DNA of 43,887 bases from Desulfobacteraceae bacterium (GTDB taxonomy: Bacteria; Desulfobacterota; Desulfobacteria; Desulfobacterales; Desulfosalsimonadaceae), in assembly GCA_014237465.1 (NCBI GenBank), contig JABZFM010000034.1, forward strand, positions 1 through 43,887, given 5' to 3'. The first letter of the stretch is position 1, and each line of letters opens with the position of its first letter. Position numbers and translations under genes: made by a program. A model generated the notes under the pieces. It saw nothing but the letters and a program-made list of their open reading frames with translations. It was not told the DNA's origin and searched no databases. Shown here piece after piece: positions 1 to 43,887 of the stretch.

Positions 1-81
1 ATGACACTTCCTGAAAACGCACTTCATCCCCCCTGATCAAAAAAAGATATTTGCTTATATATAGAGTCATCAAGACCGGGC

Positions 82-348
82 TTGTTCAACCTTCGGATAA
101 GATTGTGGTTCGTTCCTCACATCAATCTATCCTTGTTCGTTAGGTGTACCTCTTTATTTTTGATAGGAATGGGAACACTGTCTTCCATCAATGCTCAAAG
201 CATTTATCAAGGAGAGGATGTGCCTGCGAATCCAGCAGAGGCGTTCAATATTACAGCGATTAAAGACGCTACCTTAGGCCCAAATAGTCTTAACTGGTCG
301 CTGGCCGAAAACCCCGGTTTTCAATTTTACCACCAAAAATTTTGGTAG
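82..348 (+). CDS. Possible N-terminal fragment of an exported protein
   Basis: This is an 88-codon frame with a TTG start. I do not recognise the protein. A hydrophobic stretch followed by a small-residue cleavage-like site (around SINAQS) looks like a signal peptide, and the following polar sequence could be the start of a mature secreted domain. No convincing ribosome binding site precedes either the TTG or the internal ATG at about 169. The frame ends about 145 bases before a transposase gene on the other strand, so it may be the 5' stub of a gene cut by that insertion. The AT-rich, palindrome-containing sequence after the stop (near 325-345) shows no coding character. A chance frame is also possible. 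Confidence 0.3.
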   Translation: MFNLRIRLWFVPHINLSLFVRCTSLFLIGMGTLSSINAQSIYQGEDVPANPAEAFNITAIKDATLGPNSLNWSLAENPGFQFYHQKFW

Positions 349-492
349 AATTTTCCGCCAGCGAGAAAAATTTTTCAGAAAACCTAAGTAAATATCAGCT
401 TAGACCACTTTTAATATTTAAAAAAATCATGCAACATCGACGGTCTACAGCTTAAAGACGCAATTATTCTATTGTAAGACCGCCTGCTTCAG

Positions 493-1969
493 TTACGCTG
501 CTTTTTGTTTTTTTCTTTTCCAGCGTTGTAGCCTTTTTACTTCTTTTTCCTGCAGCAGATGACCGATAATCTGAATATTACGCGCCACGACAGCCAGGGC
601 CACATATCGTTTAAATCCATGAAGCGCATGGTCAGGGCAACGATCCAAGCCATGATTGTTCAATGCGCTGATCGAGGATTCCACAGCCGAATGCTTACGC
701 TTTGCTGTTTTGAATTCCTCGGAATTTTCTATCTCCTTGTTTATGGCAGAAAGCCGCCCTTTTCTGGGGAGAAACACCTTATCAAGTAAAATTGCTAATT
801 CTTTCTGATTGTCCGGGCTGTGAAAACCCTTATCGAAACTACAGAGTCTGAAATCAGCAAACCTGTTTTGGGTTCCTTTCACCATGAAAACCGCAACTTT
901 GTCATCCGTTTCATTCTGCATCACTCGATGATGAAGAATGAAATTATATTGATCTTTGACAATACAAACCCTTAATCCCAACTCCACCGGAACACCGGCT
1001 TTGCCCTTACTGATCCACTCGGTGTGCTCCTCAAAAAGCGAAAAAACTTTTTCGTGATGGGGGATAGTCCCACCCTTCACAACTCTTCGACGGATCTGAT
1101 CGATTTGCCTCTCGGCATGACCGATGTACCTATTAACTTCTTCGATTCGCAGTCGCATGATTATATTGACTGGCGGCATTAAAAGAAGCGTTTGCCGGAC
1201 CTTGTCAATATATGATTGCGCCAAATCAATATATGCCGTGTGAGCATTGATAACCAACTGCTCTCTTTCTGCCTTCTTCGCCTTATCCTTTGAAGTGGAT
1301 CTTTTGAGCTGCTGTGCTTTACGATAAAATCTTTTGGCTTTCCGGATGTGGTGTTTTCCCTGGCGCCAGTCAGAAATATCCATGTGATCACAAATGCCCA
1401 TTGTCAGACTGATCATTTTTCGGACCGCATCAAAAAGCAAATTGATATCCGTGGGATAATGAACATCGGTCCTGGTGACAAAGGAATCACAACTGCCGGT
1501 TAATTTTTCCGTTTTTTTTACCGGCCACTTCATGGCCGTATTTGACAACAACTTGATTGATTTTATCCAGCACCTCCGGTGTAAAAAGGGCGACATTATC
1601 CCTTATGGTCTGTAGTGCATATTCATAATCATCTTCCATTCCTCCATGACCAAGCATCTGTCGGAGCCGAATATGATTGTTCGCAATTTCATGGAGTTTA
1701 TCATAATCCCAGTTGCAGTTTAGACGAAGAGCCCCCAAAACAAATATTTTCCATAAATCCATTCCTCTGCGGCCATTATTGGGGTTAATATGGGAAGGAA
1801 TGATCTCAGCCAACAATTCGAATACCTGTTTTCGGACCTCGCGGTTACAATATATGGCTTGCAGCCCTCGCAGCAATTTTGTGATCTCGTCTCTGCAACG
1901 AAGATCGAACTTGATGTTAGCAATAGCCGTCTCTCCGATTTTCATTTGTGGCTCGATAATTTTTCGCAT
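493..1969 (-). pseudogene. ISNCY-family (ISDol1-like) transposase, frameshifted
   Basis: Two overlapping minus-strand frames (1969 to 1487, then about 1510 to 493) together make one transposase of about 490 residues. The N-terminal half carries the GRRGMDLWKIFVLGALR region and the KYGHEV segment. The second half carries SFVTRTDVHYPTD, FDKGFHSPDNQ and HSAVESSIS, which supply the probable D, D and E of a DDE active site. This arrangement fits the ISNCY family, ISDol1 group, as I remember it. The frames meet at a run of eight A residues on the coding strand (T8 at 1512-1519); seven would restore one frame. The gene is therefore either mutated, mis-sequenced, or dependent on slippage. I could not find convincing terminal inverted repeats, so the element's borders are undefined. 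Confidence 0.8.
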
Positions 1970-2211
1970 AATTTTTACCCTGAAGATTTTCGGTTGTCAG
2001 CTTGTCACGCCGTACAGACAAAACAATAATTTTAATTAATTTCAAGATATTACATCATATTTAAAGGAAAAAGTAAAGCGAAAAATAATAAAATAGTATT
2101 GTTTTTTAAAAAATCTTCATTTACACCTAAACTCATAATCCGCTGTTTTTAAATTGAATAAAACTTATCGTTCAAGCACTAATTATTTACTTTTATTGAA
2201 AGGAAATCCCC

Positions 2212-2958
2212 ATGAAACAATTATCATTTCTGATGATTGCAGGAATGCTTTTCAGCATAGCTGCCTGCCAGATCATTACAGCACCTGCCACAGCTGTTGG
2301 TGTAAGCACGGATATGAAACTTGGTGGTGTGCCCTCACTCCCCTATTATACTTTCTCCAAAGAAGGCCTGGAACGATTAAACCGACAAATGGTAGAGTAT
2401 CAGGTACCATTCACACTCGCAGATACATCTATGGCAGTTTATGGCACTGATTTCAGAGATATCGTCGCAGTCCGCTATGATGAGGTGCTGTTTACCAACA
2501 TGAAAGAGGCGACAGCGTCCCTGCATAAACTATTAAACGCAAAAAAAATTCAAAATTCTGAAAATTATATCCTGACAAGTATCGATACAGCTCTTGAAGA
2601 TGGCTACATGCTTTTTGCAGCCGTCTATCGGCCCGAATTAACGATCACAGTTGCCGGGAAAGATGATCCGTCAGCAACCCGGACTCTTACGCCTGAAGAC
2701 ATAGAATTTTACCGGCCTTATCGTACGGATGCCGCCGGTGAAAAACTCGACACGGTTTACGAGTGGGCGGCCCTCCCGGTCGAAAGCTATAGCAGGCAGG
2801 CCCGTCAGGCAGTACTACTGACATTGACGGCAAATCAAATGGCAAAAAGAATTGCCAAGCCAGAGTACTGGGATAAGGAAAAGATTTGGATGCAGGGAAA
2901 CTATCTGGACGTGGCGATTGAACAGGACAGGGTGTATACCGAATTTCTGGGGAAATAA
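2212..2958 (+). CDS. Putative outer-envelope lipoprotein, function unknown
   Basis: The 248-residue protein starts with a short basic N-terminus, a hydrophobic segment and a lipobox ending at Cys19 (SIAAC), so it is predicted to be lipidated and anchored in the envelope. The start is fixed by a GGAAA-type ribosome binding site eight bases upstream of the ATG. The mature part is soluble-looking and mixed alpha/beta, with no repeats or membrane segments, and I do not recognise a domain. It is a single-gene unit, since a strong hairpin terminator follows at once and the next gene is on the other strand. The upstream 170 bases are very AT-rich and lie next to the transposase, so the promoter may be close to the insertion element. 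Confidence 0.8.
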   Translation: MKQLSFLMIAGMLFSIAACQIITAPATAVGVSTDMKLGGVPSLPYYTFSKEGLERLNRQMVEYQVPFTLADTSMAVYGTDFRDIVAVRYDEVLFTNMKEATASLHKLLNAKKIQNSENYILTSIDTALEDGYMLFAAVYRPELTITVAGKDDPSATRTLTPEDIEFYRPYRTDAAGEKLDTVYEWAALPVESYSRQARQAVLLTLTANQMAKRIAKPEYWDKEKIWMQGNYLDVAIEQDRVYTEFLGK

Positions 2959-2962
2959 AAGA

Positions 2963-3005
2963 AAACGGCGGTCAAAGAAAAACTGTCTTTGCCGCCGTTT
3001 ATTTT
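2963..3005 (+). terminator. Rho-independent terminator after the lipoprotein gene
   Basis: The arms AAACGGCGG (2963-2971) and CCGCCGTTT (2992-3000) pair perfectly. An inner CAAAG/CTTTG pair extends the stem, and a T-rich tail follows (GTTTATTTT). It lies five bases after the stop codon of the lipoprotein gene and can also serve the convergent minus-strand fragment. Confidence 0.85.
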
Positions 3006-3049
3006 GAGAGATATGTTAACGCAATATCGTTTATAGTTATTATTTCTTA

Positions 3050-3526
3050 TTACTCACGCACCTTGATAAAATCCCCCAGGGCATTATCTGTAAATATGTT
3101 GTTTTTAGCCGGGTCCAGGAAATCATAATCTTCGGTGATGAACTCCTGCACGATCCCGTATCCGGCACTGTTTGCTACGGTACTGTTATGCATCCGGTTG
3201 CCATTGTTTCCCGGGCCGTTATAGGCGTAAACCACATTTGCTTTCTCACTGGCGTCCGGAAGCAAGAATTCTCCGCCATTTAATATGCTGCAATGATCAA
3301 TTCGGAAATAACCGCCTAAATACAAACCGCCCCATGAACCCGGGGTTCCGGTATCTCCATCAAGGATAACCGGATTATCCACAGTACCTCGTGCTTCAAA
3401 AAAATTAAAGTATAGAAAATCATCATAAATTAAACTGCGACCGGATTTAAACTTTAATATCACACCGGACTCAAGAACCATGCCATCAATTATATTCATA
3501 TCCGCATCAATCAAGTAATAATTCAT
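3050..3526 (-). pseudogene. Right-handed beta-helix protein fragment
   Basis: The 158 residues have the rhythm of a parallel beta-helix: a GVILKFKSGRSLI rung, then GTVDNPVILDGD and PGSWGGLYLGG turns, then IDHCSILNGG. This pattern is common in long secreted or surface beta-helix proteins. Intact relatives are several hundred residues and exported, but this frame has no signal peptide. A stop codon (TAA) lies directly before its ATG in the same frame, and no ribosome binding site is visible. I read it as the C-terminal remnant of a larger secreted gene. It could also be a short solitary beta-helix protein, but export and expression would then be unexplained. Confidence 0.5.
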
Positions 3527-3744
3527 TTAACTTTTTGAAAAAATATGTAATATTGATCGCATTGATTAAAAATTTCCTTTTGCGCACTACAATAAATCTT
3601 CCTCAAAATGAATTTAATCAATTATAGTTTCGCTCGCTCATACTTTTATCTGAAATCCTGCTGCATTTTTATTTTAATTTTTCAATATCCAGACGCACCA
3701 AAATAAATTTTTAAGCTATCAATGACCCAACCGCGGAGTCAGAC

Positions 3745-6700
3745 ATGAAACTTAATATTTTAAAGCGAAAGTATCCCTTTTATATCGGTATTACAACTTT
3801 GATGATCAGTATCGTAGTATCTTTAACAGGGATTTTTTTCTGGATAAGTTATAAAGAAAGCTCCTTTGCTGCCTTACAGACTGCGGACCGTCTTTTTGAT
3901 GAAATAAATGAAAAAGTTTCAGAGCGCTATCAACATACGCTCAGTTCCGTGGCCATTTTTGCATCTACCGCTTCGATTTCACCGGCCATGGCCCAACCTC
4001 CGATTGATGACGGACTTTCCCACCCTGTCATGAAATTAATCATAAAAAAACTTAAGCAATATGACTACATATTAAGTATTTATACAGGATTCAACGATGG
4101 AAGCTTTTTTCAAGTCACAGCGGCAAGGGAGCAGCCGGAAATCCTTCAAAAATACAACGCACCTGACAATACCAGTTTTATTATTCGTTCAATTTCATTA
4201 AACGAAGATGGCATTCGCAGACTATTCTGGCGATATCTGGATGATGATCTAAAAATTATTGGAAAAACAGATGAAATGGTCGTGGATTATGATCCCAGAG
4301 AAAGACCCTGGTATGGAAAGGCAATGAAATCTGAAAAAACGGTTTTTACAGAGCCGTATATGTTTAAAACCGCCAGGATTCCCGGAATTACATGCGCTGA
4401 AAAATTCTTCGACAACAGTGGGGTTTTCGCAGTCGACATTACGCTTAAAAGATTCACACAGTCTTTAGAACAGCAGAAGGTTTCTGAAAATGCCTCAATG
4501 TTTTTGTTTAATCTTAAAGGTCAGTTACTTGCGCATTCAAAAGGAGATCTGGCAAAAGTAATTAAGGATAATAATACATCTGACGACATTCGCTTCTTAA
4601 ACGGAGAAGAAGTGCTTGATCCGGTGGTCAATTCAATTGTAACGCCTTATGACAAAAACAGTATTTCATATAATAAAACGCACTTAGTCAGCATTAGCGG
4701 ACAAAACTACCTTGTACGGCTGACAAAATTGAGTAAAGATTTGGGATTTAACGAAATCATTGGAAGTGCGGCGCCACTGAATGACTTTACTGGGCATATC
4801 AGACAGATGCAGTACATGACGGCCCTGTATTCTATAATCGCCTTACTCATTTTCCTGCCAACGACACTCATCGGTGCAAGACGGTTTTCAAGGTCTCTTA
4901 TGCTACTTGAAAGAGAAGCCGACAAGGTCAGGCAGTTTGACTTTTCAGAATCTGCACCTTTTGACTCGGTGATCAAGGAAATCAACAGCCTTATCCAGGC
5001 ATTCCAGATGATGAAACTGACAATAAGGCAGCGCACGGATGCATTGATCGCTACACAGGAAAAACTGGAAAAGCTTGTTCAAAGCGGGATTGCACTTTCT
5101 GCAGAGCAGGATATGGATAAACTATTGGAAAAAATTTTCCAATCAGCCCAAGAGCTTGCCCATGCAGACGGCGGTGCCCTGTTTCTTCTTGACAAGGAAA
5201 ATCATCTTCATCCGGAAATCCTGCAGGCTCACTTTCAGGATACACGTGATGGTGAATCAATTAATCCATCGGGCAAGACATCGGACTCGTTTACGCCTGT
5301 CTCGTTATTTGATCAACAAACCGGCGATGAAAACCATAAAAATATTGAAAGTCACGTTGCGCTGACCGGTGAAACGCTGATTGTCAATGACCTGAAAGAC
5401 AACACCGCATTTAATTTTTCCGACACATGTATATTAGACGAAAAATCAGGTTCCCAGTGCACTTCTTTACTGACGGTTCCCTTAAAACCCAGACAGGGGA
5501 AAAACATCGGAGTCCTACAGCTGTTCAATGCGCGGAATGAAAAAACAGACGAATTAATGCGCTTTGATGAAGAGATTGTCCGTTTTGTTGAAGCACTGTC
5601 TGCCCAGGCTGCCATCGCCCTGCATAACAAAAATCTGCTTGAAGCCCAGCGGAATCTGTTTAACGCGTTTATTCAACTTCTTGCAGGTGCCATTGATGCC
5701 AAGTCGCCCTATACCGGAGGACATTGTGCGCGGGTCCCGGAAGTTGCCATGATGCTTGCTATAGCGGCAAGCGATTCAACTGAACAACCGTTTAAAGATT
5801 ACCAATTAAGCACTGAAGACCAATGGCATGAATTCAGAATCGCCGCATGGCTGCATGACTGCGGGAAGGTGACAACACCGGAATATGTTGTAGATAAAGC
5901 CACAAAGCTTGAAACAATCTATAATCGCATCCATGAAATCCGCACACGCTTTGAAATTCTGTGGCGTGATGCTGAAATTTCGTATTATCAAAAAATTATA
6001 ACCGGAAATCATGACGAAAAAACACTGAAAGAAGAATTAAATAATACCCTTAATCAACTTCAAACGGACTTTGCGTTTGTCGCAGAATGCAACGTGGGCG
6101 GAGAATTTATGGCAGATGAAAAAATTGACCGGTTAAAAGAACTCGCGTCAAAAAAATGGCTGCGGCATTTTGACGACAGAATCGGTCTTTCTGAAGATGA
6201 AACCATGCTTCGGGCGGGAGAACCGGCAGTCGAACTTCCTGCGCAGGAATTTTTGCTGGCCGACAAAAAGGAGCACATCATACCCAGAGCCGGGATCGAT
6301 CCATTTGATGGGAATCCCTATGGGTTCAAGATGGATGTACCGGAGCACCTCTATAACCGTGGAGAATTGTATAATCTTTGTATAAAGAAAGGAACGCTTT
6401 CTGTTGAAGAACGCTTTAAGATTAATGAACACATGATTCAAACCATCATTATGTTAAAAAAACTGCCGTTTCCGGATTTTCTTGTAAATGTGCCCGATTT
6501 TGCAGGAGCGCATCATGAAACCATGGACGGTTCCGGATATCCCAGAAAACTTAAAAAAGAGGATATGTCTGTGTCTGCCAGGATAATGGCCATCGCAGAT
6601 ATTTTTGAAGCCCTGACCGCATCTGACCGCCCATATAAAAAGGCGAAAACCCTGAGTCAATCGCTCCGTATCATGAGTTTTATGCGAGACGACAAACACA

Positions 6701-6831
6701 TAGACGCTCAACTGTTTGACCTGTTCTTAAAAAACGGTGTTTACAAAACCTATGCAGAAAAATTCCTGGATCCAAAACAGATTGATGCGGTTAATATCCG
6801 AGAATTTCTGTCAAATGACACGGCTCACTGA
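3745..6831 (+). CDS. dCache-GAF-HD-GYP cyclic-di-GMP phosphodiesterase
   Basis: This 1028-residue inner-membrane receptor is predicted to hydrolyse cyclic di-GMP in response to an extracellular ligand. A first membrane segment (about residues 12-33) leads into a periplasmic dCache domain with the DPRERPWY signature near residue 181. A second membrane segment (about 358-377) is followed by a HAMP-like linker, a GAF domain (about 445-635) and an HD-GYP domain (about 645-1010). The HD pair lies at about 704 (AWLHDCGK), followed by INEH, HHE at 923-925 and GYP at 931-933, so the metal ligands appear intact. The HD-to-HHE distance is about 220 residues, far longer than the usual 70 or so, because of a large charged insertion. 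It appears to be monocistronic. A weak GGAG lies before the ATG. Confidence 0.92.
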   Translation: MKLNILKRKYPFYIGITTLMISIVVSLTGIFFWISYKESSFAALQTADRLFDEINEKVSERYQHTLSSVAIFASTASISPAMAQPPIDDGLSHPVMKLIIKKLKQYDYILSIYTGFNDGSFFQVTAAREQPEILQKYNAPDNTSFIIRSISLNEDGIRRLFWRYLDDDLKIIGKTDEMVVDYDPRERPWYGKAMKSEKTVFTEPYMFKTARIPGITCAEKFFDNSGVFAVDITLKRFTQSLEQQKVSENASMFLFNLKGQLLAHSKGDLAKVIKDNNTSDDIRFLNGEEVLDPVVNSIVTPYDKNSISYNKTHLVSISGQNYLVRLTKLSKDLGFNEIIGSAAPLNDFTGHIRQMQYMTALYSIIALLIFLPTTLIGARRFSRSLMLLEREADKVRQFDFSESAPFDSVIKEINSLIQAFQMMKLTIRQRTDALIATQEKLEKLVQSGIALSAEQDMDKLLEKIFQSAQELAHADGGALFLLDKENHLHPEILQAHFQDTRDGESINPSGKTSDSFTPVSLFDQQTGDENHKNIESHVALTGETLIVNDLKDNTAFNFSDTCILDEKSGSQCTSLLTVPLKPRQGKNIGVLQLFNARNEKTDELMRFDEEIVRFVEALSAQAAIALHNKNLLEAQRNLFNAFIQLLAGAIDAKSPYTGGHCARVPEVAMMLAIAASDSTEQPFKDYQLSTEDQWHEFRIAAWLHDCGKVTTPEYVVDKATKLETIYNRIHEIRTRFEILWRDAEISYYQKIITGNHDEKTLKEELNNTLNQLQTDFAFVAECNVGGEFMADEKIDRLKELASKKWLRHFDDRIGLSEDETMLRAGEPAVELPAQEFLLADKKEHIIPRAGIDPFDGNPYGFKMDVPEHLYNRGELYNLCIKKGTLSVEERFKINEHMIQTIIMLKKLPFPDFLVNVPDFAGAHHETMDGSGYPRKLKKEDMSVSARIMAIADIFEALTASDRPYKKAKTLSQSLRIMSFMRDDKHIDAQLFDLFLKNGVYKTYAEKFLDPKQIDAVNIREFLSNDTAH

Positions 6832-6895
6832 ACTGAACTGTATTTCTGCATCTTAAACTGTTCACAAATCTGATTTAAAATTCACCCGCTCTCTC

Positions 6896-7240
6896 TTAGC
6901 CCAGCTGGATCGCTTTTTCAGGGCAGAGTTCCTGGCAGCAAAAACAGGTAATGCAGGTGTCAACATCCACTTCCGGGAAATCACCGGACATTGTCAGGGC
7001 CGACACCGGGCACTGGGTCACACAGGTACCGCACGGGTCCAGGGTTTCCACTTTTTCCACCACCGCCCGGAGCACGGACGGATGAGTGACAATGGCTTCA
7101 TCAGCGCTGGATGTTCTTAAAGCATTGGGTTTGATCAGGACTTTCTTGCCGGATAAATTAATCGGAAATATCTCAAAGGCCCGGTCAACGGCCGGGCGGA
7201 CGGTCTCATAGGTCGCCGGATGAATCAGTACGCTTGTCAT
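6896..7240 (-). pseudogene. DUF362 / 4Fe-4S ferredoxin protein with interior missing
   Basis: Residues 1-65 match the start of DUF362 proteins (GKKVLIKPNAL, then VTHPSVLRAVVE). Residues 68-114 match the C-terminal 2x[4Fe-4S] ferredoxin tail that many DUF362 proteins carry. The roughly 200 residues normally between them, the body of DUF362, are absent and the frame stays open. The join has also removed the first cysteine of cluster one (LDPCGTCVTQCP against the usual CxxCxxCxxxCP), while cluster two (CITCFCCQELCP) is complete. It is the last gene of a minus-strand run behind an amidohydrolase and a nitrilase-fold gene. Intact relatives are iron-sulfur proteins of uncertain role. It is probably non-functional, or an assembly collapse. 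Confidence 0.75.
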
Positions 7241-7297
7241 GTCCTGCCTTTATTGAAATCATATGAGCATCAGGTTTATCAATCCCAAAAAATGCGG

Positions 7298-8434
7298 CTA
7301 AAGCCACAAATTAATCATACTGCTGCCGTTGATCAGTTTCCCGGTGACTGTATTGCCGTCTTTGACAATAATCGAAGCGCCATCTGAGCCCATATCCAGA
7401 AAATCCCCCCGCAGAAACACATTAAACCCGTTTTTTGCGCCGGCGGTCTTGATCCTGCCGGCCAGACTATATTTCAGCCAGGCATCCCGGCACGTCATAT
7501 TGCCGATATCATTTAAATCCTCATCTCCTTCCGCCTTTGCCCCGAAATTATAACCGCGCCAGATGGTTTTAAATCCGAATTCCGGCGGCAAGAAAGAAGG
7601 GACAGCAATAAATTCGACATTCTGTTTCTCCAGTACATCATAGGATGTCGGATACCATGAATCCGCGCAGATGAGCACACCGGTTTTTCCAATGGGCAGA
7701 TCAAAGACGGAAATATCTTCGGCAACCCCTTTTGCCGTGAATGGCAGTTCCGTATTAATGGGATAGACCTTTCTAACAACATTCTCAAACGGCGTCCCAT
7801 CAGGCTTATAAACAACCGATACATTATAGAGCCGGCCGTCACTGATTTTAATCTTATTATCGATAATTTTCGGTTCGGACAGAACAATGGACCCGGCGAT
7901 AATGGTGACCTGGTATTTTTTGGCAAGGGAGGAAAACACATCGTGATAGATTTCCGCCATTGTTTCTGACTTCATGCGCATCAGACTGTAGATGACCCGG
8001 TCATCGACTTCCGGTGACAGAATAAGGTTTTTCACAAACGAAAATAAATTGCTCAGGGTCATGGTGACCATGGCTTTTTCCATTGTGGATTTTGTTATGA
8101 GCGACTGTTTTTCCCCGGCCAGCAGCAGCCAGGTACCAATATACTCGGGAAACAGAACCACGGTCTTTGCATGGATAAATCCATTTTCATCCGCTTCTTT
8201 TAAAAAGCCATCGATCTTGCGGTAAAAATTCTTCCGGCTCATGTAATCGTCGAGCATCATGTATGTCTGAAAACCGACCACATTCCCCCGGTCCGATCTT
8301 TCGCCGATACTCTGGATTTCCGCCAGTTTCAAATTCACGGATGCTTCAGGTGCCGATCGGCCGGAATGGCTCCAGAACAGGTAAACTCCGAGCAACAGAC
8401 AACCAACTACGAGTATATTTCTTGTGATTTTCAT
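7298..8434 (-). CDS. Membrane-anchored carbon-nitrogen hydrolase (nitrilase superfamily)
   Basis: This 378-residue protein has an N-terminal hydrophobic anchor or uncleaved signal (residues 6-21) followed by a nitrilase fold. The catalytic triad is readable as Glu97 (LFPEYIGTW), Lys222 (NVVRKVYPIN) and Cys256 (VLICADSWY). The enzyme should therefore hydrolyse an amide or nitrile outside the cytoplasmic membrane; the substrate is unknown. I chose the ATG at 8434 over one 20 codons upstream because an AAGGGA ribosome binding site lies just before it and the signal-like sequence begins there. It lies about 75 bases downstream of the amidohydrolase gene on the same strand, suggesting co-transcription and a shared amide or lactone degradation theme. 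Confidence 0.85.
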   Translation of the reverse strand: MKITRNILVVGCLLLGVYLFWSHSGRSAPEASVNLKLAEIQSIGERSDRGNVVGFQTYMMLDDYMSRKNFYRKIDGFLKEADENGFIHAKTVVLFPEYIGTWLLLAGEKQSLITKSTMEKAMVTMTLSNLFSFVKNLILSPEVDDRVIYSLMRMKSETMAEIYHDVFSSLAKKYQVTIIAGSIVLSEPKIIDNKIKISDGRLYNVSVVYKPDGTPFENVVRKVYPINTELPFTAKGVAEDISVFDLPIGKTGVLICADSWYPTSYDVLEKQNVEFIAVPSFLPPEFGFKTIWRGYNFGAKAEGDEDLNDIGNMTCRDAWLKYSLAGRIKTAGAKNGFNVFLRGDFLDMGSDGASIIVKDGNTVTGKLINGSSMINLWL

Positions 8435-8508
8435 GATTTTTCCCTTTAATTTTGTATTACAGGCCCAACGCCCGCCGGCAAATCTCCCCGGCAAATACCA
8501 CGGACCGA

Positions 8509-9423
8509 TCAGTCCCCCAACAATGAAGCGGCGTTTTCATAAAAAATGCGTTTTTCTAGGGACTTGTCGCCACGGCAGGCTTTTTTCACGATTTTGACGG
8601 CCGGCTTTCTGTTGCCGAAAGGCCAGTCCGATGCATACATCACCCGTTCCGGGCCAAACACTTTTAAAAGCTCTCTTACATGGCCGGGGGATTGAAAGGA
8701 GGTATCCACCATCACATTTTTAAAACCGCCCAAAAGGTCCATCACATGCCGATATTTATAAAGACCGGCATGGCCGGCAATAAATGTGATATTCGGGAAA
8801 CCAGCCACCAGTTCCCTGGCATATGCAATTTCACCCAGTGCGGCATTTTCTTTTTTCTGCTTCTCAGCGCCGAGGTAATATGAGGAGATACCGCAGTGAA
8901 AAAGCACCGGCAATCGGAATGGCGCAAACGCTTCCATCGCCTCAAATGTTTTTCGATTGTCCATCGGGACGCGCTGAATGATCGGGTGCAGCTTCAGACC
9001 CTTTGCCCCTTTTGAAACATCGACTTTTAAATCAACGCCTATATCATATTCTTTTGTATAATCGATCCCGGTAAACGGAATAACCCCGTCGTCTTTTGCC
9101 TGGGCGCATCTTAAATCATCAAATGTCACATACGGCGGGATGGGCATGCAGGCACTTTTCACAACACTGACCGCGTCCATGGATTGGCGCATATTTTCAA
9201 GTGTTGCCGTGGCATTTCTGGCCCTGGATGCCCGTGTAACAAGTGTGTACATCTTTTTATAAAGCCACTGGTCAACCGCGTCGGAAATTCCGTTGTGTAA
9301 TAAAAACTCGGACTGGGAAACGATATCATAAAAAATTTTTTTCCGGACGTTTCGTTTATCAATTAATTTTCCACCGTTTGGATACAGAATATCGCCCAGA
9401 TGGGTATGGATATCGATGATCAT
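8509..9423 (-). CDS. Amidohydrolase-2-type metal-dependent hydrolase
   Basis: This 304-residue TIM-barrel hydrolase belongs to the amidohydrolase_2 group. It opens with the metal-binding IHTH motif (His6, His8). It continues with LKLHP, LFHCG and AGHAG strands and ends with the YASDWPFG motif that carries the conserved Asp. Members hydrolyse or decarboxylate small cyclic or carboxylated substrates in the cytoplasm, and the exact substrate cannot be inferred. The start is supported by an AGGAG ribosome binding site about six bases upstream. It appears to be the first gene of a minus-strand unit with the nitrilase-fold gene and the collapsed DUF362 gene. A palindromic repeat lies between it and the next upstream gene. 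Confidence 0.85.
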   Translation of the reverse strand: MIIDIHTHLGDILYPNGGKLIDKRNVRKKIFYDIVSQSEFLLHNGISDAVDQWLYKKMYTLVTRASRARNATATLENMRQSMDAVSVVKSACMPIPPYVTFDDLRCAQAKDDGVIPFTGIDYTKEYDIGVDLKVDVSKGAKGLKLHPIIQRVPMDNRKTFEAMEAFAPFRLPVLFHCGISSYYLGAEKQKKENAALGEIAYARELVAGFPNITFIAGHAGLYKYRHVMDLLGGFKNVMVDTSFQSPGHVRELLKVFGPERVMYASDWPFGNRKPAVKIVKKACRGDKSLEKRIFYENAASLLGD

Positions 9424-9489
9424 GAGGTCTCCTGTGAATATAATTTTTCTAAGCCCTAAAACCGAACTCGGGTAAACCGGAAAAGTTAT

Positions 9490-9611
9490 AAGTGACCTAA
9501 AATTCGAAGTGATCTAAAGTTATGGTGAATGCCTTCGTCATTATCAATTTTAATTTTTTAAATTGATTGCGCGTTTAGCGCAGTCCGAAACTTTAGTCAC
9601 TTTAGTCACTT
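9490..9611. repeat. Palindromic intergenic repeat with iterated AAGTGA-CTAAA ends
   Basis: The left side carries two related units, AAGTGACCTAAA (9490-9501) and AAGTGATCTAAAGTT (9507-9521). The right side carries the inverted counterpart as CTTTAGTCAC followed by TTTAGTCACTT (9589-9611). A second, inner palindrome, TCAATTT/AAATTGA, lies near the centre. The whole can fold on itself and looks like a non-autonomous miniature element or REP-type repeat. It sits between two minus-strand genes. Confidence 0.6.
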
Positions 9612-9684
9612 CACACATTCTGAGTTTAAAATTTGGGTGAGCTTTTTGCTCAACTTATTAAAAAGTAGTACCCTGAATGAAAAT

Positions 9685-11031
9685 CTATTTATAATACAGC
9701 CGATCCTCCAGTCTCATAAATCCACGAATGGCAAGGGAGGCAGTTTGTGTAATCAAATCCGGCGGCAAGGGAATTATCTTTCGGCCCACAAAAAACATTT
9801 CCGTACGCGATGAATTTTGACCGGTGATCATTTCAGCGATGGTCAGGCCGTTGTAAGTGGTCAGCGAAACACCGTGTCCGAGACATCCCAAGGAAAAAAT
9901 GGCTTTTTTATCGTCTCCCAGGTATCCGATTGCCGGAGCCATATCCAGCGTCACCGAAACCGGGCCACCCCATCGATGGGTAAACCGGATCTCTTTTAAC
10001 TGGGGAAAAATTTCGATCACATGATGTTCCAGGTGGGCAAAGATCTTATCATTTAAATCAATATTCAGGTCATTACTGTAGGTAAAGGAAACATCCCCTC
10101 CGCCCATAACGATCCGGTTGTCCTTTGTCAGGCGATAATAATGAATCAAATCCCGCGCATCTTCCACGCCGGCCCGGCTTTGCCATCCGATGCTGTTAAG
10201 CTGGGCATCCGTTAACGGTTCGCTCATGACAATATAGGTAAAAACCGGCCGTTGCAAAGATTTGAGTTGTGGAAACAGGATAGAGTAGGCATTGGTAGCA
10301 AACACCAGGTACTCGGACTGCAATTCCCCGTTTTCTGTTTTCACCGTATATCCGGATGCCCCGGTTTTTGAAAAACCGGTCACCGGTGAATTTTCATAAA
10401 CGGTAACTCCCTGGGCCTCTGCCAACTCTTTCATCCCCCTGGCAAGCTTTGCCGGATTGATGATCCCGCAGCGGGGCTCAAACCAGCCGATTTTATAGAA
10501 ATCCGTATTAAATTCTTCGGCCAGCCGCGCCCGGTCCCAACGCTCAATGCCGGTCGACCCCCACTTTTCAATAATCTTAAAATCATGTTCCACCCGCCGG
10601 ACCTGCCCCTTGCTGGTTCCCACAAGAAGATATCCGCTGCGCTCATAATCACAATCAATCTGATTTTGCGTGATAAAATCATGCAGGTAATCCACTGCTT
10701 CTTCCATGTATCCGTGGGCAGCCCTTGCCTTTTCATCGTTAAACCGGAACTTGGTAATCCCTTTGGTCAGCCCGAACAGGGTCATGGAAAATCCGCCGTT
10801 GCGGCCGGAAGCCCCGTAACCGCAAACATCGGATTCTATCACGCGGACATCCATGGCCGGATTCAACTGCTTAAGATGATATCCCACGGACAATCCGGTA
10901 TATCCCCCGCCGATCACCACCACATCGGCTTTGTCCTTTCCTGCCAGTTCCGGATTGGGAGTGATGGTTTTTGGTAGAGACTCCAGCCACCAGCTTTTTG
11001 ATTGGTAATCTGTCGATTGATAATCTGTCAT
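9685..11031 (-). CDS. DAO-family FAD-dependent oxidoreductase (PuuB-like)
   Basis: This 448-residue flavoprotein has an N-terminal Rossmann motif (VVVIGGGYTGL, residues about 37-47), the ASGRNGGF segment about 30 residues later, and a C-terminal region with GCLGHGVSLT before the end. This is the architecture of the D-amino-acid oxidase / gamma-glutamylputrescine oxidase group, cytoplasmic enzymes that oxidise primary or secondary amines. The start at 11031 is chosen because GGAGGT lies six bases upstream; a frame opening 24 codons earlier lacks a site. It is divergent from a BetI/TetR-type regulator with a dyad in the shared upstream region, so it is probably that regulator's target. The true substrate (polyamine, sarcosine-like or amino acid) is unknown. 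Confidence 0.85.
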   Translation of the reverse strand: MTDYQSTDYQSKSWWLESLPKTITPNPELAGKDKADVVVIGGGYTGLSVGYHLKQLNPAMDVRVIESDVCGYGASGRNGGFSMTLFGLTKGITKFRFNDEKARAAHGYMEEAVDYLHDFITQNQIDCDYERSGYLLVGTSKGQVRRVEHDFKIIEKWGSTGIERWDRARLAEEFNTDFYKIGWFEPRCGIINPAKLARGMKELAEAQGVTVYENSPVTGFSKTGASGYTVKTENGELQSEYLVFATNAYSILFPQLKSLQRPVFTYIVMSEPLTDAQLNSIGWQSRAGVEDARDLIHYYRLTKDNRIVMGGGDVSFTYSNDLNIDLNDKIFAHLEHHVIEIFPQLKEIRFTHRWGGPVSVTLDMAPAIGYLGDDKKAIFSLGCLGHGVSLTTYNGLTIAEMITGQNSSRTEMFFVGRKIIPLPPDLITQTASLAIRGFMRLEDRLYYK

Positions 11032-11146
11032 GGGGGCACCTCCATAGTTTTTTAATCGCGCCCATCCATCAATGGATGTTTCGCACAATTTCAGGATGGA
11101 CACTAAATAAAGTTTGACTTGACGCTATGGCCACAGTTTGATAATT

Positions 11147-11170
11147 ATTTAGTCGGTTGACTAACTAAAT
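11147..11170. promoter_or_regulatory. Likely TetR-type operator between divergent genes
   Basis: A perfect dyad TTAGTC-GGTT-GACTAA lies at 11149-11164. Overlapping it is a wider dyad, ATTTAGT (11147-11153) and ACTAAAT (11164-11170). It lies between the divergently transcribed flavoprotein and TetR-type genes, in the usual place for autoregulation and control of the neighbour. Operator status is inferred from symmetry and position. Confidence 0.6.
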
Positions 11171-11289
11171 AAAATATTAAAGCGTCTCTGTCAATATTTT
11201 TTGATATATTTCAATATTCTGCATTCTTTATGAGAAATAAAACAAAAAAATATCCGTCAGTAACCACCCGATGTGAAAGGACGGCTGTT

Positions 11290-11880
11290 ATGCCCCGCAT
11301 AAAAGATCATGAAGACAAAAAGAATCAGATACTTGAAGCATTGAATCAATGCCTTCAGGAAAAACCGTTTGACCAGACATCCATCAAGGACATTGCCAGG
11401 GCGGCCGACGTCAATCACGGACTGCTCCACTATTATTTCAAGAACAAGGAAGATATTTTAACACAATATATTAAATATGTGATTGATCACTACAAAACCC
11501 TGTTCAACGACTGGCTGACCGCCATCGAGGCTCAAAACTTCAATGAAAAAGAATTGATTGAAGAATTCTTTGATTTTATGAACTCCAGAATCACCTTAAA
11601 CAAAAAACTGTCAAAAGTCTTTATCGAGATATGGGAGATCGCCGCATATAATTCAAATATCCGATCCATTCTCCAGCAGGCCTACCGGGAATGGATTGAC
11701 ACCCTGTCTGAAATGCTGAACACGGTGACCAAAGATCCGGCAGCCGCCCGACAAGTCAGCGCTGCCACGGTTGCGTTTCTTGAAGGCATGGCGCTCTTTT
11801 CAATTATCCTAACGCCGGATACATTTGATTTTAACCAGGTGCTCACCGGGTTTCAGAAGAAAATCATCGAAAGTCTTTAA
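11290..11880 (+). CDS. TetR/AcrR-family regulator (BetI-like helix-turn-helix)
   Basis: This 196-residue repressor has an N-terminal helix-turn-helix at about residues 31-50, SIKDIARAADVNHGLLHYYF, of the kind seen in BetI and RutR. An all-helical ligand and dimerisation domain follows. The ATG at 11290 is preferred over one 20 codons upstream because AAAGGA lies eight bases before it and the shorter form matches the normal family length. It is divergent from an amine-oxidase-type flavoprotein and probably represses that gene and itself through the dyad at 11147-11170, with a catabolic substrate as the likely inducer. A 34-codon ORF follows on the same strand. Confidence 0.88.
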   Translation: MPRIKDHEDKKNQILEALNQCLQEKPFDQTSIKDIARAADVNHGLLHYYFKNKEDILTQYIKYVIDHYKTLFNDWLTAIEAQNFNEKELIEEFFDFMNSRITLNKKLSKVFIEIWEIAAYNSNIRSILQQAYREWIDTLSEMLNTVTKDPAAARQVSAATVAFLEGMALFSIILTPDTFDFNQVLTGFQKKIIESL

Positions 11881-11924
11881 CAGAATGATAACAAAAAAAG
11901 ATATAGCTGTGAAAGGTAGCTGAT

Positions 11925-12029
11925 ATGGGTAAAAAAAATCAAACCGAAAAATCGCCATTGATGCCTGTCCGGCTGAAAAAAAATACGCGAATTATCGGGC
12001 TGCTGAAAGGCAACGGCGCTAAAGAGTGA
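11925..12029 (+). CDS. Small basic 34-residue ORF
   Basis: This short frame starts MGKKNQTEKSPLMPVRL and ends GLLKGNGAKE. It is strongly basic and has no hydrophobic segment. GAAAGG lies about nine bases upstream, the reading frame uses ordinary codons, and the gene follows the TetR-type regulator by 44 bases in the same direction. It could be a genuine microprotein translated with the regulator, or a chance frame. I do not recognise it. Confidence 0.4.
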   Translation: MGKKNQTEKSPLMPVRLKKNTRIIGLLKGNGAKE

Positions 12030-12062
12030 TAAGAAAAGAAAAAAACAGGATTTGATTTGGCC

Positions 12063-12830
12063 TCAAAAAAGCCGTTGTCCATAAAGCCGGTGAGTATTTT
12101 CTGATACCGCTTCCGCCACTGCCTGCGAATTTAAATCCTTAATCCGTGCAATCATTTCCACACTCACAACTAAATTTGCCGGTTCATTCCTCCCTCCGGG
12201 ATTCGGCCCCAGAACCGGGCTGTCGGTTTCAATAAGCAGACATGAAAGGGGCAGCTGCTTCACCAGTTTCTGTTTCTGGCGCGAACGAACAATGGAGGGA
12301 GGAATTGAAAAAAAGAAACCCGCCTCGACCGCTGCCATGGCCGCACCGTATTTTCCGTCAAAAGCATGCATCTGAACCCGTTTGGCGCCCTTATCCAGTA
12401 AAAGAGATACTGCGTGCCGGCCGGCGGATCTTGAATGAACATTCAGCGGCAAATCCAGCGATAGGGACAGCGCAATAAAGCCGGAAAAAATCATTTGCTG
12501 TATTTCCTTTTCATGTGCTTCCGTTACCGCCCAATAGTCCAGTCCCACTTCACCGATGGCCGCCAGATGCCTGTGTTCTTTTTTTATCAACGCGACCATT
12601 TCTTCAGCGGCTTTTACGTCAAGCTGTGTGGGATAAAGACCGGCTGCCGGCAGAAGCTCCGGATAAATTGCAGCCAGTTTCAGATTCCGCCGGGCATCGG
12701 TGAGGTTTTCGCTGACGATAATCATTTTATCGACTCCGGCGGCCCGGGCCCGTTCAATGACTTTTCTCCGGTCAGAATCAAATACCGGATCACACAGATG
12801 GGTATGGGTGTCGATTAAATGGCCCGGCAT
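12063..12830 (-). CDS. TatD-family metal-dependent hydrolase
   Basis: This 255-residue protein has the full TatD signature set: DTHTHLCD at the N-terminus (His9 and His11 as metal ligands), GEVGLDYW near residue 93, NVHSRSAG, MHAFDG, and IETDSPVLGPNP close to the C-terminus. Members are cytoplasmic TIM-barrel nucleases of DNA repair and turnover type, although paralogues can have other substrates. An AGAGG ribosome binding site supports the start. It is convergent with the TetR regulator and small ORF and stands alone. Confidence 0.9.
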   Translation of the reverse strand: MPGHLIDTHTHLCDPVFDSDRRKVIERARAAGVDKMIIVSENLTDARRNLKLAAIYPELLPAAGLYPTQLDVKAAEEMVALIKKEHRHLAAIGEVGLDYWAVTEAHEKEIQQMIFSGFIALSLSLDLPLNVHSRSAGRHAVSLLLDKGAKRVQMHAFDGKYGAAMAAVEAGFFFSIPPSIVRSRQKQKLVKQLPLSCLLIETDSPVLGPNPGGRNEPANLVVSVEMIARIKDLNSQAVAEAVSENTHRLYGQRLF

Positions 12831-12939
12831 AAAAACCTCTTTCTGTACTTTTACCAGATCGCATCATCATTTTCCGTTTCCCAATGCAGGTGTGGAGGTT
12901 GTCAATCGGAAAATACATTTGAGTAATAATACCAATTTC

Positions 12940-12968
12940 TTGACAATAACGCATCTATTAAGTAATTT
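12940..12968 (+). promoter_or_regulatory. Sigma-70-type promoter for the DUF748 gene
   Basis: A perfect -35 TTGACA (12940-12945) lies 17 bases from TAATTT (12963-12968), giving a predicted start about 55 bases before the ATG at 13030. Confidence 0.5.
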
Positions 12969-13029
12969 CAAAAACATAAAAACCATTGCAGCAATCACCT
13001 TATCTTATACCCCAGTCAGGTCATAAATT

Positions 13030-15996
13030 ATGAGTCGTAAAAAAAAGATCACAATTATCCTTGCTGTTTGCGTTATTGTCTATGCTTTAATCGGATTTGT
13101 TGCCGTCCCATTGATACTGGAATCAATGCTGCCCGACAAATTGTCCGAGGCATTGAACCGGCCGGTCAGCATTGAAAATATCCGCTTAAACCCCTTTACC
13201 CTGGAAGCCGCTGTCGAGGGGTTTGATATTAAAGACAAAAACTCGACCGATCCGTTTGTCTCCTTTGATGAACTGTTTATCAATATCCAAACCATGTCAT
13301 TATTCAAACTGGGACTGGTGGTCAAGGAAGTGCGGCTTAAAAAACCGAATGTCAATCTTGTCCGAATATCTGGAAACGAATTTAATTTTTCCGACCTGAT
13401 GCCGGGGAAAAAAACTGGGCAGACCCCGGAAGTTCAGGAATCGCCCAAAAAGCCGTTTCGATTTGCAATTTCGAATATTGCGATTATTGACGGAAATATC
13501 TCGTTTCAGGACGAACCGGTCCAGAAAAAGCATACTATATCACCGATTAATTTTAATTTGCCGTATATTTCCAATTTTGAAAAACATATTGATACGTACT
13601 CGGAACCCATGCTTACGGGGAAATTCAACCAAACCGAAATTTCCCTGAACGTGGATACCAAGCCGTTTCATGACACCCTGGAAACAATTGTCACCCTCTC
13701 CCTCTCAGGCTTTACAATTCCCTATTACTTCGACTATATTCCTGAAGACATGGTCGGTTTTGAGATCAGCAACGGCCGCCTGGATGTCCAGTCACAGATC
13801 TCGTTTTTACAAGAAAACGAGGAATCTCAGATAACGGTTCAGGGAACCATCGGGCTTTCCAATCTTGAACTTATTGAGAAAAACGGCAGCAAGATCCTGA
13901 CCCTGCCAGGACTTCAGATTGACGTGGCGCCTTCCCAGCCATTGGAAAACCGGCTAAGACTGGCGTCTGTTAAAATTCAATCTCCGGAACTATCCGTGTC
14001 CCGAAATCCCGAGGGTATCATCAACCTGACAACTCTGGGCCCGAAACCCACAGAAACAACTACGACTACGACTGAATCTCCACCCGAAGAAACCGCCCCG
14101 GCAAATCCGTTTATCATCGAAATGGATGAATTTCTCCTGGACTCCGGAAAAATTTTATTTACTGATTTTGCAGCAGGGACGACGGCAGAAGGGCCTGATG
14201 ACAGCCCGGTTGAAATGACCCTTGATGATCTGATGATCAAGGTATCTGAATTTTCGAATGCACCGGATAAAACCGCTGGTTATGAAATTCATGCCATGAT
14301 CAATAAAGAAGCAGACATTGCAGCCACCGGCCAACTGGGCATAACCCCACTTCTGGTTGAAACCGATTTCAGCCTTGCGGATTTAGAACTTGCCTGGGGC
14401 CAGCCGTATATCCCTGATACCGTTCAACTTATAATCGCGGACGGCAAATTCTCCACCTCCGGCCATACCGCAGTCAGCACCACAGCAGAAGGGGAAATCA
14501 ACACAACGATCACCGGAAAGGCAGCCATCAATGAATTTGCTTCCATGGATTCGGCCAGCAAAGAAGCGTTTGTCTCCTGGAATACATTTTCTTTTGAAGG
14601 GATTGACGTGGCCTTCAACCCGCTAAAAATCAATACAGATAAAATCCTGTTCAAAGATTTTAAAAATCAGCTTGTTATCTTTAACGACGGAACATCGAAT
14701 TTGGATAAAATTTTTGTAAAACCCCAGTCAGAGACGGATACTGAGCAGAAAGCACCTGCACCGGATACAACGAATAAACAGGCATCACAGGCAGTCATAC
14801 CCGTTAACATCGGCGAAGTTCTTTTGGATAATTTTGATTTCAGGTTTATCGACAGAAATATCGAGCCCCACTTTTCAACCCGGTTAAATTTTTCTGAATT
14901 TCGGGTGACCGGATTAACATCCGAAGATTTTAAATCAGCCGACCTGAAGGCGAAAGGCAAAATTGATGAATATGCACCGATAAGAATAGAAGGCTCCATC
15001 AACCCTTTAAAAGAAGACCTGTTTCTCGATGTGACATACAGCCTGTCAAACATGGAACTCAGCCCTCTGTCGCCCTATACCGGAAAATATATCGGCCGGG
15101 CGATTGAAAAAGGCAAACTCAGCACTGATGTCGTGTATAAAATAGACAAAAAAGAAATCAATGCGCACAACAAGGTATTGATAGACCAGTTTACACTGGG
15201 CCAGGAAATTGACAGCCCGGATGCCCTCAACCTGCCGGTGGGTATGGCGATCTCCCTACTCAAGGATAGAAACGGCGAGATCAATGTTGCCCTTCCGATT
15301 TCCGGAAGAACCGATGATCCTGATTTCGGATTCGGTAAACCCTTATTAAAGGCATTGAAGAACATGATTGTCAAAGCCGCCACATCGCCCTTTGACCTGG
15401 TCAGTTCCGTTGCCGGCGGCGGCGAGGAACTCCGGTACATAGAATTTGAGCCGGCGACTGCGGCAATTGATGATGCCGCCACCGAAAAACTGGATGCCAT
15501 TATAAGACTGATGTTCGAACGACCCATTTTGAAGCTGGATGTATCCGGCTACGTTGATATGGAAACTGACAGAGCCGCACTGACAGACCTGATGCTTGCC
15601 CGAAAAGTAAAATCCCGTAAGCTGAAAAAAGACTCGTCAAAAGACATCGCATCCATAGATGAAGTGATGTTGAGTCCTGAGGAATATCAAAAACTGCTCA
15701 AGCAGGTATATGTCAAAGAAGTTCTATCCGATCCTGAAAAAAAGAAGGCGCTTAAACCGGTGAAAGATCCCAGCCTGACCATCGCAGAAATAGAAACGAT
15801 TATCCGCAAACAGATTACTGTCACGGACGCTGAAATGCGCCTGCTGGCACGTAAAAGAGCACAGCAGGTGAAAGCCTACCTGTTGCAGGACAAAAGTGTC
15901 ACGGCGGACCGGCTTTTTCTGACAGAACCCAAAACCCTTTCACCGGAAAAAAAAGGAGGATTTAAAGCCGCACGTGTGGAACTGAACGTTCGGTAG
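13030..15996 (+). CDS. DUF748 (AsmA-like) envelope protein
   Basis: This 988-residue protein is held in the inner membrane by one N-terminal segment (about residues 8-30), with the rest in the periplasm. After the anchor it shows the DUF748 pattern LSEALNRPVSIENIRLNPFT, a long run of beta-rich repeats typical of AsmA-like bridge proteins, and a flexible Thr/Pro linker near residue 340 (runs of ACN codons). Towards the C-terminus, about residues 800-988, an FEPATAAIDDAATEKLD segment and a terminal RAQQVKAYLL segment resemble an OmpA-like peptidoglycan-associating fold. Family members are implicated in envelope homeostasis and lipid or protein transfer, so that role is an inference. It is probably monocistronic. 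Confidence 0.85.
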   Translation: MSRKKKITIILAVCVIVYALIGFVAVPLILESMLPDKLSEALNRPVSIENIRLNPFTLEAAVEGFDIKDKNSTDPFVSFDELFINIQTMSLFKLGLVVKEVRLKKPNVNLVRISGNEFNFSDLMPGKKTGQTPEVQESPKKPFRFAISNIAIIDGNISFQDEPVQKKHTISPINFNLPYISNFEKHIDTYSEPMLTGKFNQTEISLNVDTKPFHDTLETIVTLSLSGFTIPYYFDYIPEDMVGFEISNGRLDVQSQISFLQENEESQITVQGTIGLSNLELIEKNGSKILTLPGLQIDVAPSQPLENRLRLASVKIQSPELSVSRNPEGIINLTTLGPKPTETTTTTTESPPEETAPANPFIIEMDEFLLDSGKILFTDFAAGTTAEGPDDSPVEMTLDDLMIKVSEFSNAPDKTAGYEIHAMINKEADIAATGQLGITPLLVETDFSLADLELAWGQPYIPDTVQLIIADGKFSTSGHTAVSTTAEGEINTTITGKAAINEFASMDSASKEAFVSWNTFSFEGIDVAFNPLKINTDKILFKDFKNQLVIFNDGTSNLDKIFVKPQSETDTEQKAPAPDTTNKQASQAVIPVNIGEVLLDNFDFRFIDRNIEPHFSTRLNFSEFRVTGLTSEDFKSADLKAKGKIDEYAPIRIEGSINPLKEDLFLDVTYSLSNMELSPLSPYTGKYIGRAIEKGKLSTDVVYKIDKKEINAHNKVLIDQFTLGQEIDSPDALNLPVGMAISLLKDRNGEINVALPISGRTDDPDFGFGKPLLKALKNMIVKAATSPFDLVSSVAGGGEELRYIEFEPATAAIDDAATEKLDAIIRLMFERPILKLDVSGYVDMETDRAALTDLMLARKVKSRKLKKDSSKDIASIDEVMLSPEEYQKLLKQVYVKEVLSDPEKKKALKPVKDPSLTIAEIETIIRKQITVTDAEMRLLARKRAQQVKAYLLQDKSVTADRLFLTEPKTLSPEKKGGFKAARVELNVR

Positions 15997-16072
15997 CTGT
16001 TTCCGATTTCACATCATTTAACGGCACATTCAGGCCAATCCGGATCCCGGAACGGTAAAACCTTTTAGGACG

Positions 16073-16089
16073 CACCAGCAGAGCTGGTG
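16073..16089. terminator. Small hairpin between convergent genes
   Basis: CACCAGC (16073-16079), a three-base loop and GCTGGTG (16083-16089) form a perfect seven-base-pair stem between the stop codons of the DUF748 gene and the convergent small secreted protein. There is no proper T-run on the plus strand, so termination is only suggested by position. Confidence 0.35.
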
Positions 16090-16107
16090 GCGAATTATAA
16101 AATCGAC

Positions 16108-16494
16108 CTATCTCCTTGCCACCCAGACCTCCTGTTCCTGCCAGTAGCCGGGCTCTTTTTCAATCATCTGCCACTGCCCCGGCACCCATAAACCGCGACG
16201 GTTGTAATGCCCGGGATTCCAGACTCTTTTATATTTGGGCTCAACCCATACGCTCCGTATTTCCCAATAGCCATATCGATGGGAAGGCGGACAGGGATGA
16301 GTGTAAACAGGCGCTTTTCTGCAAGACGGGTTTTCATTGCAACTGTTTAATATCGCATGCCCGAGTATGGCTGCGCCGACTCCAATGGCAACCCCCTGCC
16401 ACCGGTAGCGTTGTTTCGATCCTGCAAACGCCGGTTGAGCTGCAAAAGATAATCCAAATGCCATGATCATCAACAACACAGTTATTTTTTTCAT
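16108..16494 (-). CDS. Small secreted protein with W-rich YxWxGxW-type segment
   Basis: The protein is about 128 residues long. A cleavable signal peptide ends near AFAGS, followed by a glycine-rich hydrophobic stretch (VAIGVGAAILGHAIL) that could insert in a membrane. The second half is rich in Trp, Tyr and Gly (VWNPGHYNRRGLWVPGQW), a pattern common in small periplasmic proteins of unknown role. Two ATGs are adjacent; the second (16494) is better spaced from AAGGAGG, so I use it. Two Cys in NSCNENPSC and one in HPCPP could form disulfides. I see no operon partner, since the upstream 575 bases are non-coding. Confidence 0.75.
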   Translation of the reverse strand: MKKITVLLMIMAFGLSFAAQPAFAGSKQRYRWQGVAIGVGAAILGHAILNSCNENPSCRKAPVYTHPCPPSHRYGYWEIRSVWVEPKYKRVWNPGHYNRRGLWVPGQWQMIEKEPGYWQEQEVWVARR

Positions 16495-16497
16495 CAT

Positions 16498-17072
16498 CCG
16501 CCTCCTTAAATTTCAGATAGATATTTTTTTCGGATTATTAAATTAAACACCTTTTTCCAAAAAAAGTTTCACAAAAAATAAAATTTTCCAGATTATTATT
16601 GGTTTCGAATATGCAATTTCATAATACCTGAATTGCTGATGTGTATATTTAAACTAACAATCGTATCTTTTTATTAAAACAACCGTATACATAAACACAC
16701 ACAAACAACAAAAAATAAACGCTCCCGATTTTTTTAAATTTTCATTGTTTTAAAAATTTCCCAACCAGTCCATTTCCTTTTTACTGATCAACCAATTACA
16801 ATTTTTGACAAATTAAATTAATGAACAATGCTTCAAATATGACCATGCACGTGCAGTTTAAATCCATCCAATAGCTTTCCCCTGGCTTGGCGTTGGTTTT
16901 GCATTAATTATTGCTGTTAATATTTTGATATTTAATTTATTCTTAAATCCTGCTAAATAGGAATGTCCATGACATCAACTGCAAACTCGCTCTAAAAAAA
17001 ACATACAAATTCTGCAGGAAACTGAACAAAAAAATGGTGAGGAATCTATATCGCTTGAAAGGATCAAAACAC
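16498..17072. other. Non-coding divergent region, AT-rich
   Basis: No credible gene is visible in this 575-base stretch between the minus-strand secreted protein and the plus-strand diguanylate cyclase. It is strongly AT-rich with A and T runs. Its one clear element is a sigma-54-type promoter at 16887-16904, annotated separately. Confidence 0.7.
16887..16904 (+). promoter_or_regulatory. Sigma-54 promoter upstream of the diguanylate cyclase
   Basis: TTGGCGTTGGTTTTGCAT has the invariant GG (16889-16890) and GC (16901-16902) exactly ten bases apart, with a full TTGCAT at -12 and TTGGC at -24. The predicted transcript starts near 16915 and has a leader of about 155 bases before the ATG at 17073. 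Activation by an enhancer-binding protein would be expected, but no binding site was identified. Confidence 0.65.
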
Positions 17073-18122
17073 ATGAATGAAGCTAATATTGATAAAATTC
17101 AATTTAAATTAATGTTAGACCAATTAAATAAAAATGAAAAAATCCAGCACAAATTTCATGAGCTTGAATCAAAAATTCTTTCGATTTTAAATTTCCAGGA
17201 TTTCTTTGAAATCCTGCTCACTGAAATGGGCAAAATATTCAATGTCCCCTATGTATGGCTGTCCGTCATCAAAAACAGCAGCCTGGCAAACCTGATTAAT
17301 CCCTTAATTGATTCAAAAATCATCATTGAAAAAACAAATTTTATCAGTCGATCGGAGTTTGATGATATTTTCGGCAACATTTCAACACCGCATCTTTTCA
17401 ACAAGGCGCTTGAACCGTATGCTGTTTTTCTGCCCAGGGATAAAAAATATCACACAGGTTCAATGGCAATCGCACCGGTGCAGATAGATGGTGAAATCGT
17501 TGGAAGCCTGAACCAGTGGGATCAAACTGCTACCCGCTTTGAGCCGGGCATAGACACTTCCTCTCTTGAACAGCTGATGATAAAAGTTTCACTATGCCTG
17601 TCAAATGTTGCGGCCCACGAAAAACTTAAATATTTTGCCTATCATGACCCGCTAACCGGACTGTTAAACAGAAGAGCATTTGAAACGGTTCTCAATCGTG
17701 AATTTTCCCGTTCAAAACGGCATTCCAATAATCTTAGCCTGGTTTTTCTGGATCTGGATAAGTTCAAACGGATAAACGACCAATACGGCCATGATGCCGG
17801 GGATGATACCCTCGTATATGTCGCGGAAACGCTTCAGTCCATCATCCGGGAAGAAGATATTGTCGCCCGGTTTGCCGGCGATGAATTCGTGATTATCCTG
17901 CCGGAAACAAAAGCGGATAAGTCCGAGACTCTTATGAAACGGGTGCAGGTCTACCTTGACAGTCACCCCCTGAATCACAATGGCGCAAACATATCGATAT
18001 CTCTCAGCTATGGAATTACTTCGACCCAAGACATGGAAATTAACAGTTCGGCGGTGCTCCTGAAAAAAGCAGATGAAAAGCTTTATTTTGAAAAAGAAAA
18101 AAAAGCCGGCCATTTTTTATAG
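17073..18122 (+). CDS. DUF484/GAF-like sensor diguanylate cyclase (GGDEF)
   Basis: This 349-residue cytoplasmic protein has an N-terminal DUF484/GAF-like sensory region (about residues 25-195) joined to a GGDEF domain that begins at DPLTGLLNRR. The active-site loop is AGDEF (268-272), an allowed variant of GGDEF. An intact RxxD inhibitory site, REED (259-262), sits five residues before it, so the enzyme should make cyclic di-GMP and be product-inhibited. The ATG at 17073 is favoured because AAAGGA lies nine bases upstream; a start 13 codons earlier has no site. Transcription probably comes from the sigma-54 promoter at 16887. It is the synthetic counterpart of the HD-GYP protein at 3745. Confidence 0.9.
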   Translation: MNEANIDKIQFKLMLDQLNKNEKIQHKFHELESKILSILNFQDFFEILLTEMGKIFNVPYVWLSVIKNSSLANLINPLIDSKIIIEKTNFISRSEFDDIFGNISTPHLFNKALEPYAVFLPRDKKYHTGSMAIAPVQIDGEIVGSLNQWDQTATRFEPGIDTSSLEQLMIKVSLCLSNVAAHEKLKYFAYHDPLTGLLNRRAFETVLNREFSRSKRHSNNLSLVFLDLDKFKRINDQYGHDAGDDTLVYVAETLQSIIREEDIVARFAGDEFVIILPETKADKSETLMKRVQVYLDSHPLNHNGANISISLSYGITSTQDMEINSSAVLLKKADEKLYFEKEKKAGHFL

Positions 18123-18133
18123 TGAACCGGCTT
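18103..18133. terminator. Bidirectional terminator between convergent genes
   Basis: AAGCCGG (18103-18109) pairs with CCGGCTT (18127-18133) between the ends of the diguanylate cyclase and Usp genes. Read on the minus strand the stem is followed by a long pyrimidine run, mostly T, which suits termination of the Usp transcript. The plus-strand side has a weaker T-rich tail. Confidence 0.55.
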
Positions 18134-18139
18134 CTGATT

Positions 18140-19081
18140 TTACACGACCCATATTGCCATGCCAGAAGCTGCTTCAATCACTTTTCGGGCAGTACTGCCC
18201 ATTGTGAATTCCTTATTGTTTGAATCGCCCTGGCGGCCTAAAATGATTGTTCCACATTCGTTTTTTCCGGCTGCCGCCAGAACATCCTTTGCCGGATTTC
18301 GCGACCCTTCTGCAATTTCCACCTGAATCCGGTTTTCTTCAATTCCCGCACTGGTCAGCATCTGCTTTGCTTTTTCCATGACCGGAGCGATTTCTTCTGC
18401 TGCTTTTTCCGACCACAATTCCGCAATGCCTGGAATATCTTCAAAAATTGCTTTGGGCAGGAAACGCCTTAGTGACCGCTTGGTATGAAATAAAATAATC
18501 CGGCTTTCTGTTCCGTTTAGCATAAACCCGGCATAATCTATTGCCTTTAAAGCACTCTCTGAATTGTCAACCGCAACCAATACATTTCTGTCTTTCACAG
18601 TACCTCGTAACAGCCAGACCGGACAATTTCCACTGTACTCCAGAAGCTTTAATGAAACCTCACCCATAAAAAAAGCCTCAACGCGTGAACGCCCATGACA
18701 ATTAAGCAGAACACCGTCTGCCATTTTATCGTGAGCCCAATTTACGATATCTCTCGCGATATCGAGCTTTGGACTCTGACAAACTTTTTTAATTCTATCC
18801 GGCGAAAAATTATATCCAACCAGCGTTTCCTTTGCGCTGCCCAAAATATTTTCAGCAAACGCCTCATTCCGCTGATTGATCTTCTTTAAGCTACTTGCGA
18901 TTTCACGTTTTTTCCTGCCTTCTTCAATCAGTGCCAAGGGCAATGAAGGTAAAACATACATCAGGACCGGGTTTAAATTATGTTGTGGCCCGAACATAAG
19001 ATTTAAATAATCCAGCGATTTCTGCGCAAACGCTGATCCATCCTGAGGCAAAACAATCATTTTTGATACTTCTTCATTCAT
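18140..19081 (-). CDS. Tandem-domain universal stress protein
   Basis: This 313-residue cytoplasmic protein is made of two UspA domains. The C-terminal one retains the ATP-binding signature G-x2-G-x9-G-S (GRQG then GSTARKV, from about residue 282). The N-terminal one has a degenerate loop (CHGRSRVEAFFMGEVS) and probably does not bind nucleotide. Tandem Usp proteins of this size are widespread and linked to stress and energy limitation. It is a single gene, convergent with the diguanylate cyclase and sharing a hairpin with it. Confidence 0.9.
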   Translation of the reverse strand: MNEEVSKMIVLPQDGSAFAQKSLDYLNLMFGPQHNLNPVLMYVLPSLPLALIEEGRKKREIASSLKKINQRNEAFAENILGSAKETLVGYNFSPDRIKKVCQSPKLDIARDIVNWAHDKMADGVLLNCHGRSRVEAFFMGEVSLKLLEYSGNCPVWLLRGTVKDRNVLVAVDNSESALKAIDYAGFMLNGTESRIILFHTKRSLRRFLPKAIFEDIPGIAELWSEKAAEEIAPVMEKAKQMLTSAGIEENRIQVEIAEGSRNPAKDVLAAAGKNECGTIILGRQGDSNNKEFTMGSTARKVIEAASGMAIWVV

Positions 19082-19338
19082 CCAACTATTTTCCTTCCCG
19101 GGTTTAACTATAAAAAATTACAGGTTCTTAATTTCAAAGGAGTCAAATTAAAAAATATAAGGATGTATATTTTAAGAACTATTTTTTGACGAATTTTTCA
19201 AGCAGCCATTCATTTCTTAAATCTCAGATCCTGTTCGTGGCATTAACTCTTGAGGATAGAGGTAAGGGAACTCAATGGATGGGATTATATATTCCCTTAT
19301 TTGCATTTAAATTTCTATATGGCGTTAAAAAGCTTACT

Positions 19339-19824
19339 CTATGGGTATGTTGACAGCGGAATTAACCCGACGGCATATTTTTTTACTATAAATTTATCCG
19401 GATCCCGGTCAGATGTTATCCATGCAAACCCTTCATTACGCATCGGCAAAATAGACGCATGCAGTGTATAAACCTGTCCGGCTTCGGCGTTAAACGTGAG
19501 ATACTGGTTAAAATATAAATATTTGTCTAAAAAAGGGTAATCCAGCGCAGCCTCCAGAAACAGCGTATGCTTTCCGGGGTGAACGGCAATGCTGGATTCA
19601 TCAGTGTAAAGTGGCACATTTTTATCAATGGAGAGAATTTTCACAGGGGTAAACATTTTATCATCCGGCTTGATAATGGCAATTTCCTCATCCGGCAAAT
19701 ACGGCCCGACGTATTTTTTCTTTGGGCCGCAGGAGATTATCAGGGCAGGTAAAAGGATAATGATCAAAAAAAGAAAGTTTGATTGCCGTGTTTTTCTAAA
19801 AAGGGAAAAAACAGTCGATTTCAT
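19339..19824 (-). CDS. Lipoprotein with a short beta-sandwich-like domain
   Basis: This 161-residue protein has a basic N-terminus, a strong hydrophobic segment and a lipobox ending LIISC. The sequence HPGKHTLFLEAAL resembles the PGKHTL beta-strand motif common in PEGA-like and related sandwich domains, but I cannot assign a family. The start at 19824 is chosen because GAGGAAG precedes it and the signal sequence begins there; a 33-codon extension upstream is AT-rich and not signal-like. It is divergent from the M28 peptidase gene. Confidence 0.75.
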   Translation of the reverse strand: MKSTVFSLFRKTRQSNFLFLIIILLPALIISCGPKKKYVGPYLPDEEIAIIKPDDKMFTPVKILSIDKNVPLYTDESSIAVHPGKHTLFLEAALDYPFLDKYLYFNQYLTFNAEAGQVYTLHASILPMRNEGFAWITSDRDPDKFIVKKYAVGLIPLSTYP

Positions 19825-20018
19825 GGACACTTCCTCGTCGGAGTAAGTTAATACCTGAATTTTGCAGATAATATTATATAAAATATACAATATGTTTATA
19901 TTCAATGCAACCGGTTTGTACAAACTAAAAACGTTGACAAAGATTTCGGTTTTTGCAATTAAAGTGAATAATTATAATGATTTTTTCAGTTTCCTATCAA
20001 GTAGAGGGATTTTTTATT

Positions 20019-21230
20019 ATGGCTGAAGAATTAAGTTCAAGGAGTGAAGAATTAAAAAAATGGATTACCCAGATTGTCTCCGAAATTGGACCGCGATGGG
20101 CAGGTTCTCCAGCGGAAGCCCGCGCAGCAGAAAGAATCCGTAAGGAATTTGGAAAAACATGCGATGAAGCTGAGATAGACGCGTTCTCGGCCTATCCTCG
20201 CTTTCCTGAAAATTCTCCTCATATAATACTCGGTTTTTATATTCTGGCTTTAGTTCTCTATCCTACTTCAAGGTGGCTTGCTTTCGGAATTTTTGCATTT
20301 GGAGGCGCATGGCATTTGCTAGATAATATCTTCATGTTGAAGTTTTTAGACCCAATTATATCCGTTAAAAGGACTGTGACGAACGTCATTGGAAAAATCC
20401 ATCCGAGCGAAGAAACAAAAAAGATTCTGATCCTATCCGCTCATCACGATTCCCCGAATTGCTATAGAATATGGGATGATGATTTTAAGGGAAAAAAATA
20501 TTTACGTCTGATGTTGATTACAGAGGTTATTGTTTATTCCTTCTTGTTTTTCACTTTAGCTGGATCAATCGCAGGGTCTTTTTTTGAGATTTATGTCTAT
20601 AATGGCATCACATACGTTGACATTCTCTGGATTCCCTTCGCTTTTGCTGCAATATATATTTTGTGGTACTGCAAACTTTTTACCCCATATGCTCCCGGAT
20701 CTGGTGCGAATGACAATCTTGCTGCCGTTGCTGCCCTTATAGGCGTGGGAAGGTCACTGGCAAGGAAACGGCCCCGATATACTCAGATATGGCTTGTATC
20801 ATTTGGCGCAGAAGAGAGAGGATTTAAGGGATCACTTCACTTTGCCAAAAAGTATAAAAAACTGCTCAAGGAAGCCCTGATCGTCAACCTTGACCTGGTA
20901 GGAGCAGGCCGAAAAAGTGTCATCCACACACATGAAAAGTTTTACGGGGCAAAGTTATCACCCGAGGCTGTTGACTTTGCTCTCAAAGCGGCCAAACGCG
21001 CCGGAATTGATGCGATACCCTATGTTGCTCCTGCAGGCGGTTCGGATGCAGCTGCCCTGTGCTATCATGGCTTGAAGGCAACGACCATTTTTAACCATGC
21101 TGAAGATAAATGGCCCCCCATGTGGCATAATGATACAGATCGTCCGGAAAATATTGATCCCGGTGCCTTAGAGAACATGATTCGTCTCTTGGAAGAGACG
21201 GTTCGAGAATCGGAAGACCAGAGTGGTTAA
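20019..21230 (+). CDS. Membrane-associated M28-family zinc peptidase
   Basis: This 403-residue protein is an M28 aminopeptidase with hydrophobic hairpins: a pair near residues 63-100 and another pair near 165-215. The di-zinc site is intact: His142 and Asp144 (AHHDS), Asp232 (GANDN), the Glu265-Glu266 pair (GAEERG), Asp292 (NLDLVG) and His370 (WHNDTD). It should remove N-terminal residues from peptides at the membrane, though the direction it faces is unclear. The ATG at 20019 is preferred over one 14 codons upstream because GAGGG precedes it. A possible TTGACA lies at about 19934. Downstream hairpins at 21300-21352 end the unit. Confidence 0.88.
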   Translation: MAEELSSRSEELKKWITQIVSEIGPRWAGSPAEARAAERIRKEFGKTCDEAEIDAFSAYPRFPENSPHIILGFYILALVLYPTSRWLAFGIFAFGGAWHLLDNIFMLKFLDPIISVKRTVTNVIGKIHPSEETKKILILSAHHDSPNCYRIWDDDFKGKKYLRLMLITEVIVYSFLFFTLAGSIAGSFFEIYVYNGITYVDILWIPFAFAAIYILWYCKLFTPYAPGSGANDNLAAVAALIGVGRSLARKRPRYTQIWLVSFGAEERGFKGSLHFAKKYKKLLKEALIVNLDLVGAGRKSVIHTHEKFYGAKLSPEAVDFALKAAKRAGIDAIPYVAPAGGSDAAALCYHGLKATTIFNHAEDKWPPMWHNDTDRPENIDPGALENMIRLLEETVRESEDQSG

Positions 21231-21299
21231 GATGGCGAAAGAGTTTTGTGGATATTTACTTAATGTTCAAAGTTCACATTATATCCGCAAAGTAAAGAT

Positions 21300-21352
21300 C
21301 CGGGTCCAGAGGACCCGGCTTTGGGTTAAGCCCAGAGGGCCAGATTTTTTAA
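21300..21352 (+). terminator. Tandem hairpin terminator after the M28 gene
   Basis: CCGGGTCC-AGA-GGACCCGG (21300-21318) is a perfect eight-base-pair hairpin. It is followed by a second stem, CTTTGGG/CCCAGAG, and then a run of T residues. It lies between convergent genes and is the best terminator candidate for the peptidase transcript. Confidence 0.75.
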
Positions 21353-21382
21353 GCTAAAATGAAAAAAAATTCTGTTTACGCT

Positions 21383-21796
21383 TTACTTTGCCATTGTCTG
21401 CATGGCTGCGGAGAGACGCTGCTGGGCTTTTTGGACTTCCGGGTCATTCATATACTTCATTGTTTTCATGAATGATCCCGCAAATTTTTTTTCCATTGCA
21501 TCACCTTTTTTGCGCAATTCTTTAAACTCTTCAGGCTGGCTGTTTTCATCTTTCAGTTCTGGATATTTTTCTGATATTTTTTTCATTTTGGGCCCGAGCA
21601 CCGCCATCCTGTCGGCAAATTTATTCATTGAAGCAGCAACTTTGCCTGCACTGTCCGCTTTATCAAGACCCTCCAGATAATCAATCATCACATCAAGAAA
21701 TTCTTCATTGACTTCCACGGCATCACTATATTTTCCACTACAACCGATGAACACAAGCATTAAAAAACTTAATAAGACTAAAACCGTTTTTTTCAC
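21383..21796 (-). CDS. Small helical lipoprotein, GTG start
   Basis: This 137-residue protein has a signal and lipobox ending VFIGC, then a Lys/Glu-rich, Met-rich, probably all-helical body with a repeated short-helix rhythm. I do not recognise a family. I choose the GTG at 21796 as start because AAAGGAGG lies seven bases upstream; the ATG seven codons earlier overlaps that ribosome binding site. It is a single gene convergent with the M28 peptidase. Confidence 0.75.
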   Translation of the reverse strand: MKKTVLVLLSFLMLVFIGCSGKYSDAVEVNEEFLDVMIDYLEGLDKADSAGKVAASMNKFADRMAVLGPKMKKISEKYPELKDENSQPEEFKELRKKGDAMEKKFAGSFMKTMKYMNDPEVQKAQQRLSAAMQTMAK

Positions 21797-21970
21797 CAGA
21801 CGCCCTCCTTTTATCATGCATTATTAATGTCAACAGACTGTACGTGAGGTTTGTCAGAATTAACCCCGATCAATTAATTCGAATCATTAATATCAAAAAA
21901 TCCAAGCACTTAAAAGTAAAATTTCAGTCACCCCTTTTATACACTAATAGTTTGTTGCATAAAGATAATA

Positions 21971-21988
21971 AATCTAATATATTAGATT
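21971..21988. promoter_or_regulatory. Perfect 18-base palindrome, possible operator
   Basis: AATCTAATATATTAGATT is fully self-complementary and lies 55 bases upstream of the small protein gene at 22043. The position suits a dimeric regulator near the promoter. No cognate regulator is adjacent. Confidence 0.4.
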
Positions 21989-22042
21989 AAATGGAATGTA
22001 AATCATGCTTTGGTATATTAATACTTATCCCAAGGGGACATT

Positions 22043-22240
22043 ATGAATCCACTTAAAATCAAGGTTTTTACCTACTTTACGCTCACCATCTCATCATCCT
22101 GTGAAGTTCAAATAAACAATTGGCTGGCTGAAAATCCAAACATCGAAATTGTCAACATGCTCCAGTCCGAGTCAATGGCTTCCAAAAATGATCGGATCGA
22201 ACGCAATATGTGTATTACTGTCCTGTACCGGGAAACATAA
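22043..22240 (+). CDS. Small conserved protein, Cse60-like
   Basis: This 65-residue protein has the pattern INNWLAENPNIEIVNMLQSES followed by a terminal hydrophobic strand (CITVLYRE). That is the compact beta-alpha-beta form seen in many small bacterial proteins resembling sporulation protein Cse60, widespread outside spore formers and of unknown function. AAGGGGAC lies seven bases before the ATG. It stands alone, with about 280 non-coding bases after it. Confidence 0.65.
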   Translation: MNPLKIKVFTYFTLTISSSCEVQINNWLAENPNIEIVNMLQSESMASKNDRIERNMCITVLYRET

Positions 22241-22519
22241 TCAACCAATCAAATTAATTAAACATTTTACCGCTTCAATTCTCAAAAACATCTAAAGAAT
22301 CTGTCCCCTCCATCGCATTAACGTGAAATTACGGTATCTCAACCAGTATGGAAAATTTGCATTTAATTAAATGCTTGATTTTCGGACAGGGTCTCGCCTT
22401 TCTATGTATCCACAAAATCAGTCCTCGCGATCAAATTAAAAATGGGATATTGGGCTTTTAAGTCATGCCGACCGGCTTCATATGCTTATCACAAGGCCTT
22501 AAAAATCAGTGCCCACAAA

Positions 22520-22998
22520 TCACATGGTTAAAACTTTTCGGATAGATTCTGCCAGATCCTGAATTTTAACCGGTTTCATCAGGAAATCCTTTATGCCGAT
22601 GACAATGACTTTTTCTTTTGTAATGGTTTCACTAAAGCCCGTGCAGAGAATAATCGGAATATCCGGTCGAATCTTTAAGATTTCCTTGGCAAGCACTTCG
22701 CCGGTCATTTTTGGCATGGTCATATCCGTGATCACCAGATCAAAATCATATGCGACGCTATCGAAAAATACCCCTTGATGAGCAGGTATAACAACCCTGA
22801 AATAATAAAAAAAGCGCCTATTTGAGGCAGCAGGACGCCCGGTGCTGTCGATTTAACAATAAAAGCAGTGTAAAATATGACAACCGGCAGTAAGGCCAGA
22901 ACGTATAAACAAATCGTGAAAATGACTTTTACCTTTTCTTGAAGTAAAAAATCACTTTTCTCATAATTTTTTAGTAATTGATTAAAATCTGGTTTCAT
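22520..22998 (-). pseudogene. Hybrid sensor kinase with core deleted (membrane N-terminus plus receiver C-terminus)
   Basis: From 22998 the frame encodes a multi-segment membrane sensor N-terminus (MKPDFNQLLKNYEKSD, two hydrophobic hairpins, then LLIKGYFSIASH) and stops at 22732. In a second frame, continuous to 22520, lies the C-terminal half of a receiver domain: FDLVITDMTMP (phospho-acceptor Asp), LCTGFSE and LMKPVK. The PAS, HisKA and HATPase regions and the first third of the receiver are missing. The join falls near 22735-22775 and shifts frame. An intact relative would be about 700-900 residues. The ribosome binding site GCAGGT supports the start. It follows the alpha/beta hydrolase gene on the same strand. 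Confidence 0.75.
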
Positions 22999-23072
22999 AT
23001 ACCTGCTTACCGTTTTCCCGTGTGAAATACTTCGTTGATGGCTTTGTAAAAAACAAATTCTGCTACAAAAAA

Positions 23073-23927
23073 TCACTCACCGATAATTGACCAGATCCAT
23101 GCATACATTTGATCAAATGTCTCGTTTCGGTTCACTTCATTAAAGTTTTCATGAAAATTATCTTTGTGTAAAACATACGTGAGCAGACTACTGTCCATGC
23201 TTTTAAACAGCTCTTCCGCTTCTGCGGAAGCCGCCACTTGGTCTGCGCCGGCAATAACGGCAAACGTGGGATGATGCCATTGGGAGAAATTTTCTTTGAC
23301 CCATTTCTGGGCTTTTAACAGTTCACTCCCAAAACGCATGGTGGGTTTTGTGCCCCGGATACCGTCTTCTTCATCCTGCCGGTGACGTTTAGTAATCACT
23401 TCATCATGGGTCAGAAGCTCTGTCAGATCAGGGCCGGGGATAACCGCTTTCGGGATGACGAATCCGAAAAGCTTGATGAGCGGAATCATAATGGGCGGAA
23501 CTTTAATGGCATTTCCATAATAGGGAGATGATAAAAGGTAACCCTTGATCCTTGAATCATTGTCAGCGTATCGGATCCCGAAATGGGTGGCAATCAGTCC
23601 GCCCATGGAATGACCCACCACAAAAATCGGAATATCCTTATAAGCTTTTTTCGTCCATTCAAGAAAGTCCGCCGTGTCTTCCAGATACTGATCAAAACCG
23701 GAGATAAAGGTCTTTTCCTGTTTATGGCCTCTTAAGTCATAGGAAACCGTTGCAATGTCCCTTTCTTTAAAATAGAGAGCAGGCGTCACATAGTCACCGG
23801 CATGCGCCAGGCCGCCATGGATAGCCATTAAGACCGCCTTCGGTGCTTCAGGTTCCCAAATGTGAATATCAAGCTCCTGTCCGTCTCCTGTTTTTAAAAC
23901 ATCCAGCTTTGTTTCGGAAAATCTCAT
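23073..23927 (-). CDS. Alpha/beta hydrolase, monoacylglycerol-lipase-like
   Basis: This 284-residue cytoplasmic hydrolase has the serine nucleophile elbow GHSMGG, the acid residue in AGADQVA and the histidine in NFHENFNE, so the Ser-Asp-His triad is complete. HGGLAHAGDY near the start supplies the oxyanion region. The overall layout matches serine aminopeptidase S33 / monoglyceride lipase proteins, which cleave esters of small lipids. Two adjacent ATGs follow GGAG; I use the second (23927), which has normal spacing. The collapsed kinase gene lies 75 bases downstream, so the two may have been one operon. Confidence 0.88.
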   Translation of the reverse strand: MRFSETKLDVLKTGDGQELDIHIWEPEAPKAVLMAIHGGLAHAGDYVTPALYFKERDIATVSYDLRGHKQEKTFISGFDQYLEDTADFLEWTKKAYKDIPIFVVGHSMGGLIATHFGIRYADNDSRIKGYLLSSPYYGNAIKVPPIMIPLIKLFGFVIPKAVIPGPDLTELLTHDEVITKRHRQDEEDGIRGTKPTMRFGSELLKAQKWVKENFSQWHHPTFAVIAGADQVAASAEAEELFKSMDSSLLTYVLHKDNFHENFNEVNRNETFDQMYAWIWSIIGE

Positions 23928-24160
23928 CATAAGCTCCAATTTAAAAATTTTATAAAATTGATGGCAACGACATATTCTTTTAATAACGTGAAGCAGCTGG
24001 TTTGTAAATCAGGCCTTTCCTGATTTTTATAGCCCAAAACCCTTAGGCCGCATTTTTCATGAAAAATTTTATCGCTGAGAATTCAGATAAAATATAATTA
24101 AAACAATTTGTTATGCGACAAATATGTGCCACAACCCCTGTTCCATGATGTCGGCAAACC

Positions 24161-24559
24161 CTAGGCCATGGAGCGGTGATTTTTCAGCCGGGCCAGCACC
24201 CATAATACCCGCCGGCAAAAATAATGAGCAGACTCCAGGTCAGCAACCCCCCTGCCCGAAAAAATGGATGAAAGAACGAAACCGTTCGCGGGCGATAGCA
24301 TGCCCATAAAAATGCCCACTTCCCTGAATCCGCCTTTTTCAAAATAATACCGGGTCAGATACGGGGCAACGGGCGCGTTTCGGTCTTCAAAGCGGCTGCC
24401 GCTGATGGTCAAAACTGTCACATCATCGTGTTCAGCTATTTCAATTTCAGAATCAGACACCAAATAACTGTTTTCATTGGCATCACTTTCCTGGTCGCCA
24501 AAGGCGGGGGTCAAAAACAAAAAAATAACCATTCCAACCGTTGCAGCGATCCTTTTCAT
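24161..24559 (-). pseudogene. Exported protein with C-terminal membrane tail, frameshifted
   Basis: The frame begins with a signal peptide (MKRIAATVGMVIFLFLTP, cleavage near AFG). It continues as an exported domain with YLTRYYFEKGGFREVGIFMG to about residue 100. From the G6 run at about 24249-24254 the annotated frame becomes unconvincing. One G fewer would give GLLTWSLLIIFAGGYYGCW, a clear membrane segment, and a stop at 24184. The natural protein is thus probably about 125 residues with a C-terminal anchor, and this copy has a one-base insertion or sequencing error. I do not recognise the family. Confidence 0.55.
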
Positions 24560-24622
24560 ACCACCTTGATATACATTCAAATTTACGAATTTCATTTTTC
24601 TATACATAGCCCGGATTTCTCA

Positions 24623-24719
24623 CAAGCCTGATTCGTTCATTTGCAAGGCATAAGGGGTGAAGCTGTAGTTGCTTTACCGCAAACCGCTTATAACACAGCA
24701 AATGGACGAATCAGGTTTG
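24623..24719. repeat. Inverted-repeat element
   Basis: Arms of 22 bases at 24623-24644 and 24698-24719 (core CCTGATTCGTTCATTTGC against its near-exact inverse) differ at two positions and enclose about 50 bases. Flanking AGCCCGGATTTCTCAC resembles the end of a common miniature element. No gene lies between here and the next element at 24930. Confidence 0.6.
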
Positions 24720-24929
24720 CCCGAAGGGTGGAAAATTTATTTGAATACTTCTTATAAATACAAAACTGTGTGTGTTTTAATGTACTTTTTACGTATAAAT
24801 TATTGTTTTAATTATATATTTTCTAAAGATAGCTCAAATAAAATTTTTCATGAGAATTGCGGGCTAGGCCGACAGAATATAGAACTATACCATGCTGTTT
24901 CCATTTTATTAAGCAATGAATTGAAAAAT

Positions 24930-25092
24930 TTAACAGGTTGTTGAAAAACGTCATGAGCACAGGCCAGACACATCAATATCAGACAAGGCAAAATTCGGCG
25001 AAATAGCGGAGGTTACATTTATAAATGAGCATTTTGAGCGTCAATTTTAACGCCGCATGGCCAAGCGTAATAGTTTTTCAACAGCCTGCTAA
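24930..25092. mobile_element. 163-base MITE with 20-base terminal inverted repeats
   Basis: The left end TTAACAGGTTGTTGAAAAAC (24930-24949) matches the inverse of the right end (25073-25092) at 18 of 20 positions. There is no coding capacity, so this is a non-autonomous element that depends on a transposase elsewhere. Its right end overlaps the last codon of the shikimate kinase gene: the stop codon TAG (25091-25089) is inside the terminal repeat. Short TTAA-like sequence at the ends may be the target. Confidence 0.8.
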
Positions 25093-25613
25093 GCCTTCGG
25101 TCGATTCATCGCCAAAAATCTGTCGGATATAATTTCCGCAATTTCTTCCTGATTCCGGGTGCTGCAGTCTATAATTATTTCACCGTATCTATTGTACAGT
25201 GCCTGCCGTTCATCATATAATTCCTGAAACGATTGCGTATCGGATTTAGCGATTCCCCGGGTTTTAAAGTTATGGATTCTTTTTTTCAGCACCTCATACG
25301 CCACTTTCAGAAAAATGACCGTGGATATGCTTTGAAGATGCTGCATTGCTTTGTCACTGTAAACCGCACTACCGCCGGTTGCAATGATGTGCTTTTCAAT
25401 ATTTATTTTCCGGATTCCGGATTCCTCGATCTCCCTTAAATTCAGATAACCGGTTTCATCCATTATCTGTTGAAGAGATTTCTGATGATTAATCTGAATC
25501 AGGACATCCGTATCAATAAACCCGAACGACAGGTATTTTGCCAGAATGATGCCGATGGTACTTTTCCCGGCACCGGGCATGCCGATTAAGGTGATATTGT
25601 TTTTTTTATTCAT
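25089..25613 (-). CDS. aroK: Shikimate kinase
   Basis: This 174-residue P-loop kinase phosphorylates shikimate at the 3-hydroxyl in aromatic amino acid synthesis, in the cytoplasm. The Walker A motif is GMPGAGKS (11-18). FIDTDVLI supplies the shikimate-binding Asp pair, and IATGGSAV corresponds to the family's GG(G/S) loop. TRGIA and YDERQALYNRYG form the lid and following helix. Length and motif order are standard. GGAG supports the start. The stop codon is supplied by the end of a MITE, so the last residues (NRPKA) may differ from relatives. It lies 56 bases downstream of the NifU-like gene on the same strand. Confidence 0.88.
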   Translation of the reverse strand: MNKKNNITLIGMPGAGKSTIGIILAKYLSFGFIDTDVLIQINHQKSLQQIMDETGYLNLREIEESGIRKINIEKHIIATGGSAVYSDKAMQHLQSISTVIFLKVAYEVLKKRIHNFKTRGIAKSDTQSFQELYDERQALYNRYGEIIIDCSTRNQEEIAEIISDRFLAMNRPKA

Positions 25614-25669
25614 GCCACTTCTCCGGTTATTTATCTTTGATGGATTCGTAAAAAGTCAAAAACCAACTG

Positions 25670-26092
25670 TTATTTTGAAGCATTCTTTTGATACAGTTTT
25701 TTCCATGAATCTTTCTGGTTCATCCGGGCATTGGTTAATGCCAGATAAAGCGCGCCTACCGCCAATTCAGCACAATGAAATGATTCTTCAGGCAATGTTT
25801 CCAAATACGAAATCACATCTTCAGTCGTGATCTTCCAGGCATCCTTAATTGTCTTTTTTTCAGCCATCATGGCAACCGTGTTGGCACAGGCGCGGGTGTT
25901 TATGCACCCGTCAGTCACAAATGAAACCCATTGAATCCGATTATTATTGATGGTTAAAAATATTTCAATTGTATCACCGCACTCACCTGTGTTTTTCCCA
26001 TAGCCATCCGCATTTGTTACAATTTCACACCGGTCGGTCTGAAACGCCATTTCCAGGTAATGCTGGGAGTGCTTATTCCAAAAATCATCCAT
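25670..26092 (-). CDS. NifU/IscU-like iron-sulfur scaffold protein
   Basis: This 140-residue protein resembles the NifU N-terminal (IscU-type) scaffold. The three cluster ligands are visible: Cys38 in ECGDTIEI (with the regulatory Asp40), Cys63 or Cys69 in DGCINTRACANT, and Cys107 in FHCAEL. It would accept sulfur and iron and pass a cluster to target proteins in the cytoplasm. No cysteine desulfurase lies next to it, so it may act as an accessory or a specialised scaffold in this anaerobe. The ribosome binding site is weak (AGAGATG). It is probably co-transcribed with aroK. Confidence 0.8.
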   Translation of the reverse strand: MDDFWNKHSQHYLEMAFQTDRCEIVTNADGYGKNTGECGDTIEIFLTINNNRIQWVSFVTDGCINTRACANTVAMMAEKKTIKDAWKITTEDVISYLETLPEESFHCAELAVGALYLALTNARMNQKDSWKKLYQKNASK

Positions 26093-26286
26093 AATATATA
26101 TTCATCTCTTTTTTCAATTTCAGGATTGTCGGGTGGTGTCCTTTTACTGTCGTCCGCAACATTTCTACACCAGGCGAAACACCGTATCCTTTTTTTTCGG
26201 AGATTTTTTCAGTCAGCAAAAATACAATTTTAATTTAATTACAGATAGTTAAAAAAGACCACACCCCTAAAATCATGAATATTATA

Positions 26287-26316
26287 TTGACATAAAATAG
26301 TTTTTCCATCTATAAT
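26287..26316 (+). promoter_or_regulatory. Strong sigma-70-type promoter with long leader
   Basis: TTGACA (26287-26292) and TATAAT (26311-26316) are both perfect consensus hexamers, spaced 18 bases. The next gene begins at 26508, so the transcript would carry a leader of about 185 bases. Confidence 0.65.
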
Positions 26317-26507
26317 TTTTATAATAAAAGCTCAAAATTTGAAAAATTATCGTTTCCATTTCTAATGATCGGCTTTTTTATCCATTGAGATCACACGTCA
26401 ATCCATCTGTTTCTCATTTGTTTTGTTCTTTAAAAATATAAATATTTAAAAATGCCTGTTCCCTGTTCTTAAAAATTAATTTTTTATAACGAAAGGAGGG
26501 GATGAGT

Positions 26508-26696
26508 ATGGGTGGCTATAAACTGGAAAAAGACCTTATTTTTTATCATACGGGTGAACCCGGCACGATATTTACTTACAAGACCGGAAACCTCATGAAT
26601 GAAAAAATGCTTAAAGAAACATTAGATCACCTGAAATATAATGCGGAAAGAAGAGTGGATTGGGTTGAAGAACGCCGAAAAATACCACGGGTTTAA
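26508..26696 (+). CDS. Small soluble protein of unknown function
   Basis: This 62-residue protein begins MGGYKLEKDLIFYHTGEPG and ends in a charged helix with WVEERRKIP. It has no membrane segment or cysteine. AAAGGAGG lies eight bases before this ATG; another ATG two codons earlier overlaps the end of the site, so 26508 is preferred. The near-consensus promoter upstream and strong ribosome binding site suggest high expression. I do not recognise it. Confidence 0.65.
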   Translation: MGGYKLEKDLIFYHTGEPGTIFTYKTGNLMNEKMLKETLDHLKYNAERRVDWVEERRKIPRV

Positions 26697-27296
26697 AAAA
26701 ACAATCGGCATAAACTGACCGGGGAACAGGCCTATTCAATAATAACACGTTCAGCGGATAATCTTCAAAAACCGATCCTTGGCCGAATACGATATACCCG
26801 TCTGCAAAACTCCATCCAACCCTATATCATTGCGCAAGACAGATCCCCATTTACAATTACCTGCCCCACAAATAGAATACAACCATACGCCTTAATAAAA
26901 AATAATTTCATGACTGATTTTAATACAGCCGATTACACGTTATGCGCCCGGACAAAATCGTGAGATGAGACGTATGAATGATTTTTGGCATAATACCATC
27001 CAGATATTATGTAATTAAGGATGTTTATAACTATCTTCAGTTATGCGATTTTGCATAATATCTCATATACTTCTCATTTTCCCTGCAAAAAGTATTCTTT
27101 GAATGATTCACATTATCCTGTATAATGTTTAAAAATATGAGTTTAAGTACAAAGAACGATCCATCAGAGTTGACAAAATAAATATACCAGTTGTAAGGCT
27201 CAGATCAGGTCGATCGGAAAGGCAACAATGCAGACAACGCTTAATTAATTTCAAATCCATTCCTTGAGATCATGAAAACTTCGGAAAAAAGGCATT
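26697..27296. other. Non-coding stretch upstream of the dCache kinase
   Basis: I see no gene in these 600 bases. A possible promoter, TTGAAT (27099-27104) and TATAAT (27121-27126) with 16-base spacing, lies about 170 bases before the next start codon. Nothing else stands out. Confidence 0.6.
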
Positions 27297-28172
27297 ATGG
27301 GATTTAAAAAAATATACATTTTGCTTTCAATCATGATCCTTTTATTGGGGTCTATTCTCTATTCCGTTTATGATGCGGTAAAAGATAAAACCATAACAGA
27401 ATTTAATACCCAGCAAATGCTTCTGGCAAAACAGGCGGCAAAAAGCATTGAAAAATATTTCCACTATTACTTCCTTGATCTTTCCTACCTTTCTGAGATC
27501 AGCTATATCTCTTCTTTAAACAAGCAGGGTGAAGAACTGCTTGACGCTTATTATGAAAAGCATTCAAATGAAATCCGTGCGCTCACCCGCGTCAGTGAAA
27601 ATGGTCAAATCCTGTACACCGTCCCTTTTAATAAAAAAGCTATCGGCGCAGACATATCCTACCAGGAACACATCCGAACCATCATTGACACAAAAAAACC
27701 GGTGATCAGTGAAGTTTTTCAGGCAGCACAGGGCTATCAGGCAATCGCCTATCATGTACCCGTATTTAATAATGGTAAATTCAATGGGTCCCTATGCGTT
27801 CTGATCCCTTTTAACAACCTGGCAAAAGAATTCCTGAAAAACATCAAAATTGGAGAAGAGGGATATGCATGGGTGATCAGTCGAAAAGGGGTTGAATTAT
27901 ACTGTCCGGTACCCGGACATGTCGGGAAAACGGTTTTTGAAACATCCGACAGATTCCCTTCAGTTATTTCCATGGCAAAGGAAATGATAAAAGGGGAAAA
28001 AGGGATAACGACCTACACATACGATAAAATCCGCGCAAAAAATATCGAAAAAATTACAAAGCATGCGGTCTATTGCCCGATTCAATTAGGCAACACATTC
28101 TGGTCGATTGTTGTCGCAACACCTGAAAAAGAAGTCTTATCAACCATGACCGGATTCATCAAATCATCATGA
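27297..28172 (+). pseudogene. dCache sensor N-terminus of a kinase whose core is deleted
   Basis: This 291-residue frame has a membrane segment (about residues 5-25) and a dCache periplasmic domain, with SYQEHIRTIIDTKKPVIS, YHVPVFNNGKFNGSLCVLIP and GEEGYAWVISRKGVELYCP as typical landmarks. It ends at VATPEKEVLSTMTGF, exactly where the second membrane segment should begin. The last codons, read one frame over (ATT CAT CAA ATC ATC ATG AAC), encode the IHQIIMNLCTNA helix of a kinase ATP-binding domain that continues at 28169. Membrane segment two, PAS and HisKA are missing. The stop overlaps the next ATG (ATGA), so the second part could still be translated. Confidence 0.8.
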
Positions 28173-28939
28173 ACCTTTGTACAAACGCCTACTATGCCAT
28201 GCGGGAGTCAGGCGGTGTCCTGGATGTATCTCTCACCCAGGTCGAACTCAGACCAGATAACCTATTAAGAAAAGTGAATTTACCGTCCGGTTCCTACGTG
28301 AAGCTCAGAATCAGCGACACCGGCAGCGGCATAGACAATTTAACCATGGACCGAATATTTGATCCGTATTTTACCACCAAACCCAAAGGAGAAGGGACGG
28401 GTATGGGACTTGCGGTGGTACACGGCATTATCAAAAGTTATTTCGGGGATATTATTGTTCACAGTGAGATTGGAAAAGGGACCTCTTTTCAGATATATCT
28501 TCCGGTTGTTGACGATGATACAACGTCAAGCCGGATTGAGCTGAATGAACCGCTTCCCGGGGGCCATGAAAAAATTATGATCGTTGACGACGAAGCGTTA
28601 ATCGTGCAGATAAACAGAAAAACACTGGAAAATCTGGGTTACCGGATAAGTACGTATACATGCAGCGAAGAAGCCCTGGATGCTTTTCGTGCCCATCCTG
28701 AAAAATTTGACATGGTCATCACAGACATGAGCATGCCGAAAATTAATGGTATTCAACTGGCCAAAGAAATATTTTCTGTCAGACCCGATCTTCCGATAAT
28801 TATCTGTACCGGTTTCAGTGATCTGATCAACGAGGAAACAGTCGAATCCTTTGGCATCAGAAAGCTCGTCATGAAGCCGATATTAAGAAAAACCCTGGCC
28901 CTGACGGTAAGAGAAGTGCTTGACAATAACAGAAAATAA
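28169..28939 (+). pseudogene. HATPase-receiver C-terminus of the same collapsed kinase
   Basis: These 256 residues carry a nearly complete HATPase_c domain: the N-box (MNLCTN), DTGSGI, FDPYFTTK and GTGMGL. A full receiver domain follows, with the acidic MIVDDE pair, the phospho-acceptor Asp in VITDMSMP, CTGFSD and VMKPI. Without HisKA it cannot autophosphorylate in the normal way, although the receiver could still be phosphorylated by another kinase. The apparent ATG is the internal Met of the N-box helix, and translation would depend on coupling to the upstream frame. It precedes the glnN gene by about 175 bases, with a sigma-54 promoter between. Confidence 0.8.
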
Positions 28940-29028
28940 TTACAAAAATGTAAGGCTATAAAACCTTTGGCTTAACCTGCAAATCAAAATATAATATAAA
29001 AACAGATATATATAAAATTAAAGAGAGA

Positions 29029-29046
29029 TTGGCACAGGGGTTGCAT
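29029..29046 (+). promoter_or_regulatory. Sigma-54 promoter of glnN
   Basis: TTGGCACAGGGGTTGCAT matches the -24/-12 consensus almost perfectly, with GG (29031-29032) and GC (29043-29044) exactly ten bases apart. The start of transcription is predicted near 29056, about 60 bases before the ATG. This points to NtrC-type nitrogen control of the glutamine synthetase. Confidence 0.85.
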
Positions 29047-29117
29047 TTAAATAGCAACTAATTACTAAAATTTAATCGCAATTTTTTTAAAATATAAACT
29101 ATCTGGAGATGAACAAA

Positions 29118-31289
29118 ATGAACGGAAGAGTAACAGCCATTTCTGCAATAAACAAAATCAAAACGGTAAAAACAACTATCCCTTTCAAAGAAGAAAACTC
29201 CATCAATAAGTTTGGAGAAAACGTCTTCAGCATGTCCGTGATGAAGCAACGGCTGCCCAAGGATATTTATAAATCATTAAAGGACACGGTTGAAAACTAC
29301 TCCGCCCTGGATGCCTCGGTTGCGGATGTGGTGGCCAATGCCATGAAAGACTGGGCAATCAGTAAAGGGGCCTCCCATTACGCCCATGTGTTCTTCCCGC
29401 TGACCGGCGCCACGGCTGAAAAGCATGACAGCTTCCTGGTCCCGGATTTGTCCGGAAACGCCATGGCGGAATTTTCAGGAAAAACGCTGATCCAGGGAGA
29501 ACCGGATGCATCGAGTTTTCCCAGCGGCGGCCTCCGCCAGACTTTCGAGGCCAGAGGTTATACGGCATGGGATGTCACCAGCCCGGCATATATCATGGAA
29601 AGCCCCAACGGCGCCACACTCTGTATTCCCACGGCCTTTTTATCATGGACAGGCGAGGCCCTGGACAAAAAGACCCCGATCCTGCGGTCCATGCAGGCCC
29701 TCAACACCCAGGCCCAGCGGATACTAAAACTTTTCGGTGACAACTCCGGTAAAATCGTTTCCGCCACCTGCGGTGCGGAACAGGAATATTTTCTGATTGA
29801 TAAAAACTTTATTTCCTCCCGGCCGGATATTCAAGCTTCGGGAAGATCCCTGTTCGGCGCGCCATCTCCAAAAGGCCAGCAGTTTGACGACCATTATTTC
29901 GGTGCTATCACCGACCGCGTGCTGGCCTTTATGTTTGAAGTGGAACGCGAACTGTACCGGCTGGGAATCCCCGTCAAAACAAGGCATAACGAAGTGGCCC
30001 CGGGGCAGTTCGAAGTGGCCCCGGTTTTTGAAACCGCCAACCTGGCCACCGACCATCAGCAGCTGACCATGGTGACCCTTAAAAAAGTAGCAAAAAAACA
30101 CGGCATGGAATGTCTGCTGCATGAAAAACCGTTTGCCGGCGTGAACGGTTCCGGCAAGCACTGTAACTATTCTTTTGGAAACGCCACTCAGGGCAACCTC
30201 CTGGATCCGGGCGAAACACCCCACAAAAACGCCCAGTTTCTTGTATTCTGCGCTGCCATCATCCGGGGCGTTCATAAATATTCCAAAGTGCTACGTGCGG
30301 TTGTCGCATCCGCCGGCAATGACCATCGCCTGGGGGCCAATGAAGCACCGCCTGCGATTATCTCTATTTTCCTCGGCGAGCAGCTGGCTGACGTGTTTTC
30401 GCAGATTAAAAATGGCGGGGCTACTTGCTCCAAAAAAGCCTGTATGATGGAAATCGGTGTTGACGCGCTGCCGGACCTTCCCAAGGATGCGGGCGACCGC
30501 AACCGGACCAGCCCGTTCGCATTCACCGGCAACCGGTTCGAGTTCCGGGCGGTGGGTTCCGACCAGTCTGTTTCCGGCCCGCTGGTGGCCATGAATACCA
30601 TTTTTGCAGACTCCATTGATTATATTGCCACGGAACTTGACAACGCCACCGGCGGCGATCCTTCAAAACTCAATGCCGCGGTTCAGGTTGTGATGAAAAA
30701 AATTATAGACAATCATGGATCGATTATTTTTAACGGTGACAACTATACGGACGCCTGGCAGGAAGAAGCAGCCAAGCGGGGGCTGCCCAACCTGAAGACC
30801 ACCCCGGAAGCGCTTCCGATGCTCGTTGAAGACGATGTGATCGAACTTTTCAGCAAATACAATGTGCTGTCCAAAGATGAAATGCACAGCCGGTATGAAA
30901 CCTACCTGGAGCAGTATAACCTGAAAATCGAAGTGGAAGCCAGGACGGCTGCGGAAATGGCGAACACCATCATCTACCCGGCGGCCGTGCGCTACCAGAC
31001 CGAACTGGCCGACTCCTGCCTGAAAATGAAGGAACTGGGTGTGGATTATGAGGATACCGCTTTAAAGGAAACTGCCGGACTGATCAAGGACTTAAAAGCC
31101 GGCATTAAAACCCTGGAGGATCTGATCGCTCACAAAGGTGATGAGGCGCTGGATGAAGCAATAACCTGCTGTGAACAGACCCTGCCGGCTATGCTGAAGC
31201 TCCGTGAAATTGCCGATAAACTGGAAGGGATTGTGGCAGACGACCTGTGGCCGCTGCCGACGTATCAGGAGATGCTCTTTATCCGATAA
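29118..31289 (+). CDS. glnN: Type III glutamine synthetase
   Basis: This 723-residue enzyme makes glutamine from glutamate, ammonia and ATP in the cytoplasm. Its length and N-terminal extension ([18 protein letters not shown]) are those of GSIII. Active-site landmarks include the [10 protein letters not shown] strand, [27 protein letters not shown] and [13 protein letters not shown], followed by [15 protein letters not shown]. The ATG at 29118 is preferred because GGAG lies nine bases upstream; an ATG three codons earlier touches that site. A sigma-54 promoter at 29029 implies nitrogen-responsive expression, and a strong terminator follows at 31437. A dispersed repeat lies between gene and terminator. 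Confidence 0.95.
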
Positions 31290-31308
31290 TTTTCTATTTC
31301 TATTTTAG

Positions 31309-31384
31309 CTTTGGGTTGCGCTGCAGCCTTCGTCGCTCAACGTACATTCGTACGCCTCACGCCTCAGACTTTGCGCGCCTTGCC
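31309..31384. repeat. Intergenic repeat with GTAC-type hairpin
   Basis: The stretch after glnN contains CGTAC-ATTC-GTACG within a GC-rich segment (CTTCGTCGCTCAACGTACA and then CGCCTCACGCCTCAGAC) unlike the surrounding AT-rich sequence. This resembles a widely dispersed bacterial intergenic repeat. Only one copy is present here. Confidence 0.4.
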
Positions 31385-31436
31385 AATTTTAATAAGAATG
31401 GTGAAACTTTTTTCTTTGCCATCTAAGAGATGATTC

Positions 31437-31471
31437 AAAGCCCGGACTGCAAAAGCAGTCCGGGCTTTTTT
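31437..31471 (+). terminator. Strong terminator of glnN
   Basis: AAAGCCCGGACTGC and GCAGTCCGGGCTTT form a perfect 14-base-pair stem with an AAAA loop, and a T6 tail follows. It is about 150 bases after the glnN stop. Confidence 0.9.
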
Positions 31472-31560
31472 GTCTGATTCTATTTTATACCATTGTTCAA
31501 AACGCCCCATTGACTTATAAATATATTATAAATATAGCGCGTCTGAAAAAAGAGAGCAGA

Positions 31561-31628
31561 GTCAAGTTGGCTCTTGCTAATATTTTAAATGGGTCAAGAG
31601 CAGACTTGGCCTTTTAATGGGTAACCTC
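31561..31628. repeat. Imperfect palindrome and dispersed motif, copy 1
   Basis: GTCAAGT-TG-GCTCTTG on the left pairs with CAAGAGC-AG-ACTTGGC on the right (31561-31610), followed by CTTTTAATGGGTAACC. Parts recur at 36013-36044 (TTTAATGGGTGATCCCCC), 41579-41650 (CAAGAGCAGCTTGGC and later AAATGGGTGACCCCC), 42982 (CCAAGAGCAGACC) and 43392 (AAATGGGTTACCCATT). It looks like a non-coding dispersed repeat family of this genome. Confidence 0.5.
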
Positions 31629-31771
31629 CTAATCAAAACCAACGGCGCTTTTTTCTTGATAGTAAATTGAAGATTATATATAATAATTAGATTAAATTAT
31701 AGGTGCTATCCTTGAAACAACAGTTTACGAAATATTCCCACAGTATTTTTTACTTATTGGAAAGGATTGAA

Positions 31772-32710
31772 ATGACAAATAAAAAACACCCGCCAGGGCC
31801 GGACTGTGTCATCTCTATTTTTAAAAATCAATGTCGTAAACCCCTGACCGTATGGATGCAGCTTGCTGTCGTAGTCCTCATTTTCGGTATTCTGTCAGGC
31901 TGCAGCATTAAAAAACTGGCGGTAAGCCAGATGGCGGGCCTGATGGAAGACGGTTTTCCCGCTTATATGAAAGAAACCGATCCCGAGCTCGTGCGTGATG
32001 CCATGCCGGCGAATCTTAAGCTGATCGAAGCAATGCTTGAAACCGACCCGAATAATCCGACACTTTTATTACTTGCCTGCCAGGGATTTTCAGCTTATGC
32101 ATTTCTTTTCATCGAAGAACATGATCCCATTCGGGCTAAAAAGCTCTACGACCGGGCTAAAAAATACGGGTTTGCCATGCTAAAACAACGTCGTCTGATT
32201 CCGGATGCCATATATGATCTGGATGCCTGGGATAAAAAACTCACCGATGCCGGCAAAGATGATGTGCCCGCCATTTTCTGGACAGCCTTTGCGTGGGGGG
32301 GGAAAATCCAATTGGACCGCGAATCTCCGTCCTCTTTGGCGGATATTCCGTTTGTTATTCGTCTTGCCGAACAGACCGCCATTCTGGACCCGACATACTG
32401 GTTCGCCGGTCCGGATACATTTTTAGGGTTTTATCATGGAAACGTTCCAAAGCCCATTGGCGGAAAACCTGAGCTGTCGAAACAGCATTTTGAAGCCGCC
32501 CTTGAACTTAACGGAAGAAACTTTTTAATGGTTCAGGTCCTTTATGCCCGTTCCTATGCAATACAGGTACAAGACCGGGACCTTTTTAATGCGCTGCTTT
32601 CCGAAGTAATTGAATCCAGTGAGGATGTGTTACCGGAAGCCGCACTTTCCAATGCCATAGCGCGTGAAAAGGCAAAAAAGCTGATAAAACAATCCGATGA
32701 ATTTTTTTAA
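31772..32710 (+). CDS. TRAP transporter T-component lipoprotein (TatT family)
   Basis: This 312-residue protein has a long N-terminal lead, a hydrophobic segment and a lipobox ending ILSGC, so it should be a lipid-anchored periplasmic protein. The rest is helical and TPR-like (ETDPNNPTLLLLACQGFSAYA, then KKLYDRAKKYG), matching the TRAP T component first described in Treponema (Tp0956). That protein assembles with a DctP-type binding protein, thought to form a ligand channel in TRAP transport of organic acids or hydrophobic ligands. AAGGA lies five bases before the ATG. The P component follows after 30 bases, but no Q/M permease gene is found downstream. Confidence 0.88.
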   Translation: MTNKKHPPGPDCVISIFKNQCRKPLTVWMQLAVVVLIFGILSGCSIKKLAVSQMAGLMEDGFPAYMKETDPELVRDAMPANLKLIEAMLETDPNNPTLLLLACQGFSAYAFLFIEEHDPIRAKKLYDRAKKYGFAMLKQRRLIPDAIYDLDAWDKKLTDAGKDDVPAIFWTAFAWGGKIQLDRESPSSLADIPFVIRLAEQTAILDPTYWFAGPDTFLGFYHGNVPKPIGGKPELSKQHFEAALELNGRNFLMVQVLYARSYAIQVQDRDLFNALLSEVIESSEDVLPEAALSNAIAREKAKKLIKQSDEFF

Positions 32711-32740
32711 ATAGTGTCTAAATAACAAGGGGGAAATTTA

Positions 32741-33790
32741 ATGGTCCTGTTTAAAAGGAAAATCACCGCAGCAATGGTATTGTTCTTTGCCATATTTACT
32801 TTTATCATGTTAAACGACAGCTTAGCTCCGGCAGGCGCTTCCAAATCCGCCCAGACGAAGATTAAAATAGCCCATATTGCCCCGGAAGGGTCCACGTGGG
32901 ACAGAATTCTTAGAGAATTCAACGAAGAATTAAAGGAGAAAACCGACAATCGTGTCAGCTTTCAAATATACTCCGGCGGAGTGGCCGGGGATGATAAAGG
33001 CGTTTTAAGCAAGGTCCGTATTGGCCAGCTCGACGGCGGAGCGTTTACCGGAGTTGGTATGGGAGACATTCTCCCTGAAGTACGAATTTTAGACCTTCCC
33101 TTTTTTCTTACCAATGAAGGGGAATTTGAACGTGTACGAACAGGCTTAACCCCTTATTTTAAAAAAGCGTTTGCCGAAAAAGGATTTATCCTTATCGGCT
33201 GGATAGATGCCGGTTTTGTTTATTTTTACAGTGCCAAACCGATTCATAATCTAGAAGAGCTTCAAAGGACAAAAGTCTGGGCCTGGGAAGGCGATGCTCT
33301 GTCACGGATATGTTTGGAGGAAATCGGTGTAACACCGGTGGCGCTGTCCATTGTCGATGTCATGATGGGTCTTAACACCGGTATGATAGATACCGTATAC
33401 AACACCCCGCTGGGGGCTGTATCGTTTCAGTGGTATGTCCGGACCAAGTATCAGACCTCAACTCCGCTTGGGTTTATAACAACGGCGCTTCTTGTCCGGA
33501 AAAAAACGTTTGAAAAGCTTTCGCAGGATGACCAGAATACCATGGTGGCGCTGTTTGAGAGCCACTTTAAAGGATTAACTCAGCTGATACGAAAGCAGAA
33601 TATTGAGGCCACGGAGGTGATGAAAACCCGTGGTATCCAAGCAGTTAAGTGGTCTCAGGCGGACATAAATGAACTGAGGACTTCATGCGAACGTACAATG
33701 AGAAAACTCATCGGAAAACAGTATCCCCAGAGTCTTTTGGATGAAGCGTTTCGGCTCAGAAAGAGCACTTCGACCAGCTTGCAACCTTAA
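32741..33790 (+). CDS. TRAP transporter substrate-binding protein (DctP family)
   Basis: This 349-residue periplasmic binding protein has an N-terminal export signal (about residues 1-34). The DctP fold follows, with IKIAHIAPEGSTWDRIL at the mature start, QLDGGAFTGVGMGD, LDLPFF and RTKVWAWEG, then GLNTGMIDTVYNTP. It should capture an anionic or hydrophobic ligand and hand it to a TRAP permease. GGGGGAA precedes the ATG. It sits 30 bases behind the T component, as in T/P pairs, but the DctQ/DctM permease that normally follows is missing. The sequence after it is repeats and debris, so the transport system is incomplete here or uses a distant permease. Confidence 0.9.
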   Translation: MVLFKRKITAAMVLFFAIFTFIMLNDSLAPAGASKSAQTKIKIAHIAPEGSTWDRILREFNEELKEKTDNRVSFQIYSGGVAGDDKGVLSKVRIGQLDGGAFTGVGMGDILPEVRILDLPFFLTNEGEFERVRTGLTPYFKKAFAEKGFILIGWIDAGFVYFYSAKPIHNLEELQRTKVWAWEGDALSRICLEEIGVTPVALSIVDVMMGLNTGMIDTVYNTPLGAVSFQWYVRTKYQTSTPLGFITTALLVRKKTFEKLSQDDQNTMVALFESHFKGLTQLIRKQNIEATEVMKTRGIQAVKWSQADINELRTSCERTMRKLIGKQYPQSLLDEAFRLRKSTSTSLQP

Positions 33791-33845
33791 GGAACAATTC
33801 AAGAGGTGCCCCCGCTTCCCTCCATTAACGTGATGCTGACCATAG

Positions 33846-33874
33846 GGTGGATTTATAGCGGAGCGTAATCCACC
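33846..33874. repeat. GGTGGATT...AATCCACC intergenic repeat, copy 1
   Basis: An eight-base-pair dyad surrounds GCGGAGCGT. The same family appears inverted at 43480-43505. Such TAGGGTGGATT...AATCCACC repeats are known from many bacterial genomes. Confidence 0.6.
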
Positions 33875-33969
33875 AAAAGACTTCCTTTTCAGGGTGTGGG
33901 TGTGTCCAACTTTAATAATCGCCCTTCAGTTCTCCGAGCTCTGGCAACAACTTGCCAGAGCCACCCACA

Positions 33970-34125
33970 CATAAAAAATTCAAGATTAAAGACCCCGCTT
34001 ACTCGTTAGCCAATCAAAAGGAAACAAATGAATGGTTGAAAGATTATCAGTATTTTCTCTCATTATTCGGTTCAGAGGCAGGAATTAATCAGGCAGCTAC
34101 AGTAAAGATTGCAGGTGAAATATAA
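33970..34125 (+). pseudogene. C-terminal remnant of an unidentified gene
   Basis: An open frame reads KDPAYSLANQKETNEWLKDY and ends GSEAGINQAATVKIAGEI at 34125. It has natural-looking composition but no start codon or ribosome binding site, and its beginning coincides with a dispersed 19-base repeat. I do not recognise the family, and it may be chance. Confidence 0.25.
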
Positions 34126-34231
34126 ATCTCACTTTTGCTTGGGTCCATGGTTCTGAGAAGTATCTGGAGTCATAGTGTAAATTTGGCTAACAATCACGTT
34201 AACCTTTGTTTCTTATGATGGAGAGGTTGTG

Positions 34232-34843
34232 ATGAAATTCTTGGATCCAAACAAACCAATTGCAACGTGCATATCTGAGACATGTGATTATTGCACCGTT
34301 TGTAAAACCCTGCATTGTCATTTTACGCTCAGAGATTTGATATTTTTTCTTTTGATTGTCTCTCCCTCTTTTCTATTAGGAGGCGCTGGAATTTATCATA
34401 TAAGTGGATGGTCGATAATTCCATGGCTGATTCTGATAATCGGATATTTTGGTTTTGTTGAAATCCGGGTGATGTGTTCCCATTGTCCGCATTATGCTGA
34501 TAAAGGAAGCTCATTAAAATGTTGGGCAAATTACGGTTCACCCAAAATCTGGAAATATCGACCGGGTCCAATGACATTTTGGGAAAAAGCTATATTTTTT
34601 GTTGGTTTTGCACTTGTCTGGGGATACCCACTTTTTTTCCTGATTTCCGACTTTCAATTGTTTTTGCTAATTGTTTATATTCTAACAGTTGCCGGCTTTT
34701 TTATGACATTAAGAACGTTTCTTTGTTCCCAATGTATAAATTTCGCATGTCCACTGAATACGGTTAAAAATGAAGTTCGCAGAGATTTTTTTGAGCGTAA
34801 TCCCGAGGTTGCTAAAGCATGGACTATTGATATCAAACACTGA
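34232..34843 (+). CDS. Four-helix membrane protein with cysteine clusters
   Basis: This 203-residue protein has about four membrane segments and three cysteine-rich patches: CDYCTVCKTLHCHF before helix one, CSHCPHY in the middle, and CSQCINFACP near the end. The CxxC spacing suggests metal or iron-sulfur binding at the membrane surface. I cannot assign a family. The ATG at 34232 follows GAGAGG by five bases and is preferred over the GTG one codon upstream. Two further small membrane-protein genes follow on the same strand, each separated by about 100-160 bases. Confidence 0.75.
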   Translation: MKFLDPNKPIATCISETCDYCTVCKTLHCHFTLRDLIFFLLIVSPSFLLGGAGIYHISGWSIIPWLILIIGYFGFVEIRVMCSHCPHYADKGSSLKCWANYGSPKIWKYRPGPMTFWEKAIFFVGFALVWGYPLFFLISDFQLFLLIVYILTVAGFFMTLRTFLCSQCINFACPLNTVKNEVRRDFFERNPEVAKAWTIDIKH

Positions 34844-35002
34844 GAACTATGAGGCTGTCTAACAGGAAGAAAAATTCACTTCTGACCCCGAAAACTTCAT
34901 TTAATTTCATGAGCATACTTTCTGTTTGACAAAATAAGAAATATTCGATTTAAATGTTTAAGGTTTTGTCTGTATTCAGGCATTTAAAAATATATGGATG
35001 TC

Positions 35003-35437
35003 ATGAAGATAAAAAAAAACAGCATCATTCAGGCGGCGGTTTTCTATGCCTGTTCTGTTGTTATTGCAGAAGCCACTTTCGGGAACCCTAATTTTCCGAT
35101 CAATTTATGGCGTTTTGAAATTATTTTGGCCTGGCAATGGAGTGTACCGGTGCATGCTGCCGGTTTTATCTGGCTGTTTTTCTGCAACAGGCTTTTTTAT
35201 GACCAGAGCATTATGATCCCGATTTTTGTTTCAATCCTTTTTTTTATCGCATGTGAAACTGCTAACTGGTCGGTTTTTCATTTTTTTGTCTATGAACCAT
35301 ACCCGGTGGGAAAAGCATATCCCCTGGGGTCTGCCGGATCGTTCTGGTTGATCATATTTTTATATTCAGTGCTTTGCACGGTTACAAGTTTTCTTTTAAG
35401 AACAAACAAAATATTTAATAAAAACAGACCTGAATGA
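35003..35437 (+). CDS. Small multi-pass membrane protein, unknown
   Basis: This 144-residue protein has about four hydrophobic segments, with aromatic-rich loops (ILAWQWSVPVHAAGF, ETANWSVFHFFVYEPYP). I recognise no domain. An ATG three codons earlier is also possible; neither has a strong ribosome binding site. A TTGACA at about 34926 could belong to its promoter. A large hairpin follows at 35461. Confidence 0.6.
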   Translation: MKIKKNSIIQAAVFYACSVVIAEATFGNPNFPINLWRFEIILAWQWSVPVHAAGFIWLFFCNRLFYDQSIMIPIFVSILFFIACETANWSVFHFFVYEPYPVGKAYPLGSAGSFWLIIFLYSVLCTVTSFLLRTNKIFNKNRPE

Positions 35438-35460
35438 AGGTGGGGACATGGCAGAATCGG

Positions 35461-35520
35461 GTGTCAAAGCTTGAATTATGAATTAAAGTTTAAGAACCCG
35501 ACTGAATTCAACTTTGACAC
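35461..35520. repeat. 60-base hairpin with one unpaired base
   Basis: GTGTCAAAGCTTGAATT (35461-35477) pairs with AATTCAACTTTGACAC (35505-35520) over 16 base pairs, leaving one extra C on the left arm. It lies just before the high-GC DUF2784 gene. A bulged palindrome like this could be a terminator, a miniature element or a recombination-site relic. Confidence 0.55.
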
Positions 35521-35538
35521 TATATTTTAGGCGGACTG

Positions 35539-35976
35539 ATGATTGGTTCAGTGTACTACCGAATAGCTGCCGACCTATTACTCGCGGTTCACACGTCGTT
35601 CGTTCTCTTTGTGATCCTCGGCCTTGTTCTCATACTGGTTGGAGGTGTTCGAGGTTGGCCGTGGGTCCGGAACCCATGGTTCCGCCTGAGTCATTTGATA
35701 GCTATCGGTGTCGTTGTTGTTCAGGCATGGATAGGGGTGATTTGTCCCTTGACAACCCTTGAGATGGCGCTCAGGTCCCGAGCAGGGGATGCGGTCTACA
35801 GTGGCAGCTTCATCGCACAATGGATGGAGACCCTTCTTTACTATGAGGCCCCGCTATGGGCCTTTGCAATTTGCTACACGGCATTCGGCTTGCTTGTTGT
35901 GGCGAGTTGGATCACCGTTCCTCCTCGGCCGCTGGCCCGACGCGGCCAAGCCAATCGCCCTGGAGACGCTGCCTAA
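35539..35976 (+). CDS. DUF2784 membrane protein, possibly in an integron-type cassette
   Basis: This 145-residue protein has four membrane segments and the DUF2784 pattern (YRIAADLLLAVHTSFVLFVI, NPWFRLSHL, ICPLTTLEMALR). Function is unknown in this family. Its base composition is clearly more GC-rich than both neighbours, and its codon use differs (many CGG, CTC and GCC codons), which suggests transfer. TTAGGC lies seven bases before the ATG, and the stop codon is embedded in GCCTAAC, the reverse complement of GTTAGGC. This is the arrangement of an integrated gene cassette. A GGCGGAC-type ribosome binding site is weak, as is usual in cassettes. Confidence 0.8.
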   Translation: MIGSVYYRIAADLLLAVHTSFVLFVILGLVLILVGGVRGWPWVRNPWFRLSHLIAIGVVVVQAWIGVICPLTTLEMALRSRAGDAVYSGSFIAQWMETLLYYEAPLWAFAICYTAFGLLVVASWITVPPRPLARRGQANRPGDAA

Positions 35977-35997
35977 CAAGCACATGAACAACGTTAA
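35971..35997 (+). other. Truncated attC-like site after the DUF2784 gene
   Basis: GCCTAAC (35971-35977) fits the RYYYAAC R'' box and contains the gene's stop codon. A GTTAAAA sequence at 35992 could be a decayed R' box. The 15 bases between are far shorter than a functional attC, so if this is one it has lost its central stem. Confidence 0.35.
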
Positions 35998-36012
35998 AAA
36001 TTAAAAAAGATT

Positions 36013-36044
36013 GTGGAGTCGGCCCTTTAATGGGTGATCCCCCA
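36013..36044. repeat. Dispersed TTTAATGGGTGATCCCCC motif, copy 2
   Basis: This shares the AATGGGTNACCC core with 31613-31628, 41634-41650 and 43391-43406. It lies between the cassette-like gene and the convergent flavoprotein gene. Confidence 0.4.
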
Positions 36045-36064
36045 ACCTGACATTTGCAGGCAAA

Positions 36065-37240
36065 TCAGACCTTCCGGTTGAATTGCCCCATGACGCGCCA
36101 CAGGCGGTCAAAGGAGGTATGACGCCATTTTCTGTTTAACAAAAGCCGCATGACCGGCAGCAGCTTACTGTATTTGCCGCTGATATGACGGTAAATATCG
36201 CTTTTTTTAAATTCCCGGTTATACTGCTTCATCAGGCGATTATTCCATTCGTTGACCCCGTTATCGACCCCATTATCGACCAGGAACCGGGAAAGGAATT
36301 TTCCATTTTTCATGCAGGCCACGATCCCACACCCGCCGGATGCTTCCACAAGGCCGATGGTATCCCCAGTGAGAATCAGTCCGGGAATGGCGGATGCCTC
36401 GTGATGCATCCCGGCCATGGGAATAATTGACGCGCCTTCAAAGCTGACATCCGCCTTTTTCAATCTGTCGGAAAACACCGGATACGTCTCCCACAGAATT
36501 TTTAAAATTTTTAACAATTCCGCCCCTGAGGGCGCATCTCCCCTCTTTCCGGGCGGCATGGCGCCGGTGATAACCATGACCCCGGCTTCCGCATCACCGT
36601 CTCCCCGGGGGAAAATAAAAGCAATCATCGGAGGATGGGACTTGAGCTCGGGAAGGGTGCCCGGCGTGATAATGAAAAATTCCATGCCTGAAAAATCGCT
36701 TTCTATGCCGCTGCAGATCCGTTTGGCAATGGGGCTGTTGATCCTGCGGTAGTTCAATCCGCTCTTACGGCCCAGTATACTGTTATGACCATCTGCAGCA
36801 ACAATGGTTGTGCCGCGCCGGATTTTCCCGTCCCCTGTAATCACGGCGACGGCATTACCGTTTCTTTCAACCGGTGCGATCACTTCATGGTTCATCAGGA
36901 CGGTTACGCCCTCCTGTTCGGCAATCTTCTTCAGGCCTTCGGTGAGATCTTTCCAGTGGAAGATATAGGATGCGTGGTCACGTTCCAGTGAAAAAAATTC
37001 CCGGCAGCCCGGGGAATAGTAGCGCCGCAGGGCGGTACGGTTAAAGCTGATCTGATCCATAAAATCAGGGCCCAAAAGCTCTGTGATGATCGGGTCCGGC
37101 CGCATGGTTTCACCCCGGGGAAATACCCCTGTTTTGGAATATTTTTCTAAAACCAGCACATCCAGACCGGCACGCGCGCAGAAAATCGCCGTTGACAGCC
37201 CGGCCGACCCCGCACCACTGATGACAACATCATGTGTCAT
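36065..37240 (-). CDS. Geranylgeranyl-reductase-type FAD-dependent oxidoreductase
   Basis: This 391-residue flavoprotein has an N-terminal Rossmann motif (VVISGAGSAGLS, Gly9 to Gly14), the VVAADGHNS strand in the middle and GLILTGDTIGLVEASGGCGI, which is the second FAD-contact region. This is the layout of the geranylgeranyl reductase / monooxygenase-like family; members reduce or oxidise lipid or aromatic substrates. Substrate is unknown. A four-codon tandem duplication gives VDNGVDNGV near residue 325. It is the last gene of a minus-strand run after the RuBisCO-like gene, 158 bases downstream of it, so co-regulation is possible but not certain. Confidence 0.85.
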   Translation of the reverse strand: MTHDVVISGAGSAGLSTAIFCARAGLDVLVLEKYSKTGVFPRGETMRPDPIITELLGPDFMDQISFNRTALRRYYSPGCREFFSLERDHASYIFHWKDLTEGLKKIAEQEGVTVLMNHEVIAPVERNGNAVAVITGDGKIRRGTTIVAADGHNSILGRKSGLNYRRINSPIAKRICSGIESDFSGMEFFIITPGTLPELKSHPPMIAFIFPRGDGDAEAGVMVITGAMPPGKRGDAPSGAELLKILKILWETYPVFSDRLKKADVSFEGASIIPMAGMHHEASAIPGLILTGDTIGLVEASGGCGIVACMKNGKFLSRFLVDNGVDNGVNEWNNRLMKQYNREFKKSDIYRHISGKYSKLLPVMRLLLNRKWRHTSFDRLWRVMGQFNRKV

Positions 37241-37398
37241 GCCATGTTACCCCTGTTTATGGAATCCGTGTGTATTCTTTTATGTTACATTATTGTTGGT
37301 CCCGTAAAAAGTCAACTTTCAATGGAAGGACTCTTTGCGCGTCGTGTCGACTTTTTGGAACATTTTCCAATTTCTACTATTGTTTTAAAAATAAATTT

Positions 37399-38700
37399 TT
37401 ACTTAATTTCCGTAACTTTACCCCAAAGCCCAAGCGCAACTCCCAGCGCTTCATGTTCCTTTGCCGCTTCTTCTAATGAAACGCCGTTCATCGTTGCTTC
37501 AATGGCCTTTCGAAACGCTTGAGCACCGGCTTCCGGTCCCTGGGGATGGCCGTGGACACCGCCGCCGGAACCGATCAAGATATCGGTGCCAAGCTCTCTG
37601 ACAATATCCGGCACATTGGCCTGGGTGATCCCGCCCGACGCCATGGGCATGGTGGGTTTCAAATTTCCGAAAGGATACCGCAGGTTTTGTGCGGTCATCA
37701 TGAATTTTTCATGCAGATAAATGGCTTTTCCGCCTAAAGAAAATGGAATCACAATGGCGTCCGCACCGCAAAGCCGGGGGATCTTGCCTAAAATAATGTT
37801 GGATCCGATGCCCTGTTGGGGTGAAAAAAAGGCTCCGGCAAGGTCCATATGCGCCAGAATCGGGACATTTATGTCCGGATCTTCAGCCAGCGCCCGCATG
37901 GCTTCGGGACCGACAGCCAGATAATTCACCATGACACTGTTGGCACCGGCTGCCACCACTTCTTTTGCCAGATCAAACATCCTGGGCAGGCGGTCGGTGA
38001 TATTCACGGCATACAGGGTATGCTCACCGGTTTCTTCATACACCTGCCGCTCTTTCTCCATATAGGCTTTCACCCGGGAAATGGCGGAATTATATTTCAT
38101 ATTGGCGATCAGTTCGTCATCTTTAATCATGTCGCAGCCGCCTTTTGCCGCCTTATAAAACAGGTCCACCCCGACTTCCAATGGATAACCGCAGTTGGGT
38201 TTGATCATGCAGTTTAAAAGCGGCCTGCGCTTTGAGATCCCCAGCGTTTTGAAAATCCCGTCAATGCCGAATTTCGGTCCCTGATAGGTTTCAAGGATAT
38301 CTTTGGGGATTCGGAGATCCAGCAGCTTCAGGTTGGGGGCCAGGGAGATGTTGCCATAAGTTGCGGTAAGCAGCATGGGGAGCTGGTCCTCGATATTAAC
38401 CGACGGAAAGGCGATCTGAAGGATAAAGGTTCTTTCGGTAATCTCTGATGGAATCGAAAATTCATGACAGGGGGCTTCATAAACCCCGATTACCTTGGCC
38501 ACATGCTTTGCCCTTACGTCTTCGGTCTCACCGGGAACAGACGTCCAGGTGCCGGTGGTCTGTTCGATGGCCAGAAACTGGCTGATGGCAAGCATGTTGT
38601 CAAATTCTTTCGGCACACAAAAATAATACGTGGCGATCACAAACTTTTCCATATCAATACCTTCGGGCAATGCCGCGGGTAATGCGTGAAAATTAGTCAT
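37399..38700 (-). CDS. RuBisCO-like protein (form IV)
   Basis: This 433-residue protein has the RuBisCO large-subunit fold. EQTTGTWTSVPGE (residues 46-58) matches the N-domain active-site edge. The carbamylation motif is intact as GGCDMIKDDE (Lys193, Asp195, Glu196), and phosphate-binding SGG (355-357) and GGG (379-381) are present. The second Lys of KPK is Asn (IKPNCG, 167-170), and loop 6 lacks the catalytic Lys, so it should not fix CO2. Form IV enzymes enolise or isomerise keto-phosphates, for example MtnW in methionine salvage. The MtnX-like phosphatase next to it supports an MtnW-type or related role. GGGAGGA sits seven bases before the ATG at 38700. Confidence 0.92.
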   Translation of the reverse strand: MTNFHALPAALPEGIDMEKFVIATYYFCVPKEFDNMLAISQFLAIEQTTGTWTSVPGETEDVRAKHVAKVIGVYEAPCHEFSIPSEITERTFILQIAFPSVNIEDQLPMLLTATYGNISLAPNLKLLDLRIPKDILETYQGPKFGIDGIFKTLGISKRRPLLNCMIKPNCGYPLEVGVDLFYKAAKGGCDMIKDDELIANMKYNSAISRVKAYMEKERQVYEETGEHTLYAVNITDRLPRMFDLAKEVVAAGANSVMVNYLAVGPEAMRALAEDPDINVPILAHMDLAGAFFSPQQGIGSNIILGKIPRLCGADAIVIPFSLGGKAIYLHEKFMMTAQNLRYPFGNLKPTMPMASGGITQANVPDIVRELGTDILIGSGGGVHGHPQGPEAGAQAFRKAIEATMNGVSLEEAAKEHEALGVALGLWGKVTEIK

Positions 38701-38763
38701 CTTCAAATCCTCCCTGGTGGTTATAATTTTAATGTAATTTTTTTAAGTTTTAAGCTACTTTTT

Positions 38764-39420
38764 TTAAGCGTTTTGCCAAATTTTAGAAAGTGCGGTCTGC
38801 ACGTCAAAAAAATCAGACCATTGTCTGTACGGGATTTTCATATGGTCGAGAAAAAAGGCCAGGCTGTCCCTGGCAAAAACCAGAGATCCCTCCTGGGCCA
38901 TGTTGATGTCTGTTGCGCCATCGCCGATGACAATTTTTTGTTTAGCATTAAACAGGTTCAAGACATCCACCTTGGCCACCAGCTCCATATCGCCTTCAAA
39001 ATCCGATGTTACGTGCATAAATTCGCCGCTGATATCCACATCCGCCGCGAAAATTTTATGCATACGATTTACAAGACTTCCCAGTCTGGCGTCAATCATG
39101 CCTCTAAGGCCGCCGGAGACAATAACAAACGGAACGCCCTGATCATCGAGAAAATCCAGAAGACTTTCAAACCCCGGTCGAATGGGAATATTTTTCACGT
39201 ATTCCAAAATATCAAGATAGCTCGCTGACGGTATGGATTCAAGGGTTTGCCTCACTCCTTCGCGAATCGAAATTTCAAGGGCCATCATCTTATCCTTGAT
39301 GGGAGAAAACATGTCCGGCGCAAACCGTTTAAACACGGCCTCCAAAGATTCTTCAGCTGTGATGGTTCCGTCAAAATCACAGAAAACGCACCGTTGGATG
39401 GTATTGCCTTTTTCATTCAT
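38764..39420 (-). CDS. HAD-family phosphatase, MtnX-like
   Basis: This 218-residue phosphatase has HAD motif I, CDFDGTIT (Asp15 and Asp17), a motif II SGG in FVIVSGGLRG, and motif III/IV GDGATD near residue 167. It resembles MtnX, which removes phosphate from 2-hydroxy-3-keto-5-methylthiopentenyl-1-phosphate, the product of MtnW, and also other small HAD phosphatases such as phosphoserine phosphatase. Position between a RuBisCO-like gene and an FGGY kinase favours a keto-sugar-phosphate substrate. Its ATG overlaps the stop codon of the upstream FAD-dehydrogenase remnant (ATGA), a sign of tight translational coupling. AGGA lies seven bases upstream. Confidence 0.85.
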   Translation of the reverse strand: MNEKGNTIQRCVFCDFDGTITAEESLEAVFKRFAPDMFSPIKDKMMALEISIREGVRQTLESIPSASYLDILEYVKNIPIRPGFESLLDFLDDQGVPFVIVSGGLRGMIDARLGSLVNRMHKIFAADVDISGEFMHVTSDFEGDMELVAKVDVLNLFNAKQKIVIGDGATDINMAQEGSLVFARDSLAFFLDHMKIPYRQWSDFFDVQTALSKIWQNA

Positions 39421-39539
39421 ATATTTTTCCTGTCGTCGAATCTGTAGGCTAATCCGGAAGCCGCAGCGCCGGTGATTCCGCCGCCGATTATCAGAACGTC
39501 AAAAGAAGTTTGATCAAAGGTATCAAGAAAACGGTTCAT
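39417..39539 (-). pseudogene. Remnant of an FAD-dependent dehydrogenase
   Basis: This 40-residue frame reads MNRFLDTFDQTSFDVLII followed by GGGITGAAASG, the FAD-binding start of a GlpD-like or related dehydrogenase, then stops after AYRFDDRKNI. An intact enzyme would have 400-550 residues. The stop codon overlaps the phosphatase start as ATGA, the form of a native operon junction. The C-terminal end may therefore be original and the interior lost, rather than the gene simply being cut off. It sits 25 bases after the kinase stop. The intact operon in relatives probably carries a full dehydrogenase here. Confidence 0.65.
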
Positions 39540-39564
39540 AAGGGTTTAAGCGGCCTTGAGATTT

Positions 39565-41157
39565 TTAAGCGTTTAATTTCGTATATATTTTGCGGTTCTT
39601 TAAATACAGCGCCCTGTAGTGGCTGTAGAGATTGTCGTAGACGCCTTTGTTGTCTTTTTTGGGGTGAAACGTCCGGACTTTTTTTAGAACCCCGTCGATT
39701 TCATTAAAGTCTTGCCATATCCCTGAACCGACAAAGGCGATGGCTGCAACACCCATTGCACAGGCCATTTGCGGGTTTCCCATCTGGACTATGGGCCGCT
39801 GGAGTATGTCGGAAAACACCTGGCACCATGTATCACTTTTAGATGCCCCGCCGATAAACCGAATTTCCTCCTTGGTAGCGCCGGTTTTTTTTCTGGAGAT
39901 GGCCTCAACGTATTCCATGCCCCAGCGAATATTAAAGGCGACTCCTTCAAAAACAGACCGGAAAAGGTCACTTCGGGTAGTATTCATACCCAGGTTGAAA
40001 AACTGTCCTCTTAAATTCGCGTCATTGACCGGAGAGCGTTCGCCGGTCAGCCAGGGGGTAAACAAAACATTGTTGGCGCCGGGCGGCGATAGGTTTACGC
40101 TGTCATTAAGCCTTTTGTAGATATTGTCAGAAGGTGACTTTTTTAAAATTTCTTCAGGATAGAGCATATTTTTAACCCAATCCAGTGCGCCGCCAAGGGT
40201 TTCCTGCTTGCTCAATAATAAAAATTTTCCCGGAATACCCGATGCAATGGTTCCTACGTAATGCCGTATATCCACCGCTGCGACAGGGCAATGGGTGGCC
40301 ACCCAGCCGGCGGTGCCGATATTGATATGCAGATTCCCCTCGGTAATGGCTCCCGAACCGATGGCAGACGTCAGAAGATCTCCTGAACCGGTAATAACCG
40401 GGATGCCTTCCGGCAGCCCTGTTTTTTGAGAAAATTCTGCAGTAACGGTGCCCGCGACATCTGTAGAAGCTTTCAATTCAGCCATTTTTCCCGAATCAAG
40501 CCCTGTCATTATATGAAGAGCCGGTGACCATGACCATTCTGACTGGTCTTTTTTCCGGGTATCCAAAAGCCAGGTAATGTAAGCAATATCATAAGATGTG
40601 ACAAATTGTCCGGTGGCAAGAAACACGGCATAATCTTTAACATCCAAAAATTTATATGTTTTTTGATACAGCTCCGGGTAAAAGTGTTTCAGCCAGGCCA
40701 TTTTGCACAAAATATCCTTGCCGTTCTTTCCCGGTGCGCCACCTGAAATTTTTAAAAATTTCAGGATCATGAGCAGGGGCTGTCCTTCTACCCGGATCAG
40801 ACCTTTATAAAGATGTTCATTGGTGAACCGGACGGCGCGTTCGTCCATCCAGGAGAAAAAGTTCATGAGCGGCACCCCGTCCCTGTCCACGGGAAGCGTG
40901 TTGCCCATCTGGCTGGTGAAGGTTATCCCAACGATTTTTTGAACTGCGTCAGGATGGGCTTCAAGCAGCTCTCTGATCGTGGAATAGATGCCTTCAGCCA
41001 TGTCTTTCGGGGATTGTTCCACACAGTTTCTATCGGGATAAAGAAGGGGGCAGGCGGTTTGTCTTGAGTCAAGATAACCGTCTCTGGCGCTGACCAGAAC
41101 GGATTTGATCGCCGTGGTGCCTATGTCAATGGAAAGAATCAGTTTGTCGTCAATCAT
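39565..41157 (-). CDS. FGGY-family carbohydrate kinase (xylulokinase-like)
   Basis: This 530-residue cytoplasmic kinase has both FGGY lobes: SIDIGTTAIKSV for phosphate binding at the start, GSGDLLTSAIGSGA with the catalytic Asp, NIGTAGWVATH, and RFIGGASKSDTWCQ before the second adenosine motif. It is somewhat longer than typical xylulokinases. It should phosphorylate a pentulose or related polyol with ATP. It begins the minus-strand cluster with the dehydrogenase remnant, HAD phosphatase and RuBisCO-like protein, implying that its product feeds those enzymes. AGGAGGGG precedes the ATG, and a perfect dyad at 41176-41192 lies just upstream as a likely operator. Confidence 0.88.
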   Translation of the reverse strand: MIDDKLILSIDIGTTAIKSVLVSARDGYLDSRQTACPLLYPDRNCVEQSPKDMAEGIYSTIRELLEAHPDAVQKIVGITFTSQMGNTLPVDRDGVPLMNFFSWMDERAVRFTNEHLYKGLIRVEGQPLLMILKFLKISGGAPGKNGKDILCKMAWLKHFYPELYQKTYKFLDVKDYAVFLATGQFVTSYDIAYITWLLDTRKKDQSEWSWSPALHIMTGLDSGKMAELKASTDVAGTVTAEFSQKTGLPEGIPVITGSGDLLTSAIGSGAITEGNLHINIGTAGWVATHCPVAAVDIRHYVGTIASGIPGKFLLLSKQETLGGALDWVKNMLYPEEILKKSPSDNIYKRLNDSVNLSPPGANNVLFTPWLTGERSPVNDANLRGQFFNLGMNTTRSDLFRSVFEGVAFNIRWGMEYVEAISRKKTGATKEEIRFIGGASKSDTWCQVFSDILQRPIVQMGNPQMACAMGVAAIAFVGSGIWQDFNEIDGVLKKVRTFHPKKDNKGVYDNLYSHYRALYLKNRKIYTKLNA

Positions 41158-41175
41158 AACCCCTCCTTAATTTCA

Positions 41176-41192
41176 AACGCTTTTCAAGCGTT
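41176..41192. promoter_or_regulatory. Likely operator upstream of the FGGY kinase
   Basis: AACGCTT-TTC-AAGCGTT is a perfect seven-base dyad with a three-base centre, within TTTCAAACGC...GCGTTCA. It lies 18 bases before the kinase start, overlapping the leader, where a LacI- or GntR-type sugar repressor could block transcription. No regulator gene is adjacent. Confidence 0.5.
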
Positions 41193-41846
41193 CATTGGAG
41201 TCAGACATCTTTCAATCTTTAAAATTTAGCATATTTAGCTCAGCGCTTCACTAAAAATTTTATTGGTTGAACCGATATTTTATGCAATCCGGATTAAAAG
41301 TAAGGACGGCTATACTTCTCGGTGGAGAAGTCAATTTAACCCGCGAACCAGGTATCACCGAACTACTCAATCACGCGTAATATTTTTTTTGATGTATATT
41401 CCCCACCATCCGCAAGCCCGTCCACTGGAAGAAAAAAACGCGCATTATTGGAATACAGGCACGTGACGGAAGCTGGAAACTCATGATCCGCCTCATAAAA
41501 AATATAGCACAGAGCGATTTTGGGCAACGGGTATACGGTAAATGAAAAATTCAAGATTAAAGATTTGTGGCCCCATCCCAAGAGCAGCTTGGCTACCAAA
41601 TTTAATTCACAATTCAAAATCTCGTCTTATAAATGGGTGACCCCCAAACTTTCTTCTAAAACAACCGAACAAATAGCCAGGAAGATGCTGTTCAGGGGTA
41701 ATTAGGCAGGCTGGAAGCATTACGGTCTGTTTCCATAAATATATTTTAGCCATTCCTATTAATAAGCTTAAACAAAAAACCTTGAAAATTATCTGTTAAT
41801 AAGGCAATTTAATTAAAATTTTCTCATTTACGCTGATGGATAGAAT
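41193..41846. other. Degenerate region between the kinase and DUF4388 genes
   Basis: There are no intact genes. It contains a DUF3786 remnant (41363-41548), the 19-base repeat shared with 33974-33992, and copy three of the dispersed CAAGAGCAG / AAATGGGTGACC motif (41579-41650). Confidence 0.55.
41363..41548 (-). pseudogene. C-terminal remnant of a DUF3786-type protein
   Basis: The frame reads VYPLPKIALCYIFYEADHEF, then FLPVDGLADGGEYTSKKIL to a stop at 41363. Its strand-then-acidic-loop layout (LP-I-L-FxxAD-EFP...) resembles the end of DUF3786 proteins, found in anaerobes and often near corrinoid or CO-dehydrogenase genes. The recognisable part starts exactly at a 19-base dispersed repeat (41545-41563), upstream of which coding character is lost. 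No start or ribosome binding site is seen. Family assignment is from memory of the motif and is moderate at best. Confidence 0.4.
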
Positions 41847-42881
41847 ATGCCGCTTACAGGAAACATAGAAACCTTCCATATCACGAATGTTTTGCAACTT
41901 CTCCACAACGATCAGAAAACCGGCATTCTGAAAGTTACCTGGAAAGACGAAGCAATCAAGGTCTATATCAAAGAAGGCAATATTGTCAATGCCACAAAAT
42001 CTCATGAAAAAAACCGCCTGGGCGATCTGCTGATTAAACACGGTGTTATTAATGAAAAACAATTAAAAGAATGCCTGAAAGCTTCCAAAAAGAATAATAT
42101 ACCCCTTGGCAAAGTAATTGTTGAAAAAGAATACGCTACTAACAATTCATTAGGGAAAATTATTTTTAAACAGGCAGAAAATGTAATTTTTGACATGTTT
42201 TTCTGGGAAAAGGGTGAATTTGAATATAACGACAAGGTGTTTTCCACCCAGGGGATGGTGATCAAAAAAATTAATATTATGCGCACCATTTTAGAAGCTT
42301 CCCGCCGAGTTGATGAAATGTCCGTCCTTAAAAAACAGATTCCCAAAGAAGATATGGTGTTTAAGGTATCAGGCACCGTCAAGGGTGGCAGCGAAATCAA
42401 GCTTAATCCTGATGAGTGGAGTGTCCTGGCTTTGATTGACGGCAAACTTTCGGTCAAGGGAATAATTTCTGAAAGTATAAATGACAGCTTCACAGTTTAC
42501 CAGATACTCAATTCTTTAATTTCCTCCGGCTATATCAAAGAAGAAGAAACCCTATCCCCCCTGCAGCAGGCAACAGAAGCCTTTAATAAACTCAAGGCGG
42601 TTGACGCCAAAATGGTTCGAAAAGAGCTGGATGGCCTGGGGCTTTCACGATCAAGTATCCTGAGGCTGATCCTGACTAGAATTGCCAGGGATTCATTTTC
42701 CCCGAAAGAACTGCTTGAGTTAGTTGAGGTTGAAGCGAAAAAAATAGTGAATCCCGAAGATAAAAACCTGATAACCGAGCTGATGAGAAAAAACCAGGTT
42801 CCTTTTCTGGAAAATATTTTGTGTCTTTTACATGAAAAGACAGAAAAGATAGAGGATAAGAATTTGCATTGGGCGACTTAA
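41847..42881 (+). CDS. DUF4388 (PatA-like) regulatory protein
   Basis: This 344-residue soluble protein begins with a DUF4388 domain: MPLTGNIETFHITNVLQLLH, then KTGILKV and YIKEGNIVNA. The next region (about residues 60-110) has a KHGVINEKQLKECL helix pair of the kind found in type II secretion/pilus ATPase N-domains. A winged-helix-like segment follows (WSVLALIDGKLSVKGI). Such proteins occur with polar-growth, motility and two-component functions in deltaproteobacteria, and the exact role is unknown. The ribosome binding site is weak (GGATAG). It is a single gene, with non-coding repeat sequence on both sides. Confidence 0.82.
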   Translation: MPLTGNIETFHITNVLQLLHNDQKTGILKVTWKDEAIKVYIKEGNIVNATKSHEKNRLGDLLIKHGVINEKQLKECLKASKKNNIPLGKVIVEKEYATNNSLGKIIFKQAENVIFDMFFWEKGEFEYNDKVFSTQGMVIKKINIMRTILEASRRVDEMSVLKKQIPKEDMVFKVSGTVKGGSEIKLNPDEWSVLALIDGKLSVKGIISESINDSFTVYQILNSLISSGYIKEEETLSPLQQATEAFNKLKAVDAKMVRKELDGLGLSRSSILRLILTRIARDSFSPKELLELVEVEAKKIVNPEDKNLITELMRKNQVPFLENILCLLHEKTEKIEDKNLHWAT

Positions 42882-43355
42882 TGTATCTGGAAAGTCGGCT
42901 AGGCCTGCACGTTCACATTTTGAGATTTTCACTGATGATTAGTAAGCTGACCCCGGAATTATCCCCGATTCTATTTATATGAGCCAAGAGCAGACCACCA
43001 ATTCATTGAAAACTCGCTTCGCTCGTAATTGGGTTCAAACCTTGATTATCATATTAAAAATTTAATCCCCTTCACACCTCCCATTCTGGGATAAAATTTA
43101 TATCAAAAATTTTTTCTACTTGGAAGGACTATTTAAAATAACTCTTAATTTTCAGATAGATAAGCAGAAAACAGAGTTGAAATAGATGGCCGACTTCATC
43201 CCATTGCAACGCAGCCGAGTGAAACTTTTTTTGCAGATTAAGGAAGCAAACTGTTTGAGCGGAATGCCAAAAAAACTAAAAACTGACTGCTTTCGCTGCA
43301 AAAAATATTGAAAGAGGGAAGCTGAAGGCCAAGTCGCAGGGCGGGCTTTCTTTTG

Positions 43356-43386
43356 CTACTTTTCTTTGCCCGCCAAAGAAAAGTAG
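43356..43386. repeat. CTACTTTTCTTTG hairpin repeat
   Basis: CTACTTTTCTTTG, loop CCCGC and CAAAGAAAAGTAG form a perfect 13-base-pair stem. It belongs to a widespread intergenic repeat type (TACTTTCTTTG...CAAAGAAAGTA) in proteobacteria. Confidence 0.75.
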
Positions 43387-43479
43387 ATAGTAAATGGGTT
43401 ACCCATTAAAAACCGTATCGACTAAATAACGTTAACAAATTACACAAAGTGACTTCTCTTTAACCGCCATTATGTTTTT

Positions 43480-43505
43480 GGCGGATTACGCTTCGCTAAT
43501 CCACC
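43480..43505. repeat. GGTGGATT...AATCCACC intergenic repeat, copy 2
   Basis: GGCGGATTACGCTTCGCTAA followed by TCCACCCTACG is the inverse orientation of the element at 33846-33874. Confidence 0.6.
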
Positions 43506-43756
43506 CTACGGCACATCAGGGTCATGATCTCAGACCTTGATTATTATATTATAGGAGCACTGAACCTAAACATTATATTACATCCGATGGTGTTTTCCGC
43601 CACAGCATTCCTGAGTTCAACGATTTTCAATCGCCTAAAGACTAAAGACGAATACAAGAAAAATGCTGCCCTCGCTATCCCGCCTCTGGCGGGATTTGAC
43701 GCCGTAGGTGCAGTGAAATTGGAAAGCGCTGCCTTTGCCCTACTGCATTGTACAAG

Positions 43757-43887
43757 CTAAAACTTCGGATAAAGTCGTTTAAGTTTAATACGAGCATTTT
43801 TCGCGATAAATTGCCAATCAACTTTAGCTTGTCGGTTATTTCGATCTATATTCCACGCTGACACTTTATTACGCATTTTCTCGATAC
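43757..43887 (-). mobile_element. IS630-family transposase, C-terminal end only
   Basis: Reading inward from the window edge the frame gives IEKMRNKVSAWNIDRNNRQA, then VDWQFIAKNARIKLKRLYP and a stop at 43757. WQFxxxxARIKLKRLYP is the typical C-terminus of IS630 transposases. The rest lies beyond the window, so whether the gene is intact is unknown. Terminal repeats were not identified. Confidence 0.8.

Follow-up and report, generated by a model that had tools for sequence, protein, structure and literature searches.

The window analysed here is the whole of contig C52, 43,887 bp in length, from a Desulfobacteraceae genome assembly (5.09 Mb in 70 contigs, 99.96 complete and 0.7 contaminated). 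The original prediction was that four unrelated genes in this window have each kept both ends and lost the middle, and these genes were compared at the protein and DNA level with those of ten same-genus genomes. The comparison bears out three of the four, encoding a DUF362-ferredoxin, a membrane hybrid kinase and a dCache kinase, each of which has a loss of the same size relative to at least two relatives, and it does not bear out the fourth, an FAD dehydrogenase gene. A further deletion, at 24.31 kb, had not been listed, and it is the fourth deletion locus of the window. The features concerned, with the evidence used for each, are as follows.

6896 to 7240, minus strand: DUF362-ferredoxin remnant (alignment to relatives and domains of the intact G005 protein)
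22520 to 22998, minus strand: membrane hybrid histidine kinase remnant (comparison with G005 and G009, domain map)
24161 to 24607, minus strand: fusion remnant (comparison with G009, locus L090; two-gene arrangement also in G003, locus L086)
27297 to 28939, plus strand: dCache hybrid histidine kinase remnant (comparison with G009 and G008, domain map)
39417 to 39539, minus strand: GlpD-like N-terminal fragment, a 40-aa frame (sequence matches, C-terminus comparison, Pfam)

Remnant genes and the segments they lack

The DUF362-ferredoxin remnant retains 114 aa of an ancestral 355, as judged from alignment to its same-genus orthologues, which are 355 aa in four genomes (G005, G002, G006 and G008). 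Relative to all four it lacks 723 nt, in frame, and a fifth relative (G003, locus L012) again gives a loss of 723 nt. The junction lies at ~7029-7035, where VEKVETLDP is joined directly to CGTCV, and the alignment shows that the first Cys of the first ferredoxin motif is gone. The membrane hybrid kinase lacks 1669 nt, an identical figure relative to G005 (715 aa) and G009 (737 aa), with a junction at ~22738-22765. This loss shifts the reading frame and, going by the domains mapped on the G005 protein, it has removed the PAS, HisKA and HATPase domains and the start of the receiver. The dCache kinase remnant consists of two overlapping open frames (27297-28172 and 28169-28939) with a junction at ~28154-28158, and it lacks 1246 nt relative to both G008 (963 aa) and G009, in which the gene runs up against the end of the contig. 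Protein-level alignment gives 1261 nt instead, because the aligned segments overlap. The loss is again frame-shifting, and the domain map of the G008 protein places both PAS domains and HisKA within it.

The newly recognized locus is of a different kind. In the ORF at 24161-24607, residues 1-77 of one gene, of unknown function, are fused with residues 269-312 of the class III cyclase gene that follows it, with 1259 nt absent relative to G009 and a junction at ~24311-24319. G003 carries the same two genes, with the class III cyclase domain in the second protein, and this domain is lost in the fusion; the reference set at this locus is one clear relative and one with poor junction alignment (L086, 36/91). 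Since this deletion crosses a gene boundary, the pattern in the window is one of deletion generally and not strictly of interior loss from single genes. Copies of interspersed repeat families lie nearby at 24607-24866 and 24921-25092, and also at 31298-31424, with many more copies in this genome and in the same-genus genomes. They look like small mobile elements, and the stretch 24930-25092 is flanked by a 20-nt inverted repeat (90%).

Intact orthologues carrying the missing segment are found in five relatives for the DUF362-ferredoxin, in two for each of the kinases and in one clear case for the fused pair. A part critical to function has been lost at every locus (HisKA in both kinases, the cyclase domain and the ferredoxin Cys), and three of the four window deletions are in signalling genes. 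Genes between or beside the deletions, which are of hydrolase, shikimate kinase-like, NifU-like and glutamine synthetase types, align intact.

Lesions in the window and in the rest of the genome

As a control, 1.18 Mb of the same genome was compared with ~1.27 Mb of G005 and G008 together with small loci. Here 202 relative ORFs were matched over 193 kb with no gene-breaking deletion of at least 200 nt, compared to 10 detections at four loci among the 58 relative ORFs matched over 19.5 kb in the window. Counted as blocks, the deletions are in four of 21 in the window, some of which are halves of one gene, and in none of 170 in the control. The probability that four evenly distributed deletions would all fall in the window is 7e-5, a value that overstates the contrast, since the pattern itself led to the choice of the window, more relatives were brought to it and the control leans to conserved synteny. 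The survey yields a local excess in a window picked afterwards, and with no deletion in the 193-kb control a uniform rate does not account for the cluster. An initial protein-level detector had found two of the four window loci and no events in 185 control ORFs, and a second one had found three loci. In the final detector the allowed overlap was widened from 60 to 120 nt, in control and window alike, as the dCache kinase had been missed. A DNA-level scan of contig C69 against contig C203 of G005 gave six gaps on one side and four on the other, none of them within a single ORF. Run in the reverse direction, the control survey turned up a single in-frame loss, of 219 nt, in the relative G008 (contig C23).

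The four resolved window lesions each remove ~43% or more of the gene, neither nonsense nor frameshift lesions could be resolved in the alignable window genes, and it is unusual that large deletions are the sole lesions seen. Apparent internal stops in 11 of the 185 control ORFs and the one in the glutamine synthetase-type gene of the window all fell at alignment ends, among the first 12 residues or the last 3, and were dropped, and the other window alignment with a stop (L082) begins ahead of the dCache kinase junction. Two of the 185 control ORFs are shortened at the N-terminus, by 33 and 80 residues, and have stops immediately before their start. The window is of ordinary composition, with a tetranucleotide distance to the mean of 0.066 compared to a median of 0.063 for 26 chunks, and a foreign origin of the contig was rejected on this basis, by a measure on which a G005 chunk scores 0.054, so that a sister species would be indistinguishable.

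The genome has 64 HATPase matches compared to 91 in G005 and 84 in G008, counts that contamination of those two assemblies (5 and 3 as listed) may swell, and it has fewer despite a size similar to or above theirs. Five of the 64 are in frames of <300 aa. Interior loss was found in all three of these that were examined, which are those outside contig C50, where the other two lie: the dCache kinase, one kinase on C22 and one on C60. The C22 kinase lacks 140 nt relative to G010, G009 and G005 (138 relative to G003), a loss that splits a histidine kinase into two frames (2841-4230 of L236, which is G000:C22:1-10000). The C60 kinase lacks 457 nt inside and ~4 kb on its 5' side relative to G005, G009 and G003, and its remnant is at ~2400-3644 of L237 (G000:C60:26001-32000). 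Among the matches listed for G005 and G008 there are two frames of <300 aa (186 and 281), and among those listed in each of three genomes there is one HATPase match with an internal stop.

Age, junctions and origin of the deletions

The remnants have a dN/dS, from codon counts, of 0.09-0.32 in ten comparisons, compared to 0.095-0.16 in nine intact window genes. Their mean is somewhat above that of the intact genes, which could reflect mild relaxation or genes that evolve faster. No stop codons are present in the remnant stretches tested, and this together with the low dN/dS, at a dS to relatives of ~0.4-1.1, makes the losses look young.

No motif shared by the junctions, in the window or in the C22 and C60 kinases, could be seen by eye, and at no junction was a repeat longer than ~11 nt seen. 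Two of the four window junctions have direct repeats of at least 5 nt, each time in a single relative, G009. The edges of the hybrid kinase deletion in G009 share the exact direct repeat ATCAAA, with 10 of 11 positions matching over ATCAAARTCAT, and 6-nt sharing is reached by 0.08% of random position pairs at this locus. In G005 the edges share 0 nt, and an 11-nt repeat results if the G005 and G009 edges are combined. The dCache kinase edges have the direct repeat ATTCA in G009, 5-nt sharing being reached by 0.8% of random position pairs at this locus, and 1 nt in G008. The DUF362-ferredoxin edges have 0-6 nt in common, varying with the relative and the register, and those at 24.3 kb have 0 nt by a tie test and ~4 (CCAC) if G003 and G009 are read together. 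Deletion between short repeats, one of the causes originally put forward, fits two of the four junctions as read in G009, with the other relative having 0-1 nt at each of these. Another suggested cause, a single genome-specific excision process, does not agree with the data, since site-specific excision calls for a fixed size or a common motif and the deletions are of 723, 1246, 1259 and 1669 nt in the window, and of 140 and 457 nt elsewhere, with no motif in common. The interspersed repeats were likewise considered as a cause and rejected, as none is at any junction and the nearest is ~0.3 kb from the one at 24.3 kb. A common cause had been sought in the belief that decay usually takes away an end, which is an unsound starting point. 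For the three single-gene cases, simple geometry with hand-entered gene and spacer lengths places 58-74% of deletions of the observed size that spare both neighbours wholly inside the gene, so that an interior position by itself calls for no special cause.

The explanation that we consider likely is that recent, separate illegitimate deletions have occurred in dispensable, mostly signalling genes, which would probably represent ordinary gene decay with an unusually large share of deletions. Four deletions of 0.7-1.7 kb would each have taken the middle of a dispensable target in this lineage, the targets being the DUF362-ferredoxin gene, both hybrid sensor kinase genes and the pair of adjacent genes that includes a nucleotide cyclase. 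The route would most likely be illegitimate recombination, by slippage, strand annealing or end joining, with short direct repeats presumably aiding at some sites and other sites being nearly blunt. Interior losses would be what is observed because selection removes deletions that reach a needed neighbor. What the comparisons establish is that segments of these sizes are absent relative to the relatives, that the remnants have diverged little and that the losses are concentrated in the window compared to the control, and the molecular route, the dispensability of the genes, an origin of the deletions in this lineage and a correct assembly are inferred. Several findings count against this explanation. 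The junction repeats vary with the relative, from 0 to 6 nt at one site, the cluster does not follow from a uniform rate, and the window has no resolved nonsense or frameshift lesions, although these dominate the pseudogenes of Salmonella. In a survey of the latter, 346 Salmonella pseudogenes with a single lesion include 141 deletions of 20% or less, 131 premature stops and 17% insertions, leaving by subtraction ~4% for larger deletions (PMC2916853). The window remnants resemble the deletion-type pseudogenes that arise under bacterial deletional bias, as described in that survey, in being young, having single lesions and having intact relatives and neighbors, and they differ in that all four are large deletions where small deletions and stops dominate in Salmonella. 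Salmonella cultures are reported to undergo spontaneous deletions that reach 5 kb and have microhomology at their junctions (PMC3411829), and these are similar in size, in having no IS element at the junctions and in that certain genes are prone to loss. The verified deletions of that study used a microhomology cut-off of at least 8 bp, which is approached here by the hybrid kinase junction alone (11 nt combined, 6 nt exact). A search for literature on Desulfobacteraceae pseudogenes and histidine kinases found no paper.

The main rival to recent illegitimate deletion is an assembly artefact, in which contig ends or chimeric molecules, arising from gap closing or amplification, were falsely joined at very short overlaps and 0.7-1.7 kb was dropped each time. 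That the remnants appear undecayed, with low divergence, that large deletions are the only resolved lesions in the window, that the events cluster on one contig and that two junctions have almost no repeat would all fit such joins. We nevertheless regard an artefact as unlikely, given that the junction repeats are at most ~11 nt, which is shorter than usual assembly overlaps, and that the losses fall on signalling and accessory genes with none of the 170 control blocks affected. In addition, among the HATPase matches listed none has a frame or position suggesting an orphan hybrid-kinase middle, although pieces dropped from the assembly would stay invisible in such a search. A deletion-prone state or local process, such as a repair defect, a break-prone region or a self-targeting nuclease, would make kilobase deletions the main lesion. 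This would accommodate the two further kinases with deletions and the removal of ~43% or more of the gene by every resolved window lesion, a class into which, by subtraction, ~4% of single-lesion Salmonella pseudogenes would fall. It appears less probable still than an artefact, as the junctions have no common motif, fixed size or element, the control blocks are unaffected and the C22 loss is of just 140 nt. That the remnants still function as genes, one of them perhaps as a minimal DUF362-ferredoxin, is highly improbable, even though the DUF362 remnant is open, in frame and has a dN/dS of 0.10-0.13. Relatives with the same short forms, which would have marked them as natural genes, were looked for and none was found among the same-genus orthologues examined, the deletions in the two kinases take out HisKA and have lengths that three does not divide, and the ferredoxin motif has lost a Cys.

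If the separate deletions are real, they have left recent scars that keep both edges and from which the deletion process is directly readable, suggesting that the bacterium is losing sensory capacity through large deletions. A broader and unlikely proposal is that this lineage is going through a phase in which deletions dominate gene loss, concentrated in particular regions, and in which kilobase interior deletions, rather than stops and frameshifts, mainly switch off sensory genes and in which repeat-assisted and near-blunt junctions occur side by side. If the deletions are instead artefacts, comparisons of gene content that use this assembly would call false gene losses.

The GlpD-like fragment and its neighborhood

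The FAD dehydrogenase gene was rejected as an example of interior loss. The predicted N-terminus is indeed retained, as residues 1-28 of the fragment have 46-57% identity to GlpD-like proteins (546-581-aa frames) of the relatives and of the genome itself, and it is the retained C-terminus that lacks support, since the last 12 residues are unlike the C-termini of nine GlpD-like proteins. Among the matches listed, weak ones that reach residues 33-38 continue as an ordinary FAD N-terminus, and a Pfam search at E values up to 10 gave weak N-terminal matches alone, within residues 13-34. A degenerate DNA pattern of the tail matched three of 251 loci, all of them copies of the same stretch. In the two genomes in which the neighboring kinase is 77-80% identical, no FAD gene was found next to it over the 8.7 and 12.4 kb covered. 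The fragment may be a case of plain 3' loss.

The region around it (37399-41157) encodes in one run a RuBisCO-like protein, a phosphatase-like frame, the GlpD-like fragment and an FGGY-type kinase. Against a methionine-salvage enolase model whose cut-off is 409, the RuBisCO-like protein reaches 333.5 bits, and two relatives retain the kinase beside either the RuBisCO-like gene or the phosphatase.
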